Shown one piece after another: positions 1-64,000 of a DNA stretch of 64,000 nt (positions within the stretch are counted from its first letter, which is position 1; every line of letters begins with the position of its first letter). The translations under genes were made by a program, and so were the position numbers. The notes below the pieces were generated by a model, which saw nothing but the letters and a program-made list of their open reading frames with translations, had not been told where the DNA came from and did not search any database. The DNA comes from Tribonema minus (taxonomy: Eukaryota > Sar > Xanthophyceae > Tribonematales > Tribonemataceae): the NCBI GenBank assembly GCA_017506865.1, contig JAFCMP010000001.1:744001-808000 (forward strand). Direction: 5' to 3'.

Positions 1-70
1 TGTTTTTCACAATTCAATGACCCGGTTACGAAATATGGTTCTTTTTTTTTTTACCGCCGCTCCGCCGCAG

Positions 71-3000
71 CTTCTGCGCGCCTTCCTGCCGCTGCTGTCG
101 CCGGCGGAGCTCGCGCCGCTGCTGCGCGAGACCGACGCGCCGCACTCAATCGTCGCCCTGGCGGCGCCGCCGACGTTCGTGGACTGCCGCGAGGCCGCCA
201 TGAGCCTGCTGCTGGAGGCGTACGAGGGCGGCATCGGTGGTGAGCGCTGCTGCGTGCCGTACGTGTGTGTAGGGCATTGGCGCTGTAAATGCGAATGGCA
301 TGTATGTATGTGGGGTGTCGGCGGTGAGCGCTGCTGTGTGTCGTACGTGTCTGTAGGGCATTGGTGCTGAGCGCTGTTGTAATGTGAACGGCATGTATGT
401 ATATGGGTGAGCGCTGCCGTGTGTCGTACATGTCTGTAGGGCATTGGTGCTGAGCGCTGGCTGTAATGTGAACGGCATGTATGTATGTGGGGCGTGGGCG
501 GTGAGCGCTGCCGTGCTGTTGTGTATGTGTGGGGCAACAGAGCTGAGCGCTGCTGTTGAGCGCTGCCAATGTGAACGGCATGTATATATGTGAGGCGCCG
601 GCGGTGAGCGCTGCCGTGCTGTGTGTGTGTGTAGGGCTGCTGAAGCTGCCCCAGTATAAGGTGCAACACATTGCCATGTTGCTGGTTGATCTGCGTTTGC
701 TGCTAGAGTAACTGTGACAGCTGCATCGTTTTTCTTGCAATGTTGTTACTGCTTGAGTGGGGCTTTGGCGCTGAGCGTTGCCGTACACTCTATGCTCATG
801 GTTCTGTGTGCAAGCGGCGCCGCACACTTTTGCGGTGTAGGCGCCTATGTATGCCTGCAAGACATGTGGCGGCGACCGTCTCTGGACATCCTGGCGGCGT
901 AGACGCACGTCATGCATGTATGCGTGTGTGTAGGGGCATTGGTGCTGAGCGCCGCTGCTGTACATGCTAACAATGTGAGCTGCATGAATGTACATGGGAC
1001 GTTGTGTCGAGTGCCGCTGTGCATTCGGCGGCATGGACGCTTGGGTACATGCGTGCACGTTTAATCTAATGTATATGCTATAAAGCTTGCACACAGAAGT
1101 CTTTTGACTGCTGTGGATATGATGGCACTGTTTGACTCGTGGCCAATGACTGCAGCAGCGGCGACCACAGTTATTGGTGGAAGGCACTTGCGGCTAACCA
1201 TCCCTTGTCACCTAGAGCTCTACGATGTTTTGATTTGTTTCCGTATATCTTCTGTAAAATCTTCATGATGTATGTGTAATTGCCTCTAATTGACTCCCTG
1301 GTCTCCGGCATTGGCGTTTGGCGCTGAGCAGGGCAGCAGGTGGAGGGGCCCGCGCGCGAGGCCATACCATATATGCATGTGTATAAATACACATACACAT
1401 ATACATGTATGCGTAATGACCATCTGGTCTCTGGCATTGCTATTGGCGTTTGGCGCTGAGCAGGGCAGCAGGTGGAGGGGCCCGCGCGCGAGGCCATACG
1501 CCGCGCGCTCCTCAAGGGCCTGGCCGACCCTGACGACGAGGGCATGGACGCCAAAGACAATGACAAAGATGCTGAAGGTATGTACGGTATGGGTATCAGA
1601 GCAACACGTTTTGATTCACACGCAGCAGAGACAGTTGTAGCGTAACAGCTCGCTCCTCAGGGGCCTCGCTGGCCCCGATGGCGAGGGTATGGACGCAAAG
1701 GACGGACGGTGACAAAGATGCTGACAGTACTTACGGTATGGACATTGCGCGGTCACAATGTCGAATTACTCGTCAGGCAACAGCTCGCTGATTAAGGTCT
1801 AGAATCACCGTTCACCGGCTTCTGTAACCGTCGGAGCCCAAGTCTGGTACTTGGACCACATGTGTTCTGTGCCATGATGTGTGCACATGTGGCGCTCGAT
1901 GGAGGCATCACACATTAGCACCAGTCATGAACTCGATCTGCCAGGAAGACCAGGCCAGCGGGGGCTTCAACGCTTTGTGATGGCCCAGCAATTCTCACCC
2001 TTGCCTGACTGCAGTGGCCGCACTAGCACGTGCCGGACTACACTACACCGCACCAGTCCCGGCCCAATGCGATCCCATCGCATTGCGTCATCACTGCATC
2101 ACGTCCGCCCATCGCATTGCATCACCGCTGCACCAACTCGGCACTATACGATCCCATCACATTGCATCACGTCACTGCCGCCGCCATTGCGCGCGCTGCC
2201 ACTGCGCTGCGCACGCAGACGCCGCGGCAGCACCGCCGGCCGCGCGCAGGGGCATCCGCCGCCGCATGTACGACTACTGGGACGGCGGCGGTCGCCTTGG
2301 CAAAGCGCCCGCGCAGCGCATGGAGGCGCTCATGCGCGAGATGTACGACGCCGGCAACGCGGAGGCGTGGCTGGGGTGCGCGGTCTTCATGATGCTGCAG
2401 GTGCGCATGCATGGGCAGGGTGGTGCTGCGCGTGGGTAGGCATGTGTATGGGTACCATGGGACACGGCACTGTCTCGCATGCGATGCGGGGGCGTCATCC
2501 AGTTCGGAGGCGTGGCTGGGGTGCGCGGTCTTCGTGATGCTGCAGGTACGTATGCATAGATCGGGTGATGCTGCGGGTCAGTACGTAGTTCTGCACGGGT
2601 ACCACGGGACGTGTGGCACCGTCGCGCAGGCCGCCCTTCTTTGAGCCTTGCTCATTGCCGCACCCAGAGATGACGGCGGTCCTGGGCTTCACTGTCGCCG
2701 GCAGCTACGCATACAAGGGCCACTGCGCGCGGAGCGTGAGCGTGCTGCGGCGCTGCAGAAGGACGCTGGCTTTGTCGAGTGCAACTGTTGAAGTTGAGCA
2801 TCAGCCCTCTCAATGCTGGTCTTGACTCATGGCGCGCCTCCGGACCCGGGGCTGCTACTTTAGCACGGAGACACAACTTCCCCAGTAATCGCAGCTGCTG
2901 CAACATCGTGTTGCTCGCTGACCGTCTTGGGAGCGTGGAGTGTCACAACTTGACTCACAAGCTTGCAGTGTTCAGCATGGTCATGCCACATACACACACA

Positions 3001-3441
3001 CACATGCCAGGCCCTCAAAGCACCAACCAGCCATTGATGCACCAGTCTGATCCACACCAGCCCGTGCCTCACGCCTGCCCTTCCTCTGCTGCCCCCCCCT
3101 CCCCTCCCCCCCTGGTCCCCCCCAACCCCGTCCGCCGCCCGCAGCTGACCAAGACAAGCCCCGAGTACCGCGCGCTGCTCTTCGACAAGCCGCTCAGCGC
3201 GTGCGAGCACACGGCGATGAGCATCGACACTTCCGGCGCCGGCGCCGGCATGTCGCTGCTCGCGCCCAGCCCCCTCTCCCCCATGTTCTCGCTCGCGTCG
3301 CAGGCGGCGTCGCAGCCCGCTGCGCTGAGCGCTGACGCGGCGACGCTCGCGTGGGGCACGCTCGCGCTCGACGTCGCGCGGCGCGAGCGCGGCCTGCTGC
3401 GCGCGACGCAGGGCCCACGCTGGACGCAGACGCAGGCCGGC

Positions 3442-3500
<59 letters not shown>

Positions 3501-4670
3501 TGCGCAGCTCGACTCGCGCCTCCTCTTCGGCACGCAGCTGGCGGAGCGCCACGCGATGGCGCCGCCGCCGCCGCTGCCAGCGCGCGGCGGCGGCGCCGCC
3601 GCCGGCGCCATGCCGCCGCCGCCGACTCCGCAGCAGCAGCAGCAGCAGCGTCGCGGCCGCGTGCGGGGGCCGCGGCCCGTGGTGCTGTACCGGCAGTACA
3701 GGCGCGGGGAGCTGCCGGACGTGCAGGTGCCGCTGGGCGACGTGCTGCGGCCGCTGCAGCACCTGGCGCTGCGCGACGCCGCCGCGGCCCGCCACGTCTT
3801 CAACGTGCTCTTTGCAGGTGCGCGGGCGGGCGTGGCGTCGGTGGGTGTGCCTGCGTTTGCGCGTGACCGCCTGCTGCGCACTGAATGGAGAGACAGCTCT
3901 GCATTAAAATACCTCATTTGTGCATGGAAAGCGATGAAGGCGATGTGCTGCGTGCCATTGCTGTGCGCGATGCTCGAAGCTGGGTCTGTGTAGAAGTTCA
4001 GATCGAAGGCTCAAGTTCGGTTCAAGTCGAGGTCAGGATGAGGGCTAGGCTTACGACTGGCACTGCGGTAGACTCAAACCTATACGGTGGCTGCTGCTGC
4101 CGCCATTGTCAGATGCGCTGCTGTCGTCACCAGCGGAGATGGCGCTGAACTTGGCGTACCCTGGCAGGACAGGTCGTGAGGCTAGGCTTAGCGTTTGCAT
4201 CAACAATGCCGGGCTTCATGATATCGTGTGCGCAGGCTCTGTGACCGTCTGCTAATTTTTCGGCCGCAGACGTCGCGCGCTGCCGCAGGCTCGAGGAGCG
4301 TCTAGCGCCGCACAATCAGCCGCTCGCTCTGCCACTGCCGCTGCTGCGGCCGCCGACGCCACGTGCGCGCCGCAGACACGCCGCGCACCGCCACGAGCAC
4401 GAGCGTTCACCACCACAACGCTCACGATCATGAAATGCATGCGCACGCGCATGCCGACAACTGATGCTCGCTGCCGCAGGTGTCGTGGGCGCACCGCGCA
4501 CGGCCACGACCGCCGCCGCGCCGCCGCGCCCGGCGCCCGCCGCCGCCAAAGCGCTCAGCGGCGCCCTCACCGCCATGCTCGAGCGCGCGCCGCACGAGAC
4601 GGACCTGGTGGCGGCGCTCCACGCCGCCGCCGCGGCGTGCGCGGACGCCGCCGCCGCCGCCGCCGCTGCT

Positions 4671-4707
<37 letters not shown>

Positions 4708-7700
4708 TGGCGGTGCCGCCGGCGCTCGTCGGCGGCTCCGCGCTGCGCAGCCTCAACTGCCACAGCGGCATCCTGCTGCTGGAGCAAGGGCTCATGTTGA
4801 GTGCTGCTGCGGTGGCGCCGAGCGCACGCGGGGGGCGCGGGAGGGGGCGGAAGGGGGGCGGCGGCGGCGCCGCGCCAGCGGCGGGGGCGGGGGGAGACGA
4901 CAACGCGGACTCGTGGCTGCAGTTGTCGCGGCTGTACTTTGAGCTGGGCGAGAGCGACGTGCTTGTGGGGCTGTCGGCGCGCACGAGCCGGCTGGCGCGC
5001 ACGCGCGAGGCGCTGGAGGTACTCTTGAAGTAATCTTCACTCTTGAAGTAATTTTTACTCTTGAAGTAATCTTCAAGTCAGCGCTCATCACGCCTGCTCG
5101 ATTGCAGGCCCCTCGGTGTCATGTAGGCAAGCCTTCTGGTTCAAGTTTTTGCAAGAGTCACCCGTGCTCACAGAACGTATTTGCGTCTCAGGCGAGCCCT
5201 CGCCATCAGCTTCAGTGTCGAAGTAGGTCGAGTGTCAATGTACAATCAGAGTCCAGCAGGGGAAGAAATACAGTTTTGACAAGCCGGCAGTGACCCGACC
5301 CCATGTTCATAGATGAATGACCTTATTGTGCGGACTCGCGCAGGCGGAGCTCGCGGGCGACATTGCGCGCGCCCTGGACCTCTACAACGCGCTCGCCAAC
5401 GAGCACTACGAGGCGATCGAGAGAGGGGACGAGGGCAGCGGCGCCAGCGAAGCAGAGCTGGTGAGTCTAGTGTCAATCTTCAAATGCGAGTGTGCGAGTG
5501 GCCTGGTCAAGGGTTGCGGAAACATGGGCGGTCAGGGGGCGCACGTGCTGTACTCCATGTTGACCTCACATCGGGGAGCGCTGGCGACGCGACCGTCGCC
5601 ATGACTGTTACTCGGTGCCTGTGACCACCTCCACGAGCAGCATCGGCTGCCTGCTCAGTGATGTGCGCGCTGGCGACGCCATCAAGCGACTTCGACAGCT
5701 GCGGCTTGCGACCTCACTGCCCGTCCCCTCGTCCCCCCCCTTGCCGCAGGCCACATGGGACATGCGCGTGCTGGAGTGCAACCTGCACCTCGGCCGCTGG
5801 TCCGACCTCCGCCAAGCAGCGCTCATTATGGCGGACGCCGACCCCGACGCCCCCCGCGCCTGGGAGGCCCTGTGGGGGACCCCCCCCCCAGCCCCCCCCG
5901 AGGGGGCACCAGCCCCTCCCCCCCCCGCCCCCCGCGAGGACCTGCTGCCGTACTTCGCGCGCGCGCTCGCGTGCGACGGGCGCGCGGACGCCGGCGCGGA
6001 GCTCAAGGCGGTGCTCGACGACGCGCTGAGCGCTGGCGCGACACGCGGCGCGTGGCTGCGCGAGCGCCTGCCGCTGGAGGCGGCGTGGGGGTGGGTGCGC
6101 GCAGTCGGCGGCGGCAGCGGCGGCGGCAGCGGCGGCGGCGACGCGCGCGGGCGCGCGCACCGCGCCGTCGGCGACGCCCTCGACGCGTTCCTCGCGCGCT
6201 GGGCGGGCGTGCACGCGTGCGCGACGGCGGCGCGCCGCGGGCTGCTGCGAGAGCTGCAGGTGCGTGCGCCAGCGCTCAGGCGTCGTTCGTCGAACGTTTG
6301 AATGAGAAGGTTGAGAGTTGCAACTGCTAAAGGGGGGGGGGGAGAGCCGCCGTCGGCGGCTCTTTGGTTGGGTGCGCTTGCACGATGACTTGGTGTGTGC
6401 ACGCGTGCGCGACGGCGGCGTACCGCGCGCTGCTGCACGAGCTGCAGGTGCGCGGTAGCGCTCGGGGAGTGTCCTAGGACCTTGAGGCGCCCCGAGAGAG
6501 TCGAGAAATGCGGTTGCAGGAGGATATGGGGGGGAAGGGGATTGCGCACCGCCATCGGCAAGACTCTGAGCAGTTGTGCTTGCGAAATGACCCACATTTG
6601 CGCAAGCTGCAGGTGCGCGTCTGTGCACAGGGGCCGGGCCATTCGTCTCCGCTCGCGGTTGCTGCGGGCAGCGGGACGTGGTGCTGATGTTTTGTTCGAG
6701 TTGCTCTGCGCTATTTGTTGTTAATGCGCGCCGGCCATTACCTACTCTGCCCCTAGCGCAGATCACCACGGATTGTGAGTTGAACTTCAAGCACGCACGC
6801 GCCAACCTCAGTGCTCATCGGTGGCGTGCAATCGAGATGCTCACTGACATGCTCATTCCGTATGCAAAGCCCGCTCGCAGTCCCTGCAGAAGGCCTCGAT
6901 AAAGTAGCAGACTTTCCATCTCAAGACTCTCACAGACTCCGTCTTGCAACGCCCTCGCCGGCGTCTCCGCGCAGATCACGACGGAGCTTGAGGGGTACTT
7001 GAAGTTCAATGACGCGCCCGCGAACCTCATGAAGTACTTCAAAGTGGAACAATTTCCACTCCAGGGCACTCGCTAACTCATCTTGGGTTGCCCCCGCTGA
7101 CGCCTGCGCCTCATGAAGTACTCCAAAGTAGAACGATTTCCACTCCACGGCACTCTCCAACTCATCTCGGAATGCCCCCGCCGGCGTCTCTGCGCAGATC
7201 ACGACGGAGCTCGAGGAGTACCTGAACTTCACGGACGCGCCCGCGAACCTCAGCGACGCCGCCGGCGTGCGGCGCCTGCTGCTCAAGTGGTCGCGCCAGC
7301 TGCCGTCCGCGCAGCTGGACCCGATGCCCACGTGGAACGCGCTCATCGCGCACCGCGCGCAGCGCTCCGCCGCCCTCATGGTGCGTCCACGCTCGGCGCG
7401 CCATATGGTGGCAGTGCGTGCATCGTGAAGCGCGGAGCGTCGCCATCTTGACAATTGATTCAATTGCTGCTGGGCTGCACGCGGTTATGCTCGGCGCGCG
7501 CCGCCGTCGACGCTGCGTGCATCCTAGAGCGCGGTGTGAACTTGTACTTTCTGTTTCTGCAGGGACGCACGCAGTCACAGCCGAGCGCCGTTTGACAGTG
7601 TGTGCATCGTGAGGCGCCAAGTGTAGCCGTGTTGACAGTTGTTCAATTGCTGCAGGGCCGAGAGCGGTCACCGCCGAGCGCGCTGCTGTCGTGTCGCGGC

Positions 7701-8824
7701 GCGTTGCGGTGCGAATGAGGGCCGCGGCTGCGGTGTCACGTGCACTCGCGGCGGACCACGCTGTTGTGTTTGCATCCAGCCTGTGTGGCACGTAGACGGC
7801 GAGGGACGTGCGCGTCATTGTTTTTGCGCTGCTGGCCCTGCTTTTGTGGCTTGCCGCGTCAGTGCGCACTCAACCTTGCAGCTGCTGCAAGAACTGTGCA
7901 TGTCTGTGCTCAGTGCTGCGACTGCAACGGACTGCGACGGACTTGTTCGTAGCGGTTGCCGGTGCTCCAATTGTCAACTTGGAGAGCGAGCGCGCAGCAC
8001 CGCGTGCACCGTCAGCAGATTGAATCCATTGATTACTCCAGGGCGAAAAGCAGGCGCATTCTCGACCACTGCTGTTCTGCGCAGCTGTTTGCAGCTTCCG
8101 CGTCTCGTCGCTGCCGAATAACGTCGCGTAGGCCTTGCCGAGCGCTGCCCCACAATGGTTCAACGTCCATGCCATCATCATGATGATAAGTCACCACGAT
8201 GATGAGTGTTGCCTACAGTGAACCTGGATTTTTTGATGCTGACCCGATGCCGTACGAACACGTCAATGCAGGCTGACCTCTTCAACCCTGTGCCGCCAGT
8301 TACCCTGTGCAGCAACCACGTTGGGCGCTACCAGCGGCATGATGCATGCAATCCTCACAACATCACCAGGACAAATCCCCTCCCCCTCCCCCCATCTCCA
8401 CTGTCCTGCCCCCGCCTTCGCAGCTCACCATGCCCCACCCTCACCGCTGACTTCGCCATGCTCTGACACCCCCCCGCCGCAACACACACACGCATACGTG
8501 CGCGCGCGCAGCAAGCCGTCAGCGAGCAGGGCATGCCGCGCGCCGCGCGCGACGCGTGCGGCCTCGCAAGTGACGCCGCCGCCATGCTGCTGCGCCTCGA
8601 GGCGGCGCGCGCCGCCGTCGCGCAGCGCGCGCTCTACGCCGCCGCGCAGCACGTGCGCGCCGCCGACGCGCTGCGCGCGCCCGGCGTGCCGCCGATCGCG
8701 CTCGCGTTGCGCGTCCTCGACTACAACGCCGCCAGCGCCGCGGCGCGCCCCGGCGACGCCCCCGACATCACGACGCGCTCCCTCAAGTACATTGCGACGC
8801 AGCTGGAGGACCTCCGCGGCGGCC

Positions 8825-8867
<43 letters not shown>

Positions 8868-11800
8868 CGGTGACGCCGGCGCCGATCTGCTCGCGCGGCG
8901 CGGCTGGTGGCTGCGGCGCGCCGCTGCGATCGCCGATGACGAGGACGACAGCGCCGAGCGCGACGCGGCGCTGCGGCGCGCGTACGACAGCTACCGCGAA
9001 GCCGCCGCCGCTGCTGCTGTTGCTGCCGGCGACGGCGGCGGCTGCGCCGTGCGCGTCAACTGCGAGGTGGAGATGGCGCGGCTGTGCGATGCGCTCGCAA
9101 GCGACCGCGCAGAGGGGTTTCCGCTATTCGCCGCGGAGGCTGCTGCCGGCGACGACGGCGGCGGCCAGGTGACTGAAACCGCTTTGGTGAAGGGCGTGAG
9201 GGGAGGGCGTATATAGTGGGTGTGGGCGCGGGTATCGTGAGCGCTGATGCAGTGGTTCGTGTGCTCGGCATACGGGGTCTCGCCACTGTCTTTGGGCGCG
9301 TGCGGTGCTCTCTCGCCTCTGCAAGCTTGCACTCGTGATGAAGGGAACTCCAGTACACATCTGCAACTGCAGCCGCAGGGTCTCTGCGCTGCTCTCTGAC
9401 AATCGTGCACCTCATCCCCAGCTTGCCGAGGCTAGGGTTAAAGTGTGAGAGCGCGTTCATCACGGGAAAGTTGTGCTGCATAGCCACGTGTTTTGATGCA
9501 GCAGTGACAAAATTGCTTGGCGACAGTCCCACCCATGGCATGGCATACCACAAGCCTGTAGAGCTTATCCACAGTACCTCACACATGTTATAGTAGGGAC
9601 CTGCCTCTTCACTCAACTAGCCCGGCCACTTAACCCTCCCAGTCAGCTCCCCCCCCTGCTGAAGGCCTTAGCCATTGCCCCCGCCCCCCGCTCCTGCTAA
9701 AGGCATTGACCATTGATCCCCCCCCCCCCTCCTTGCCCCCTCGCTGCAGGCCTGCGAGGTGGTGCTGGTGCAGGAGGACCTCGCGGCGCTCGCCGTGCGC
9801 CACTACATGCGCGCGTGCGCCGCTGCCGGCAGCGGCAGCAGCAGCGCCGCCGCCGGTGCGCAGCACTCCGGCGGCGGCGGCAGCGCCGGCAGCCACATAC
9901 CGCGCACGCTGCACCTCCTCAGCGCCAGCGGCGCGCGCGTGCGCGACGCGTTTACGGACGCCGCCGCCGCCGTGCCGGAGTGGGTGTTTCTGCCGTGGGC
10001 GGGGCAGCTGATGGCGCTGCTCACGCGGCCGGAGGCGGCGGCGGCGCTGCCGGTGCTGGAGCGCGTGGCGCGGCGGTACCCGCGTGCGCTGTTCTACACG
10101 TATCAGGTCCGCGGCGCACACGCGTGGTCGGGGTGCAGGGGTGTACTTCAAGATGTGTGCATACTTGAAGTATATCAGAAACCCTTTGGTGCAGACGTCC
10201 GTGCATGTTTTCACCTGGTGGATTGTGATAGGACTGGAGCATAGTACTCGGGCGCATGTGTGTAATCTAACCCCAGCCCTGACCCCGGCACGCACTGCGG
10301 CACACAGTTGTGCACTGCGGCACATGTTCGTGCAGCGATAAAGAATCTGCGCCCGCCGCAGGTGCAGCAAGACATCATTCAAAAGCGAAACAGCCGCTGC
10401 GTGTCTCATCCACTCGCTGTGCCCATCGTGCCCATTGTGCCCTTTGTGCCCATCGTGCCCGCTGTCCACAACGCTCAGGTGACGCAGGAGTCCCTCGTCG
10501 GGCCGCCGCGGGAGCGCGCCGCGCGGCTAGGAGCGCTGCTGTCGGACGCCACCATGCTCACCTTTGTCGAGGTGAGCACTGCTGCACTGCTGCGTTAGGG
10601 ATACACTGCTACTTTTTACAATGTTCTAGATGGTACTCTGATTGCTTGTCGCGTGGCGCACGAAACAGTTTGGTACTGGTTCACTGATTTTGCTTTCTGC
10701 TATGAAGCGTGAGCGCTGCTGCGCCGCTGCGTTAGGGTTATACGCTTTATTCTGCGGTCACTGTCTACATCTTTACTCCGTAGTATGGCTACTTCACGTG
10801 GCCTTCCAACCGTTACCCTAACCCTGACCCTACCATCTGACTCTCTCTGCCACGCTTGGAAGACGAACGCGTGATTTTTTTAGCGCGTTTTATGCATGCA
10901 GCAGAAACATTCCATGATCCGCGCGATGCTGCATTGCGCATCGACATTGCACAGCTCGTGCACCCCAAACCAGACCACCCAAGCGCACCCCGGCGCTGCA
11001 CAGAATTCCATAACCTCTACCTCACGTGTTGTGCATCCATTCCGGTATTCCGCAGGCCCTCTGGTGCATGGTGCGCCCCGAGCACCGCGCTAGGGACCAC
11101 CCGCAGCGCGCCCCTATTCTACACAGGATGCCATGACATACCATATATGTTTTTCAATTCTGGTATGTATATTCCAAGCCATAGGGTGCCTCGTACGCCC
11201 CAAGCACCGCCGCAAGGACCGCCTCAAACGCTCCTTACACTGCATGATACACCGTAACCTACTGCATGTGTGATTCTATTCTGTACTGGTAGTGTATATC
11301 GCAGGCCCTGGGGTGCCCCGTGCACCCCGAGACCGCTACAAGGACCACCTGAAGCGGCCCCTGTTCTTCACTGGACGTCATAGCATACCGTATGTGTTGT
11401 TCAATACTGGTATGTATATCGCAGGCCCTGGGGTGCCTGGTGCACCCCGAGCACTGCTACAAGGACCACCTCAAACGCGCGCGGACGCTGCTCACGATAC
11501 GTTTTATCTACGTACTTCACGTACTTCCACACTGTGAATGTATATTGCAGGCCCTCGGATGCCTGGTGCACCCTGAGCACCGCTACAAGGACCACCTGAA
11601 GCGCGCGCGGACGCTGCTCGACGCCGGCCGCATCGACGACCTCCGGGCCGAGATGAAGGCGCTGCAGGCGAATTGCTTCGATTTGGACCGCCCGCGCCTC
11701 GGCACTAAGGTACGTACATACCCCACCAGTACACGTGGACTCGTCGTGTACTCGTAATAAGTTGAAAGCTGACAATGTATTCTGAATGGGGTTCAAAGCG

Positions 11801-14800
11801 GTTACAAGGTGCAAGCGAACTTCCTGGAGGTGGCCCGGTGGCTGCGGCTGTCGATGCACCGATGCAAGTGTTGAACTCGTCGTGAGTGTCGCCCAACTGA
11901 ACTTCAACTTTGAAGACACACCCCGCGCAGCGTATGCAGGCTCCCCCCCACACAGCACCACACCAAAGCGGACGCGCGCACCACGCGCCATCCCAATCCC
12001 GTCCTGAGCACCACTTCATGCGCAGCAGAGATGTGTACGCAACAGCACGCTATCGCTTCCTCATGAGCCTATCGAGCCTCAAAGGCCAGCGCAGCAGCCG
12101 CGACAGCCGCACGCAGCAGCGCTCCACACGGCGCCGCGCCGCCAACCCATTCCATCCACGGCGCCGCGCCGCCGCCCCCGATGCACAAACCCCAACACCA
12201 CACCCTACCCCCCCCTCCCCGCCATACCCCCTCGTGCGCTCCCGCCCCCCCCCCCCCGCAGATCGGCAAGTACAACCGCGACTTCGCGCGGCGGCGCGCG
12301 CGCGCGTTCGCGCGCGCCTTCGACGCGCGCTGGCTCGCGGCGCCGACCGCCAAGGCGCTGGCGGCGGCGCTCGAGGAGGCGGCGGCGTGGCCGCTGGGCG
12401 GCGGCGCGCACCCGCCGCTCAGCGACTTTTCCGAGTGGCTGGCGGAGTTCGACGCGGCGGCGCACGGCGCGCTGGAGGTGCCGGGGCAGTACGGCGGCGC
12501 GGCGCTGCGCGGGCCGCCGCGCGTGGAGGGTCACACGCGCGTCGCCGGGTGAGCTGCTGCTGTCAGGGTCAGATTCGGCGAGCCTGATGCAGCCGTAGTG
12601 TTAGGATGACGGTATGCCGGTGATGACGCATGCAAATTGTGCGCTGGAGGTGCCGGGGCATACGGGGGGGCCGCTGTGCGGGCCGCCGCGCGTGGAGGGT
12701 CACACGCGCGTTGCCGGGTGAGTGAGCTGCTGCGCACGCCGCCGGGTCTGGGGTTGGAGTCAGCGAGCCTGATGCAGCCCTAGGGTTAGGATGACGGTAT
12801 GCCGGTGATGACGCATGCAGATTGTGCGCTGGACGAGCCGGGGCAGTACGGGGTGGGCGCTGCGCGGGCCGCCGCGCGTGGAGGGTCACACGCGCGTCGC
12901 CGGGTGAGTGAGCTGCTGCGCACGCCGCCGGGTCAGGGTTGGAGTCAGCGAGTGTGATGCAGCCCTAGGGTTAGGATGACGGTATGCCGGTGATGACGCA
13001 TGCAAATTGTGCGCTGGACGAGCCGGGGCAGTATGGGGTGGGCGCTGCGCGGGCCGCCGCGCGTGGAGGGTCACACGCGCGTCGCCGGGTGAGTGAGCTG
13101 CTGCGCACGCCGCCGGGTCAGGGTTGGAGTCAGCGAGTGTGATGCAGCCCTAGGGTTAGGATGACGGTATGCCGGTGATGACGCATGCAAATTGTGCGCT
13201 GGACGAGCCGGGGCAGTACGGGGTGGGCGCTGCGCGGGCCGCCGCGCGTGGAGGGTCACACGCGCGTCGCCGGGTGAGTGAGCTGCTGCGCACGCCGCCG
13301 GGTCTGGGGTTGGAGTCAGCGAGCCTGATGCAGCCCTAGGGTTAGGATGACGGTATGCCGGTGATGACGCGTACAAATTATGCGCTGGAGGTGCCGGGGC
13401 AGTACGCAAGGCGCTGCGCGGGCCGCCGCGCGTGGAGAGCCACACGCACGGCACCGGGTGAGCTGCTGCGCCGCGCGGGGCACAGTTAAAGTTGTGCACA
13501 GCGCGATCGAGTTGCGCCTGCTGCTGGGCTACGAGCTGCATGTCTGCGTGGCGTTTGGGTGTTTGAGCGTAAACGCATGCACGTTGGAGCTGCCGGAGCA
13601 GTGCGCGATGGGGCGCTGCGGAGACCGCAAAGTATTGGATCACTGCTTCTGAAGGGAAGCTGGTGGCGGACTGATAGGGGTGACGTTGGACACGATGTCA
13701 CAACATGGACCGATGAGATGAGACGGCTCCGCCGGCTGTAGATACCATCATTGCTCCTCGGGGCTGGCGGATCGCCGGCCCGAGGTGACGCGCAAACCCT
13801 ACCCCTAAACCTACGCTTTATTCTAATTCTACTCCTGCCTCTAATTCTATACCCAGCCCTAACAAGGCGCTTACCCTCAGCTCCCCCCAAACTTGGCACC
13901 GTGGAACGACAACACCTTGGATAACGCCAACAGTTGCAAACGGTGTCAGATGGCACGGTAGGTAGGGCGCTGCGCTCGCCCTCCAAGCATCGTCCACTGC
14001 CCGATCTGCCGCGCTGTTGATCATGGCATCACTCTGCTGCTGAAGCGGTGTATGACCCATAACATCAATGCCCCCTATGCTACACCGGCCTCTCGCAATC
14101 ATCGTTCAATTCCGGCAGCATCAGCACCGTTATCGTCGTCTCTACGTGAGCACTGTCTCCCCCCCTTCAGCCTGTCCCTGGCGAGGCCGGTGCTATTGCA
14201 ATACAGGGGCTGCTGGTGATGATGCGGCGACGACAAGCGTAAAGCATGCACTGCAACGCACATGTCGCACTCAACGTCAAGTTCGCCTCCTACCGTCCTC
14301 CCCTCCCCCCCCCCCCCCCCTCTCCCCCCCCCCATCAGTTTCGACCAGGAGCTGCTCGTGATGGCGTCACTGCGCCGGCCCAAGCGCCTCACGATCCACG
14401 GCGACGACGAACGCGACGCCCCCTTCCTCGTCAAGGGCGGCGAGGACCTGCGCCTGGACGAGCGCATCGAGCAGCTGTTTGAGATCATGAACGCGGCGTT
14501 CCGCGCGGACGCCGCGTGCGCGCGCGCGCGCCTCGCCGTCAAGACGTACCAGGTACGCGCTGCATGCATGCTCCATCGCGCGCTTGGTGCTCACGACCTC
14601 AATTGACGTTTCAATTGACGTTCCGGGTTCCATGTCCACCGTCAGGCGCGCACGCGTCGCACGACTAGTTGTTGGATTTTCATGACTTGGAGTGTGTACG
14701 GGCGGCGTGCCGCGCTGCTGCGGTTTTGCGCGGATGGTGCATGCGGGGCGGTGATCGGCACGTCTGGGGTCACGAGTTCTGACGTCGCAGTCAGGATCTG

Positions 14801-17800
14801 TTTGGGATTGTGGTTTGAATTGTGGGTTCGCATTCCGCTTAGGGGTCAGCGAGTCAGGGTTTGAAATGTGGTTCACATTAATTACCGCTTAAAGGCCAGT
14901 GATCAGCGCCCCCGAGGCACACAAGGGTACTCTGTGGCCATGCTTTGTCTGCTACAACATTAAACCCCTCCGCGGCACATGCCCGCAACGTGGGTCACCG
15001 CCGCAACACGGTGCAGACTGGGCAACGATGCTTGGGCACATAGCCCAGTTGACGTATTGTGCTAGGTTCAACAGTGCTGCACATTGAGCACCTGACTCGA
15101 GAGCACAAGGGTGAGGTTCACCATTGAAGTTCAGGGTCACATCAGTCTTGCGTGTGGGCCAGGAAGCGAAACGGCTAGGCTTTATGAAGTGCCCTTCAGG
15201 GTACTAATGCGGTGACCGCTGTTCTCACGCACGCGTGCGCCCGCCTCTCATCCACACGTACGCATACAAGCAGGTTCTGCTTGTCAAAGCGGACTCATTG
15301 GAGCTGCCGTGCTCGCGTGCGCGCGCGCGCAACCGTCATCACGCGCTTGTGCAACGTTATAAGCATTCCAAATAATTAGGCGCCATGCAACACGTCACGT
15401 ATGCCCTGCCGCGTCGCCCTCCCTCCCCGCTCACGCAGGTGATACCCATGACGCACCAGCTCGGCGTGCTGCAGTGGGTGACTGACACGGCGCCGCTGCG
15501 CGCCATCGTTGAGACGCAGCTCACGCTGGACCCCGCGTACCTGCGCCGCTACCAGGACCACGTCCGCAGGTGAGCGCTGCTAACCCTAACCCTGCCCCTA
15601 ATCCTAACCCCAATCCAAACCTTAATCCTAACCCTAACCCTAGAGCTGCCGCTCGTGTGCTGCTGCTCACCTAGTGCTGGGGCGCATCCGCTAATCCTCT
15701 GCTGAGCACTGGCTCGTCGTCAACTGCAGAGCACGCACGTGCCACCGTGCCCATGTTTGCGAGCAAAAGGCGACCGCTTTCGTGAAGGAGCGCTGCCGCT
15801 TGTCCGTAGCTGAGCGTTGCTTCAGGTCCATCGCAGACCCACCTCGCATGAGCCAGGTTTGCGAGTGAAAGCTTCTTTTGAAGTACAATGTGTAGTAGGA
15901 CAGGTGGACGATCGCCAGGGTCCAGTGATGGCAGGCTTTGGCACATTTAGGCGCACTCGCACTTGCATCGTTGAGGCACTATGGAGACATGCTGCTGCTG
16001 CTACTGTCTAACCTTTACCCAATCCCACTAGTAGGCAGCTGGCGATCGGGGTGTTTGCAAGTGCTGGGATGTGATCACTCTTGAGCAATGTGAATGATAA
16101 CTTCATGTGTACTTCCTACGCACCAGCTTCGGCTGTGCCGCTGTTGTGTGTGCCTGTGTAGCGTCGTCGGCCTGAGCCAAACATCAAGTGGCGACGCACT
16201 CCGTTGCTGCTCGTCCGACAGCGCTGCTACCCCATCCCGTCTGCAAAAAGCTGCAGCTGCGCTCGGCTTCAACATGTCACGTATTCAACTGGAACTTCAA
16301 CATGTCACGTTCCCCATTCAACTGAATTTTTTGCTGCACCAGCCGCAAGACCAATGGAGTTGAGCAGGTCATGCTCAACTTCAACATCATGCTAACCTGA
16401 ACACGTCAACGCTCCCGCCGCCGCCGCGAACGCTTCCAGGAAGCGCGCCAGGGCGCGCGGCGAGCCGCTGAGCACTTGAACCCAATCAATTTTAACATGT
16501 CATGCTCAACTTCAACATCATGCTCAACCTCAACACATCACAATCCCGCCGCCGCCGGGGACGCCTCCAGGAAGCACGGCGCCAGGGCGTGCGGCAAGCA
16601 GCTGAGCACTCGAACCCTCAACATGTCATGCTCAACTGCAGCACCATGCTCAACTTCAACACGTCACGCTCCCGCTCCCGCCGCCGCCACCGGCGCTTCC
16701 AGGAAGCACGGCAACAAGGTGCGCGGCGAGCAGCTGAGCGCTGTCACGCTGCAGCTGACGCCGTCCGCGGCGCTGTTTGACCAGCTGCTGCGCGGCAAGA
16801 GCGGCGAGGCGCAGGCGTACCACGCGCTCGCCAAGGACTGCAAGGCCAAGATCGTCATTGAGGCGGTCGCCAAGATGGAGGGCGACGTGCCCATGGACTG
16901 CCTGCGGCGGCAGGTACGCGCGGGGCGTGCTGTAAGGGTATGTATTGCATTCATCGCGTAGCGTCAAGTCCAGATCAGTGCAAGGCCGCAGTTGAAGTGG
17001 CAGTTGGGATGAAGGGTGAACTGCCTGCGGCAGCAGGTGCGTGTGTGGGGTTCGTGTGTGCTGTGGGGGTACCTAAGTTTGGTATGCATTTCATTCATCG
17101 GGTAACCTCAAGTCCATATCAGTGTTGAAGTGGCGGTCGGGATGGAGGGCGACGTGCCCATGGACTGCCTGCGGCGGCAGGTGCGCGGGTTTGTGTGTAA
17201 TGTGCGGGGTATGTATTTTCGTTGTGGGGTAACGTCAAGTCCAGATCAGCAATGAAAGTGGCGGTTGGGATGCAGGGGGATGTGCCCGTGGACTGCCTGC
17301 GGCGGCAGGTGCGTGTGCAGGTTTTTTTGCGTGCTGTGGGGGGGTATGTATCCTAGTTGAAGGGTAACTTCAAGTCCAGGTCTTGGAATGTTCAGCATCA
17401 ACGCCGCAAATCATTATCGAAGCGGAGGTTGAGATGGAGGGGACCGCCTGCGGCGACAGGTTCATGGGGTAGGTATGAAAACGAATCAAAAGATCATAGA
17501 GCTTTAGGTGACAAGGAGTGCTTAGCAGCAAGTGCCTTTCACCAATAACCGTGGTCGGCGCTGCTGCAGTCATTGGCCACAAGTCAAACAGTGCCATTAT
17601 ATCCACAGAAGTTGAAAGACATCTGTGTGCAAGCTTTTTAGCGTTCGAGCATGGGTGTTCAGTATGGAAAGGTCTCACGTGTTCTGTAGACCAGCTCCAG
17701 CTGGTTGTAGGTATGTTTGGTTTGGGCATGCATACCATCCTTGGGTAACTTCAAGTCAGGTAACTGAACTTCAGGTCCAGCTCAGCGTTGCCTGCGCAGG

Positions 17801-20800
17801 TGCATGACGGCATCAGTCTCCACCCCTGTCCACCCACACTTCCGGTTGCGTGGCTCGGTCGCGACAGTTGTCAGGATGCATCTGCGTGCGTCGCTCACGG
17901 CATTGAACTTGCTAACTTCAACACTGGCCCCGGCGTCGCGCTCTGATCAGTAAGTAAGGCACGTTGTGATCACAGCCACTGAGCACAGGAGTGGATGGAC
18001 TCCTGTGAACACTACAACAGAATGTGGGCTCCTCTGTCCTGATGTCTGGCTCCGCTGCTGCATTCTTCCGTGGCTGCGTGCAGCACCCGCCGATCACCGT
18101 GAAGCGCACTCACTGAGCACGTAAGCAGCTCGAGCAAGAATGGTTTAGCGGACACCTGCACCGATTACGGATTCCTTGAACGACCGATCCTCCACACTGC
18201 CGCGTGGTGGAAACGACCGCCAGCCTTGACGTCTGTATCACGTTCGCATGACTCACTGCACTGCAATGCCTTTCTCGCTCGCGCTCGCAGTTCCTGGCGA
18301 TGGCGCCGAGCCCGCAGGCGTTCCTCACGGTGCGCGCGGCGTTCGCGCGCTCGCTCGCCGTCTTCAACGTCTGCGCGTACATCGTCGGCATCGGCGACCG
18401 CCACCTCGACAACTTCCTGCTCGACCTGACCACGGGCGCCGTCGTGGGCATTGACTTCGGCGCCGCGTTCGGCTTTGCAACGTCGCATCTGCCCGTGCCG
18501 GAGCTCATACCCTTCAGGTACAGCGCCCCGAAAACTGTTGAAAGTTCCAATTCCACAGGCAAGAGCGCATACCCTCCTTCAGGTACAGCACCCCGAAAAC
18601 TGCCGAAAGTTCAGGTCCCGATCCTGGCTTCAACCCTGCTCCCTCAGCTCATCGTGTTCGACTTCAACTCCGCTTCCTCACCTCCAACTTTATGTTTTGT
18701 GTCGCGTTCGGACTCTCAACGTCTACGCTAGCCGTGCCGGGATTCTTCCTTTCATGCAACTTCAAGTCTGATTCGGTGTGGGCAGCGCCAGTTGCTGCGC
18801 ACTTGGTGAGGCGCGGCGCGCGTGTGTCTAAGCCGCCTTACAGGGGTTAACCTTGATGCTACTTCCACAGTTCTGATCCCAATTGGTGCCGTGTTTGGCT
18901 TAAATATGCCCATGTTCCGGAGCTTCTACCCCCAAGGTGCACAACCCAGACTCAGGTCTCAATCGCTTCTGGACAGATGAGAAACAGAAGGGTGTGCAGC
19001 GTGCTTCACGCCCACAGCACCAGCATCAGGAATGGGGTCGGCGTCACTGCTCACGACTGAAAAAAGCAGCACGCGCATACCCACAAAGATTCGGCGTCCA
19101 GGCTCAAGTGGCCATTATGCTGAAATCGTGCGCCTGCTGAGAGCTCTGCGCTGCACCGTATTTGCCATGGCATCGGCTGGTGCGAACCCATCGGCCAACT
19201 CCGAAGGCGCCTCATCTCTCTTTCAATGCGTGTGTGGTTGGCCCCTATGCATACTGACGCGGCGGCGGCGGCGAGCGCTAAGATCGGTTGGATGGCTGCG
19301 TGCACGCAGCCCTGCGAGCCACGTAACCACGGCATGCGCCGCTATTGCGCACCCTCATTTCTGCACACCGCATGTCCGACTTCACAGAGGCCTGATGTTG
19401 TGTGTCTGTGAGTGCCTCGACCCCAAAAGAGGCTGACGCGGCAGCTGCGTGGCGCGCTGTCATTGCGCGGCTGCTGCGAAACCCTCCTTTCGAACTGCTG
19501 CGCACCGCATTTCCAACTTCACAGAGGCCTGATGCTGTGTGTCTGTGTCTGCTTCGCCCCCAAAACAGGCTGACGCGGCAGCTGCGCGGCGCGCTGGCGC
19601 CTCTCGACGCAGTCGGCCTCATGCGCGACCACATGTGCGCCGCCGCGCGCGCGCTGCGCGCCGCGGGCGAGGGCCTGCTCAACGCCATGGACGTCTTCCT
19701 GCACGAGCCCATCCTGGACTGGGCGGGGGGCGTAAAGCGCAGCCAGGACGATGTGAAAGGTGCGTCACGACTTGAAGTTCTCTGGTCGCTGAGCCAATTG
19801 CGGCCCGGGCGGGTGTCAAGTGTAGCCAGGGGGACATCAAAGGTGCGTCACGGCTTGAAGTTTTCTGGTCACAGAGCCTGTTGTGGACCAGGCAGGGGCG
19901 TGAACCACGAGGCAGGCAAGGTGCGTCGCAGCTTGAAGTTCTCTCTGAGAGTGCGCAGCAGCGCACGGCGTGTCTGTCACGGCGGCGGGGCGTGGATGGG
20001 TGATCGGTGTTCAGTGCGAGTGAACACGGCTTGAGTGGCTTGGAAAGGCCCTGGTCGGAGCGCGCTGAATTCTGCCAGAAGGAGGTGAAGCGTGCAAGCC
20101 GCCTTTCGAAATGGCTTTTGAAGTGCCGCAACGTGCAAGAGCCCGTAGGCGTGCACAACACGGCCTCGCAGCTCTGCCAGGCCAGCCTGTGCGCCGCCGG
20201 CAGGTGTTTGTAGCCGATTCACCACTGACAGCGCCGCAATGGGCCAGAGCGGCACAGAGAGCGCTCGCAACAACGGTCCTGCTCTCCGCAAGCTGCTCCA
20301 CATCACCACAACTTGTACTGCACCCCAGGGCACATGGCATCTGCGTCAGACTGCCACCTTGCCTGAGCAGCAGGTGACACCTGCTGTGCACGACCGGCAC
20401 ATCAGCGCAGCTGCTGCAGGGGCCAAATGGGAGGCGCCAAACGCCTCGAGTAAGACTCATCGTCACCTCACCCATTGCATTCACGTCCACCGGCTTCCCA
20501 GCTCACCACGGCTCGAACAATCTACTCTCGCTGCCCAATCGCCGCAGCCGAGCTCTCCAGCGGCTCGGACGTCGTCGACCTCATCAGCATGCCCAGCGCT
20601 GGCGCCGACAGCATTGGCGGCGGCGGCGGCGGCGGCAGCGCGTACAGCAGCGAGGCGCGCCGCAAGGTCGGCAACGCGCGCGCCAAGCTCGCAGGCGCGC
20701 ACCCCAGCGCCGTCGTCGTCGCGGACCTCGAGCACAACGCCGCCGTCGCCAAGTTCAAGTCGCTGGCGGCGTGGTCGGCGGTGGCGTGGGGCGAGGGCAG

Positions 20801-20939
20801 CGGCGCCGCGCGCGCGGGCGCCGCGCACTGCGGCGCCGCGACGCTGAGCGCGGCTGCGCAGGTGGACTGCCTCATCGATCTCGCCACGGACCCGGACGTG
20901 CTCGGGCGCGCGTGGATCGGGCTGGCGCTCTGGCTCTGA
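71..20939 (+). CDS. PRKDC: DNA-PKcs-like PI3K-related protein kinase (3' part, 19 exons)
   Basis: Catalytic subunit of DNA-dependent protein kinase, the Ser/Thr kinase of non-homologous end joining that binds Ku at DNA breaks in the nucleus. Exons: 71-239, 1464-1577, 2231-2400, 3145-3817, 4480-5018, 5344-5460, 5750-6259, 7198-7380, 8512-9168, 9750-10106, 10479-10571, 11551-11709, 12262-12548, 14339-14552, 15439-15569, 16703-16913, 18291-18517, 19569-19759, 20548-20939. Every junction is GT-AG and in phase; together they give 1797 codons plus stop. From family knowledge the first two exons match the end of the HEAT/M-HEAT region, exons 3-13 the FAT domain, 14-18 the kinase, and the last the FATC. 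VVLYRQYRRGELPDVQ (exon 4), VMASLRRPKRL, GIGDRHLDNF, GIDFGAAFG and LPVPELIPFRLTRQ are specific to DNA-PKcs rather than ATM, ATR, mTOR or TRRAP. Kinase motifs are intact, so it should be active. The 5' end lies outside the window. The weakest exons are the first two. Confidence 0.95.
237..640 (+). repeat. Donor-containing tandem repeat in intron after exon 71-239
   Basis: A unit of about 85-110 bp beginning GGTGAGCGCTGC, which is the donor of the preceding exon, recurs at about 238, 325, 405, 500 and 600. Each unit also holds a GTAGGGCATTGG-like segment and GGCATGTATGTATGTGGGG. A more decayed copy lies near 930-1000. It is non-coding; the donor at 240 keeps the coding phase. Confidence 0.8.
1084..1256 (+). 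repeat. Dispersed ~170-bp repeat family, copy 1
   Basis: This segment matches 17475-17640 and 39955-40135 in inverse orientation, with about 75-85% identity judged by eye over its length. Read on this strand it is open: a frame beginning near 1120 reads MALFDSWPMTAAAATTVIGG and continues to a PCHLELYD segment. The other two copies keep the same frame. No flanking target-site duplication was found by eye. It lies in an intron of the DNA-PKcs gene. Confidence 0.8.
1296..1735 (+). repeat. Copies of the 1464-1577 exon and its acceptor
   Basis: The acceptor region and exon head (CTGAGCAGGGCAGCAGGTGG) occur at about 1325 and again at the real exon (1455-1490). A full decayed copy of the exon follows at about 1654-1715: GCTCCTCAGGGGCCTCGCTG mirrors the exon's GCTCCTCAAGGGCCTGGCCG, and it ends GATGCTGACAGTACTT where the real exon has GATGCTGAAGGTATGT. 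So one exon is partly duplicated upstream and wholly duplicated downstream. Confidence 0.8.
3298..3440 (+). other. PRKDC: SQ/TQ cluster matching the DNA-PKcs ABCDE autophosphorylation region
   Basis: Within the 3145-3817 exon the peptide reads PMFSLASQAASQ (from 3280), then RATQ (3400-3411) and WTQTQ (3421-3435). In vertebrate DNA-PKcs the ABCDE cluster sits at the same place, just after a PMF motif, and also carries SQ/TQ sites followed by a RATQ and a TQTxD-like site. Position and order match; site usage is inferred. A run of about 21 Gly codons (3438-3500) directly follows. Confidence 0.75.
6755..7255 (+). repeat. Three copies of the acceptor and head of exon 7198-7380
   Basis: GCGCAGATCACSACGGA followed by a decaying version of the exon head, ending near CGCGAACCTCA, occurs at about 6757-6815, 6968-7031 and at the real exon (7192-7255). 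A linking CTCATGAAGTACT(T/C)CAAAGT segment is repeated between them. Only the last copy leads into a long open frame that matches the family. Confidence 0.85.
11045..11610 (+). repeat. Five copies of the acceptor and head of exon 11551-11709
   Basis: Copies of CGCAGGCCCTSGGGTGCC, continuing to a CCGAGCACCGCTACAAGGACC-like segment, lie at about 11050, 11190, 11304, 11423 and the real exon at 11551, roughly 115-140 bp apart. Between them recurs GTATGTATAT. The last copy keeps the frame used by the protein; the upstream ones stop after about 60 nt of exon homology. Confidence 0.9.
12471..13470 (+). repeat. ~185-bp tandem array of an exon tail plus its donor (6 copies)
   Basis: The last ~75 nt of exon 12262-12548, from GCTGGAGGTGCCGGGGCAGT to the donor GGGTGAG, are repeated five more times in the intron at a period of about 185 bp, with donors near 12718, 12903, 13088, 13273 and 13458. 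Each unit also includes CCCTAGGGTTAGGATGACGG and ATGCCGGTGATGACGC. Copies are about 90-95% alike. The first donor, at 12549, gives the phase needed by the next exon at 14339. Confidence 0.95.
15581..15643 (+). repeat. Interstitial telomere-like (CCCTAA) array just after a donor
   Basis: Eleven bases inside the intron that begins at 15570 lies a 60-bp degenerate CCCTAA array ending CCTAACCCTAACCCTAG. The position right behind an exon is shared with other arrays in this window. Confidence 0.9.
16425..17466 (+). repeat. Exon 16703-16913 edges amplified on both sides
   Basis: Upstream, the exon head (TTCCAGGAAGC to GAGCAGCTGAGC) with its leading CTTCAACATGTCATGCTCAA-type linker occurs at about 16434, 16567 and at the real exon. 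Downstream, the exon tail GTGCCCATGGACTGCCTGCG with CGGCAGGT donor recurs at about 17015, 17150, 17280 and 17435 as well as at the true end, 16913. This is one exon with both borders multiplied. Confidence 0.9.
17475..17640 (-). repeat. Dispersed ~170-bp repeat family, copy 2
   Basis: Inverse-orientation relative of 1084-1256. On the minus strand it reads DIMALFDLWPMTAAAPTTVI then a PCHLKLYDLLIRF-like segment, matching copy 1 in the same frame. It lies inside the DNA-PKcs intron 16914-18290. Confidence 0.8.
19335..20105 (+). repeat. Copies of both edges of exon 19569-19759
   Basis: The exon head CTGACGCGGCAGCTGCG, preceded by CCCCAAAA(G/C)AGG, occurs at about 19419-19460 and in the real exon; the upstream ACAGAGGCCTGATG linker is repeated too. 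The tail AAAGGTGCGTCACGACTTGA with donor recurs at about 19849 and 19918, each followed by GAAGTTCTCT-like sequence, with a weaker echo near 20085. Confidence 0.8.
20548..20939 (+). other. PRKDC: Last exon: C-terminal kinase tail and FATC
   Basis: The exon starts after a CCGCAG acceptor, completing an Ala codon with the preceding exon, and ends at TGA 20937-20939. It encodes a Gly-rich linker, then AHPSAVVVADLEHN, and finally the FATC helix AQVDCLIDLATDPDVLGRAW ending close to the stop with an aromatic residue, as in DNA-PKcs. This fixes the end of the gene. Confidence 0.93.
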
Positions 20940-22610
20940 GCGGCGGATTCAGAGCTGTTGCGAAGTTGAAGTATGGGCGGTGCTGGGCGCGGGCTCTGAG
21001 CAGATGTAGTGCGTGTGGCGCACATGGGTCCGGAGCTTCTGAATCTGAGCAGATGTGGTGCGTGTGTGCCCATACATGGGGTTCAGGGCTTGCTGTGAAG
21101 TGCAAGTTGTTGAAGTATGGGGGCGCCCACAGCGCTGAGCGCTGTGGTGCCGCGCTGCGCTCGCGCATGACGCTGGGTGGCGCAAGGGGCGCAGCGCACC
21201 GCTGCGCCGCTCTCTCTCTTGAGTGCAGGCCGCAACATACCATGTTCTCGAGCAGGAGGCACAGCAGGAGATGGCATCATCGATGCATGAACATGTGCAT
21301 ATTGCGGCGGCTTCGCACCACGTGCCATGGCCGCATTCAGCGAGCTGTATGTAGTCAAGGAGACCGGAGGGAGGGAGGGGACATCAATATGCATCATGCA
21401 AGGGGCGAAGCTGTGCACTGCAGCGCCGGAGCGCAGCCTTGCAGCTGAACCTCCAATAGACTTGCTGCAAAAAGGCTTCTCTGTGGTGCCTTGGCAGCTA
21501 AGCGCTGCTGATGACAATGCGCTTTTGCGAAGCCCTTCTCGTGAATTTTGGCATGAGTGCCCCCGCATATACGCATACTCATGCAACCGAAACCTGTTGC
21601 GAGGCACCTCTTCAAAGTGAACGCGGTTGTTCCCCCTCTTGTGTGACGACTGGTTGGTGGTTGCCTGTGGCTGTTACAATCAGTTACCTTGCTGCCATGC
21701 GTGAAGGTATGTATGGTGTAGGGTAGGTGTAGCAGCACCATCACAAGGTCGGATGAGGAAGTGGCAGGACCACCGAAGTGGCACGTTGTGCTCCAACAGC
21801 CGCAGCGCAGCTGGCCCCGGAGCCTGCAGCAGCATCGGCAAGAAGCGACAGCAGCAGGTGTATGCCATTGAGCGCTTTCGGGCTGGTGCAGCGTATGCCA
21901 GCAGCAGTGGCGCCATGGCTGTCCGTGCACGTGCGAGCGCGCCTGCCCACAAGGATGCGCCTGCGGGCCGGCGCCTTCGGCGGCGGGCGGCGATGCGCAT
22001 GGCGCGCCGCTGCGGGCAGCGGCGGCGGCGGCGGGCCTGCAGCAGCGGTACGCGGTGCTGTTTGCCTCTTCAAACATGGCGTGCCAGCTGCTCACGGCGT
22101 GCGGCGCGCAGCGAATGCGCACGACAGACATGATTGGGCTTGTTTTCCCTTCATATTTTACTGGGGCACGCACAGAGACGACGCGTGCCTTACGAGGCGC
22201 CACTGGCGTCGCCTCTCGTCGCGGTGCGTGGAATAGCGGCGCCGGCCATGGCCGGCGCCGCATTCACTGTGCTGGTCCTTACATGCTCACTTTATTTACA
22301 GTCCCTCGAGTGTGTGCGTGCGTTTTTTATACCTGTTTTTGCATCAGGTCCTTTCTCTGATGATAGGGTAGGTATAGCTGCATTTTGTGGTTTGCCTGTT
22401 GTGTTGCCGCAGTCCCTGGCGCGCAGGCAGGACGGAGGAAGCCGTGGAGGTATGTTCACGGAAGTGCCAATGCCAATGCAGGCGCGCTGGCAGAGAAAGT
22501 GTCGCACATCAAGAATTTGCCATTCAGCTGATACTTCAAGTGCTCCACTTTCACGCATACAAACATTTCTGATCTGCGTGCGTGCCACAGGTGCAGGTGT
22601 CGCAGCTGCA
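20940..22610. other. Intergenic region between DNA-PKcs and ZDS genes
   Basis: No supported gene. The first 200 bp hold short direct repeats of CTGAGCAGATGTGGTGCGTG. The second half is occupied by copy A of the long dispersed repeat. The promoter of the downstream desaturase must lie here or in that repeat; I see no clear TATA element. Confidence 0.6.
21755..22320 (+). repeat. Long dispersed repeat, copy A (~570 bp)
   Basis: Nearly the same sequence as 38480-39085 in inverse orientation. Best-kept part: CATTACGAGGCGCC-like block, the palindrome at 22236-22261, then CCTTACATGCTCACTTTATT at about 22275. The 5' half is more diverged and carries different-length GC-rich trinucleotide runs. No open frame is kept between copies and no terminal inverted repeat was recognised. 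Probably an old mobile or duplicated element. Confidence 0.85.
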
Positions 22611-25600
22611 ATGAGGACAGCCAGCGCGATCATCCTCAGCGCTGCTGTGGCAGGCACCGCTTTGCAGCAAGGCGCAGCCTTTGTGCCAGGCAGCAGAGGA
22701 GCAGCGTCGGTTGCGTCAGCTCGCGCATCCAGCAGGAGGCAACATGTGGCGACGCCTCGCATGGTTGCCGGGCAAGTGGGAGCAGGGGTGGAGCAGGTTG
22801 CTGGCTCGGACAGTGAGGGTTTGTTGGACACATCGCGCATGCAACGGTGAGTCGTCCTTGATCTGATGCAGCGCTCACCATCGTGCGTGTGCGGCGTGCT
22901 TCCGAAGTGCATGCACTGAGCAAGTACGGCACACCGCATGGTAGCCGGGTAGTTGTTAACGTAACGTTCCAATATTATCGGAGCAACGAGGCAGAGGGCT
23001 CAGACGCAGGCAGGCTTCCTTGCTGGCACAAGGCGCGTCCACCTGCTGCAGGCTCATCTGCGCATCTTTCAAGTTGCAGTTTGGCGCATAGGCTGTGTAC
23101 TGCAGTGTGTTTGCATGACAAAGTCATGGCATTCAGGAGGTTGCGCGGATCCATGTTGTGCTGCGAGCCTCTACCTTCGTGTTGTGTGCACCGACAAACA
23201 ACTGACGGATCTCGCAGCATAACACCAAGGCAGTTGTGGTTTGCATGCTGGCCTGCAGCAGCTACACTTCTCACAGGTGGCATAACGCCACCAACGCAGC
23301 TGTGGTGTCCAGTATTCTAAATAAAAATACACACATACATGTGTGTGCAACTGCGCTTGCAGCAGCAACATCGCTTGTTGATGGGAGGCGTCATACAGAA
23401 GTGGTTCATGCCGCTGTCGTGAAAGCAGTCTGTCTGGAAGGCAACAGGTACAGGCCGCTCGTTGCGGACGCGCAAGCTGTGCGCGCATCGCTATCACACC
23501 ACGTGGCCAGGCAGTGGCGCCTCATTTTCTGTACTTGAAGTGTACATGTAGCAGTCTAGAAGTACATTCAAAAAATAGTAGACATGATACAGCATCATGT
23601 AAGCCGGCGCTGTCGGTGGGCCTGTGGACGCAGAACTGGGATCCTAACGGGTTACGAAGGCCATCAGTTGAGCTGCAGGCAGCGGTTTCAACAGATGTAT
23701 GCACTTCAATGCCAACGGGTGGCAGGTGCGGCAGCAACTGAGCCCGGTGCTCAGCTCTGCGAAGATAGAAGTACCACTGAGATGGGTCTATGTGCTCTGA
23801 CAACCGCGCAGGGCGCAGCACTCGTGTGGCGTAGTGATGCAAGGAGGCTTCAGAACTGATATAGGCGTTGGCTCACTCAATGGTTGATGCGACGTGTACA
23901 GGTCTCAAGTTCGTGCAACTCACAGCAGCTGTTGTTGCCGTGAATGGCAGCATCTTACTTTCATCATTGAATGATCACTGAAAAACCCGGCACTGCCCAG
24001 CGCTGCTGCTGGGGCGTGATACTTTTGACTCGGGAACAACTGAGCGCACTCAACTTTCTGTCTGTATACGGTTGTGTCCATGTGACCTAGCGTGAGTGTA
24101 AATCCGCCATATACACGCACACACTGCATTTCACCACCCTGATGCCGACCACCATTACTGCTAGCATACACCATGCCAACTCCTTCGGATGGAAGCGTGG
24201 CGAGCAGTCATAGCCGTGCGCGAAGCTGTGCCACGGCTGCTGCAGTGTGCCCTTAATACTCACAGGATATTGCCGGCACAAGGTATGTATGTATCTATTG
24301 CAGGCGCATACATGCACACCAGGTATGTATGCTTGTATGTATGCTGCAGGCGCATACATACCCACCAGGGCATGCGTACATACCCACCAGATATGTATGT
24401 AAGTACATTGCAGCCGCATACACTACTCGCCAATTCCCGATTGAGGTGTGTTGGCCAGCGGCGTCAACGGTCATTTCACAGCAAAGCTTGCTATCAAGCA
24501 GTTCGTGCTGCAGTTGAAGTTGGAAGACACGCTGTGACTCGCCGCTCAGGAGCTCTTGACGTCCAAACTTCAACATCACATCAGGCGTGCCCATGTTCAG
24601 TGTGTGCGCTGGCACGCATGCAACTTGATGTCTCTTTCAAGGCCCCCAAATGACAGTGCTGTTGTCAGAGGTGCAGGTCACATCTGGGACTACCTCCTGC
24701 TTTTCCTGGGTGACATGCCTTACGTAGCGTTAGGGCTAGTAACAGTCATCTGCTGCAGGCAATTCCGACTGTAGCAATCGCAAAGCTGCCGCTGACAATG
24801 CACGCCATTTCATTCATTCTGATGAATTACTCAATGAATTCATGGCGCCTCCAGCGCCATCAGTATTCCAGTCTGCTCACGCATCACCCCTCTGCCCCCC
24901 CCCGCCCAGAGCGAGCAACGGCCCGGGCGTGAAGGTGCCGCCCTCTCAGAAGCTGAAGATTGCGATCGTGGGCGCGGGGCTGGGGGGTATGATCACTGCC
25001 ATGGACCTCAGCGAGGCGGGGCACGACGTGGAGATCTTTGAGGCGCGCAGATTTGTTGGCGGCAAGGTGCGCGCTGAACGCGGTGCAGTTGGGGTATTTA
25101 CATCATCATGAAACTTCAAGAAGCATGTAGCTGTGCGTGGTGGTAAGGAACGTTTGGGGCAGGCCGTGGCGGCGCGTGCGCTGCGCTTTAAGCTTCGCCT
25201 CTACCACGCGCTTTCCGATGGTGCCGTTTGCTGTACTCATTGGCTGTACTCTCTGGGCACCGCCGTCGGGGAATCGGTGTTGACGTCGTCGCAGAGGATA
25301 TACGTCATGGTCTTCGCATTGAGCAGTGGCCTGAGCCCTCATGTGTTTTCGAAAGTCTGTTGTCATGGCGCTCACAAGGTTCGGGACTTCATGTACAGGC
25401 TGAAGTCAATCTTAGGGGTACGCTGGAAACGTTACGCGTCCTGTTGCACAAGGCAGCGTCAAGTGGCCGGCAGTGGGCCATGATGCCGCTGCTGGGCTGG
25501 AATTGCTGCCCGGCTACCAGGTTGGAGGCACTGCTTGAAGTCGTGTAAAGTCGTCACTTCACTTTGCATGCCCAGCACAGCGCTTCAGCGGTGTACATGA

Positions 25601-28446
25601 CAGGGTTGAAGTTGCTGATTGGGCTTAGGGTTGTTTCAGGTGATGGGCAACAACGCCTGCGCTTGCTTCAGGCCGCCATTCGCACTTGGCCTGCGCCCCA
25701 GTCCGTGGGCTCAGAGGCTACATCGGCCTCTGCGCAAGCATACTCAGGATATGTGTAATCGCTCAGCCTGCCCCTAAAGTTAGCCGTAACCCTAACTAAC
25801 CCTAAAAAGTTCCCCTCGGCTGTGCACACGCGCGTGGCGCCGCCGCTGCAGGCCGGCAGGTTTCACCCAGCCCAACCCTCACTCACATCACCATCGCTGC
25901 ATGCTGCGCGCCTCCGTCGCTGGTCGGCAGCTGTGTAAACAAGGACGGCAATCCACATTTGAGATCTGCTATTGGACTACATCCTTGTCAGCATGCTCGC
26001 CTGCCTGGGCAAACCTAACGGTCATTTGAAACCCAACCCTCATCGCTCAAATGCCGCGCGTCGCCATTGCGGCAGGTCGGGAGCTGGGTGGACAAGGACG
26101 GCAACCACATTGAGATGGGGCTCCACGTCTTCTTCGGTTGCTACTACAACCTCTTTGGCATCTTCCGCCGCCTGGGCATCTTCGACTCGGCGCTGCGCCT
26201 CAAGGAGCACGAGCACATGTTCGTCAACACGGGCGGCGTCCTCGGCGGGCTCGACTTCCGCATGGGGGGGATCGGCGCGCCCTTCAACGGCGTCAAGGCG
26301 TTCCTCACCTCCACGCAGCTGAGCGTCGGGGACAAGCTCGCGAACGCGCTCGCGCTCGCGACGTCGCCCGTCGTCAAGGCGCTCTTCAACTTCGACGCCG
26401 CGATGGTCGATGTCCGCGCGCTCGACGCCGTCTCGTTCTCCGAGTGGTTCGAGGGGCAGGGGGGGTCGCGCGGGTCCATCACGCGCCTCTGGGACCCCAT
26501 CGCGTACGCGCTGGGGTTCATTGACTGCGACCACATCAGCGCGCGCTGCATGCTCACCATCTTCCAGCTGTTTGCGGTGCGCTCGGAGGCGTCCGTGCTG
26601 CGCATGCTGGAGGGCTCGCCCGAGGATTTCATCCACACGCCCATCCTCAAGTACCTCGCCGACCGCAACGTGCAGGTACGTGCTGTTTTCTTTTTGTGTG
26701 TGTGTGTTTAGTTGAGGTTGAAGTTGAAGTCCGTGCTGCGCATGTCAGAAGGTTCGCTGAAGGACTGTATCCATACGCCCATACTCTCAAGTACCTCGCC
26801 GACCGCAACGTGCAGGTACGCGCTGGAATGTGTTGGTTGAAGTTGGTGTTGGAGCCCATGCCGCGCATGCGCGAGGGCGCGCCAGAGGTTATCATCCAAG
26901 CGCCGGTGCTCACATAGCACAATGTACACCTGCCCTTACACATAGCCCTAGGTTTTCAGCTGCAGTTTGTGCTGCATGTGACTGCGTGAGTTCATTCAAG
27001 CGCCGATCCTCCTCAAGACATCATCACAGACCATAGGCTTAGGGCGCGGGCCACAATTGCGTATCTATAGCATGCTACGATCAGTTGAAGTTTCAACTTA
27101 CAGACGCCAGCTCTCCAACAGGCACTTCACGGAACCCGGTGCAGCGCCTGCACGGGCCGGCAGCAGTCGCACGCGCGCGTGCATGCATTGTATGTACATG
27201 ATCACCCACCGCACTCATACACCCCCCCCCCCCCCCCCCGCGCCCCGCTGCCCCCTGGCACTCACCACACCCACCCACCCCAACCCCCCACCCCCCCGCT
27301 CATCCTGCCTGCCGCAGGTGCACACGAACCGGCGCATTGCGGACATCACGCACGACACGGACGCGCAGGGGCGCCCCACGCGCGTGCGCGGCCTCGTGAT
27401 CACGGGCGGCGGCGGCGGGCGCGAGGAGGCGCGCGAGTTCGACGTCGTCGTCGCCGCGACGGACGTGCCGGGCATCAAGAAGCTGCTGCCGCGCGCGTTC
27501 CGCGAGGGCTACGGCTTCTTCGACCGCATCTACAATTTGGATGGCGTGCCCGTCGCGACCGTGCAGCTGCGCTTCGACGGCTGGGTGACGGAGCTCAACG
27601 ACGCGGAGCGGCGGAAGGACGTCGCGAGCGACTACTCCGCGGGGCGCGCGCCGGGGCTCGACAATCTGCTGTACAGCGCCGACGCCGAGTTCTCGTGCTT
27701 TGCGGACCTCGCGCTCACGTCGCCGTCCAGCAACTACTACCAGGCCGGCAAGGGCTCGCTGCTGCAGTGCGTCATGACGCCCGGCGACAAGTGGATGGGC
27801 GCCAGCACGGAGGCCATCGCGGAGGCGTGCCTCGAGCAGGTGCGCGCGCGCCGCTGCTGCTGCTGCTGCTGCTGCGCGCGCTGCTGCCGCTGCTGATGCG
27901 CGCTGCGTGCGCGTGCGGCGCTCTGTTCACTTGTGCGGCGGCGGGGTAGCGGTTGCTCAGAGCGTTGCGGTTGCCGCGAATCGGCCCGCTTCCCCCATCG
28001 CAGCAGCTCACACGCACGCTGCGCTCTTCACGTAGTCACTCCAAGTTCCTCATGTCCCGACAAATTGTTATATCTTCCTATCCCACAAGGCTGAACACCC
28101 CCCCTCCCCGCCGCACCTCGTGCCCCCCCCCCCCCCCCCCCCCCTCCCTCAGGTGCGCAACCTGTTCCCCTCGGCGCGCGAGCTCAACTGCACGTGGCAC
28201 AGCGTCGTCAAGGTCGCCGAGTCGCTGTACCGCGAGGCGCCGGGCATGGACAAGAACCGCCCCACGCAGCGCACGCCGCTGCCCAACTTCTACCTGGCGG
28301 GCTCGTACACGTACCAGGATTACATTGACTCCATGGAGGGCGCGACCAAGTCGGCGCTGCTGTGCGCGGACGTCGTCCTCGAGGACACGCCCAAGCTCGC
28401 CGCGCTGCGCGACGAGATGGCGCGCGAGAAGGCGCCCGTCGCATGA
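22611..28446 (+). CDS. ZDS: Zeta-carotene desaturase, plastid precursor
   Basis: Converts zeta-carotene via neurosporene to lycopene-type products in the plastid, using FAD and passing electrons to plastoquinone. Exons: 22611-22846, 24910-25066, 26076-26675, 27318-27839, 28153-28446; all GT-AG and in phase, 602 aa. Residues 1-25 are a signal peptide ([12 protein letters not shown] core) followed by GAAFVPG, an ASAFAP-like cleavage site whose Phe directs import into complex plastids; a basic, Ser/Ala-rich transit region follows. Residues 96-125 form the dinucleotide fold [53 protein letters not shown] and [18 protein letters not shown] are hallmarks of ZDS rather than phytoene desaturase. Length fits the family plus presequence. 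Start chosen as the ATG opening the signal peptide. Intron 1 is 2.06 kb; intron 3 carries copies of the exon 3 tail. Confidence 0.97.
24278..24432 (+). repeat. Short repeat carrying both acceptor-like and donor-like sites
   Basis: In ZDS intron 1, GCAGGCGCATACAT and ACCAGGTATGTATG alternate about three times at 40-60 bp spacing, so each unit resembles a tiny exon bounded by CAG and GTATGT. No evidence that it is spliced in. Confidence 0.6.
26580..27030 (+). repeat. ZDS: Copies of ZDS exon 3 tail plus donor in intron 3
   Basis: The exon end (TCCGTGCTGCGCATGCTGGA to ACCGCAACGTGCAGGTACG) is repeated at about 26728-26823 with the donor intact (GACCGCAACGTGCAGGTACG is identical), then in decayed form at about 26858-26915 and faintly near 26990-27015. 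The true donor is 26676, since it joins in phase to 27318. Confidence 0.92.
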
Positions 28447-29780
28447 TGCGCGCATTCAGCTGTACTGCCGCAGCGTGCGTTGAAGTTTTGAACTTCACCC
28501 CGTTGAGGTAGGCCTCAATCACTTGAAGTAGGTGGGAAAACAGCAACCGCGGGTAACGCGGCATGCGTCGGCGGCACGTACGAGGGGTTCGACGCATCGC
28601 CGGCCGCTGCTGCTGCTGCTGCGGCGGCGGCGCCAGCTACGCGGAAGGTGTGTCTTCTGCACCGCACCAGCGGCGGTGCGGTGCAGGGATGCGGTGCAGA
28701 GAGAGGTTGGGGAGGGGGGGGGAGGGGCCTCGGCGATTGGACCGGCAAGCTAATGGCGCGAGAACATGCTCGATACATGGGCAATAGACCATGCTGATAG
28801 TGAGCGGGTTCGTCCATCTGGGGTTCAGCCCTATAGGAGGGTCAAGTCATCTAGAAGGGGGGTTCCGGGGGGGTGGTGAGCAGCGACCGGCTCAACAGTT
28901 TTTGTGCCCGGCACGGCACCCCCGCCTATTGATTACAATTGAATAGACATTCAATTTGGTGCGCGCCTCCACGACACACGTCTCAGTGGCTCTTGTGGCT
29001 TGACGACGTGCCATCACTAGATATGTTGTTGCTTGACCAGGGGGCACAAAGTTGCATTGCTTCAGCGGACCTGTGCGTGCGAGAAGCGTGCGCAGCTGCC
29101 ATGTGTGTTGCGTCCAATGCTGCTTGCACCTGCCTGGGCGCTTGGGGGGGTAGCAATCATGTGTGGTTTGCCTTGGTTTGCCTTGCAATTACCGCGGCAA
29201 TGGGCCCATTGCTATCACAAGACAAGTGCGTTTCAGAAATCTTTGGGGATGTAGCAAGCTCCGTCCCCTCACAATAGAGAGCAATGAGAGCCCTCGGGTC
29301 ATCCTGACTGTCATACCATCAGTGGTGCAGACGTTCACACCATGCAGGATGTGCGGAGCTCTCAAGCGCATGTTGCCTTGCCTGGCCACTGTGTAGCAAG
29401 CCTGGCCACTGTGTAGCAAGTCAAGGATGACCGCTGAGCTATATGGCGAGCAATGGTCGGGTACAGTACATGCATGTCAAAGGACAAGGTGTGGCGAATG
29501 CGCACTGTTGCGCCTGTTCTTGCCGACATCGTCGTACTTGTTTGCTCGATGTGGCAAGCGTTCTGATAAGCATACAGTCTCAGTCATACAGAAACGATAC
29601 CACTGGCATATGCATGGAGGAGCAGAGCTGAAAGTGATAGTAGTCAGGCTTGGCTAGGGGGTCAAACCCCCCAGTGCCTCTTCATCTGCAAATTGTAGAG
29701 TGTGAAGTGCAGACTCAACTGCACTGGTGGTGGCGAGGTACAGCGTGATACTCCCGGGACACAGGGCAGGGGGCTTTATC
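28447..29780. other. Intergenic region between ZDS and KDM5 genes
   Basis: No supported gene. It contains a GC-rich stretch to about 28740, then lower-GC sequence with a direct repeat of GCCTGGCCACTGTGTAGCAA at about 29380-29420. The ZDS 3' end and KDM5 promoter should be here; no clear polyadenylation or TATA signal was recognised. Confidence 0.5.
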
Positions 29781-32700
29781 ATGACGCGCAGTGCCACTCG
29801 CGCCGCAGCGGCAGCCGCCGGCGCCGGTCTTTCCAGCTCAGGCTCTCTCAAGCACATATCTGCACGCGACGCGAGGCCCGGCGCGGCAAGCTCGCCGGTT
29901 GCCAACGGCGATGGGAAACCGATGACCGACGTCGACAATCTTGTTGACGCACCCACATATCACCCCTCGGCGTCCGAGTTTCAGGATCCTCTCGCCTACA
30001 TCAGGTCGATTCGGCCCGAGGCCGAAGCTTACGGGATCTGCAAAATCGTCCCTCCCGCGGGCTGGAAGCCACCGTTCGCCCACTCGCCGTCCAAGCTACG
30101 CTTTCAGACCAAGAAACAGGACCTGAGCCTGTTAGACGGCGGTGCCAGGCTGAGGCGCTGCTTCGAGAGGGCGCTGCGCGTGTATTTATTTTCTGTCGGC
30201 CGACCCCTGCGCGTGCAAGCGGAAGGCAAGTGGAGGGCTTGCGATATATGTGTGGTCAAAGTCATCGTTGAGCTTCTCGCTACTCTCGAGCCTCACTGCA
30301 TGACCTGCCACTGGCATGAGTATCACCTTGTCCTTGGGCTCACCGACTGAGTAAATCAGCTGTTTCTTCGTGCATTTTGGTGGGCAGGCATCCAGCGACT
30401 AGCATGGTTGTGTTGGTCAGACAAGGTGTATGCTAGAGTCATGTCACTCTCTGGCCTGCGAGCCAGCCTGGCACTGGCCTGTCGGCTCTTTGCAGCACTT
30501 CTGACTCTTGCCTTTTCCGCGCATGAGCACTCACCATCAACACCTCTCTGCCTGCACCGACAGAGAGGGTGTCGGTTGCAGGCACACCCCTCGACTTCTA
30601 CCGCCTCTACAAGGCAGTTGAGGACCTTGGTGGCGCACCCCAAGTTACCCAAGCCCAGGCGTGGTCCCAGATTGCCGCCGCCACAGGGTTCTCCGCTTCA
30701 AATGCCGACGCCCTCCGGGCTGCCTACGACACCTACTTGTCGGACTTCGTAGCAGCGCCTGCCTCCATGACACTGAAGCAGTTCAGCGATAACGCGGCCG
30801 GCGCGGAGCAGTTTGCCCCCCCCCCGAGGCCAGCTGCACCTGCAGCGACGGCGCCGGTGCAGGCCGGAACGGGGTTTTGGCGGTACTTCGAGCACAAGAA
30901 GCAGTGCCTGTGGGGGGTGGCGGGATGGCCAAAGGGGCCCCAGGGGCACCGCGTGTACACCGTGGAGTACTATCCGCAGCCGCTGCTGAAGAAGAAGGGG
31001 GCGGCGGCGGCAGCAGCGGCGCCGGCGGCGGGAGCGGCGGCGGCGGCGGCGCCAGCGGCGGCGGCGGTGTGCATCCAGACGGTGTCGCGGGCGGCGCTCG
31101 CGGATCTGGTGGCGAACGGCGCGAGCAAGGAGCAGGCCATGCTGGTGCACTTTGGCAAGGTGCGTCGATGTCACTGTCAGAGGGCGCGAGAGCAGCAGCA
31201 CAGGGGGGTAAGGGGGGGGGAGGGTAATCGCGCAGACAGCGGTTGTCAGTAAAGCATCAGAGGAGGGGGCTAGGGGGGGGGGGCAACTGCAACGACAGCG
31301 CACGATTGGAGCGCCGCATAGGTTGCATGTGACAGTCGTGTATGTCTGCCGCACCGCTCGCGGCGGTGGCGGTGGCGGCGGCGGCGGCGGCGCTGCGCCT
31401 CCTCGTGCAAGCGCGCCGCCGGCCCCCGCAGAGCAGTAGTGACGCGGGTGCGCGCCGGCTGCGCTGCTGCGTGCGCGTAGCGGCTCTCCTCTCTGGGAGT
31501 GTGTGGCGCGCTACGGGACGCGGCGCTGCTGGTGTCCACGCACACAGCAGCACGATAGCTGCGCATGGAGTCGAGTCGGAGTCGGGGTCTTGGTCCCACA
31601 GATGTAGCTCACGAAGCGCCGCCGCCGTCGTCACATGCGTTCTTGCTGGAGCTGCGCGGAAAGCGCGTTGGCTGAGCGCTGCTGCAGACCGCGCGCGCTG
31701 CGGCCGCTCGCGCGTGCGCCCTCTGTTGATGCGACGAAACGTTAGGGTTAGGTTAGGGTCAGACCGCGCGCGCCGCGGCCGCTCGCGCATGCGCCCTCTG
31801 TTGATGAGACGAAATGTTGGGGTTAGGGTTAGGGTTAAGAGCGACCCTGACCCTGAACGTTTCTTCCCTCCTACTGCGCTGCCGCCGCTGCCCTCTCCGC
31901 CGGCGCGCAGATGTGCGAGCTGTGCGGCGTGGCGGCGCAGGCGCAGGACCTGGCGTGCTGCAGCGCGTGCGGCTGCCACTACCACGCGCACTGCATGGAG
32001 CCGGCGCTGCCGCAGCTGCCGCGCGGCGCGGACTGGTTCTGCTGGGACTGCTGCGGCCGCAGCGGCGGCGCGCGCACGGCGGCGGATGCGCTTAAGGTAC
32101 GAGATCTGCAAGCAGCGCCGCGGCGGCGGTGGCGGCAGCGTGCTGCAGAGGTTGCACCCCTTTGCATCGGCCATAATGTAGCCGACGTGAGAGCCGAGGC
32201 AGCAGTGTTTTGCATGATAGTGGCGTCGGTGGAGGCGGCGGCGGCGGCGGCGGCGGCGCGCATGCAGAGAGGGTCTCCGGTGACGCGGCGCTGCGCTTGC
32301 GCGTGCGGACGGAGGTTGCTGAGCGCTGCGGTGATGCTGCTGCGCGCCGACGCTCAGGACGGCCCCGGCGCGCGCACGCACCCTACATGCGTGTGTCCAG
32401 CCAGCAGTTCTGCGTTGGCATGGGGCGTACACATTGGAGAAATGGTCGCGTGTGATGACACAGGCCTGCGCATGCCTGCGCACGGCACGCAGCTGACGCC
32501 ACTTGGCAAACCATTACGGTGCTGCACGCGCGCTTCAATGCCAGGCGCAGCATTGCCGGTAGCGTCGCCTGCGGCCTTGCGGTCGAGCACTGCAGCCAGG
32601 TAGATTACTGCACTAAGGTCGTGGGACGCGGCGTGCTAAGCGTCCTGTACCTGTGGCACTGTCGTCGCCCCCCACGTGCACCGCAGCAGCGGCAGCGCGA

Positions 32701-35397
32701 CAGCACGCGCGCTCTCGTCGCGCCACCGCGCACCAGCACTTATGCTACAGTGTATGCACAAGTAGTCTACACTCGCCGACACCAACTGAACATTATACCA
32801 CGCACACTGTGCCGCCCCCCTTTCCAGGGCATGGAGCAGTACGGCTTTGGCAGCGGCGGCACTTTCTCCCTGGAGGACTTTGCCGCGGCGGCGACGCAGT
32901 GGCGCGACGACTACTTTGCCTCGCGCGGCATGCGCGCCGCCGCCAACGAACGCGACATCGAGGCCGAGTTCTGGCGCCTCGTGGGCCCGGACCCCCCCGT
33001 GGAGGGCGTGTGCCCACTCTACGGCTCCGACCTCGACACCTCGGTCGTGGGCAGCGGCTTCCCCACTGCCGCTGACGGCAGCGGCGGCGGCGGCGACGGC
33101 GGCAGCAGCGGCGGCGGGTACCGCTACGAGACGCCGCCGCCGCAGAAGCGGCAGCGCACGGTGGAGGAGGCGGGGGGGAGCGCTGCTGCTGCCGCCGCTG
33201 CCGCTGCTGCTGCCGCCGGTGTCAGCGCTCAGGGGGGGGCGTACGCGGGGCACGACTACGCGCGCGACCCCTGGAACCTGACGCAGCTGCCGCTGGCGGG
33301 GCAGTCGCTGCTGCGGCACCTCGGGCGGCGCGTGACGGGCGTCATGGTGCCGTGGCTGTACGTCGGCTCCACGTTCAGCGCGTTCTGCTGGCACGTCGAA
33401 GGTGCGCGCTGAGCCGTGGGTGCTTTCTGCTCGTAGGTGTTGAAGTTGGCATTCGGTGTCGAAGTTTGTCTCGAGAAACGGTGCTCCGCAAGCAGGCTCG
33501 GGGAGGGTTCAGAGCAGCGCTCCGCAGTGCGGCTCCACGTGCTGCGCGTTCTGCTGGCACGTCGAAGGTGCGCGCCGCTGAGCCACGCGCGCCACTTTGC
33601 GGACGGGTGTTGAAGTTGGTGTTGAATTTGGCCTTCAAGGTAGAGGTGACGCAGCTGTACGTGGGCTCCGCATTCAGCGCGTTCTGCTGGCACGTCGAAG
33701 GTGGGTGCTGCTGCCGTGCGTGCGTGTAGGTGTTGAAGCTGGGGAAAAGGTGTCGAAGTTGGCTCATGGTGCCAGGGGGAGGGCTCTCTCTGCGGTCAAG
33801 GTGACGTCGAAGGTGGGTCTCGAGGAACGGAGCTCTGGGACAGGTCTCTGTGGAAAGCGCGGGAGGGTTCGGAGTAGACGCAACGCTCCGCAGTGCAGCT
33901 CCACATTCAGCGCGTTCTGCTGGCACGTCGACGGTGCGCGCCGCTGAGCCGCGTGCGCTGTATGAATAGGTGTTGAAGCTGATATTGAAGTTGACCCCGG
34001 GAGGGCGCTGCCACGGAGGTGATGCTGCTGCTCCGCGTTTGCGCGCGTGCTGGCGCGTGGGGGCTGCGGCGTCGAGGATGGGTGCTGCGCACTGCGAAGC
34101 GCGCGGTGCGTTGTTGCAGTCGCGCTGCACCGAGGAGGGCGCGTTCGCCAGCGCGCAGGTATCCGCCCGCGCTTGTTGGCGCTGCGCAGATGCACGTGAC
34201 GCGCGGCGCGGCGTCCGCACACCTTTGCGCTGCTACTTCAACTTTGATGTTCGTCGCAGGGTGTAGAGCGGGACACCTCATTTTGCTGATTGACTAACCG
34301 TCAAGCTCAGCACTTCTTGCGCATCCAGCATTGACCGCACTGGCGCTGACGTCTGCCGCTGCGTCGGTTCTCAACTGAAACCGCCGCGCTGTGCCGTGTC
34401 GTGCGCTCGTGCGCTGCAGACCACCGCCTGTACTCCATCAACTACCACCACTTTGGCGCGCCGAAGGTGAGCCGAGAATGCCCCTTTGCATGAATACATG
34501 GTTTCACTGCACACGGTGTGGCAGGATGACTCATCACTCTTTTTAGGGTTGAAGTTGGGGTCAGGGGTACCTTGTGGTGGTTGCGTTCCGCAGCCTCCTT
34601 TCATTGCGAAAACTGATATCTTGGGTGTGCATGCTCTGCCTCCATCTCGGTTCATGCACTGTTCTGAGGAGCATGTTGGCCAACATCAACTGTTGCGCAG
34701 GGGGTTTCACAATGGTAGCACAACTTCTAAATTGACGCGCCACTTGCAGTGGCTGGTGCCTACGCGCACGTCTGTGTGCATCTGCATTTTCAAGAGCTTC
34801 TTCAACAGCGCTGAGACTCCTTACGCCGAGCAAGGCGTCTTGACCGCCTCGTTGGGGTTAGAATCAGGGATAGGGGCATGCAGTGCATGCCTTAGTCAAT
34901 GAGGTTTGTGTGCTCCAACTTTCGCCTTCTATCGCGCTTTCAATCTCATGAGCATATTGCAGATCTGTCAGCATAGGTGATCGGTACTGACACAGCGACC
35001 TCGACCCGCATATGCACCGCAGCCGTCTGCCCACCACTCCTCACCTCCCCCTGTCGCTGGGCGATATATGGCGCGCCGACCGCTGCCTTGCAGGCTGTTC
35101 ATGACCGCCGCACGCGCGCGCCCAATCCAGTTCACTTGAGACTTGCGACGTTCGTCTACCGCACACTTCTCAAACTTCGATTCCGCTGCGTCGCCGCCGC
35201 TGCTGTCGCCGCCGCCGCCGCTGCCGCGCAGCGCTGGTACGGCGTACCGGGCGCCGCCGCGGAGGCCTTCGAGGACGCAGCGCGCGCCCTCTACCCGGAC
35301 CTCTTTGCCTCCCAGCCCGACCTCCTGCACCAGCTCGTGACGATGATCTCGCCGGCGGCGCTGCTGCGCGCGGCGGCAGCGGCGGCGGCGGCGGCCG

Positions 35398-35439
<42 letters not shown>

Positions 35440-36979
35440 CGCCGCTGCGCGTCTGCGCGCTCACGCAGCGCCCCGGCGAGTTCGTGGTGACGCTGCCGCG
35501 CGCGTACCACGCGGGCCTGAACCTCGGCGTCAACTGCGCGGAGGCCGTCAACTTTGCGCCGCCGGACTGGCTCGCGCACTCGTGGCGCGCGCAGGAGGCG
35601 CTGCGCCGCGCCGCGCGCCCGCCCGTCTTCTCGCACGAGGGCCTCGTCCTGGCGCTCGCGCGCCGCCTGCTGGCGGCGCCCGCGCGCGCGCCGACGCGCA
35701 CCGCCACTCCCGCCGCCGCTGCAGGCCCGCTGCTGCCGGGCAGGGCGGCGGCAGCAGCGGCGGCGGCGGCGGCGGCCTGGAGCGCGGGGGACTGGGGCGC
35801 GGAGCTCGCCGCCGTGCTGCTGCGCGAGCTGCAGCGCATGGCTGGCGAGGAGAGGGGCGGAGGCGGCAAGAAGCGCCGCGGCGGCGGCGGCGGCGGCGGC
35901 GGCGGCAGGGGCCGCGACGCGCAGCCCATGGCGGCGTTCTTCGAGCGCATGCAGTGCACGGTGGGGCGGCGCAGCAGCAGCGCGGGGGCGGGCTGCGGGC
36001 TCAAGGCTGCAGCGGCAGCGGCGGCAGCGGGGGGCATGAGGGGGGCGGCGGTCGGCGGCATGCGCGCAGTCGCTGTGGGCCAGGGCGGCAGCACGGAGGA
36101 CACGCCCATCGGCGGCGTCCGCTGCTGCCAGTGCCAGCAGTACTGCTACATGGAGGTGCGTGGCTGCGGAGCAGCGTTGGCTTTGTGATGACGCTGCCAA
36201 TCGCTGGCAGTTGGCAGCACGTACGTAGGGTTGTAGCTGCAGTGACAGCAGCATGTGGCGTGGCTTCGGCTGCTGCTGCAGTCTGTGTGCCACTAGATTG
36301 GTGGGCCGTGCATTGGCGCCAGCGTGACCACTGCTGTAAGTGTCACGAGGGCATGCCTGCAGAAAGCATCACGGCCTCTGCGCACACAGGTGCCAATGCG
36401 TGCACGCTGTGTGACTGCTCATTGCGCCGACGATGTGGCCGCAATAAGCGGATGGGCACGCAGCACTGACGTCCATTGCATCCGCTTCCTGCGCGCTGCC
36501 GGTGCCGCCGCCAACGGCAGGTCGTCATCTGCGACGCGTGCGCGGAGCGGCGCGGCATCGGCCGCCGCGCGACGGCGTGCCCCGCGCATGCGGCGGCGCT
36601 GTGCGCGTGCCCGCCGGCAACTCGCGTGCGCTACGTCCGTGAGCCACGCGACGTGCTGCAGGCGCTCGCGGCGGCGCTCGAGGCGCGCCTCCGCGCCACC
36701 GGCAGCGGCGCCGCCACGGCCGCGGCGCCGGCAGCGGACGTCAAGGGCGAGGACGTGGTAAGCGTGCGCGGCATGGCGGCGGCGGCGGCAGCGCGGCGCG
36801 GCGGCGCTGCCGCGGTGACGCCTGGCAAGGGGAAGCGGGTGGCGGCGGCGCTGTGCACGGGCGCGGCGGCGGCGGCAGCGCTCGACAAGTGCCAGGCGGC
36901 GGAGCTCAGCGCGGCGCGCATGACGCGCCAGTCCGCACGCCGCAACGGCGACGCCGCAGCCTTGGTGACGAGCTTCTGA
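29781..36979 (+). CDS. KDM5: KDM5/JARID1-type histone H3K4 demethylase
   Basis: Fe(II)/2-oxoglutarate oxygenase removing methyl groups from histone H3 Lys4 in the nucleus. Exons: 29781-30141, 30564-31159, 31911-32096, 32828-33401, 34420-34466, 35232-36155, 36521-36979; in phase, 1048 aa. Order: JmjN about residues 57-98 ([14 protein letters not shown]), ARID about 121-190 ([16 protein letters not shown]), PHD 321-369 (C4HC3, ending DWFCWDCC), JmjC about 400-710, C5HC2 zinc finger about 885-940 ([11 protein letters not shown] then ICDAC...CPAH...CAC). Iron ligands are H570 and E572 in FCWHVED and H681 in [10 protein letters not shown]. This domain order is that of KDM5; the C-terminal PLU-1 and later PHD fingers of animal members are absent. 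A poly-Ala insert (about 634-658) interrupts JmjC. An in-frame ATG at 29727 would add 18 residues. The tail is rich in Ala and basic residues. Confidence 0.94.
31686..31839 (+). repeat. Two ~77-bp tandem units each ending in a TTAGGG run
   Basis: GACCGCGCGCG(C)..CGGCCGCTCGCGC and CCCTCTGTTGATG(C/A)GACGAAA occur twice, followed first by GTTAGGGTTAGGTTAGGGTC and then by GGGGTTAGGGTTAGGGTTAA. It lies about 70 bp upstream of the PHD exon in a KDM5 intron. Confidence 0.9.
33375..33936 (+). repeat. KDM5: Copies of KDM5 exon 4 tail plus donor
   Basis: TTCTGCTGGCACGTCGAAGG with a GTGCGC or GTGGGT donor ends the exon at 33401 and is repeated at about 33549, 33679 and 33909. The repeated exon part encodes the catalytic HVE motif. 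Linkers contain GTGTTGAAGTTG-type motifs. The true donor is 33402, which joins in phase to 34420 to give HVED. Confidence 0.93.
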
Positions 36980-38479
36980 TTGGACCATCTTCCCTTACCA
37001 AGGGTGTTACAAAAGGGCTAAACCAGCCAGGGCTAGCACGCCGGCTTGGGAATTGCGTTCGAAACAGGAGCCACCGCTTGCTGAGCGCCGCTGACCGCGT
37101 CTGCCTGCGATGATACCGTGTTTAACGCGGAGCGATGCGCCGGTGCTGCCCGCCAATGCGGGAGGCCCGCGCGGCGCTGCGCACGCGCATGCAGCGACAC
37201 GAGCGGGCGGCGGCGGTCGGCGCTGCGGGGCCGGTCGCCCCTGCCGCCGATGCCCGCGGCCGAGAGTATTAATAGCATGCGGGCTCTACCACATGGTCAT
37301 TTGCAGCCGTGCGCTGTGCTGCGGCGCGCGGCGGTGCAGCGGCGCCCTTGCGCGTGTACAAGCCCTGAGCGTTGCCAGACGCGCTGCGACGACGAGCAGC
37401 GGGCCCCCAACACATCGAGCTACCATCATGTCCATCACAACCGGTGTCTTTCTGAGCCACGTGGGGCCCATTGTATCATTGCCCGTTGACCAGGATGCGC
37501 AACTCATTTTATTTATTGAGATTGGATGGCCGAGCAGCTGCCGCGGAACCTGCAGCACTGTGCGCTTGCAGCGTTGAAGCCCTGTGCAATCGCAAGTGAG
37601 CAGCACGGCGACGCAGCATCGTCGGTGCTCCATTCGCACCCCGCAGTGCGTGAGCAAATTGTCAGAAGCTTGACGTGACTTGTGCTCCCCCGTCCGTCGG
37701 CTTGACTGAGCGAGGGGGGTCAACTTGTGAAGCAGTGCTCAGAGGCTGTATTGTTTGTGCAGGGGCGGGGGGGGGTTGCGGAGTTGCGACTGCCATGTGC
37801 AACCAGCACATAATGCAGACGACCTTCCGCTGTGGCTCCTGTGCTGTGTCTTGTGTGCATTCAGCGTTGTGCCTCTGGGGTGCCGATGCCAGTGTCGCTT
37901 GGCACTGACGTGGTGAGCATCTTATTGGCGTGGTCATGAAATGCCTGCAGCAGAACATGATCTCATCGCCTTCCTGGTGCCACCCTAGACGTGCACATGC
38001 AATACGAGGCTAGATGTACCCATTTCACTCAGCAGTCGTCATGGATGCAATCCTAGGCTGATGGGCTGTTTCATACGGCCTTGCATATTGTAATGGGCAG
38101 AGCGTCAAGGACCACCAGCTTGAATGCCGCTGCTCTAGCGATTTCCTAGTAGCACAAGGAACCTTGTGCGTCAAAGTTTAACGTTGTCAGCGCGCGGTCT
38201 CGCCCCTGCCTGCGCTTGTGTGCACGCTTGTGGGTGCGCTTGCTATTTTAATGACCTGTACTAATAGCCCTTGGGACCTTGCCAAGGGATTAATTTCGGA
38301 TTGGATGCTCAACTGGAAGCATCTCAGACCGTCTGCTTTACCGGTGCAGGGGGTGCGGCTGAAGGACAAGCGCAGCAGCAGACACCGAAGCCGCCAATCT
38401 TGGCAGTAGAGAAAAGCCATTTTTCTGGTGCATGCGCACGCAAACAATGACGCAACAAAGCAAGAAGCACCGCCCGCAC

Positions 38480-38761
38480 ATGCACTCGGCGACTGTAAAT
38501 AAAGTGAGCATGTAAGGACCAGGACAGTGAATGCGGCGCCGGCCGTGGCCGGCGCCGCCACTCCATGCACCGCGACGAGAGGCGACGCCAGTGGCGCCTC
38601 GTAAGGCACGCGTCGTCTCTGTGCGTGCCCGAGTAAAATACGAAGGGAAAAACGAGCCCAATCATGACTGTCGTGCGCATTCGCTGCACGCTGCACGCCA
38701 TGAGCATGCGGCGCGCCGTACAGCGCGGCGCACAGGACCGGGCGGCACCGCTGCTGCAGGC

Positions 38762-38804
<43 letters not shown>

Positions 38805-39085
38805 TGCCGGCCGCAGCGGCGCGCTCCGCGCATCAGTGCCCGCTGACGACAGCGCGTGCCCACAAATGCATTGCGTGCACGAAAACTCGTGGTGCGACTG
38901 CTGCTGGCACAGGGTGCAGCAGCCCGGAAGTGCGCGACAGCGTGCATCTGCTGCTGCCGCTTTGCGCCGATGCTGTCGCAGGCTCCAGGGCAGCTGTGCT
39001 GCAGCTGCCGCAGCAGGGCCTGCTAAGCTCATTGACTGCAGCGCAGTTGCCCCTTCAGTGGTGCCGCCACATCCTCTCCTGACAT
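38480..39085 (-). repeat. Long dispersed repeat, copy B
   Basis: Inverse-orientation relative of 21755-22320. The segment 38490-38710 is almost identical to the other copy; 38800-39085 is more diverged but still alignable. A (CCG)n run at 38763-38804 sits where copy A has a shorter (GGC)n run. The 26-bp palindrome of copy A is present at 38533-38558 with a changed centre. Confidence 0.85.
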
Positions 39086-39319
39086 TGTCGTCAGACGTAA
39101 ATGGTGCTGCGCTGCCGCACCTGGTGCTGCTGCCATTGTCAGCAGCACTGGTGCCGCCGCCGCCGCCGCTGCTGCTGCTGCTACTAATGTCAGTGCGGCA
39201 GGTGCCGCCACCTCCTCCTGCACTGCTGCCGTCACTGCACAACCATCGCCGTTGGGGCTACCACAGCCACCGCTGCGACAGCAGCAGCACCAACACCACC
39301 AGCAGTAGCAGCAGCTGCA

Positions 39320-39487
39320 CCGGCAGCGGCAGCGGCAGCAGCAGCGGCAGCAGCGGCAGCGGCAGCGGCAGCGGCAGCTGTGGCGGCAGTGGCAGCGGCA
39401 GCGGCAGCGGCAGCGGCAGCGGCAGCGGCAGGGGCAGAAGCAGCGGCAGCGGCTGCGGCGGCGGCGGCGGCAGCGGCAGCGGCGGCG
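39320..39487. repeat. (CGGCAG)n-type microsatellite
   Basis: Degenerate GGCAGC repeats of about 165 bp abut the stop codon of the minus-strand gene, so they would be in its 3' untranslated region. Confidence 0.9.
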
Positions 39488-42334
39488 TCACGAGACGACG
39501 CAGCCGGTGCACACGGCGTGCGCCTGCGACGGCGCGCTGCCGAGCATGCGCTGCCGGTACTCCAGGTTCTGCAGGCTGTAGTGCAGGTTGTCCGAGTACG
39601 CCGTGACCTCCAGCGGCCCGCCGACGTCGTCCGCGTACTTCAACAGGTGGCCCTGGTACGGCCGCCCGTCCGGCGTCAGCGGCGATTCGTCGCTGCAGGG
39701 CTCCAGGCTCTCCTCGTCCGTGTCCTCCGCCTCCGCGCCGCCGCCGCCGCCGCCGCCGCTGCTGCCGCCGGGCAACTGCCGCGCCTCCGCGTCGAGCGGC
39801 GGCGGCCGCAGCGGCGGCGGCGGCGCGTTGTCGAGCGACGCGCGCCGCGGCTTGCGCGGGCTCTCCGTGCCGGGCTCCGCGTCCGCGGCGATGGTGCCTG
39901 CAGGGCAGCGCCGTGGGGGTAGGGTTAGGGTTAGGGTAAGCGGCAGTAAGAACACTTGTGATGGAAACGAATGAAATGATTGTACAGAGCTCCAGGTGAC
40001 AGGGCGTGGGTAGCTGCGAATGCCTTCTATCAATGTCCGCAGTCGCCGCTGCTGCGGCGCTTGGCCACCAGTCAAACAGTGCCACCAAATCCGCTGTACT
40101 AGTACTAGTCAAAGAAACTTCTGCTGTGTGCAGGCCTTACCACTTCTGATAGTGAGAATGATCATACTGGGCGCGTGGGACGTGGCTGCGGCGCTCGCCG
40201 GTGTCACTGCTCAGGAACGGCAGTGCTCAGGTGTCGCGGCGTCTGTCCGCCGGCACGCCGCACATGCTGCCGCACCGCCGCCGCCTGCGCTGCGCGAGGG
40301 AGCGACGGCGGCGGCATTGTTGCGCCGCGCCGGGCCTGGTGTTGGCGCGTCTGGCGCGTACGCACGGTTGCGTGACACTTACTACACTCCCCAATGCCTT
40401 TTGAGAATGTATGTGGATGCTGTACATTGATTGAGCGATAGCGCTCAATTGTTGTGTGGCGGGCTCGCTGCTCGCCACGACACAGACGCAGTCCACAGTG
40501 GTGTCTGCACACCGTAGTTATCGCTCACGACCATGATCATGAGTGCAATGGGTTGTGAGCATCCGGAGTCCATGCTCGTGATTTTGCTGGCTTCACATCG
40601 CCAATCACGGTTGCGTTGGGTTCATTCATGATCATGATTGCGGCACGCAAACGTGCTCATCGCGGTAGGGTCTGTTGCAGCATTGCTCAGCCACTGACTG
40701 TTGCAGCCCTAGCCCTCACCGATTGCTAAGCAGCGGCACGGCGCGTACGCAAACGCCATTTCAAGCCACCGCTCACCCACTGACCGTGTTTGCAGGAACA
40801 CGGCCATCAGTGGGTGCTTAGAAGTAGGGCTAGGGTTAAGGTTAGGGCACCGCGCGCGTCACCAGCAGTGGTGAGTTGGCCCGAGTCAGCGCAGCACTTG
40901 CGTACCATCACATACTACTTCAACGTTGCGTTATGCTGACCGTACTGTACGTTCAGCATAAACACCGCTGGCAACTGTGAGTTGCATCGAGAACAGCGTG
41001 CGCAACAGCACACTTGTTTCAGCTACATACTGCACTGATGATCGCTGGCAAGGGGGGGCTCGCTGCTGCAGCTTGCTTGGGTGTCAAGGTGAATGTTGAC
41101 GTACAGGCGTTGCAAGTTGGCAGCGCTCTTCCAATGGGCCGAGATGCGCAGGGCAATTGTCACTTGAGCTACTGGTGCTTTGACTCGAAGATCCAACTCG
41201 AAGTGTCATGAAGTCACAAAAGCTCACTGCGCTGACGTTTGTGCTGCAGAATCTTCCTGTATGCGGGTCCGCCGGCAGCCTCTCTTGCTGTCCATGTGCC
41301 ACCAGCTTTTCGAAATGATCAAACTGTAGGACTCAGTCCTTAGAGTGGCAGCTGCTGAGCGCTCACGTCGCTGTCAGCTTGACATAACACGCCCCACAAA
41401 GATCACCAGCCCTCCTGAGCCACCTTTCATCTGTCCGACTCAACACCGCATGCCCTGGCTGAAAGTGCACTGGACATTGCAGTCTGTGACTATCAATGCA
41501 ATCACTGCAATAATGCTTCCACAGAACACTCCACGATGCGAGCGCCAACCCCAACCCTAACCCTAGCCAACACAATACACTCCTCAACGCGATGCAGGCG
41601 CTCATTCTGACCCTAACCCACCCAACCCTCACCAACACAGAACACAGAACACTCCTCACCGCGATGCAGGCGCTAACGCTGACCCTAACCCTAGCCAACA
41701 CTGCGACAATGCGCTGCAGACACAACACTGCCATAACGCGCTCTGCAGACGCACCGTGCGTCTTAAGCGCCTCACCGCAATGTAGGCGCTAACGCTTACC
41801 CTAACCCTAGCCAACACCACTGCCACAACGCGCGCTGCGAACCCACAGAGCGATGCAGACGCTAATGCTGACCCTAACTTTAGCCAACACCACTGCCACA
41901 ACGTGCGCTGCTGCAAACCCACCAGGCGTTTTCAGCGCTTTGACCCTAACCCTAGCCAACACTGCCATAGCGTACGATGCAGATCCACCGTGCGTTTTGA
42001 CCCTAATCCCAGCCAGCACTGCCATAGCGTACGCACCATGCGTTTTCAGCGCCGGCGTCGGCGCCACGTCCCCCGCCGCCACCTCCCGGTCCCCAAACAG
42101 CTTCACGTGCTTGAGCAGCCCGAGGTCGCTCTTGAGCTTGACGACCTCGTTGGCGCGCAGGTTGGGCACGCTGTTGCGCCGGTCTCGCCGCCGGAAAATC
42201 TCCGCGTCATCGCCGTGCGTTTGGATGTACTCCGGGGCCCACTTTGGCACTCCGAGCACCTGCCGGGATGGCAATTCGAGGGGGAGGAGGGCTCGTGAGG
42301 GTGGTGTGGTGTATTGGTGACGAGCGTTGAGCAC
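39488..42334 (-). CDS. Unrecognised protein with RRxS sites and C-terminal CaaX-like motif
   Basis: Function not recognised. Two exons are supported: 42259-42037 (possibly extended to an in-frame ATG at 42334) and 39897-39488. Both splice sites are GT-AG and in phase, and the acceptor upstream of 42259 is C-rich. With the 42334 start the product is 235 aa; otherwise more 5' exons are needed. Visible features: KWAPEYIQTHGDDAEIFRRR, then RRNSVP and RRASLD, both fitting the basophilic R-R-x-S phosphorylation consensus; a Gly run; an acidic segment EDTDEESLEP; DNLHYSLQNLEYRQRM; and the extreme C terminus CTGCVVS, a CaaX-type prenylation signal with an extra Cys that could be palmitoylated. This suggests a membrane-anchored, phosphorylated small protein (inference). 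The 2.1-kb intron contains a dispersed repeat copy and telomere-like arrays. Confidence 0.55.
39916..39938. repeat. Interstitial TTAGGG array beside an acceptor
   Basis: GTAGGGTTAGGGTTAGGG lies 19 bp intronic of the acceptor of the minus-strand exon 39897-39488. Confidence 0.9.
39955..40135 (-). repeat. Dispersed ~170-bp repeat family, copy 3
   Basis: Same family as 1084-1256 and 17475-17640, the most diverged copy. The minus-strand frame remains open: STADLVALFDWWPSAAAAAT then a TPCHLELC segment. It lies in the intron of the unrecognised minus-strand gene. Confidence 0.8.
41545..42045 (-). repeat. Array of exon-tail copies linked by CCCTAA runs
   Basis: On the minus strand the exon ending at 42037 stops with GCGCTGAAAACGCATG and donor GTGCGT. 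That tail recurs at about 41985, 41925 and 41755 (for example CAAAACGCACGGTGGATCTG), separated by TATGGCAGTGNTGGCTAGGG and a TTAGGGTCA run. In total about seven CCCTAACCCTAGCCAACAC-like blocks occur at roughly 65-110 bp spacing. Confidence 0.88.
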
Positions 42335-44200
42335 TGCTGCTGTAGGGGTACTCCTACTGCTGGATGCAGGTGTGTTCGTGTGTGTATGCCTTGGGGGCGT
42401 ACTTCACTATTGATGTTCGTGCGTGCCATGCTGGTACTTGCATGCTTGGCTTCAGATGCAAGCAGGCGCCCCAGCATGTGCTCTGACGAAAGACTGACGG
42501 ATCGATATGCAGCGGTGCCTCTTTGTTTAAGGCTTAAGCACTACAAACACGTCGCTTTTTCTGCGTAGAGCAACATGCCTGGCAACGAGACTGCCGCCAC
42601 CGCCTAAAACGCACTTCGCCGCATCACGAGCCTCAACATTTGTCGAAACTCTAAAAAAAACTCTGACTCGTGTCACTGTGGTCGGCATGTGTTACGCGGT
42701 GTACGTGCTGTTGTTCCTGCTGGCGGCGCAGAGCGAGAGGCCGAATGCCGATTGCTCGTAGATTACATTGGAATCTCAGACGGGTTCAAAACATGCCCGC
42801 CGCTTCCACTGCTCTATGGCAAATCTATCACAGCATGCAATGGTTTACCTTATGCGTCCTATGCCGTTTCTCGCCATCTTCCTCGTGTATTCGGGGTCCG
42901 ATCGAAAGCTCACTATCCATGCTTTCGAGCGGGCACACCGCAGATCCCCGTCCCATCATATCTGCCAAGGCTGGTGCTGCTGATTGCCACACTGGCGCTG
43001 CTGATGTGCTACCACATTGCGCTGTGCACAAGCTGCCGGCCACAACACCACAACACAACCACCAACCGACAGTTTCAGTTCCCCGGCGGCAGTCAGTGTC
43101 AGTCAGTCAGTCAGGGCTGACAGTTACAGGAAGTTTCACAAGTTGTTGAAGTTATTTGACTAGGAACTTCCTGCTACGCGGCGACGTCATTTGTCGACAA
43201 TATATATCATCCAAGGGCCCGAACGGCACCGACAGATATAATTTGCGCTGTGGCTGTATGGGACAACTTTTCTAAAGCGGAGCAGAAATCGACCAATGAT
43301 GGCACCACACCCATGCTCCTTATAGCCTTGCATTGCGATGGGCGCCGCCGCTGCTGACGATGCCGCCGCCTCCCACGCGTGCGCCGTCAGCATGGCTGCT
43401 GTGTTTGTAGCTGGAGGCACTGCAACCGTCGGCGTCACAGTCCGCGTCGACTCGCGCGCGCGACTCGGCCTGCTCCAGCGCGCGGTGCTGAGCATCCAGA
43501 ACGCGCGCGAGCGCTCTCGCACGCGTTCATGTCGCCCTACTGCAGTGCTGCCAACGCGTCCATCTTCTCCACCCCCCCCGCCCCCCCCCTTACGCAGGTC
43601 GTGATCGAGACAAACACTTGTGCCATTAAGCTTGAGAGGCGTGTCCATCTCGTACAGGCCCCCTGATGCAAGCGCCAACGGTCCTGCCACTGCTAGGCTG
43701 CGACCGCTTGGCTCCCGCGGCAGTACCGGCAAGAGCCGGTCAGCACACACCAGGATGCCCGCATGGGACCACGGGCAGCTCAGTGAGCAAGGCAGCAGAT
43801 GCACAGATGAGGCACCAAGACAGGTCATGCGCACTTGCAATTCAACATCAACGTGCACATGCCATCCATGATGGTTTCATTGGTGGCGCCACAGAGCAAG
43901 CGCCCGTTTATGCCTAGATCGTACTTCAAAGTAAGATATCACTTGCAACAACAGTAAGGTCCCCCATGCAGAATGCGCCTTCCACTGGTCAACCATTGTG
44001 TTGCCGGCGGCTGCGCCGGTTTCGCACATTGCCATGAATTCAGGTGAAGGTACCAATCAACCAAAGTCAACGCACAAGGAAAGAGCTCCAAGCGTGGCAA
44101 CAAGTGCCACGCGCACTGAACCTGACGCTGACCCTAACCCTAACCACAAGGGGACACCACAACACCGACAGATACAACGAAACGCCCGACACGCGCGATT
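42335..44200. other. Region without a resolved gene; one ambiguous exon-like segment
   Basis: The segment 43594-43662 looks exonic on both strands. On minus it reads GLYEMDTPLKLNGTSVCLDH, open upstream to an ATG at 43858, with donor GTAAGG at 43593; it could be a 5' exon of the downstream minus gene, but its phase (1) does not match the next exon (0). On plus, a poly-C tract and ACGCAG acceptor lead into VVIETNTCAIKLERRVHLVQ and a TGA at 43664-43666. I cannot decide. 42660-43140 has several overlapping open frames of ordinary composition and no recognised domain. A short CCCTAA array lies at 44131-44145. Confidence 0.4.
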
Positions 44201-47200
44201 TCAGTCGTCCCAGTCCGAATCGTCCTCTTCCCCGGGCCGCGGGCCGCCGCTCAGATTCGGGTTGAACTCCGCGTTCTGATTGGCCAGCGCCGCGAGCCGG
44301 TCAAACTCGCTGCGGCGCTGCGCCTCCAGCGCATCGCGGGCCTCGATCTCCTGCCGGAAGCGCGCGGCGCGTTGCGGCGCCGCGGCGGCGGCGGCGTCGA
44401 CGGGCCGCTCCGACAGCGGCGTCATGTGCGGCGGCCGCAGCGGCAGCAGCGGCGCCGCCGCCGCGGCGGCATCGGCGCCATCGCCGGCGGCGAGCCACGC
44501 GGCGGCGCCGCACGCAGGCGCTGGCGCGCGCACGGCGCCGCGGTAGACGTCGTCCTGGAAGTACACGCGCAGGTCGTCGGCGCGCGGCACGTGGAAGCGC
44601 ACCTCCTCCACGGCGGCGTCGCTCAGCCGCAGGTAGCGCGCCGCCTCGACGCGCGCGACGTCGCGCGTGCGCGGCGACGGCGGCACGAGCGCGCCGCCGC
44701 ACAGGCCGCCGCCGCCGGCGCTGCGCCAGTCGCTGCACGCGCGCGGCGCGCCGCCGTCCGCGAGCTCGTAGCACCTGGCGCGCGGAGGTACGCAGGGGGG
44801 GGGGAGTGTGATAAGGGAAGGGAGCGCTGCAGCGGTGGCGGCCGGCGCACGCGAATGTACAAGGCATCGAGCGCTACTACCGCAGAGGGCATTATTGTAG
44901 ATAGTGCAGCAGCGTCCGGGCAGACACTGGAATGCAGCGCGCCGCCGTGCACATCAGCGCAGGCGTCCCTCGAGCAGGCGGCACTCTGGTGTGTCAGCTG
45001 CTCAGTCGGCGCGTTCAACGAAATGCGCAGATTTCATCCTGCGAAATGCGTGGACCGCCGTGCGCAGGTGTATGCCTCATTGCGCCGCGCGGCCACGCAC
45101 TGTCCGGCGCTGCAGAGGCAGCTCCGTCGCCGCAGCGCGCAGCGGCCATGATTTTTTGGTGTCATTGGCGGCGTCAATGCTCGGCACAAGGCGCGCCCCC
45201 TGTCGTGGATCCGCCCCCTGCACAACTCCTGTCAGATTCAAGTCACCACCGCCCTGATGGCGGCGGCGCCGCATGAGAATGCCGCATGAGAATGCGGCCG
45301 TACTGACAGTATAGCATGGGGCGGGCGCTCTTGTGCCGAGCGCCGCCGCCGCCAGCGCCCCCCCCCCTGCTGGCCTCGCGCGGCGATGCCATCATCATCA
45401 GGCGGGTTTGGAGCGCTGTGGCGATGATTTGAAGTTCAAGTAGTTGTGGGGCTGCGCGACTGGACTTCAAGTTGGAGCAGTTGCGGGGGCGTGAACTCCT
45501 TGAAGGTGGAGTTGGAGTAGTTGTGGGGGCGTGAAGTCCTCATCCCACAACTAATTAACCTTAAGTCATCACAACTGTCATCATCACAACTTCAAGTTGT
45601 CATCGGGAGTCCCACATCCCCTCAACCACTCCAACTTCAAGTCATCGTCGCAGCGCTCACGCTGACCTAATGACGCATCATCGCCGCAACGCACCAGCAG
45701 GATGAGGCCGATGGCGGCAGCAGCGCTCGGCAGGGGAGCTCCCATGTTGTGCGTCCACGCCCGTGCGCTACTTCAAGTCATCGCCGCAGCGCTTCAAATG
45801 CGGCGTCGCAGGAAGCCAGCAGGATGAGGCCGGTGGCAGCGCCGCTGGACGAGCGCCTGTGCCGTCAGTCCGGTGCTGCGCAATTACTTCAACTCCAACT
45901 CACTGCTGCAGCGCTTCAATTCAAACCCACCTGATGATTGTGCTGTCAGTCCAGCTGCGCAATAACTTCAACTTCAACTCACTGCCGCAGCGCTCCAAAC
46001 CCACCTGATGATTGTGCCGTCAGTCCAGTGCTGCGCAATCAGCGTCAAGTCACTGCCGCAGCGTTCCAAACCCACCTGATAACGGTCGCGACACCGCGAC
46101 CCCAGCAGGATGAGGCCGGTGGCGGCGGCGGCGCTCGGCAGCAGCGCGCCGACACTGTAGTCGATGCCTGCCCAAACTTCAACTTCAACCTTAAGTCACT
46201 GACGCAGCGCTCCAAACCCACCCACCTGATGACGGCGTCGCCGCGCGATGCCAGCAGGACGAGGCCAGTGGCAACGCTGTGCAAACTTCAACTTCAACTT
46301 CAAGTCACCGCCCACAGCGCCTTACAAAAAACCCACCTGATGACGGCGTCGCCGCGCGAGGCCAGCAGGATGAGGCCGGTGGCGGCGTCGGTGCTCGGCG
46401 GCAGCGCGCCAGCGCCATAGTCTACGCCCGCGCAAACTTCAACTTCAAGTCACAGCCGCAGCGCTCCAAACCCACCCACCTGATGACGGCGTCGCCGCGC
46501 GAGGCCAGCAGGATGAGGCCGGTGGCGGCGTCGGCGCTTGGCAGCAGCGCGCCGGTGCCGTAGTCGACGCCCGCGGCGTGCAGCGGCGCGTCCATGCTGC
46601 GCGCGTCCCACGTGAAGAGCGTCCGCTGGCCGCCGGCGGCGACGCCCGTGGTGATGAGCAGCTGGTCGTCGGGGCCGCAGCCCCCGGACCAGCACACCTG
46701 CATGTGTGTGTGGGGGGGGGGGGAAGAGGGGGAGAGGCACGGCGATCGCATCGGGCATCAAGTCAGAAGCTGAACAGGAGACCGTGCACCACAAACGCCG
46801 CTGCCACCACCAACGAATGCCGCGAGCCGTGCTCGAGGCGCGGCTCGCAAGGCGTGACTCTAAAGCTCAGCGCTGCGCATTCTGCATCTGGAGTCAAACC
46901 GCTGTCGACAGACATCGTTGGCCCGGTGGCGTGGGGGGCGCGGGGACGCCAGAAGCGCATGCATCCACACGCTGTGTACCTGGGCTAGGGCTAGGGTTGC
47001 ACCTGCTGGCACTGAGCACTGCCGCCGCTGCACCACCTTCCCAGCAGCAGCGCGCCGGACCGGCACGCTTGTGCGCCCGCGCCTGCCATCAGCGCACCAG
47101 TGCTCAGCGCGCAGTGACAACAGTCGCCAGCGCGCTCGTCGCTCACCTGCCGATGCTGCGCGCCGCCGCCGCCGCCGCCGCCGTCGCCGCTCTCGGCGAC

Positions 47201-47874
47201 CGCCGCGCCGCTGCGCGCGTCGAGCAGGCGCACGCGGCCGTCGCGGCACGCCGCCGCGACGCGCGCGCCGCGCCAGTCGAGCGCCATCGCGCCCACTGCG
47301 CTCGGCAGCGCCACGCACAGCGCCTCCGCCTCGCGCTCGAGGTCGAGGAAGCGCAGCGCGGCGTCGCCGCCGGCGCTCAGCAGCAGGCCCTCCGCCGCGG
47401 GGTGCCACTCGAGTTGGCGCAGCGGGTGGTGCCCCGCCTGCGCAGCGCAGCGCAGCGGGCCGCGCGTGTGTGTGTGTGTGTGTGTGCATCAGCGAGGGGG
47501 AGAACACCTGGGGGGAAATGATTAGCAAGATGGCTGGACCGCGGCAGTGGTGGCGCGGAAGCGGTGGCGGCGGTGTGCGTGATGAGCGTGGGTCCTCCCG
47601 CAGAGGGGGACGGCAGCTTGACAAGCATGGGCAAATAGGCGAGAACGACCGTCCGCCTTCCAATGAAGCAAAGGGGGGTTGGCTGCTGCATGAGGCGCCT
47701 GAAAGCGACTACGCCGCAGCGCAGCTCGCGCTCTGCAGCCGATGGGTAACGCGCAATTGACAACAGCGATGATACATCGAAGCGAAGCCGTGCTGATGAC
47801 GCGTGTCACAGGCGTGCTGGATGCCCAGCTGCAGAACCACCACCCCACAGCAGCAGCAGCAGCAGCAGCAGCAG

Positions 47875-47909
<35 letters not shown>

Positions 47910-50900
47910 TCACCAGCAGTAGCGGCGGCAGCATCATCATCACCATCATCATCATCATCATCAACAGCGGCAGCAGCAGCAGCGCTTGCCGCCCTGCCCC
48001 CCCCTCCTCACCTGCAGCGCCGCCGCGGCATCCTCCGCGCCCATGGGCCCCTGCGGCCCCCCCGGCGGCACGCACCACACGCGCAGCGACCCGTCCTCCG
48101 CGCCCGTCGCGAGGACGCTCGGGTGGAGCGGTGAGAACGCTAGCGCGCGCGCGGGCGCGCGGTGCCCGTTGAGCAGCGCCGTGCAGTGCGGCGCGACGCG
48201 CCCCGCCGCGCCCAGCGGTGAAACGTACACGGGACCGCCTCCGCCCACCCACGGCACCGCCCAGAACTCGAGGCCGCACGCGAGGATCGGCGCATCGAGC
48301 GCCGTCAGCAGCGGCGCGAGCCCCGTGACGGCGGGCGCGCCCTCCGTGCTGCCGCGCACGTGCCGCAGCCGGCTGCCGCTGGCCACGCGGAAGCGCGCCG
48401 TCGCCGCGACCGCCGCCGCGACCGCCGCCGCCGCCGCCGCCTCCGCCGCCGCGTCCGCCGCCGCCGCCGCCGCGGCGACCTCCGCCTGCGCGGACGACAA
48501 CTGTGGCACCACCGCTGCTGCCGCGTGCGGCGGCGGCAGCAGCGGCGCCAGGCCGTCCTGCGCAGCGTACTTGCCGCCCGCCTGCTGCTGCGCGTGAGGC
48601 GCGGCGGGCGGCGGCGGCGGCGCGGGGGCGATGGGCGCGAGCCGCGGCGGCACGTCCGCGCCGGCGAGCCAGTCTGCCGCCGCGAGGTCCTGCGCGGCCG
48701 CAGGGCACGGCGGGAAGAGCTCCTCCGCGAAGCGCGCGCGGTCGCGCCGCGGCACCTCGCAGCGCAGCGCCTGCACGCCGCCGCCGCCGCCGCCGCCGTC
48801 GCCGTCCACGAGCCGGTACAGGCGCGCGACCTCCGCGCCGGCGGCGTCGCACGCGCGCTTCGGCAGCAGCGCGTAGCCGCGCGCGGCGCCGAGGCGCGGC
48901 GGCAGCGCGGCGGCGGCGGCGGGCAGCGGCGTGAGCGCGCCGGCGGCGGCGTCGAACTCGAGCACGCGCGCCGTCGCGTCGCCGCGGCCGCAGAGGAAGA
49001 GGAGGTTGGAGCCGTGGTCGAGGAGGGGGAGGAGGAAGCCGCTGCCGGCGGGTCCGCCGATGCGCGTGCGCTTCACGGGGCCGGCGTCGAGCGCGCGCGA
49101 GTCCCATACCTACGGTAGTAGCGCACAGAAATAGGTTGGGGTTTGAGGGTGTCGGCGAAGGGAGCTGCTGAGCATGCAGCATTTCAACGTGCCATGATTT
49201 GCAGTGGAGACCATCAAGGCCACCTCCAAAGTCAAGACGCATTGGAGGCGTGCACTTCACGGGGCTGCTGCCGAGCGCGCGGGAGTCCCATATCTACGGT
49301 AGCACACAGACGGGGGTTGGGCATTGAGGGTGCAATTGAGGGTAGCTGAAGAGAAGTGCTGAGCATGCAGCATCTCCCCCACGCATAGATGTATGCACTG
49401 TGTCGCGCTTTGCAGTGGAGACCATCACAGTGATCTCCACGGTTCAAGGTGCCTTGGAGGTGCGCCTGAGAAACGTCGATGCGTTGACGCGAATGCCGTG
49501 CGAGAAGAGGGAACAGCGCACCTAATTAGTATGGGCGCTAAGTGTGCAGGCGGCGGCCGTACAGCAGAGGATGGCCAATTCAAGTACGAGGTCCGACGAG
49601 CGTAGGGCTGACAGGGTTCGCATGTGGCGGGAACCACAGCGCCCTGAGCTTGAATCAGGGCGAGAGCCGTGCAAACAGTGAGGTCAGGGTGCGTGCATAC
49701 ACTTTGGATTTTTGGTGCGTGCCATCATATCGTCAAGCCTGACTGCGCCAAGAGGGCAGATGCGAACAACCGCGCGTCAGAGTGGTAAAGCGCGCCCCCG
49801 CTACGCGTTTCACTTAGGGTTAGGGATAGGGTTAGGCCTAACCCTAACCCTGAGCGGCGCTGCGCTTGGTCTGCGCGGACACAGGTGCGCTGTGGAGCGC
49901 TGTGGCGGATGCGGCACGATCAGCGCCAGCCGCAACCCTGATGCAATTTCCGCAGCAACACCAATATACGCAGTAGCATGATCGCTGTGCCTGGTCACCA
50001 ACAGCCAACGCGCGTAGCGCCAACGTCCGGCATGCAAAACCACGCACCGTGCACTCCCGCTCGCGCGTGAGCGCGCCGGCGCCGGCGGTGATGATGTAGC
50101 TGCTGTCGTTCGCCCACACGGCGCGTGCCGTCGCGCCCTTGGCGTGACACGCCACCACGGCAACGCCGCCGCCGCCGGCGCTGCGCGGGTCGCGCAAAGT
50201 CAGCGCGCCCCCTCTGTCAGCAGCGATCAGCAGATCGCCCGCGTAGCTCCACGCCAGTGAGGTGATGGCGTCTGCGCTCCCGCCGCCGCCGCCGCCGCTG
50301 CTGCCGCTGCCGCCGCTGCCACCGCTGTCGCGCAGCGGGCTGCAGGACAGCACGGGCGCGTCCGGCCGCGTCTGGTCCCACACGTGCGCCGCCGCGCCGC
50401 CGGCCGCCGCTGCGCAGCAGATGGAATGAGGCTTAGGGTTTGAATTGGGTGAGGCAGTCCCCTTAGGGTCGGCAGCGGCAGCTGAGGCAGGGAAGGCAAT
50501 GCACTGCGTGCAGCGTGGGCGGATCAGAGCGGTGGTAGTGGAGTCGCGCAGCGCGGGCGATCCGTGGCGTTGTGCTCTGCGGCCCAGTGACGCTTCTGCA
50601 ATGCGGCGAGCGGCGGCATCACGATGCCTTGCGCTTCTGCACCATTGCTGCCGCCGCCGCAGCAAGCACTGGCACTGTTGCGATCTGCAATGACGCAGGT
50701 CAGCGGCTGTCTCATGTTTGCCACATGCAAGCCTGCTGTGCAGCAGTCTCAGTTTGCAGGATTCTGATGTGGAGGCGTGACGGCAGTGTGCGCAGCGAAA
50801 TTGCGGCAGAGCTGCCGCGTGCAACTGCAGAAGGCGGCGTGAAGCAGACGCTGCAGCGCATTGCGCCCTGCAGCAATATGTTGTGCTGCCGGTGTGCACA

Positions 50901-51590
50901 AAACGGCAACACCGTCACTGATGAGTGACGCGACTCTGTACATGCCTGACAGAGCTTCCACACGGCAAAGCGTCCGCGATCCGGGCTAGGTGATGCTGCC
51001 GTGCGCTTGAAGAAACACCGCAGCTGCACCGTGAGTGAGCAGTTGCCAGGCGGTGTGAGTGAAGCTGTTGAGAAATGGCAGTTTCGTTGGCTTAGAGCAG
51101 TCTCCATGTCATAAACATTGTTGAGCAGTGTCAACGTACTATCATGTAGCGTCTGGCAATTACCGACAATGGCGGGCGCAGAAGGATGGAAACAAGCATC
51201 CTGGCCGCAATCGCCTCCTCCCCCCAGCAGCGTCACCGCTGCCTCTGTGACGTCCTGCTCTCCAGTCGCTTGCCAGAGCCTCACGACTCCATCGCCACAC
51301 CCCGTCAGAAGCTGTGCATTGCCGCTCGGGTGCCAGGCCAAGCATCTGACTTTGCTGCCAACACGCACGTAGGCGCTGGGCTCCCGCGTCTGTTTGCTGC
51401 TCTCCGTGAGCAGCGCCACGCTGAGGCCGCCACCATCTGCATAGGCTAGCACTGTGTTCGTCGCAGCCAGCAGGTTGGTCGATGAGTCTTCCCAATCCCC
51501 GGGCTTAGTAGAGGTCATGTAGCTGTTTGCTGCATTGTGCAACAGCCTGGCATGCCGGAACTGCGTGCCACCTACAGTGGTCCTGCGCAT
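44201..51590 (-). CDS. CORO7: Tandem (type III) coronin, coronin-7-like
   Basis: WD40 actin- and Arp2/3-associated protein; coronin-7 members act in Golgi trafficking and actin control. Exons: 51590-51164, 50409-50048, 49109-48012, 47437-47147, 46697-46480, 44774-44201; in phase, 989 aa (human CORO7 is a little shorter). First cassette: TQFRHARL start motif near residue 9, blades GDGVVRLW and AAHVWD, TRERECTVWDSRAL, then LLFLCGRGDATARVLEF and YALLPKRACD, PRRDRARFAEELFPPC, which is the coronin C-terminal extension. Second cassette: SRLRHVRGSTEG, FWAVPWVGGGGPVYV, DGSLRVWCVP, GDAALRFLDL, DGRVRLLDAR, TLFTWDARS, and the extension VYFQDDVYRG and HMTPLSERPVD. The acidic C terminus GEEDDSDWDD with Trp matches the conserved acidic tail. 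Start is the ATG just ahead of the coronin signature; an upstream in-frame ATG at 51620 is possible. The 1.7-kb last intron is packed with exon 5 copies. Confidence 0.94.
45360..46480 (-). repeat. CORO7: Seven or more copies of coronin exon 5 tail, one inverted
   Basis: The last ~70-150 nt of exon 46697-46480 (minus strand GGCCTCATCCTGCTGGCCTC to GCCGTCATCAGGTGGGT) recurs downstream at about 46335-46425, 46215-46275, 46070-46155, 45995, 45935, 45805-45870 and 45695-45740, in decreasing similarity. At 45366-45440 the same segment (CTGGCCTCGCGCGGCGATGC, then ATCAGGCGGGTTTGGAGCGC) lies in opposite orientation. Linkers carry AACTTCAACTTCAAGTCA. The true donor at 46479 is set by phase with 44774. 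Confidence 0.92.
47849..47983. repeat. (CAG)n/(CAT)n microsatellite in coronin intron
   Basis: Compound trinucleotide run of CAG, CAC and CAT units about 30 bp outside the donor of exon 49109-48012. Confidence 0.95.
49085..49445 (-). repeat. CORO7: Copy of the head of coronin exon 3 with its acceptor
   Basis: The exon border at 49109 (plus strand CGAGTCCCATACCTACGGTA) is repeated at about 49275-49305 as GGAGTCCCATATCTACGGTA, together with about 160 bp of intron including GTGCTGAGCATGCAGCAT and GCAGTGGAGACCATCA. The unit is about 190 bp. Confidence 0.9.
49814..49851. repeat. Head-to-head telomere-like palindrome
   Basis: TTAGGGTTAGGGATAGGGTTAGG is immediately followed by its reverse complement CCTAACCCTAACCCT. 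The junction is AGGCCT. It is in the coronin intron 50047-49110. Confidence 0.93.
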
Positions 51591-52452
51591 CGCACAACAG
51601 CAGGCTTGCCAGCACAGCAACTCTTTCCAGCACTTTCAAGTCATGGGGGCACGTCACCGCGCACAGTCGACAGTTGGAAGATCAATGAGGTGCGTGCGAG
51701 GCTAGGCACTGAGTCCACACCATGAGTCGCGTCCACCATGCACAAATCAGCTCTCCCAGCTCAGGTTTGCTCAGCAACCCTGACGGGGGGGTTCACGGAC
51801 GATTGAGCAGGAGGCGCATGTGCAGCGCAAAAAGTGTGCGGCGCTGATGACAATGCTCAGCAGGCAGATCGTGTGTGTTTGTTGCATTTTCAAGAGACGA
51901 GGTCCTGCTGTGTTGACGTCATGCGACCACGGCATAACATGCTGATTCAATCAACCTGTCATTTCAATATGAAGACTGACCCTCTGCAGTATGCTATGTG
52001 CGCTTGCATGCCTGCGTGCTGGCCTTGATGGTGTTGCAACCCTGCGACCTGCAAATGTGGAATCTCGCAGGCTGCGCAGTCATGGGGTACAGTGCCCAAG
52101 GCAAGTTGCATTACTTTGATGCGCCACTATCTATTAGCAGCATCAACCTACCCCTGATCCAACATTAACCCCCAACGGTAACTGTGGACATGATTACCAC
52201 GAGCTTCCTTTTCCTAAATGATTCGTGATGCAAGTGTCATGTGCGCGCTGGCGACACCACCATGGCAGGAGCAGGCAACACGACACACAACAGCGCGCGT
52301 CAACATTGCCGCCACAAAATCGCTGTCACATGTATCACACAGCGCCCCGGTCACATGTGCCATCAGGGCTGAACCTCGTCGATCGTCGATCCAACAAACA
52401 CGCCACGACTTTCGTGTGCTAAACACGGTAACGTTCACAAAACAAAATGCTC
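51591..52452. other. Intergenic region between DENN-protein and coronin genes
   Basis: 862 bp of lower-GC sequence between the stop of the upstream minus-strand gene and the coronin start. It should hold the coronin promoter. No repeat or other gene recognised. Confidence 0.5.
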
Positions 52453-55400
52453 TCACGACATGGAATGCTGAACCGGTGACCCTGGCACCGTCGGCAGCGA
52501 CGGCGCGACGCCCGCGTGCGCGCGCGGCGGCGACGGCGAAGGCGACGCCGCCGTGACAGTTACGTCAGTTACGCAGTCGGCGACGGCGGGGCCGCGCAAC
52601 GCCGCCACCGCCGCCAGGAAGTTGGAGTGCATCTGCGTCTTGGTGAAGGTCGCGCAGAAGGCGTCGTCGTGCGAGTACAGGCACGGCAGCTCGCCGGTCG
52701 GGGCGTCGCGGTGGCGCTGCGGCCGCAGAAACAGCACAGTGGCAAGCGCGCGTTCGTGCGTGAGTGTGCACCACGGGCGGCAGCGGAAGCAGGAGAGGAC
52801 GCGGTGCAAGCGCGCGTTCGATCGTCAGCATGCCTCGTGGGCGGCAGCGGGAGCACAAAGCATGCGCACACGCGCTCGTGAGTGTGAAACATGGCAGCAT
52901 GGGCTTGCGCGCGTTCGCCAGCGCTCAACAGCCAGGTACATGGGGCGACGGAGAGGCCAGCTTTGTGGCGCGGGGCTGCTGCCGAGGCGGTGACCGAGCA
53001 TCTGGTGCCCGCTCGTCCCGGATGGCCAAGTAGCAGGGCGCGCTGGCCTGCAACGCGTGCGTACATGAGAGCGGAGCATGAGCATATGCGCTGCAGAGCT
53101 GCCACAAAGCAGTTTCGTTTCAGGTGCACGGGCAGCACGCGCGCCTCGCCTGCGCCTCCTCCGCCTCACTGCGCAGCGCGCTCTGATGCCAGCACCAAGC
53201 CTGATCGAGCACGGTTCACCTACGAAGCATCAATTACGTCTTGGTGACGGCAGTTTCGTTTCGTTGACGGCAGTTTCGTTTCAATTACGGCAGTTACGCG
53301 CGCGGCGACTCGCCTGCGCCTCCTCCGCCTCCGCCGCCTTGACGCGCGCGAACGCCGCCTCGTCGAATAGCGCGACGCGGTGCCGCCCCGCGCCGACCAC
53401 GCAGCAGCACTCTCCGCTGCCCGCGAGCAGGCTCTCAACGGCCGCGCGGAACACGCCGAGGACCGCCGCCGCGCTCGCCCCCCCCTCCCCCCACGCCCCC
53501 CCCCCCGGCGCGTCCATGTCCCCCAGGCCCGGCGCCAGCGCCTCCATGAGCGCGCCGTACGCCGCCGCCAGCGGCGCGAGCGGCGGCGGCGCGGCGGCGT
53601 CGGCGTCGGCGGCGGCGTCGGGCGCCCAGACGACGCCCGTGTCGAGGTCCGCGCGCACCGCGTCGCGCGGCAGCTCAAGCTCCGCGGCGTGCGGCGACAG
53701 CAGGCCTGCGCGCGCGCGGCATTTGGGGCGGTTCGCATGAGAGCGGGGCGCGGCGCGCTGAGCGGCGTTGCACGGCAGGCCCGCGCGCGCAGCGTTGAGT
53801 GCTCGGTGCACACTGCGCTGACTGAGCCGTTGCATGAACATGCAACGCCTGCCTGCGTTGAGGACCGCAAAAAACTTAAACATAATGCTTCAACAGCTGT
53901 GAAGCCGAACTGCGCGGCGTGCGGCGACAGCAGGCCTGCGCGCCCGTGTGCGGGGGTGGGAGGGGCATGCGGCAAGGTGCATCGGTTGAGCCATGGTTGA
54001 CCGCGGAGCGCCGGTGCTGCCCATTTCCCGAAATTTGGAGCAGGTAATGGAGATGCTACTGCTACGCCCCACGACAAAGCCCGCCTGGACTGCCGCGCAT
54101 GGTGGGCCAGCGCGCCGCAGCGTGCGGCAGCAGCGGCCGCTGTAAGAGGGCGTGTGCGGGACACGTGCAAGTCCGTGGGTCCTAACCCTAACCGCGATGC
54201 TGACACCAGCCCTGCGGCGCGCATTTTGCGCGCCACAGCCCGGCACCCAGACGAAGAAACGAAAGCTCCTGAGTGGCGCAGCAGCCAATGGCAGCGATCC
54301 TGACACGTCACCAGCACAAGCTTCCTCGACATGATGTGCGCAGACAGCAATGTCACCCACATCCGTGAGGCACGGCGCTGAGCACCGGTGCGCGCGCTCC
54401 GCGCATTTTTCACTCGCGGCGCCTGTCAGATGGCAGCAGTGCGTGCCACATGTGGCAGTGACATCGAAGCACTCTGTGACCGAAGCCCGTGCTGAGCGCT
54501 GCACATCAATTACCTAACCCTTACTGAGACATTAACCCTACCCCGACCCCTCAGGGTGCGGCGAGCGCTGTGGACACCTGAAAACCAAACCGACCCCCCT
54601 GACTGTGACCCTGAGCCGTAGCTGCAAACCCTAACACGTCATGCGCGTGCAAAGCGCAGCAAACGCACGCACCTATGAGGTACGGCGTCGGACACTGCAC
54701 GAGGTCCGGCGCCATCTTGCGCGGCAGCAGCGGCGCGTACACGTGGCACCACGCGAGCGGCCGCAGCAGCGCGCGCAGCGCCTCGCCGGCGAGCGTCAGC
54801 AGCGACGCGCGCCGCGACAGCAGCACGACCTTGCCCTCGCACAGCAGCGCCGCCACGAGCGCGCACACGTCGCGCGCGTGCAGGCAGCGCAGCAGCACGC
54901 CCATGTCGCCATCGGAGACGGGCGGCGGCGGCGGCGCGGCGGCGTCTGCAGCACCGTCGCTGCCGCCGGCGCCGCAGCTATTCTGCGGAGGCAGCGACGC
55001 GCGCTCCGCTGCCGCCGCCGCCTCGAGCCGCGGCAGCAGCTCTGCGGTGAGCGCCGCCGCGTCCATGTCTGCCCAGTAGCTCTCCGCGGCGACGCAGCGC
55101 GCCTCGATGGCGGCGCCGGCGGCGGCGTGGTACGCGCGCAGCGCGGCGCGCATCGCGCCCGCCGTCGGCGCCGCCGACAGCGCGCACACGCCGCACGGCA
55201 CAAATTTCGGCCACTCCTGTGCGGCCGCCGCCGCCGCAGCAGCAGCAGCAGCGGCAGCGGCGCCTCGCGGCGGGCTGGCCGCGTCGTCGCTCTCCACCTT
55301 CTCCTGCTGCTGCTGCGCGTCAGCCGCCAGAGCTGCAGCCGCGCCGCGCGGCGGCGAGCCTGGCGCGGGGCGCGGCGACGGCGGCGGCGACCGCTGCTGC

Positions 55401-58400
55401 TGCTGCTGCGGCAGCGGCGGGGGCGGCGGCGGCGCGTCTTTGGCGTTGCCCACGGCGGCGTCGCTGGGCGGCGGCGGCAGCGCCTCCGCCTCCGCGTCGG
55501 ACGAGCTGCCGCCGTCGCTGAAGTCGGCGTCCGCGGCGGCGGCGGCGGCGAGCGTCGCGGGCGTCGTCGCGCACGCGCGGAAGACGACGAGGCACGCGCC
55601 GTACAGCGTGTCGGTGCCGTCCTGGCCGGGCATCGCAAAGGTGAAGAGGCGCGGCGGGGGGGGGGCGTCGCCGACGCAGGGCCCCCCTGGCAAGGGGAGG
55701 CACAGTATGTAGCAAAGGGGGGGGGGGGGTTGAGAGGGGACGCAAGTGCAGCGCGGCAGATGAGATCGGTGGGGTGCACGCAGGAAGTGTCGTCCCCAAG
55801 CGGCGGCGGCAGCAGCAGCGGCTGCGCAGGAAGGAGCACGCCCCGACACTCTGCCGCAATGTGACCGGGCTGCCAGCCGCACGAGGCATTGTGAGCGCGC
55901 CGCACAAGCACTGCGCCCCGCAGCAGTGCTCAGGCAGCAGCGCTGAAGAGCGCCCCCACCCAGCGCTCAGGCAAAAGCAGCGCAATCGCAATCGGACTTG
56001 CGTGACCCGTTCTGAGCACTGCTGTGAGAGATGACCACGGTAGCGCGTCCACGCAAGCGGCGCCTTGGCAGGTTTGTGACTGGCGTCAGTGCAGTGCGCA
56101 CGTGCTCTCGAGGTGTCCTGCAACGCTCTCCCAAGGCGCGTCCTTGCGCAAGAAACATGACCCTAAGCCTGCAGCGGGCCTTCTGCCCCCATGTGTCCCC
56201 TGCTAGTGCCGCACAGGTCCCTGAAGCGCCAGCATCACGCACACAACAGCAGCTAGCGCGATGCAACGCGACGCGCTGCTGGTGCGGCGCGCTGCTGCAC
56301 ACGCAGCCCCAGCGCCGCCGCCGCGGCAGCAGCGCTCGCACGCTCTCTCACCCGTCGCCTAACCCTAACCCTAACCCTAAAGTCCCTGAAGCGCCAGCAT
56401 CACAAACACATCAGCTTAAACACAACTCAACTGGACGCACAGCTGCGCACGCGTGACAGCAGCAGCGCTCGCACACACGCTCACGCTCTCACCTGTCGCC
56501 CCCGCAGGCGGCAGGTCCGGGCACAGAAACGGCGCCGCGCCCTTTGGCGCGCGCGCCGCGGCGGCGGCCCTGAGGCTGAGCGCCGCCGCCTGCGTGATCG
56601 CGCACGACACGGCGCCGCGCGCGTCGCACTGCGCGTCGAATGCGAGGACCCAGTCCGCGGCGGCGGGCGGCGGCGGCGGCGGCGGCGCCTCCGTCACGCG
56701 GCGGCGGCCGAAGCGGCGCTGCGGCGGCGGCAGCGCGAGGTGCGCGCGGACGAGCGCGAGCTGCGCGGCGTGCGGCGCGCCGTCGACGTCGACCTGCGGC
56801 AGCGCGCCGCCGTTGGCGGCAGTCGGCGGCGGGCGCTTGTCGAGCTGCAGCGCGGGGGGCGGGGGCGGGGGGACAGCGGGGGCGTGAGTGGGTCAGAAGA
56901 CGGGTCTGGGGTTGCACATGCAGGTTGTTGCCAATGTGTTTGCGTCGACGGCACTGCTCTGTTGGCAACTGGTCGCAGCGGCGGCGCGATGCAGCGCTGC
57001 GAGTGCGCGTATGCAAGCGTACAGCGCGGGCGCCGGAACAGGCTGTGCTGCGCAGGCGCGCTCTCCCCGGGGCCGGTGCGCACGCAGAGCCGAGGCCTTT
57101 GCGCTGAGAGCGCGCCAGCAAGCACACGCTGAGTTGCCGCAGCAGCTGCGTGCTTCAAGCGATGTCGCAGCCAGGCAGGCAGGCAGCGCTCAGCGCCGCC
57201 AGCACGCACACACTGAGATCGACGCAGCAGCGGCGCGCATCGCGTGACGTCAGCGCCAAACAGCAGCAGCTCAGCGCACTCACGTGCGTCAGCGGCGGGC
57301 GGTGGCGCGAGACGTGCGGCGGCAGCGCGACGCCGCGCATGACGCGTGCCACGAGCGCGCGCGCGTCAACCTTGCGCCAGAGCTCGCCGAACGTGTCCGC
57401 GGGCGCGGTGGAGCCGAGCCGGTCCGCGCCGCCGCGCGGCAGCAGCTCTGCGCCGAGGCGCTCGCCTGTGGCGCCGCTCAGCAGGCCCGGGAAGAGCTCG
57501 AGCGCGATGTGCGCCGTGACGGCGGGCAGCGCGGCGCACGCGGCGCGGCCGAGCGCGATCTGGCGCGGCGGCGGCGGCGGCGCCGGGGGGGGGGGGGGGG
57601 GGGGGATGGGGGGGGGGTCGAGGTCAGGGGCAGCGGCGGCGGCGCGCTAGATTGCACCTGCTTCTTGATGGTAGATTATGTGTAAAGTTTGAAGTACGCG
57701 TGAAGCTGATAGATTATGTGTAAAGTTTGAAGTACGCGTGAAGCTGATCACAAAGTACCACTTGCGCACTGACAGCGCCGTCGACGGCAGGATGGCATGC
57801 GCGCACAGCGCCCGCGGCAGCAGCGCCGCGCGTATCGTCACCGCAATGCCTCGTCGTCATCAGCGCGAGCGCCGCCGTCGCCAAACCCACACCGTCCTGC
57901 ATTGATGATGCGTTGAGATGATGAGCGCTCGCGCAGCGGCGCCGTGCACCACACATGCGCACTCACCGCGCCGTCGATGGGCATGGCGGAGAGCGCGCGC
58001 GGCGCGGCCGGCAGCGCCAGCGCCGCCAGCGTCGTCGCCGCCGCTGCCGCGCCGCTGCTGCCGCTGCCGCCGCCGCCGTGTGCGCCGCCGCCGCGCGGCA
58101 GCTCCAGCGGGAAGTGCGCGTCCGGCGACAGGTGGAAGTCCCACAGGTGCACGACTGACGCCAGCAGCCGCAGGCGCGCGGATTCGACGGCGTCGTCTGC
58201 GCCTGCGTCTGCGTCTGCGTCGCCGTTGCAGTCGCGGCCTGCGGCGTGGTGCCGAGCGCTGCTGCTGCCGCTGCCCTCGAGCACCGCCAAGCAGGGGACG
58301 ATCTGCGGGGGTGAAGAAAGTTGGTCAGGGGGGTGTATTGGGGGGGGGGGGGGGGGGGATGAACTTCAAGGTGAGCACTGCCACAGAGTCACACCCTCAT

Positions 58401-61400
58401 CCCCTGCTCTGCACCTGCCATGCCTGCAGCCAGCGCCCACCAGCAGCATACCCTGCCAGGCCAGCAGCCAGTTGAGCACTGTTGCCAGTTGAGCACTGCC
58501 ACAACATCACCCCTAGCCCTGGCCCTAGCGCTCACCACGCCACAACAGTCATCTCTGCACTCACCACCAGCTCCATGTTGCCACGTCTGCAGCCAGCGCT
58601 GCTCCCTGCTGTGCACGTGTGACGCAGCGAGTTCTCCACAACTTCACAATTAACTTCAATCTGAGCACTGCCACGAAGCCCGTCCGCTCACCACCAGCTC
58701 CATCTCCTGCCACGCCTGCAGCCGGCGCTGCTCCCTGCTGTGCACGCGTGACGCAGCGAGTTCTCCACAACTCCACAACAATTTTCAACCTGAGCACTGC
58801 CACACAAAGCCCCTTCCACTCACCACCAGCTCCATGTCCTGCCACGCATGCAACCAGTGCTGCTCACCGCCGCCCAGCTAGAAGTATATCACAGACTCCA
58901 CAATGAACTTCAACAATCTGAGTACCAAGTACCCAATAACAACTTCACAATGAACTTCAACAACCTGAGCACTGCCACTCAAAGCCCTCTCCGCTCACCA
59001 CCAGCTCCATCTCCTGCCACGCCTGCAGCCAGCGCTGCTCGCCGCCATCGAGCTGCAGCAGGTGCAGCATGAGCACGTCGCGCAGCGGCGCCTCCGCCAG
59101 CAGCGCGCCGAGCGGCACCGGCACGTGCGTTGCGCTGCCGTGCAGGTGCGCAAGCATGCGGCCGTGCCACGCCGAGGCCTGCAGGAGACCACGAGCGAGC
59201 AATGACGTCTGGCATTGAGACGTGTTGCCGACATAGCATATGTAGCAGGCGCGCGTTGAGGAGCGTGCGCGGCGCAGCGGCGTGCGGAGCGGCACCGGCA
59301 CGTGCGTCGCGCTGCCGTGCAGGTGCGCGAGCATGCGGCCGCGCTGAGGCCTGCGGGGGCGCTGCGGAGTGCGCAGTCATGGTGTCACGTCCGCTGGCAG
59401 CGCTGAGCAGCGCTGCCGACATCATTATACTGTCAGTAGGTGCGCGCTGCCGTGCAGGCGCCGCAGGCCTGCGGGCGCCGCGAGAGCGCGACGACGTCTG
59501 GCGTTGACAAAGAAGGCCAACATCAGTCCATGTAGCAGGCGCGCTGCGCGAAAGGGGAGCGCGGGGTGCAGCGGCGCGTCCGACGGCGCATCGCGTCGCG
59601 CTGCCGTGCAGGTGCGCGATCCCTGCCGAGGCCCGGAGCGCCACCAGCGCGCAGTCATGATGTCGTGGCGGCCGGCAGCGCTGAGCAGCGCTGCCGACAT
59701 CACGATAATGTAGTGGCGCGCTGCCACGCGGGCGCAGCAGGCCTGGGGGCGCCGCCAACGCGCTGTAATGATGTCATACAGCGCTGAGCGATGGTGCTTG
59801 TGGCGGTGGCGCTGCGCAGCGGCGCCTCGCCAGCAGCGCCCGCTGCCTGCGATCCTACTCGTGTGTCGATGGGTGCAGCATCTACCGATATACATGTGTC
59901 TAGTGGCACAAATATACTTTGGCTATGCATGTGCGTGCTGCGCACAAGCGCCGGCACATTTCCCCCGCGCCGTGCCGTTGGTTCTGACATGGGGGTATGT
60001 ATACATGGTGCAGTCAGATGGCAGCGCTCAGGCGGTGCTTCCAGCGCGCTGCTGCTGCTAGCAGAACGGTCTCACGGCACTGGCCATTCTGTCTGTCACG
60101 CTGCCGCGCGGAGCGCTGTCGCTTGCCTATCAGTAGCTGACGTCCTTAGCGTCACGGTCGGGGGTAGGTTGGCGCGGCGGCGAGCGTCACAGTGCCAGCA
60201 GCAGCGCTTAACAATGCAGTGTACACTGTAACAGCGCGCCATGTGACTGCAGCACGCGGTGGCAGCGCGCTGCGCAGCTGCCGCGCGCCATGAGAAGCAG
60301 TGCCGCCCTGCCACGGCTGCAGCAGCAAGAGGGCGGCGCTGTCGCGGTGCCACACAATCGGCGCTGCTGCTGCTGCTGCTGGCGCTGCTGCTGCCAGCCG
60401 CGCTCCCTGCCACTGCCCTTGCCCAATGCGGTACCCGTGCACATGGTGCCGGCACCCGCGCTGCCGCGGTCACGACTCGATCGCCGTAGCTCGAGTGGCA
60501 CAACTCAACCCCTGCCAGAGCGTGCAGACACAGACCACAAACTGGCAAAGGCCACATTGACCTCTACCTGCAAACTGTACCTAGAGCAAGCGTTGTGAAC
60601 GACGCCTCACCCTGACACAGAGCGAATGCGCCGCCGGCCAGCTCGACTCTACCTGCAAACGACTGCTGTACCTACGCCGGGTTCGCGACAAATGTCTCAC
60701 CTGGAACAGAGCAAAAGCGCCGCCCGCCAGCGCCGCCTCCGCCGCGGCGACCAGCGGCTCCACCGCCGCCCACGCTTCCACCGCGTCCTCCGCCTCGCCT
60801 GCAGAGACCGCCGCCGCCGCGGACGCCGCCGCCGCCGTCGCCACGCCGCTCGGGTCCAGCTCCGTGCTCAGGTCGCGGTCGCTGCCGGGGTGGAGGTACT
60901 GCAGCAGCGGCGTGCCCCTGCGGCGCAGGCAGCGCAGCGCGAGCAGGCGTCGAGGGCAGCGGGTTAGAGCGTGAGAGCAGCTGCAGCGGGTAGCGCGCGC
61001 GGTCAACACGATGAGCGCTGCCGCAAGTGTCATTTACATGCACTCGCATGGCATGGCGACGCAAGGCATTCATTAGCGCCGCCCTGCGCGCGCACGCACT
61101 GCAAGAGCATCATCCCCTGCTGAAAACTGCCATCACGCCGCGATGCGACCTGCCCCGGGGGCGCCTCGCAACCAGCGCCCAGCGCCGAGCGCGCACTCAC
61201 CAATCCGGCGGCGGCGCGCCGCGCGCGTCGCACGCCGCGACGAGCTCGCGCAGGCGCCACGCGTCCACGAGGAAGCACGCGCGGTTGTGGTCCGCCGAGT
61301 CGCCGCCGCTCTCGGACACGCGCCGCGCGTGCGCGCGCGCCGCCGCCGCCGGGTGCACGTCGCGCAGCGGGCTCGCGATCGGGCTCAGGTGCAGCGCGCT

Positions 61401-62210
61401 GCCGCCGCCGTTGGCGCTGCTGCCGGTCGGGCCGCCGCCGTGTGCGGTGTGGTTGACGGCGGCGTGCGCTGCCGCGGCGGCGGCGGCGGAGGTGTGCGCC
61501 CCCGGCGACTCGGTGCCGCCGCCGTGGTCGCTGAGCGTTGCGCGCCGGATGCGCGGCGGCGACGCCGGCGGCTGCGGCGGCTGCGGCGGCCCATAATGGC
61601 TGTTGAGCTGGTGTATGGCGGCGTGGCGCTGGCGCTCCCTCTCGCGCTCCTCGAGGAAGTGGGAGAAGAAGGTGACCTTCCTGGGGTCCAGGAGCACCTC
61701 GTGCAGCGTGTAGGCCGCCGACAGGCGCTCGAAGATGACGGCGAACTCGTGGCGCTCGGACTTGGAGCCGGCCTGCGCGTCCTTGGCGGACGCGGAGATC
61801 ATGAAGTCGCGCAGCCTGTCCCTCCTCCGCGCCTGCTCGATGAGCGCCAGCACTCCCGGCAGTGGCAGTTGGCTCACATTCTGGCCCTCTATGCTGACGA
61901 TGAGGTCTCCAACGGCGATGCTGAGGATGGGGGGAGCCGCGGAGGCTGGAGGGGAGTTGAGTCCCGTGTTCGTGCCAGGGCTGCTGGTGGGAGTGAAGCC
62001 ATTGACGTAGACTCCCCGCCTGCACCGAGTTTCCAGCAGCTTCAGCCCTAGCGGAGTGGTGCCTTTCTTGAGCAGCAGGCTGTAGCGCTCTCGTCTGGGA
62101 GCCGTCAGCCACCACTCCAGGGCATCGCTGGCATCCAGGGACGGGGTGCGCCCGACAGGCTGTCCTTTAGGAGCGTGCTCGCTGCCCCAAGGAGGTGGTA
62201 ATGTGTTCAT
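52453..62210 (-). CDS. PDZ-RGS-DENN multidomain protein
   Basis: Probably a regulator linking G-protein and Rab signalling: DENN domains act as Rab exchange factors, RGS domains speed GTP hydrolysis by G-alpha, PDZ domains bind C-terminal peptides (family knowledge; activity here is inference). Exons: 62210-61201, 60917-60701, 59178-58999, 58302-57967, 57559-57284, 56844-56493, 55686-54673, 53705-53298, 52716-52453; about 1350 aa. PDZ residues 43-140 (GVYVNGF, VGDLIVSIEGQNVSQLPLPG). RGS-like from 158: YTLHEVLLDPRKVTFFSHFL, then a low-complexity insert of over 100 residues, then ACFLVDAWRLRELVAA and TPLLQYLHPGSD. uDENN: FTFAMPGQDGTDTLYGACLV. cDENN: LLCEGKVVLLSRRASLLTLA to APDLVQCPTPYLIG. dDENN: CATFTKTQMHSNFLAAVAAL, near the stop. 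The first eight exons agree in phase; 53298 (phase 1) to 52716 (phase 0) does not, so a small exon or different site is missing there. Exons 57559-56493 have no recognised domain. Confidence 0.85.
53110..53965 (-). repeat. Copies of both edges of DENN exon 53705-53298
   Basis: The exon tail (plus strand CGCCTGCGCCTCCTCCGCCT) at 53305-53330 is repeated at about 53145-53170. The exon head (GCGGCGTGCGGCGACAGCAGGCCTGCGCG) at 53683-53711 recurs at about 53916-53944. Repeats of GGCAGTTTCGTTTC also lie at 53249-53283. Confidence 0.85.
56215..56420. repeat. Duplicated intron segment with CCCTAA array
   Basis: GTCCCTGAAGCGCCAGCATCAC occurs at about 56218 and 56382; the second copy directly follows a (CCCTAA) array at 56358-56381. 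It is in the intron between exons 56844-56493 and 55686-54673. Confidence 0.88.
57672..57747. repeat. Perfect 38-bp tandem duplication
   Basis: TAGATTATGTGTAAAGTTTG plus 18 further bases occur twice without mismatch. Just beyond, at about 57768-57850, lies a decayed copy of the tail of exon 58302-57967 (CGCACTGACAGCGCCGTCGA versus CGCACTCACCGCGCCGTCGA). Confidence 0.95.
58550..59760 (-). repeat. Both edges of DENN-gene exon 59178-58999 amplified
   Basis: Tail: plus-strand CTCACCACCAGCTCCAT(C/G)TCCTGCCACGC recurs at about 58560, 58690 and 58820 besides the real border at 58995, period about 130 bp. Head: GCGCTGCCGTGCAGGTGCGC with CGAGGCCTGC recurs at about 59315, 59448 and 59598 besides the real border at 59178, with linkers containing GCAGCGCTGAGCAGCGCTGC and CATGTAGCAGGCGCG. 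Confidence 0.9.
60490..60720 (-). repeat. Copy of the tail of DENN-gene exon 60917-60701
   Basis: Plus-strand GTCTCACCTGGAACAGAGCA at the real exon end has a decayed copy, CCTCACCCTGACACAGAGCG, at about 60607, and CTACCTGCAAACTGTACCTA is repeated about 80 bp apart. Confidence 0.75.
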
Positions 62211-62791
62211 CGCCGCTGTTCAGTCCTGCCTCTGGGAAGGTGCAAGACTTCGCTATACAACGTGGATGACGTGCTGCTGGACAAAACTGATGCAGCACGA
62301 CTTGCGGATCCAGATTGCAGCCACTCTCAACGCACGCGCTCGAGGTATCGAGGTATCTGATTTTTTTTTCTTTTTTCAACGGTTCTGGCGTTCAGATACC
62401 TACCTACCTGCCTGAAAAGAATTCACGCTTCCCTGTCACGCATTCAGGACCGTCGCTACCACGCACAGCTGGTGAATTGGAGCGAAACAGGTACGGCCGT
62501 GACTGCCCCGAGCTGCGCCTTGGCGCTCAGTGCCGGTGATTTTTGTGCCCATTTTGCTCCAGATCAATCTATCAGAGCTGGTACCTGACCTGACTGCTTT
62601 GCAGTGTGTAAGCCGGCACAGCACACATTGTGCATCTGCGCGAAGGTTAATTACTCGTATTTGGCGTATTATTCCTCTTGGCCTGATCAAACCATTGGGC
62701 ACTCCCCCGACTGCTTTATCAGATCGCATCGTCAACCGACTCAGCGAGTTCCTCGAGGCAGCAGGCAGTGCACCTGAGACAGGACAGCAAG
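62211..62791. promoter_or_regulatory. Divergent (bidirectional) promoter region, DENN gene and MBF1
   Basis: 581 bp separate the two start codons. It holds a T-rich run at 62361-62376 flanked by a perfect 10-bp inverted repeat, AGGTATCTGA at 62351-62360 and TCAGATACCT at 62392-62401. GC content is lower than in the genes. Which element is functional is unknown. Confidence 0.6.
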
Positions 62792-64000
62792 ATGAATGGG
62801 CAGGATTGGGACACGGTGACGCTGGCGAAGAACAGGGCGCCCACAACAAAGGGAGCGAAGAATGCAGCTGTAGCAACGGCGCTGCGGACAGGCACTCTGC
62901 AGACAGAGAAGCGATGGGCGGGGGGAGAGAACAAGTCGACTCATGCTCCGCACATGAACCTCAAGAAGCTGGACGAGGATACTGACAACTTAAAACGTGA
63001 GTGCTGGCTTGTCTTCAGCTACTCATTGGGGCTGCTCCTCTCATTCGGTTCTGCGACTCCCGGCAGAACAGTCCCGGAGTATTTAACGCTTACTGTTTAA
63101 AAAAGTGATCATCCATCATCATGAAAGTCAGACTTTATCATGTAGCAGATTTGCTGGTAGTTCACCAGTGCAGCAGGCTACTGCCATTTCATTCCTTAAT
63201 GTGGTTCAGCTGATGCGTCCATCCGTCTTTTCCATCAAGTTCCTGCACTTGAACTGGGTGCACGCAAGCTAGCAATCCTGTTTGTGGAAATGAAGCGTGC
63301 GTGCATCTCACTGTTGCATACCACGGTGCCTCTGGCGAGAGCGCCTGTGATACGCTGCAGTCACTGTGCTGCGGCACATTAATTCTTCAGCCTTGTCAAC
63401 CGTCAGGGCGATCATCTGTATATGGGCAAAAGTGCAGCCATGTCCCTTATGAAAAACGAATCAAAAAGATCGTTATAACATCGCGTCCGTCAGTCAGCCT
63501 GTGGACCAAAGCTCGGCGCAGCTGAATCAGCAGGCAGATAAAACTGAGTACGGGCAGTCACGTGGCTGAATTTGCCACAGCGTTTCCCCTTATACCATCT
63601 TGTTGAATTCGTGCAGTGATAGTGGACTGCGGGCATCTTCACCTCTGCATTTCTCCCTGATCAAACTACATGTTGGACTTCCTGCAGTGGCCGCGTGATG
63701 GGAGCGCAGCGCAGGCATATTTGCCGCAGCAGCTTCCGCTGATTAAGCGGTATATCGAACTTATGTGCAGCGACTGCATAGACCGAGTCTGGTGCAGGCA
63801 TTGTTGCCACAGCTTCTTCCCTGACACAACTTCATGTTGAACTTGTGCAGATGACCGCGTGGGCCGGAGCCTGTTGCAGGCATCTTTGCCACAGTATATT
63901 ATTTCTGACACAACTTCATGTCGAACTTCTGCGGACGACCGCGTGGACCGGAGCCTGGCGCAGGCATTCTTGCCACAGCCTCCCTGACGTAACTTCATGT
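62792..64000 (+). CDS. MBF1: Multiprotein bridging factor 1, first exon (partial)
   Basis: Conserved small transcriptional coactivator (EDF1 in animals) linking activators to TBP, also ribosome-associated during collisions. Only the first coding exon, 62792-62996, lies in the window: 68 codons plus one base, ending at donor GTGAGT in phase 1. It encodes the N-terminal MBF1 domain: NGQDWDTVTLAKNRAP, KRWAGGENKSTHA, KKLDEDTDNLK. The helix-turn-helix part, which makes up the second half of the protein, is not found before 64000 and should follow the window's end. The start is the first ATG of the frame matching the family. Confidence 0.9.
63540..64000 (+). repeat. ~95-bp tandem repeat in MBF1 intron 1
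   Basis: Units of TTTGCCACAG ... TGACACAACTTCATGTTGAA CTTGTGCAG ... GGACCGGAGCCTG..GCAGGCAT recur about five times to the window's edge, more alike toward the right. Because each unit has a GCCACAG acceptor-like site and similarity rises toward the right, they may be copies of the next exon's head. Confidence 0.8.

Follow-up and report, generated by a model that had tools for sequence, protein, structure and literature searches.

The window, the whole 64-kb stretch of the Tribonema minus (Xanthophyceae) assembly that we analysed, carries gene models for a PIKK gene with 18 exons, a zeta-carotene desaturase, a JmjC/PHD gene, a coronin-like gene and a DENN gene, with tandem repeats of exon–intron junctions in their introns. 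A genome announcement for this species reportedly exists. Further 10 kb loci of the assembly were sampled, and the gene models were self-trained on the same sequence that was analysed, using a second gene finder in place of an initial one that split exons too much. The P450 model was identical to a deposited T. minus protein across 617 residues, and the zeta-carotene desaturase model showed 99% identity to a transcript-derived protein.

On the forward strand, the PIKK gene intron at 263–1471 bears both a donor-spanning array with a period of 84 bp (234..1002) and an acceptor-spanning duplication with a period of 126 bp (1298..1499). Donor-spanning duplications follow at 1503..1741 and 2360..2631, each with a period of 145 bp, and at 6209..6466 with a period of 188 bp. 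Acceptor-spanning arrays lie before the exons at 7198 (6756..7253), 11551 (10973..11619, four copies) and 16703 (16351..16742), and donor-spanning arrays were found at the exon end 12548 (12469..13471, five strong copies with a spacing of ~185 bp) and after the exon ends 16913 (16862..17382) and 19759 (19725..19944). A donor-spanning duplication with a period of 62 bp follows the exon end 18517 (18501..18612), and an acceptor-spanning duplication with a period of 129 bp precedes the exon at 19569 (19335..19596). In the zeta-carotene desaturase gene, an acceptor-spanning duplication at exon 26076 (25892..26116) and a donor-spanning array at exon end 26675 (26591..26912) were detected, and both 26076 and 26675 are used in the transcript-derived protein. 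The JmjC/PHD gene has a donor-spanning array of three copies at exon end 33401 (33346..33996).

The remaining features are on the reverse strand. In the coronin-like gene, a donor-spanning array with up to seven copies was found at exon 46480–46697 (45628..46575) and an acceptor-spanning array at exon 48012–49109 (49064..49460). The DENN gene contains three donor-spanning duplications with periods of 164 bp (53109..53331), 197 bp (57759..58041) and 89 bp (60562..60731), an acceptor-spanning duplication with a period of 230 bp (53680..53946), a donor-spanning array of five copies (58359..59054) and an acceptor-spanning array of three copies (59057..59763). Another array (41542..41998) begins in the intron, 38 nt past the donor of exon 42037–42259, includes, as judged by eye, only a short exon piece and was classed as internal. 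The original prediction had placed such copies in all six genes of the window; this held for five and is weak for the sixth, because the only array of that gene model is this one, at 41.75–42.04 kb.

We then compared the outermost 60 coding bases of each exon edge with its own intron, where a score of at least 40 was counted as a copy and exons of less than 60 nt and introns of less than 200 nt were excluded. In the self-trained models of the window and the sampled loci, an own-intron copy was found at 57 of 232 splice edges, against none of 1,392 swapped edge–intron pairs (donor 0/690, acceptor 0/702) and 2 of 145 exon interiors used as controls. Models that possibly call intronic copies exons were retained in these counts, and with the test limited to exons of at least 100 nt, copies were found at 54 of 213 edges. 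Twelve of the 13 intervals named in the original prediction contain an own-intron copy at this threshold, and further examples beyond them include the donors 262, 1577, 2400, 6259 and 53298 and the acceptors 1472, 19569 and 26076. As had been proposed, it is the border of the host exon that is multiplied; copies were seen on either strand and at donor as well as acceptor ends, nearly always in direct orientation. Outside the window, copies were found at 37 of 149 edges and in 9 of 16 other loci with testable edges, which bears out the predicted genome-wide spread for the sample. Across all loci with testable edges, 10 of 17 had copies and 7 had none, and four 10 kb loci (L012, L016, L017 and L020) had zero testable edges. 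The duplication of exon edges into introns is confirmed as real and extends past the window.

At start and stop edges, the raw count was 1 of 20 (stop 0/12, start 1/8), and the lone positive start edge is an acceptor by its sequence, whose reclassification leaves 0 of 19. Compared with the splice edges, this gives p=0.009 for 0/19, p=0.052 for the raw 1/20 and p=0.07 for stops alone, in a small and weak control for which three stops and two starts had been positioned manually, the remaining starts being bare model calls.

Tandem arrays were counted in introns of 150–3000 nt with modelled exons on both sides. In 95 such introns, 69 arrays were detected, 53 of which span a splice junction against 19.4 expected, and Markov-shuffled regions run through the same detection gave 0 arrays. 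When detection was run blind to exon sequence, 31 of the 53 arrays then found still touched a junction against 12.3 expected (p=4e-8), so that array position depends on gene structure, unlike that of position-independent minisatellites. The same exon-hidden excess was seen among single duplications (9/19 against 4.1 expected, p=0.011) and among arrays at least 85% identical (13/21 against 4.7 expected, p=1e-4). The original prediction had set exon-edge copying against the rate expected from random tandem duplication, and the observed junction counts exceed that rate with exon sequence visible or hidden. By copy number, 32 of 36 multi-copy arrays and 21 of 33 single duplications were junction-spanning. 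Elsewhere, 16 arrays were wholly intron-internal, in 92 kb of intron, and 40 were found in 171 kb of intergenic DNA, introns cut at stretch ends and introns longer than 3 kb. We infer the junction excess from standing arrays, and a slowly decaying exon partner favours both detection and further recombination at junctions, an effect that hiding the exon reduces and may not abolish.

The periods of all 69 arrays had a median of 124 bp (5th–95th percentile, 73–195), and the duplicated units crossing junctions were 62–230 bp long, arranged head to tail, and mostly consisted of 25–120 nt of exon with the adjoining intron. Homology continued from the exon into the intron and took in at least 0.9 of the unit's intronic portion in 18 of 32 cases at donors and 12 of 25 at acceptors, with identities mostly of 75–90%; in 9 of 32 and 6 of 25 cases, respectively, it took in less than 0.6. 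Copy-paste of the exon edge alone was therefore rejected, since, under gap-tolerant alignment, roughly half of the cases showed homology of the intron part across most of the unit. Junction-spanning arrays were present in 44 of the 95 sampled introns (20 of 41 in the window), and all arrays together made up 28% of sampled intron sequence. Introns with junction arrays were longer than those without (median 1013 versus 662 nt, p=0.004), in agreement with the intron lengthening that had been anticipated.

Copies had also been said to decay with distance from the exon. This was true on average, with mean divergence from the exon of 8.0% for the nearest copy and 13.4% for the farthest, the nearer being less diverged at 29 of 36 edges (p=6e-6), but the nearest copy was the single best match in only 16 of 30 arrays (9/19 donor, 7/11 acceptor). 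Of 29 arrays holding three or more copies, 26 were compared (in the other three the overlap was too short); in these, the distance from the exon was 0.081 to the first copy and 0.135 to the last, and the distances between copies were 0.168 (first to last) and 0.185 (last two; p=0.17). Neighbouring copies were thus not the most alike, with the exception of the 12.5–13.5 kb array, whose middle copies differ by ~1%, indicating that intronic copies sometimes duplicate themselves. Such star-shaped distances could equally come from a single burst, because the exon is constrained, and it is the gradient alone that supports recurrence.

Mismatches between exon and copy at codon positions 1, 2 and 3 were 8.4, 8.1 and 14.8%, a ratio that fits neutral copies and constraint on the exon alone. 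Between copies, the values were 12.9, 12.0 and 19.2%, with CpG effects left in, and this third-position excess would be expected if the copies date from different times and the exon kept changing at synonymous sites. Among the copies that cover the splice dinucleotide, 62 of 72 at donors and 38 of 45 at acceptors retained it, a rate close to that of flanking dinucleotides (0.86 versus 0.82 for donors, 0.84 versus 0.79 for acceptors). By these sequence measures, the copies evolve neutrally. Transcript-derived proteins covered eight array junctions, seven of which used the exon-side site and one of which was mixed, with none spliced at a copy. In the mixed case, the P450 donor at 15853, one transcript runs on into the intron and another appears spliced. 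The suggestion that copies act as competing splice sites is accordingly not supported.

Head-to-tail, often repeated duplication was thus found at about a quarter of sampled splice junctions, and the rows of decayed exon-edge copies suggest that introns have been lengthened by repeated local duplication at these sites. We consider it probable, with moderate confidence, that tandem duplication recurs with the working junction as its template, shifting older copies further into the intron and making introns longer. Every event would copy the working junction and set the new copy down next to the exon, ahead of the older ones, which would be conveyed inward by this placement. The extra copy would become intronic and decay neutrally as the intron grows, while splicing would stay at the exon-side site and leave the protein unchanged. 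The constrained exon would keep the youngest pair alike enough for renewed recombination. Compared with other non-coding DNA, splice junctions would more often undergo or keep duplications, possibly because of breaks or fork stalling tied to co-transcriptional splicing. More tentative is the wider proposition that a splicing- or transcription-coupled mutational process in T. minus favours splice junctions when making tandem duplications, with the working junction as a repeated template, that it is a main engine of intron growth and that each array preserves, fossil-like and in order of age, the past sequence of the exon edge.

A different reading needs no hotspot: duplications would arise everywhere, those in exons would be purged and those at junctions would be harmless, and a copy with a constrained partner would stay recognisable and recombinogenic for longer, with junction arrays building up as a result. 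The internal and other non-coding arrays and the near absence of copies from exon interiors fit this account, as does the stronger junction bias of multi-copy arrays, which is expected if a constrained exon prolongs recombination. We nevertheless regard it as rather unlikely, given that the junction bias survives exon-hiding, also among the arrays at least 85% identical, and that start and stop edges, where copies would be just as harmless and as well anchored, had none after reclassification in that small control. It is a good deal less likely that junction copies are retained by selection as spare, competing or decoy sites. Most copies keep intact donors or acceptors and the gene finder calls some of them exons, producing repeated peptides in three gene models, yet neither dinucleotide retention nor codon-position mismatch supports selection on the copies, positions 1 and 2 of which lack constraint, and copy use was absent from the transcript-derived proteins examined.

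Two further explanations seem very improbable. A mobile or introner-like element could insert beside junctions and bring copies along, and several introns do contain a short element bounded by terminal inverted repeats, with TGAAGT/ACTTCA motifs enriched near copy boundaries. This is disfavoured by the match of copies to their own exon edge, by the swapped pairs and by DNA searches with two sequences, which found no copies at other loci; one coronin exon edge searched against the assembly matched five places, all within its own locus. An assembly or gene-model artefact, conceivable with models self-trained on the same sequence, is hardly compatible with a mean exon–copy divergence of ~8–13%, which exceeds that of assembly duplicates, with the occurrence of edge copies in 10 of 17 loci or with the agreement of the P450 and zeta-carotene desaturase models with known proteins.

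Tandem duplication is a known class of mutation, and what is new here is its location and recurrence. Among the literature matches listed, as judged by titles and the starts of abstracts, no description of junction duplication into introns was found. Hellsten et al. 2011 and Gao and Lynch 2009 reportedly dealt with intron gain by tandem genomic duplication. In that process, an exon segment containing AGGT is duplicated and a new intron arises (PMC3443670). The arrays resemble it in having a local tandem copy with a splice signal, the extra copy being spliced out and the coding unchanged, and differ in that an existing intron is lengthened and the copies derive from the same-side exon (PMC3443670). 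The crossed signature of gain was rare, since of 88 introns only 1 carried the end of the upstream exon at its 3′ end and only 2 carried the start of the downstream exon at their 5′ end, and intron gain is disfavoured because the far exon edge is so seldom at the opposite end. Rogers and Bendich 2025 described 4–30 bp repeats common to both intron borders as an insertion footprint (PMC11782384). Both systems place repeats at exon–intron borders, whereas the present ones are tandem units mostly carrying 25–120 nt of one edge and lying beside that edge (PMC11782384). Long repeats were seldom common to both borders of one intron in our data, a comparison that concerns repeats above the 4–30 bp class. 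Introners are dispersed families of related introns. They too alter intron content at many loci, but the copies described here match their own exon edge, with none among the swapped pairs, and were not dispersed in the two-sequence search. Intronic minisatellites likewise consist of units arranged head to tail, each tens to hundreds of bp long; the present arrays differ in that their placement is tied to splice junctions and that copies, on average, resemble the functional exon more closely than they resemble adjacent copies.

Intron growth is usually ascribed to transposon insertion or slippage. Because nearly half of the sampled introns hold junction arrays and arrays occupy more than a quarter of intron sequence, an alternative route becomes measurable. 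If the divergence gradient reflects age, the arrays hold older versions of the exon edge in order, and a single genome would reveal past synonymous states. Counted genome-wide, the difference between splice and start/stop edges would bear on whether splicing or transcription provokes DNA rearrangement. The copies are also an annotation hazard, as a gene finder can read them as exons and write repeated peptides.

Near copy boundaries, TGAAGT/ACTTCA was found in 22 of 74 donor and 10 of 43 acceptor windows against backgrounds of 5% and 3%, counts that are inflated by repeated copies. The same motif is common throughout non-coding DNA. Complementary intron ends, with GAAGTT near donors and AACTTC near acceptors, were considered and rejected on account of weak polarity (TTGAAGTT, 0.65 versus 0.36 per kb). 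A strong intron polarity was seen in homopolymer runs: G runs favoured the 5′ half (GGGGGGGG, 77 versus 1), C runs the 3′ half (44 versus 233).

The xanthophyte Tribonema minus belongs to the PX clade, and its source assembly has 158 Mb in 554 contigs. We sampled 304 kb of this one genome, namely the window (bases 744,001–808,000 of C1, contig JAFCMP010000001.1) and 240 kb of hand-chosen loci elsewhere. Gene models were self-trained, using a small exon-intron HMM whose training set was the window plus 24 10-kb stretches located elsewhere in the assembly. The window carried a PIKK gene with kinase domain PF00454, which we read as DNA-PKcs-like, genes for a zeta-carotene desaturase, a JmjC/PHD protein (PHD match under the Pfam cut-off), a coronin-like WD40 protein and a DENN protein, and a short minus-strand HMM model at 39–43 kb. 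The 18-exon PIKK model was stop-free over 1,733 residues, and the desaturase exons were 99% matched to a EukProt transcript-derived protein. Against three metagenome relatives of the coronin model, both junctions spanned by tandem duplication arrays aligned without extra sequence, save for a gap of a single residue close to one of the two. For a P450 gene on another contig (C5), the query, which omitted two predicted exons resembling intronic copies, was 100% identical over 617 residues to the deposited T. minus protein P0124; one donor of this gene sits 9 nt farther downstream in two transcript-derived proteins than in the model.

The outermost 60 coding bases of each exon edge were compared with the edge's own intron, and a local score of at least 40 was counted as a copy. 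Copies were found in the following intron for 32 of 115 donor edges and in the preceding intron for 25 of 117 acceptor edges, while the same edges matched swapped introns in 0 of 690 and 0 of 702 comparisons, confirming the original prediction that introns contain copies of adjacent exon edges. Exon interiors matched their own intron in 1/72 and 1/73 cases. With exons of at least 100 nt only, 54 of 213 edges had copies (34 of 133 outside the window). When the 17 loci that had testable edges were bootstrapped, the share of edges with a copy was 14–31%; copies occurred at 10 of these loci and were unevenly distributed, with 18/47 edges positive in one 50 kb stretch and 0/12 in one 10 kb stretch. 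The copies were direct, inverted ones being found at 2/115 donor and 0/117 acceptor edges; at 45324–45441 of the window, the direct array of the coronin-like exon edge has an inverted copy at its distal end.

Among non-splice coding ends, copies were found at 0/12 stops and 1/8 starts, of which three stops and two starts were hand-placed (one stop a little upstream of the actual stop codon) and the remaining starts were model calls only. At the one positive start, repeated exon heads come after an AG acceptor; if this start is read as an acceptor, as its sequence suggests, 0/19 start/stop edges compare with 57/232 splice edges (p = 0.009; p = 0.052 for the raw 1/20 and p = 0.07 for stops alone). 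This control points in the same direction as the splice-edge excess, but the sample is small.

Arrays were then called in 95 introns, each extended into the flanking exons by at most 150 nt. The 69 arrays obtained comprised 30 spanning a donor, 22 spanning an acceptor, 1 spanning both and 16 internal, where uniform placement of the same units would give 9.7 per intron end. Because the exon decays slowly, calling was repeated with exons hidden, and 31 of 53 arrays still reached a junction vs 12.3 expected (p = 4e-8), so that the predicted excess over random tandem duplication was upheld; Markov-shuffled regions gave zero arrays in this repeat. With exons hidden, the bias was seen in the window (13/21 vs 4.2 expected), outside it (18/32 vs 8.2), in arrays at least 85% identical (13/21 vs 4.7) and in single-duplication arrays (9/19 vs 4.1, p = 0.011). 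The tested introns held 69 arrays in 92 kb. The remaining non-coding DNA, made up of intergenic sequence, introns truncated at the end of a stretch and introns longer than 3 kb, held 40 in 171 kb (5 in modelled intergenic stretches); this background is not clean, as some of its arrays adjoin exons.

Periods were 62–230 nt for junction-spanning arrays and 73–195 nt (5th–95th percentile; median 124) for all arrays, and the exon part of the copies covered 36–104 nt at donors and 28–121 nt at acceptors (5th–95th percentile). The intron part of the unit was duplicated too, mostly at 75–90% identity, with homology over at least 0.9 of it in 18/32 donor and 12/25 acceptor cases and over less than 0.6 in 9/32 and 6/25. 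Since the intron part is included, the units resemble tandem duplications of junction-crossing DNA rather than copies of spliced RNA.

Exons and copies mismatched at 8.4, 8.1 and 14.8% of codon positions 1, 2 and 3 (8.0, 8.4 and 13.2% at non-CpG sites), the pattern expected if copies drift freely while the working exon changes synonymously. Where the exon has A or T, which are rare here, at a third position, the copies disagreed about half the time (39/74 and 39/76) and may retain the older base. The nearest copy was less diverged than the farthest at 29 of 36 edges (8.0 vs 13.4%, p = 6e-6), the mean rank correlation was 0.56 in 23 arrays with at least three copies (18 positive, 4 negative), and the nearer copy was more similar in 75 vs 34 donor and 31 vs 12 acceptor pairs. 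The predicted decay with distance thus holds on average but not array by array, as the nearest copy was the best match in only 9/19 donor and 7/11 acceptor arrays; in some, notably at 12.5–13.5 kb, copies were duplicated among themselves. Of 29 arrays with three or more copies, 26 could be compared; in these, the last copy had a distance of 0.135 to the exon, 0.168 to the first copy and 0.185 to its neighbour, the first copy lying 0.081 from the exon. Serial duplication from the working junction would predict this pattern; one burst would give the same star without a gradient.

Site usage was assessed at the RNA level from three transcript-derived proteins. In the desaturase gene, P0001 uses acceptor 26076 and donor 26675. 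In the P450-bearing piece joined from loci L021–L025 (own coordinates), both P0148 and P0177 are spliced at acceptor 8372 (array score at threshold), donor 8518 and acceptor 10428, and P0177 is also spliced at donor 11500 and acceptor 15552; acceptor 15552, whose repeated heads are visible in the sequence, lies outside the tested edges because the model called its copies exons. At donor 15853, P0177 continues into the intron as far as a stop, probably a retained intron, and the P0148 tail is compatible with 15853 being joined either to exon 16498 or to a copy close to it, the residues being common to both. Two deviations, a P0177 donor 43 nt downstream of 7464 and a frame-shifting P0148 join from about 11419 to 15740, are not on copies. 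Splice dinucleotides were intact in 62/72 donor and 38/45 acceptor copies covering them, near the rate of flanking dinucleotides. Where checkable, splicing was exon-side, with a mixed picture at donor 15853; the proposal of competing splice sites is not supported, and neither dinucleotide retention nor usage in the three proteins gave a sign of selection for or against copies. Some copies are intact enough for gene-finder exon calls (joined L021–L025, 15172–15853 and 19642–26920; L008), and three gene models contain two- or three-fold repeated peptides from such calls; copies like these might give rise to new protein repeats.

The data establish junction-crossing duplication, a mean distance gradient, neutral decay and exon-side splicing where checkable. 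A duplication across a splice junction would be harmless, with the exon-side site used and the remainder removed as intron, and the constrained exon partner would keep the newest pair similar and able to recombine again. Junctions would in addition experience an excess of initial duplications, the weakest step of this scheme. Alternatively, a survival filter and a constrained partner could suffice with no hotspot, but arrays would then be predicted at stop codons as well, and none of the 12 stops had any. Copy boundaries were enriched in TGAAGT/ACTTCA, which we take as a lead; the motif is common in the non-coding DNA of this genome: TGAAGT was denser within 150 nt of donors, array-free introns included, and in introns of the sampled loci both sequences occurred at about five times the Markov-shuffle level and the hairpin ACTTC..GAAGT 23 times vs 0.4. 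Tandem duplication is known and has been described as an origin of new introns (PMC3443670); in T. minus, by contrast, existing introns are lengthened, and the intron-gain signature was nearly absent from the sampled introns. Among the literature matches listed, with most subscription papers outside coverage, none described introns filled with multiplied exon edges at such scale. We class the phenomenon as a known type of mutation, but with an unexpected address and recurrence.

A short element of about 130–170 bp with terminal inverted repeats of the GAAAACG..ATCAAAAGATC type, a MITE-like family, occurred in introns and between modelled genes (window 17477–17642, 1077–1240 and 39963–40092; joined L021–L025 30279–30445; further ones in L003, L004, L007 and L008); the copy on C5 is flanked by GTATGT and CAG and adjoins a repeated acceptor. 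Introns were strongly polar, with G runs in the 5' half and C runs in the 3' half (8-mers 77 vs 1 and 44 vs 233 in 100 introns), possibly reflecting paired ends or splicing enhancers. The window also holds a 0.5 kb inverted repeat of 79% identity (21789–22322 and 38471–39015, about 17 kb between) and short interstitial TTAGGG-type stretches in introns (15580–15642 and 31685–31835). Two short matches to the RuBisCO large subunit, both containing internal stops (G000:C334:714136-714324 and C112:516888-517037, in the T. minus assembly), are possibly pieces of plastid DNA within nuclear contigs.
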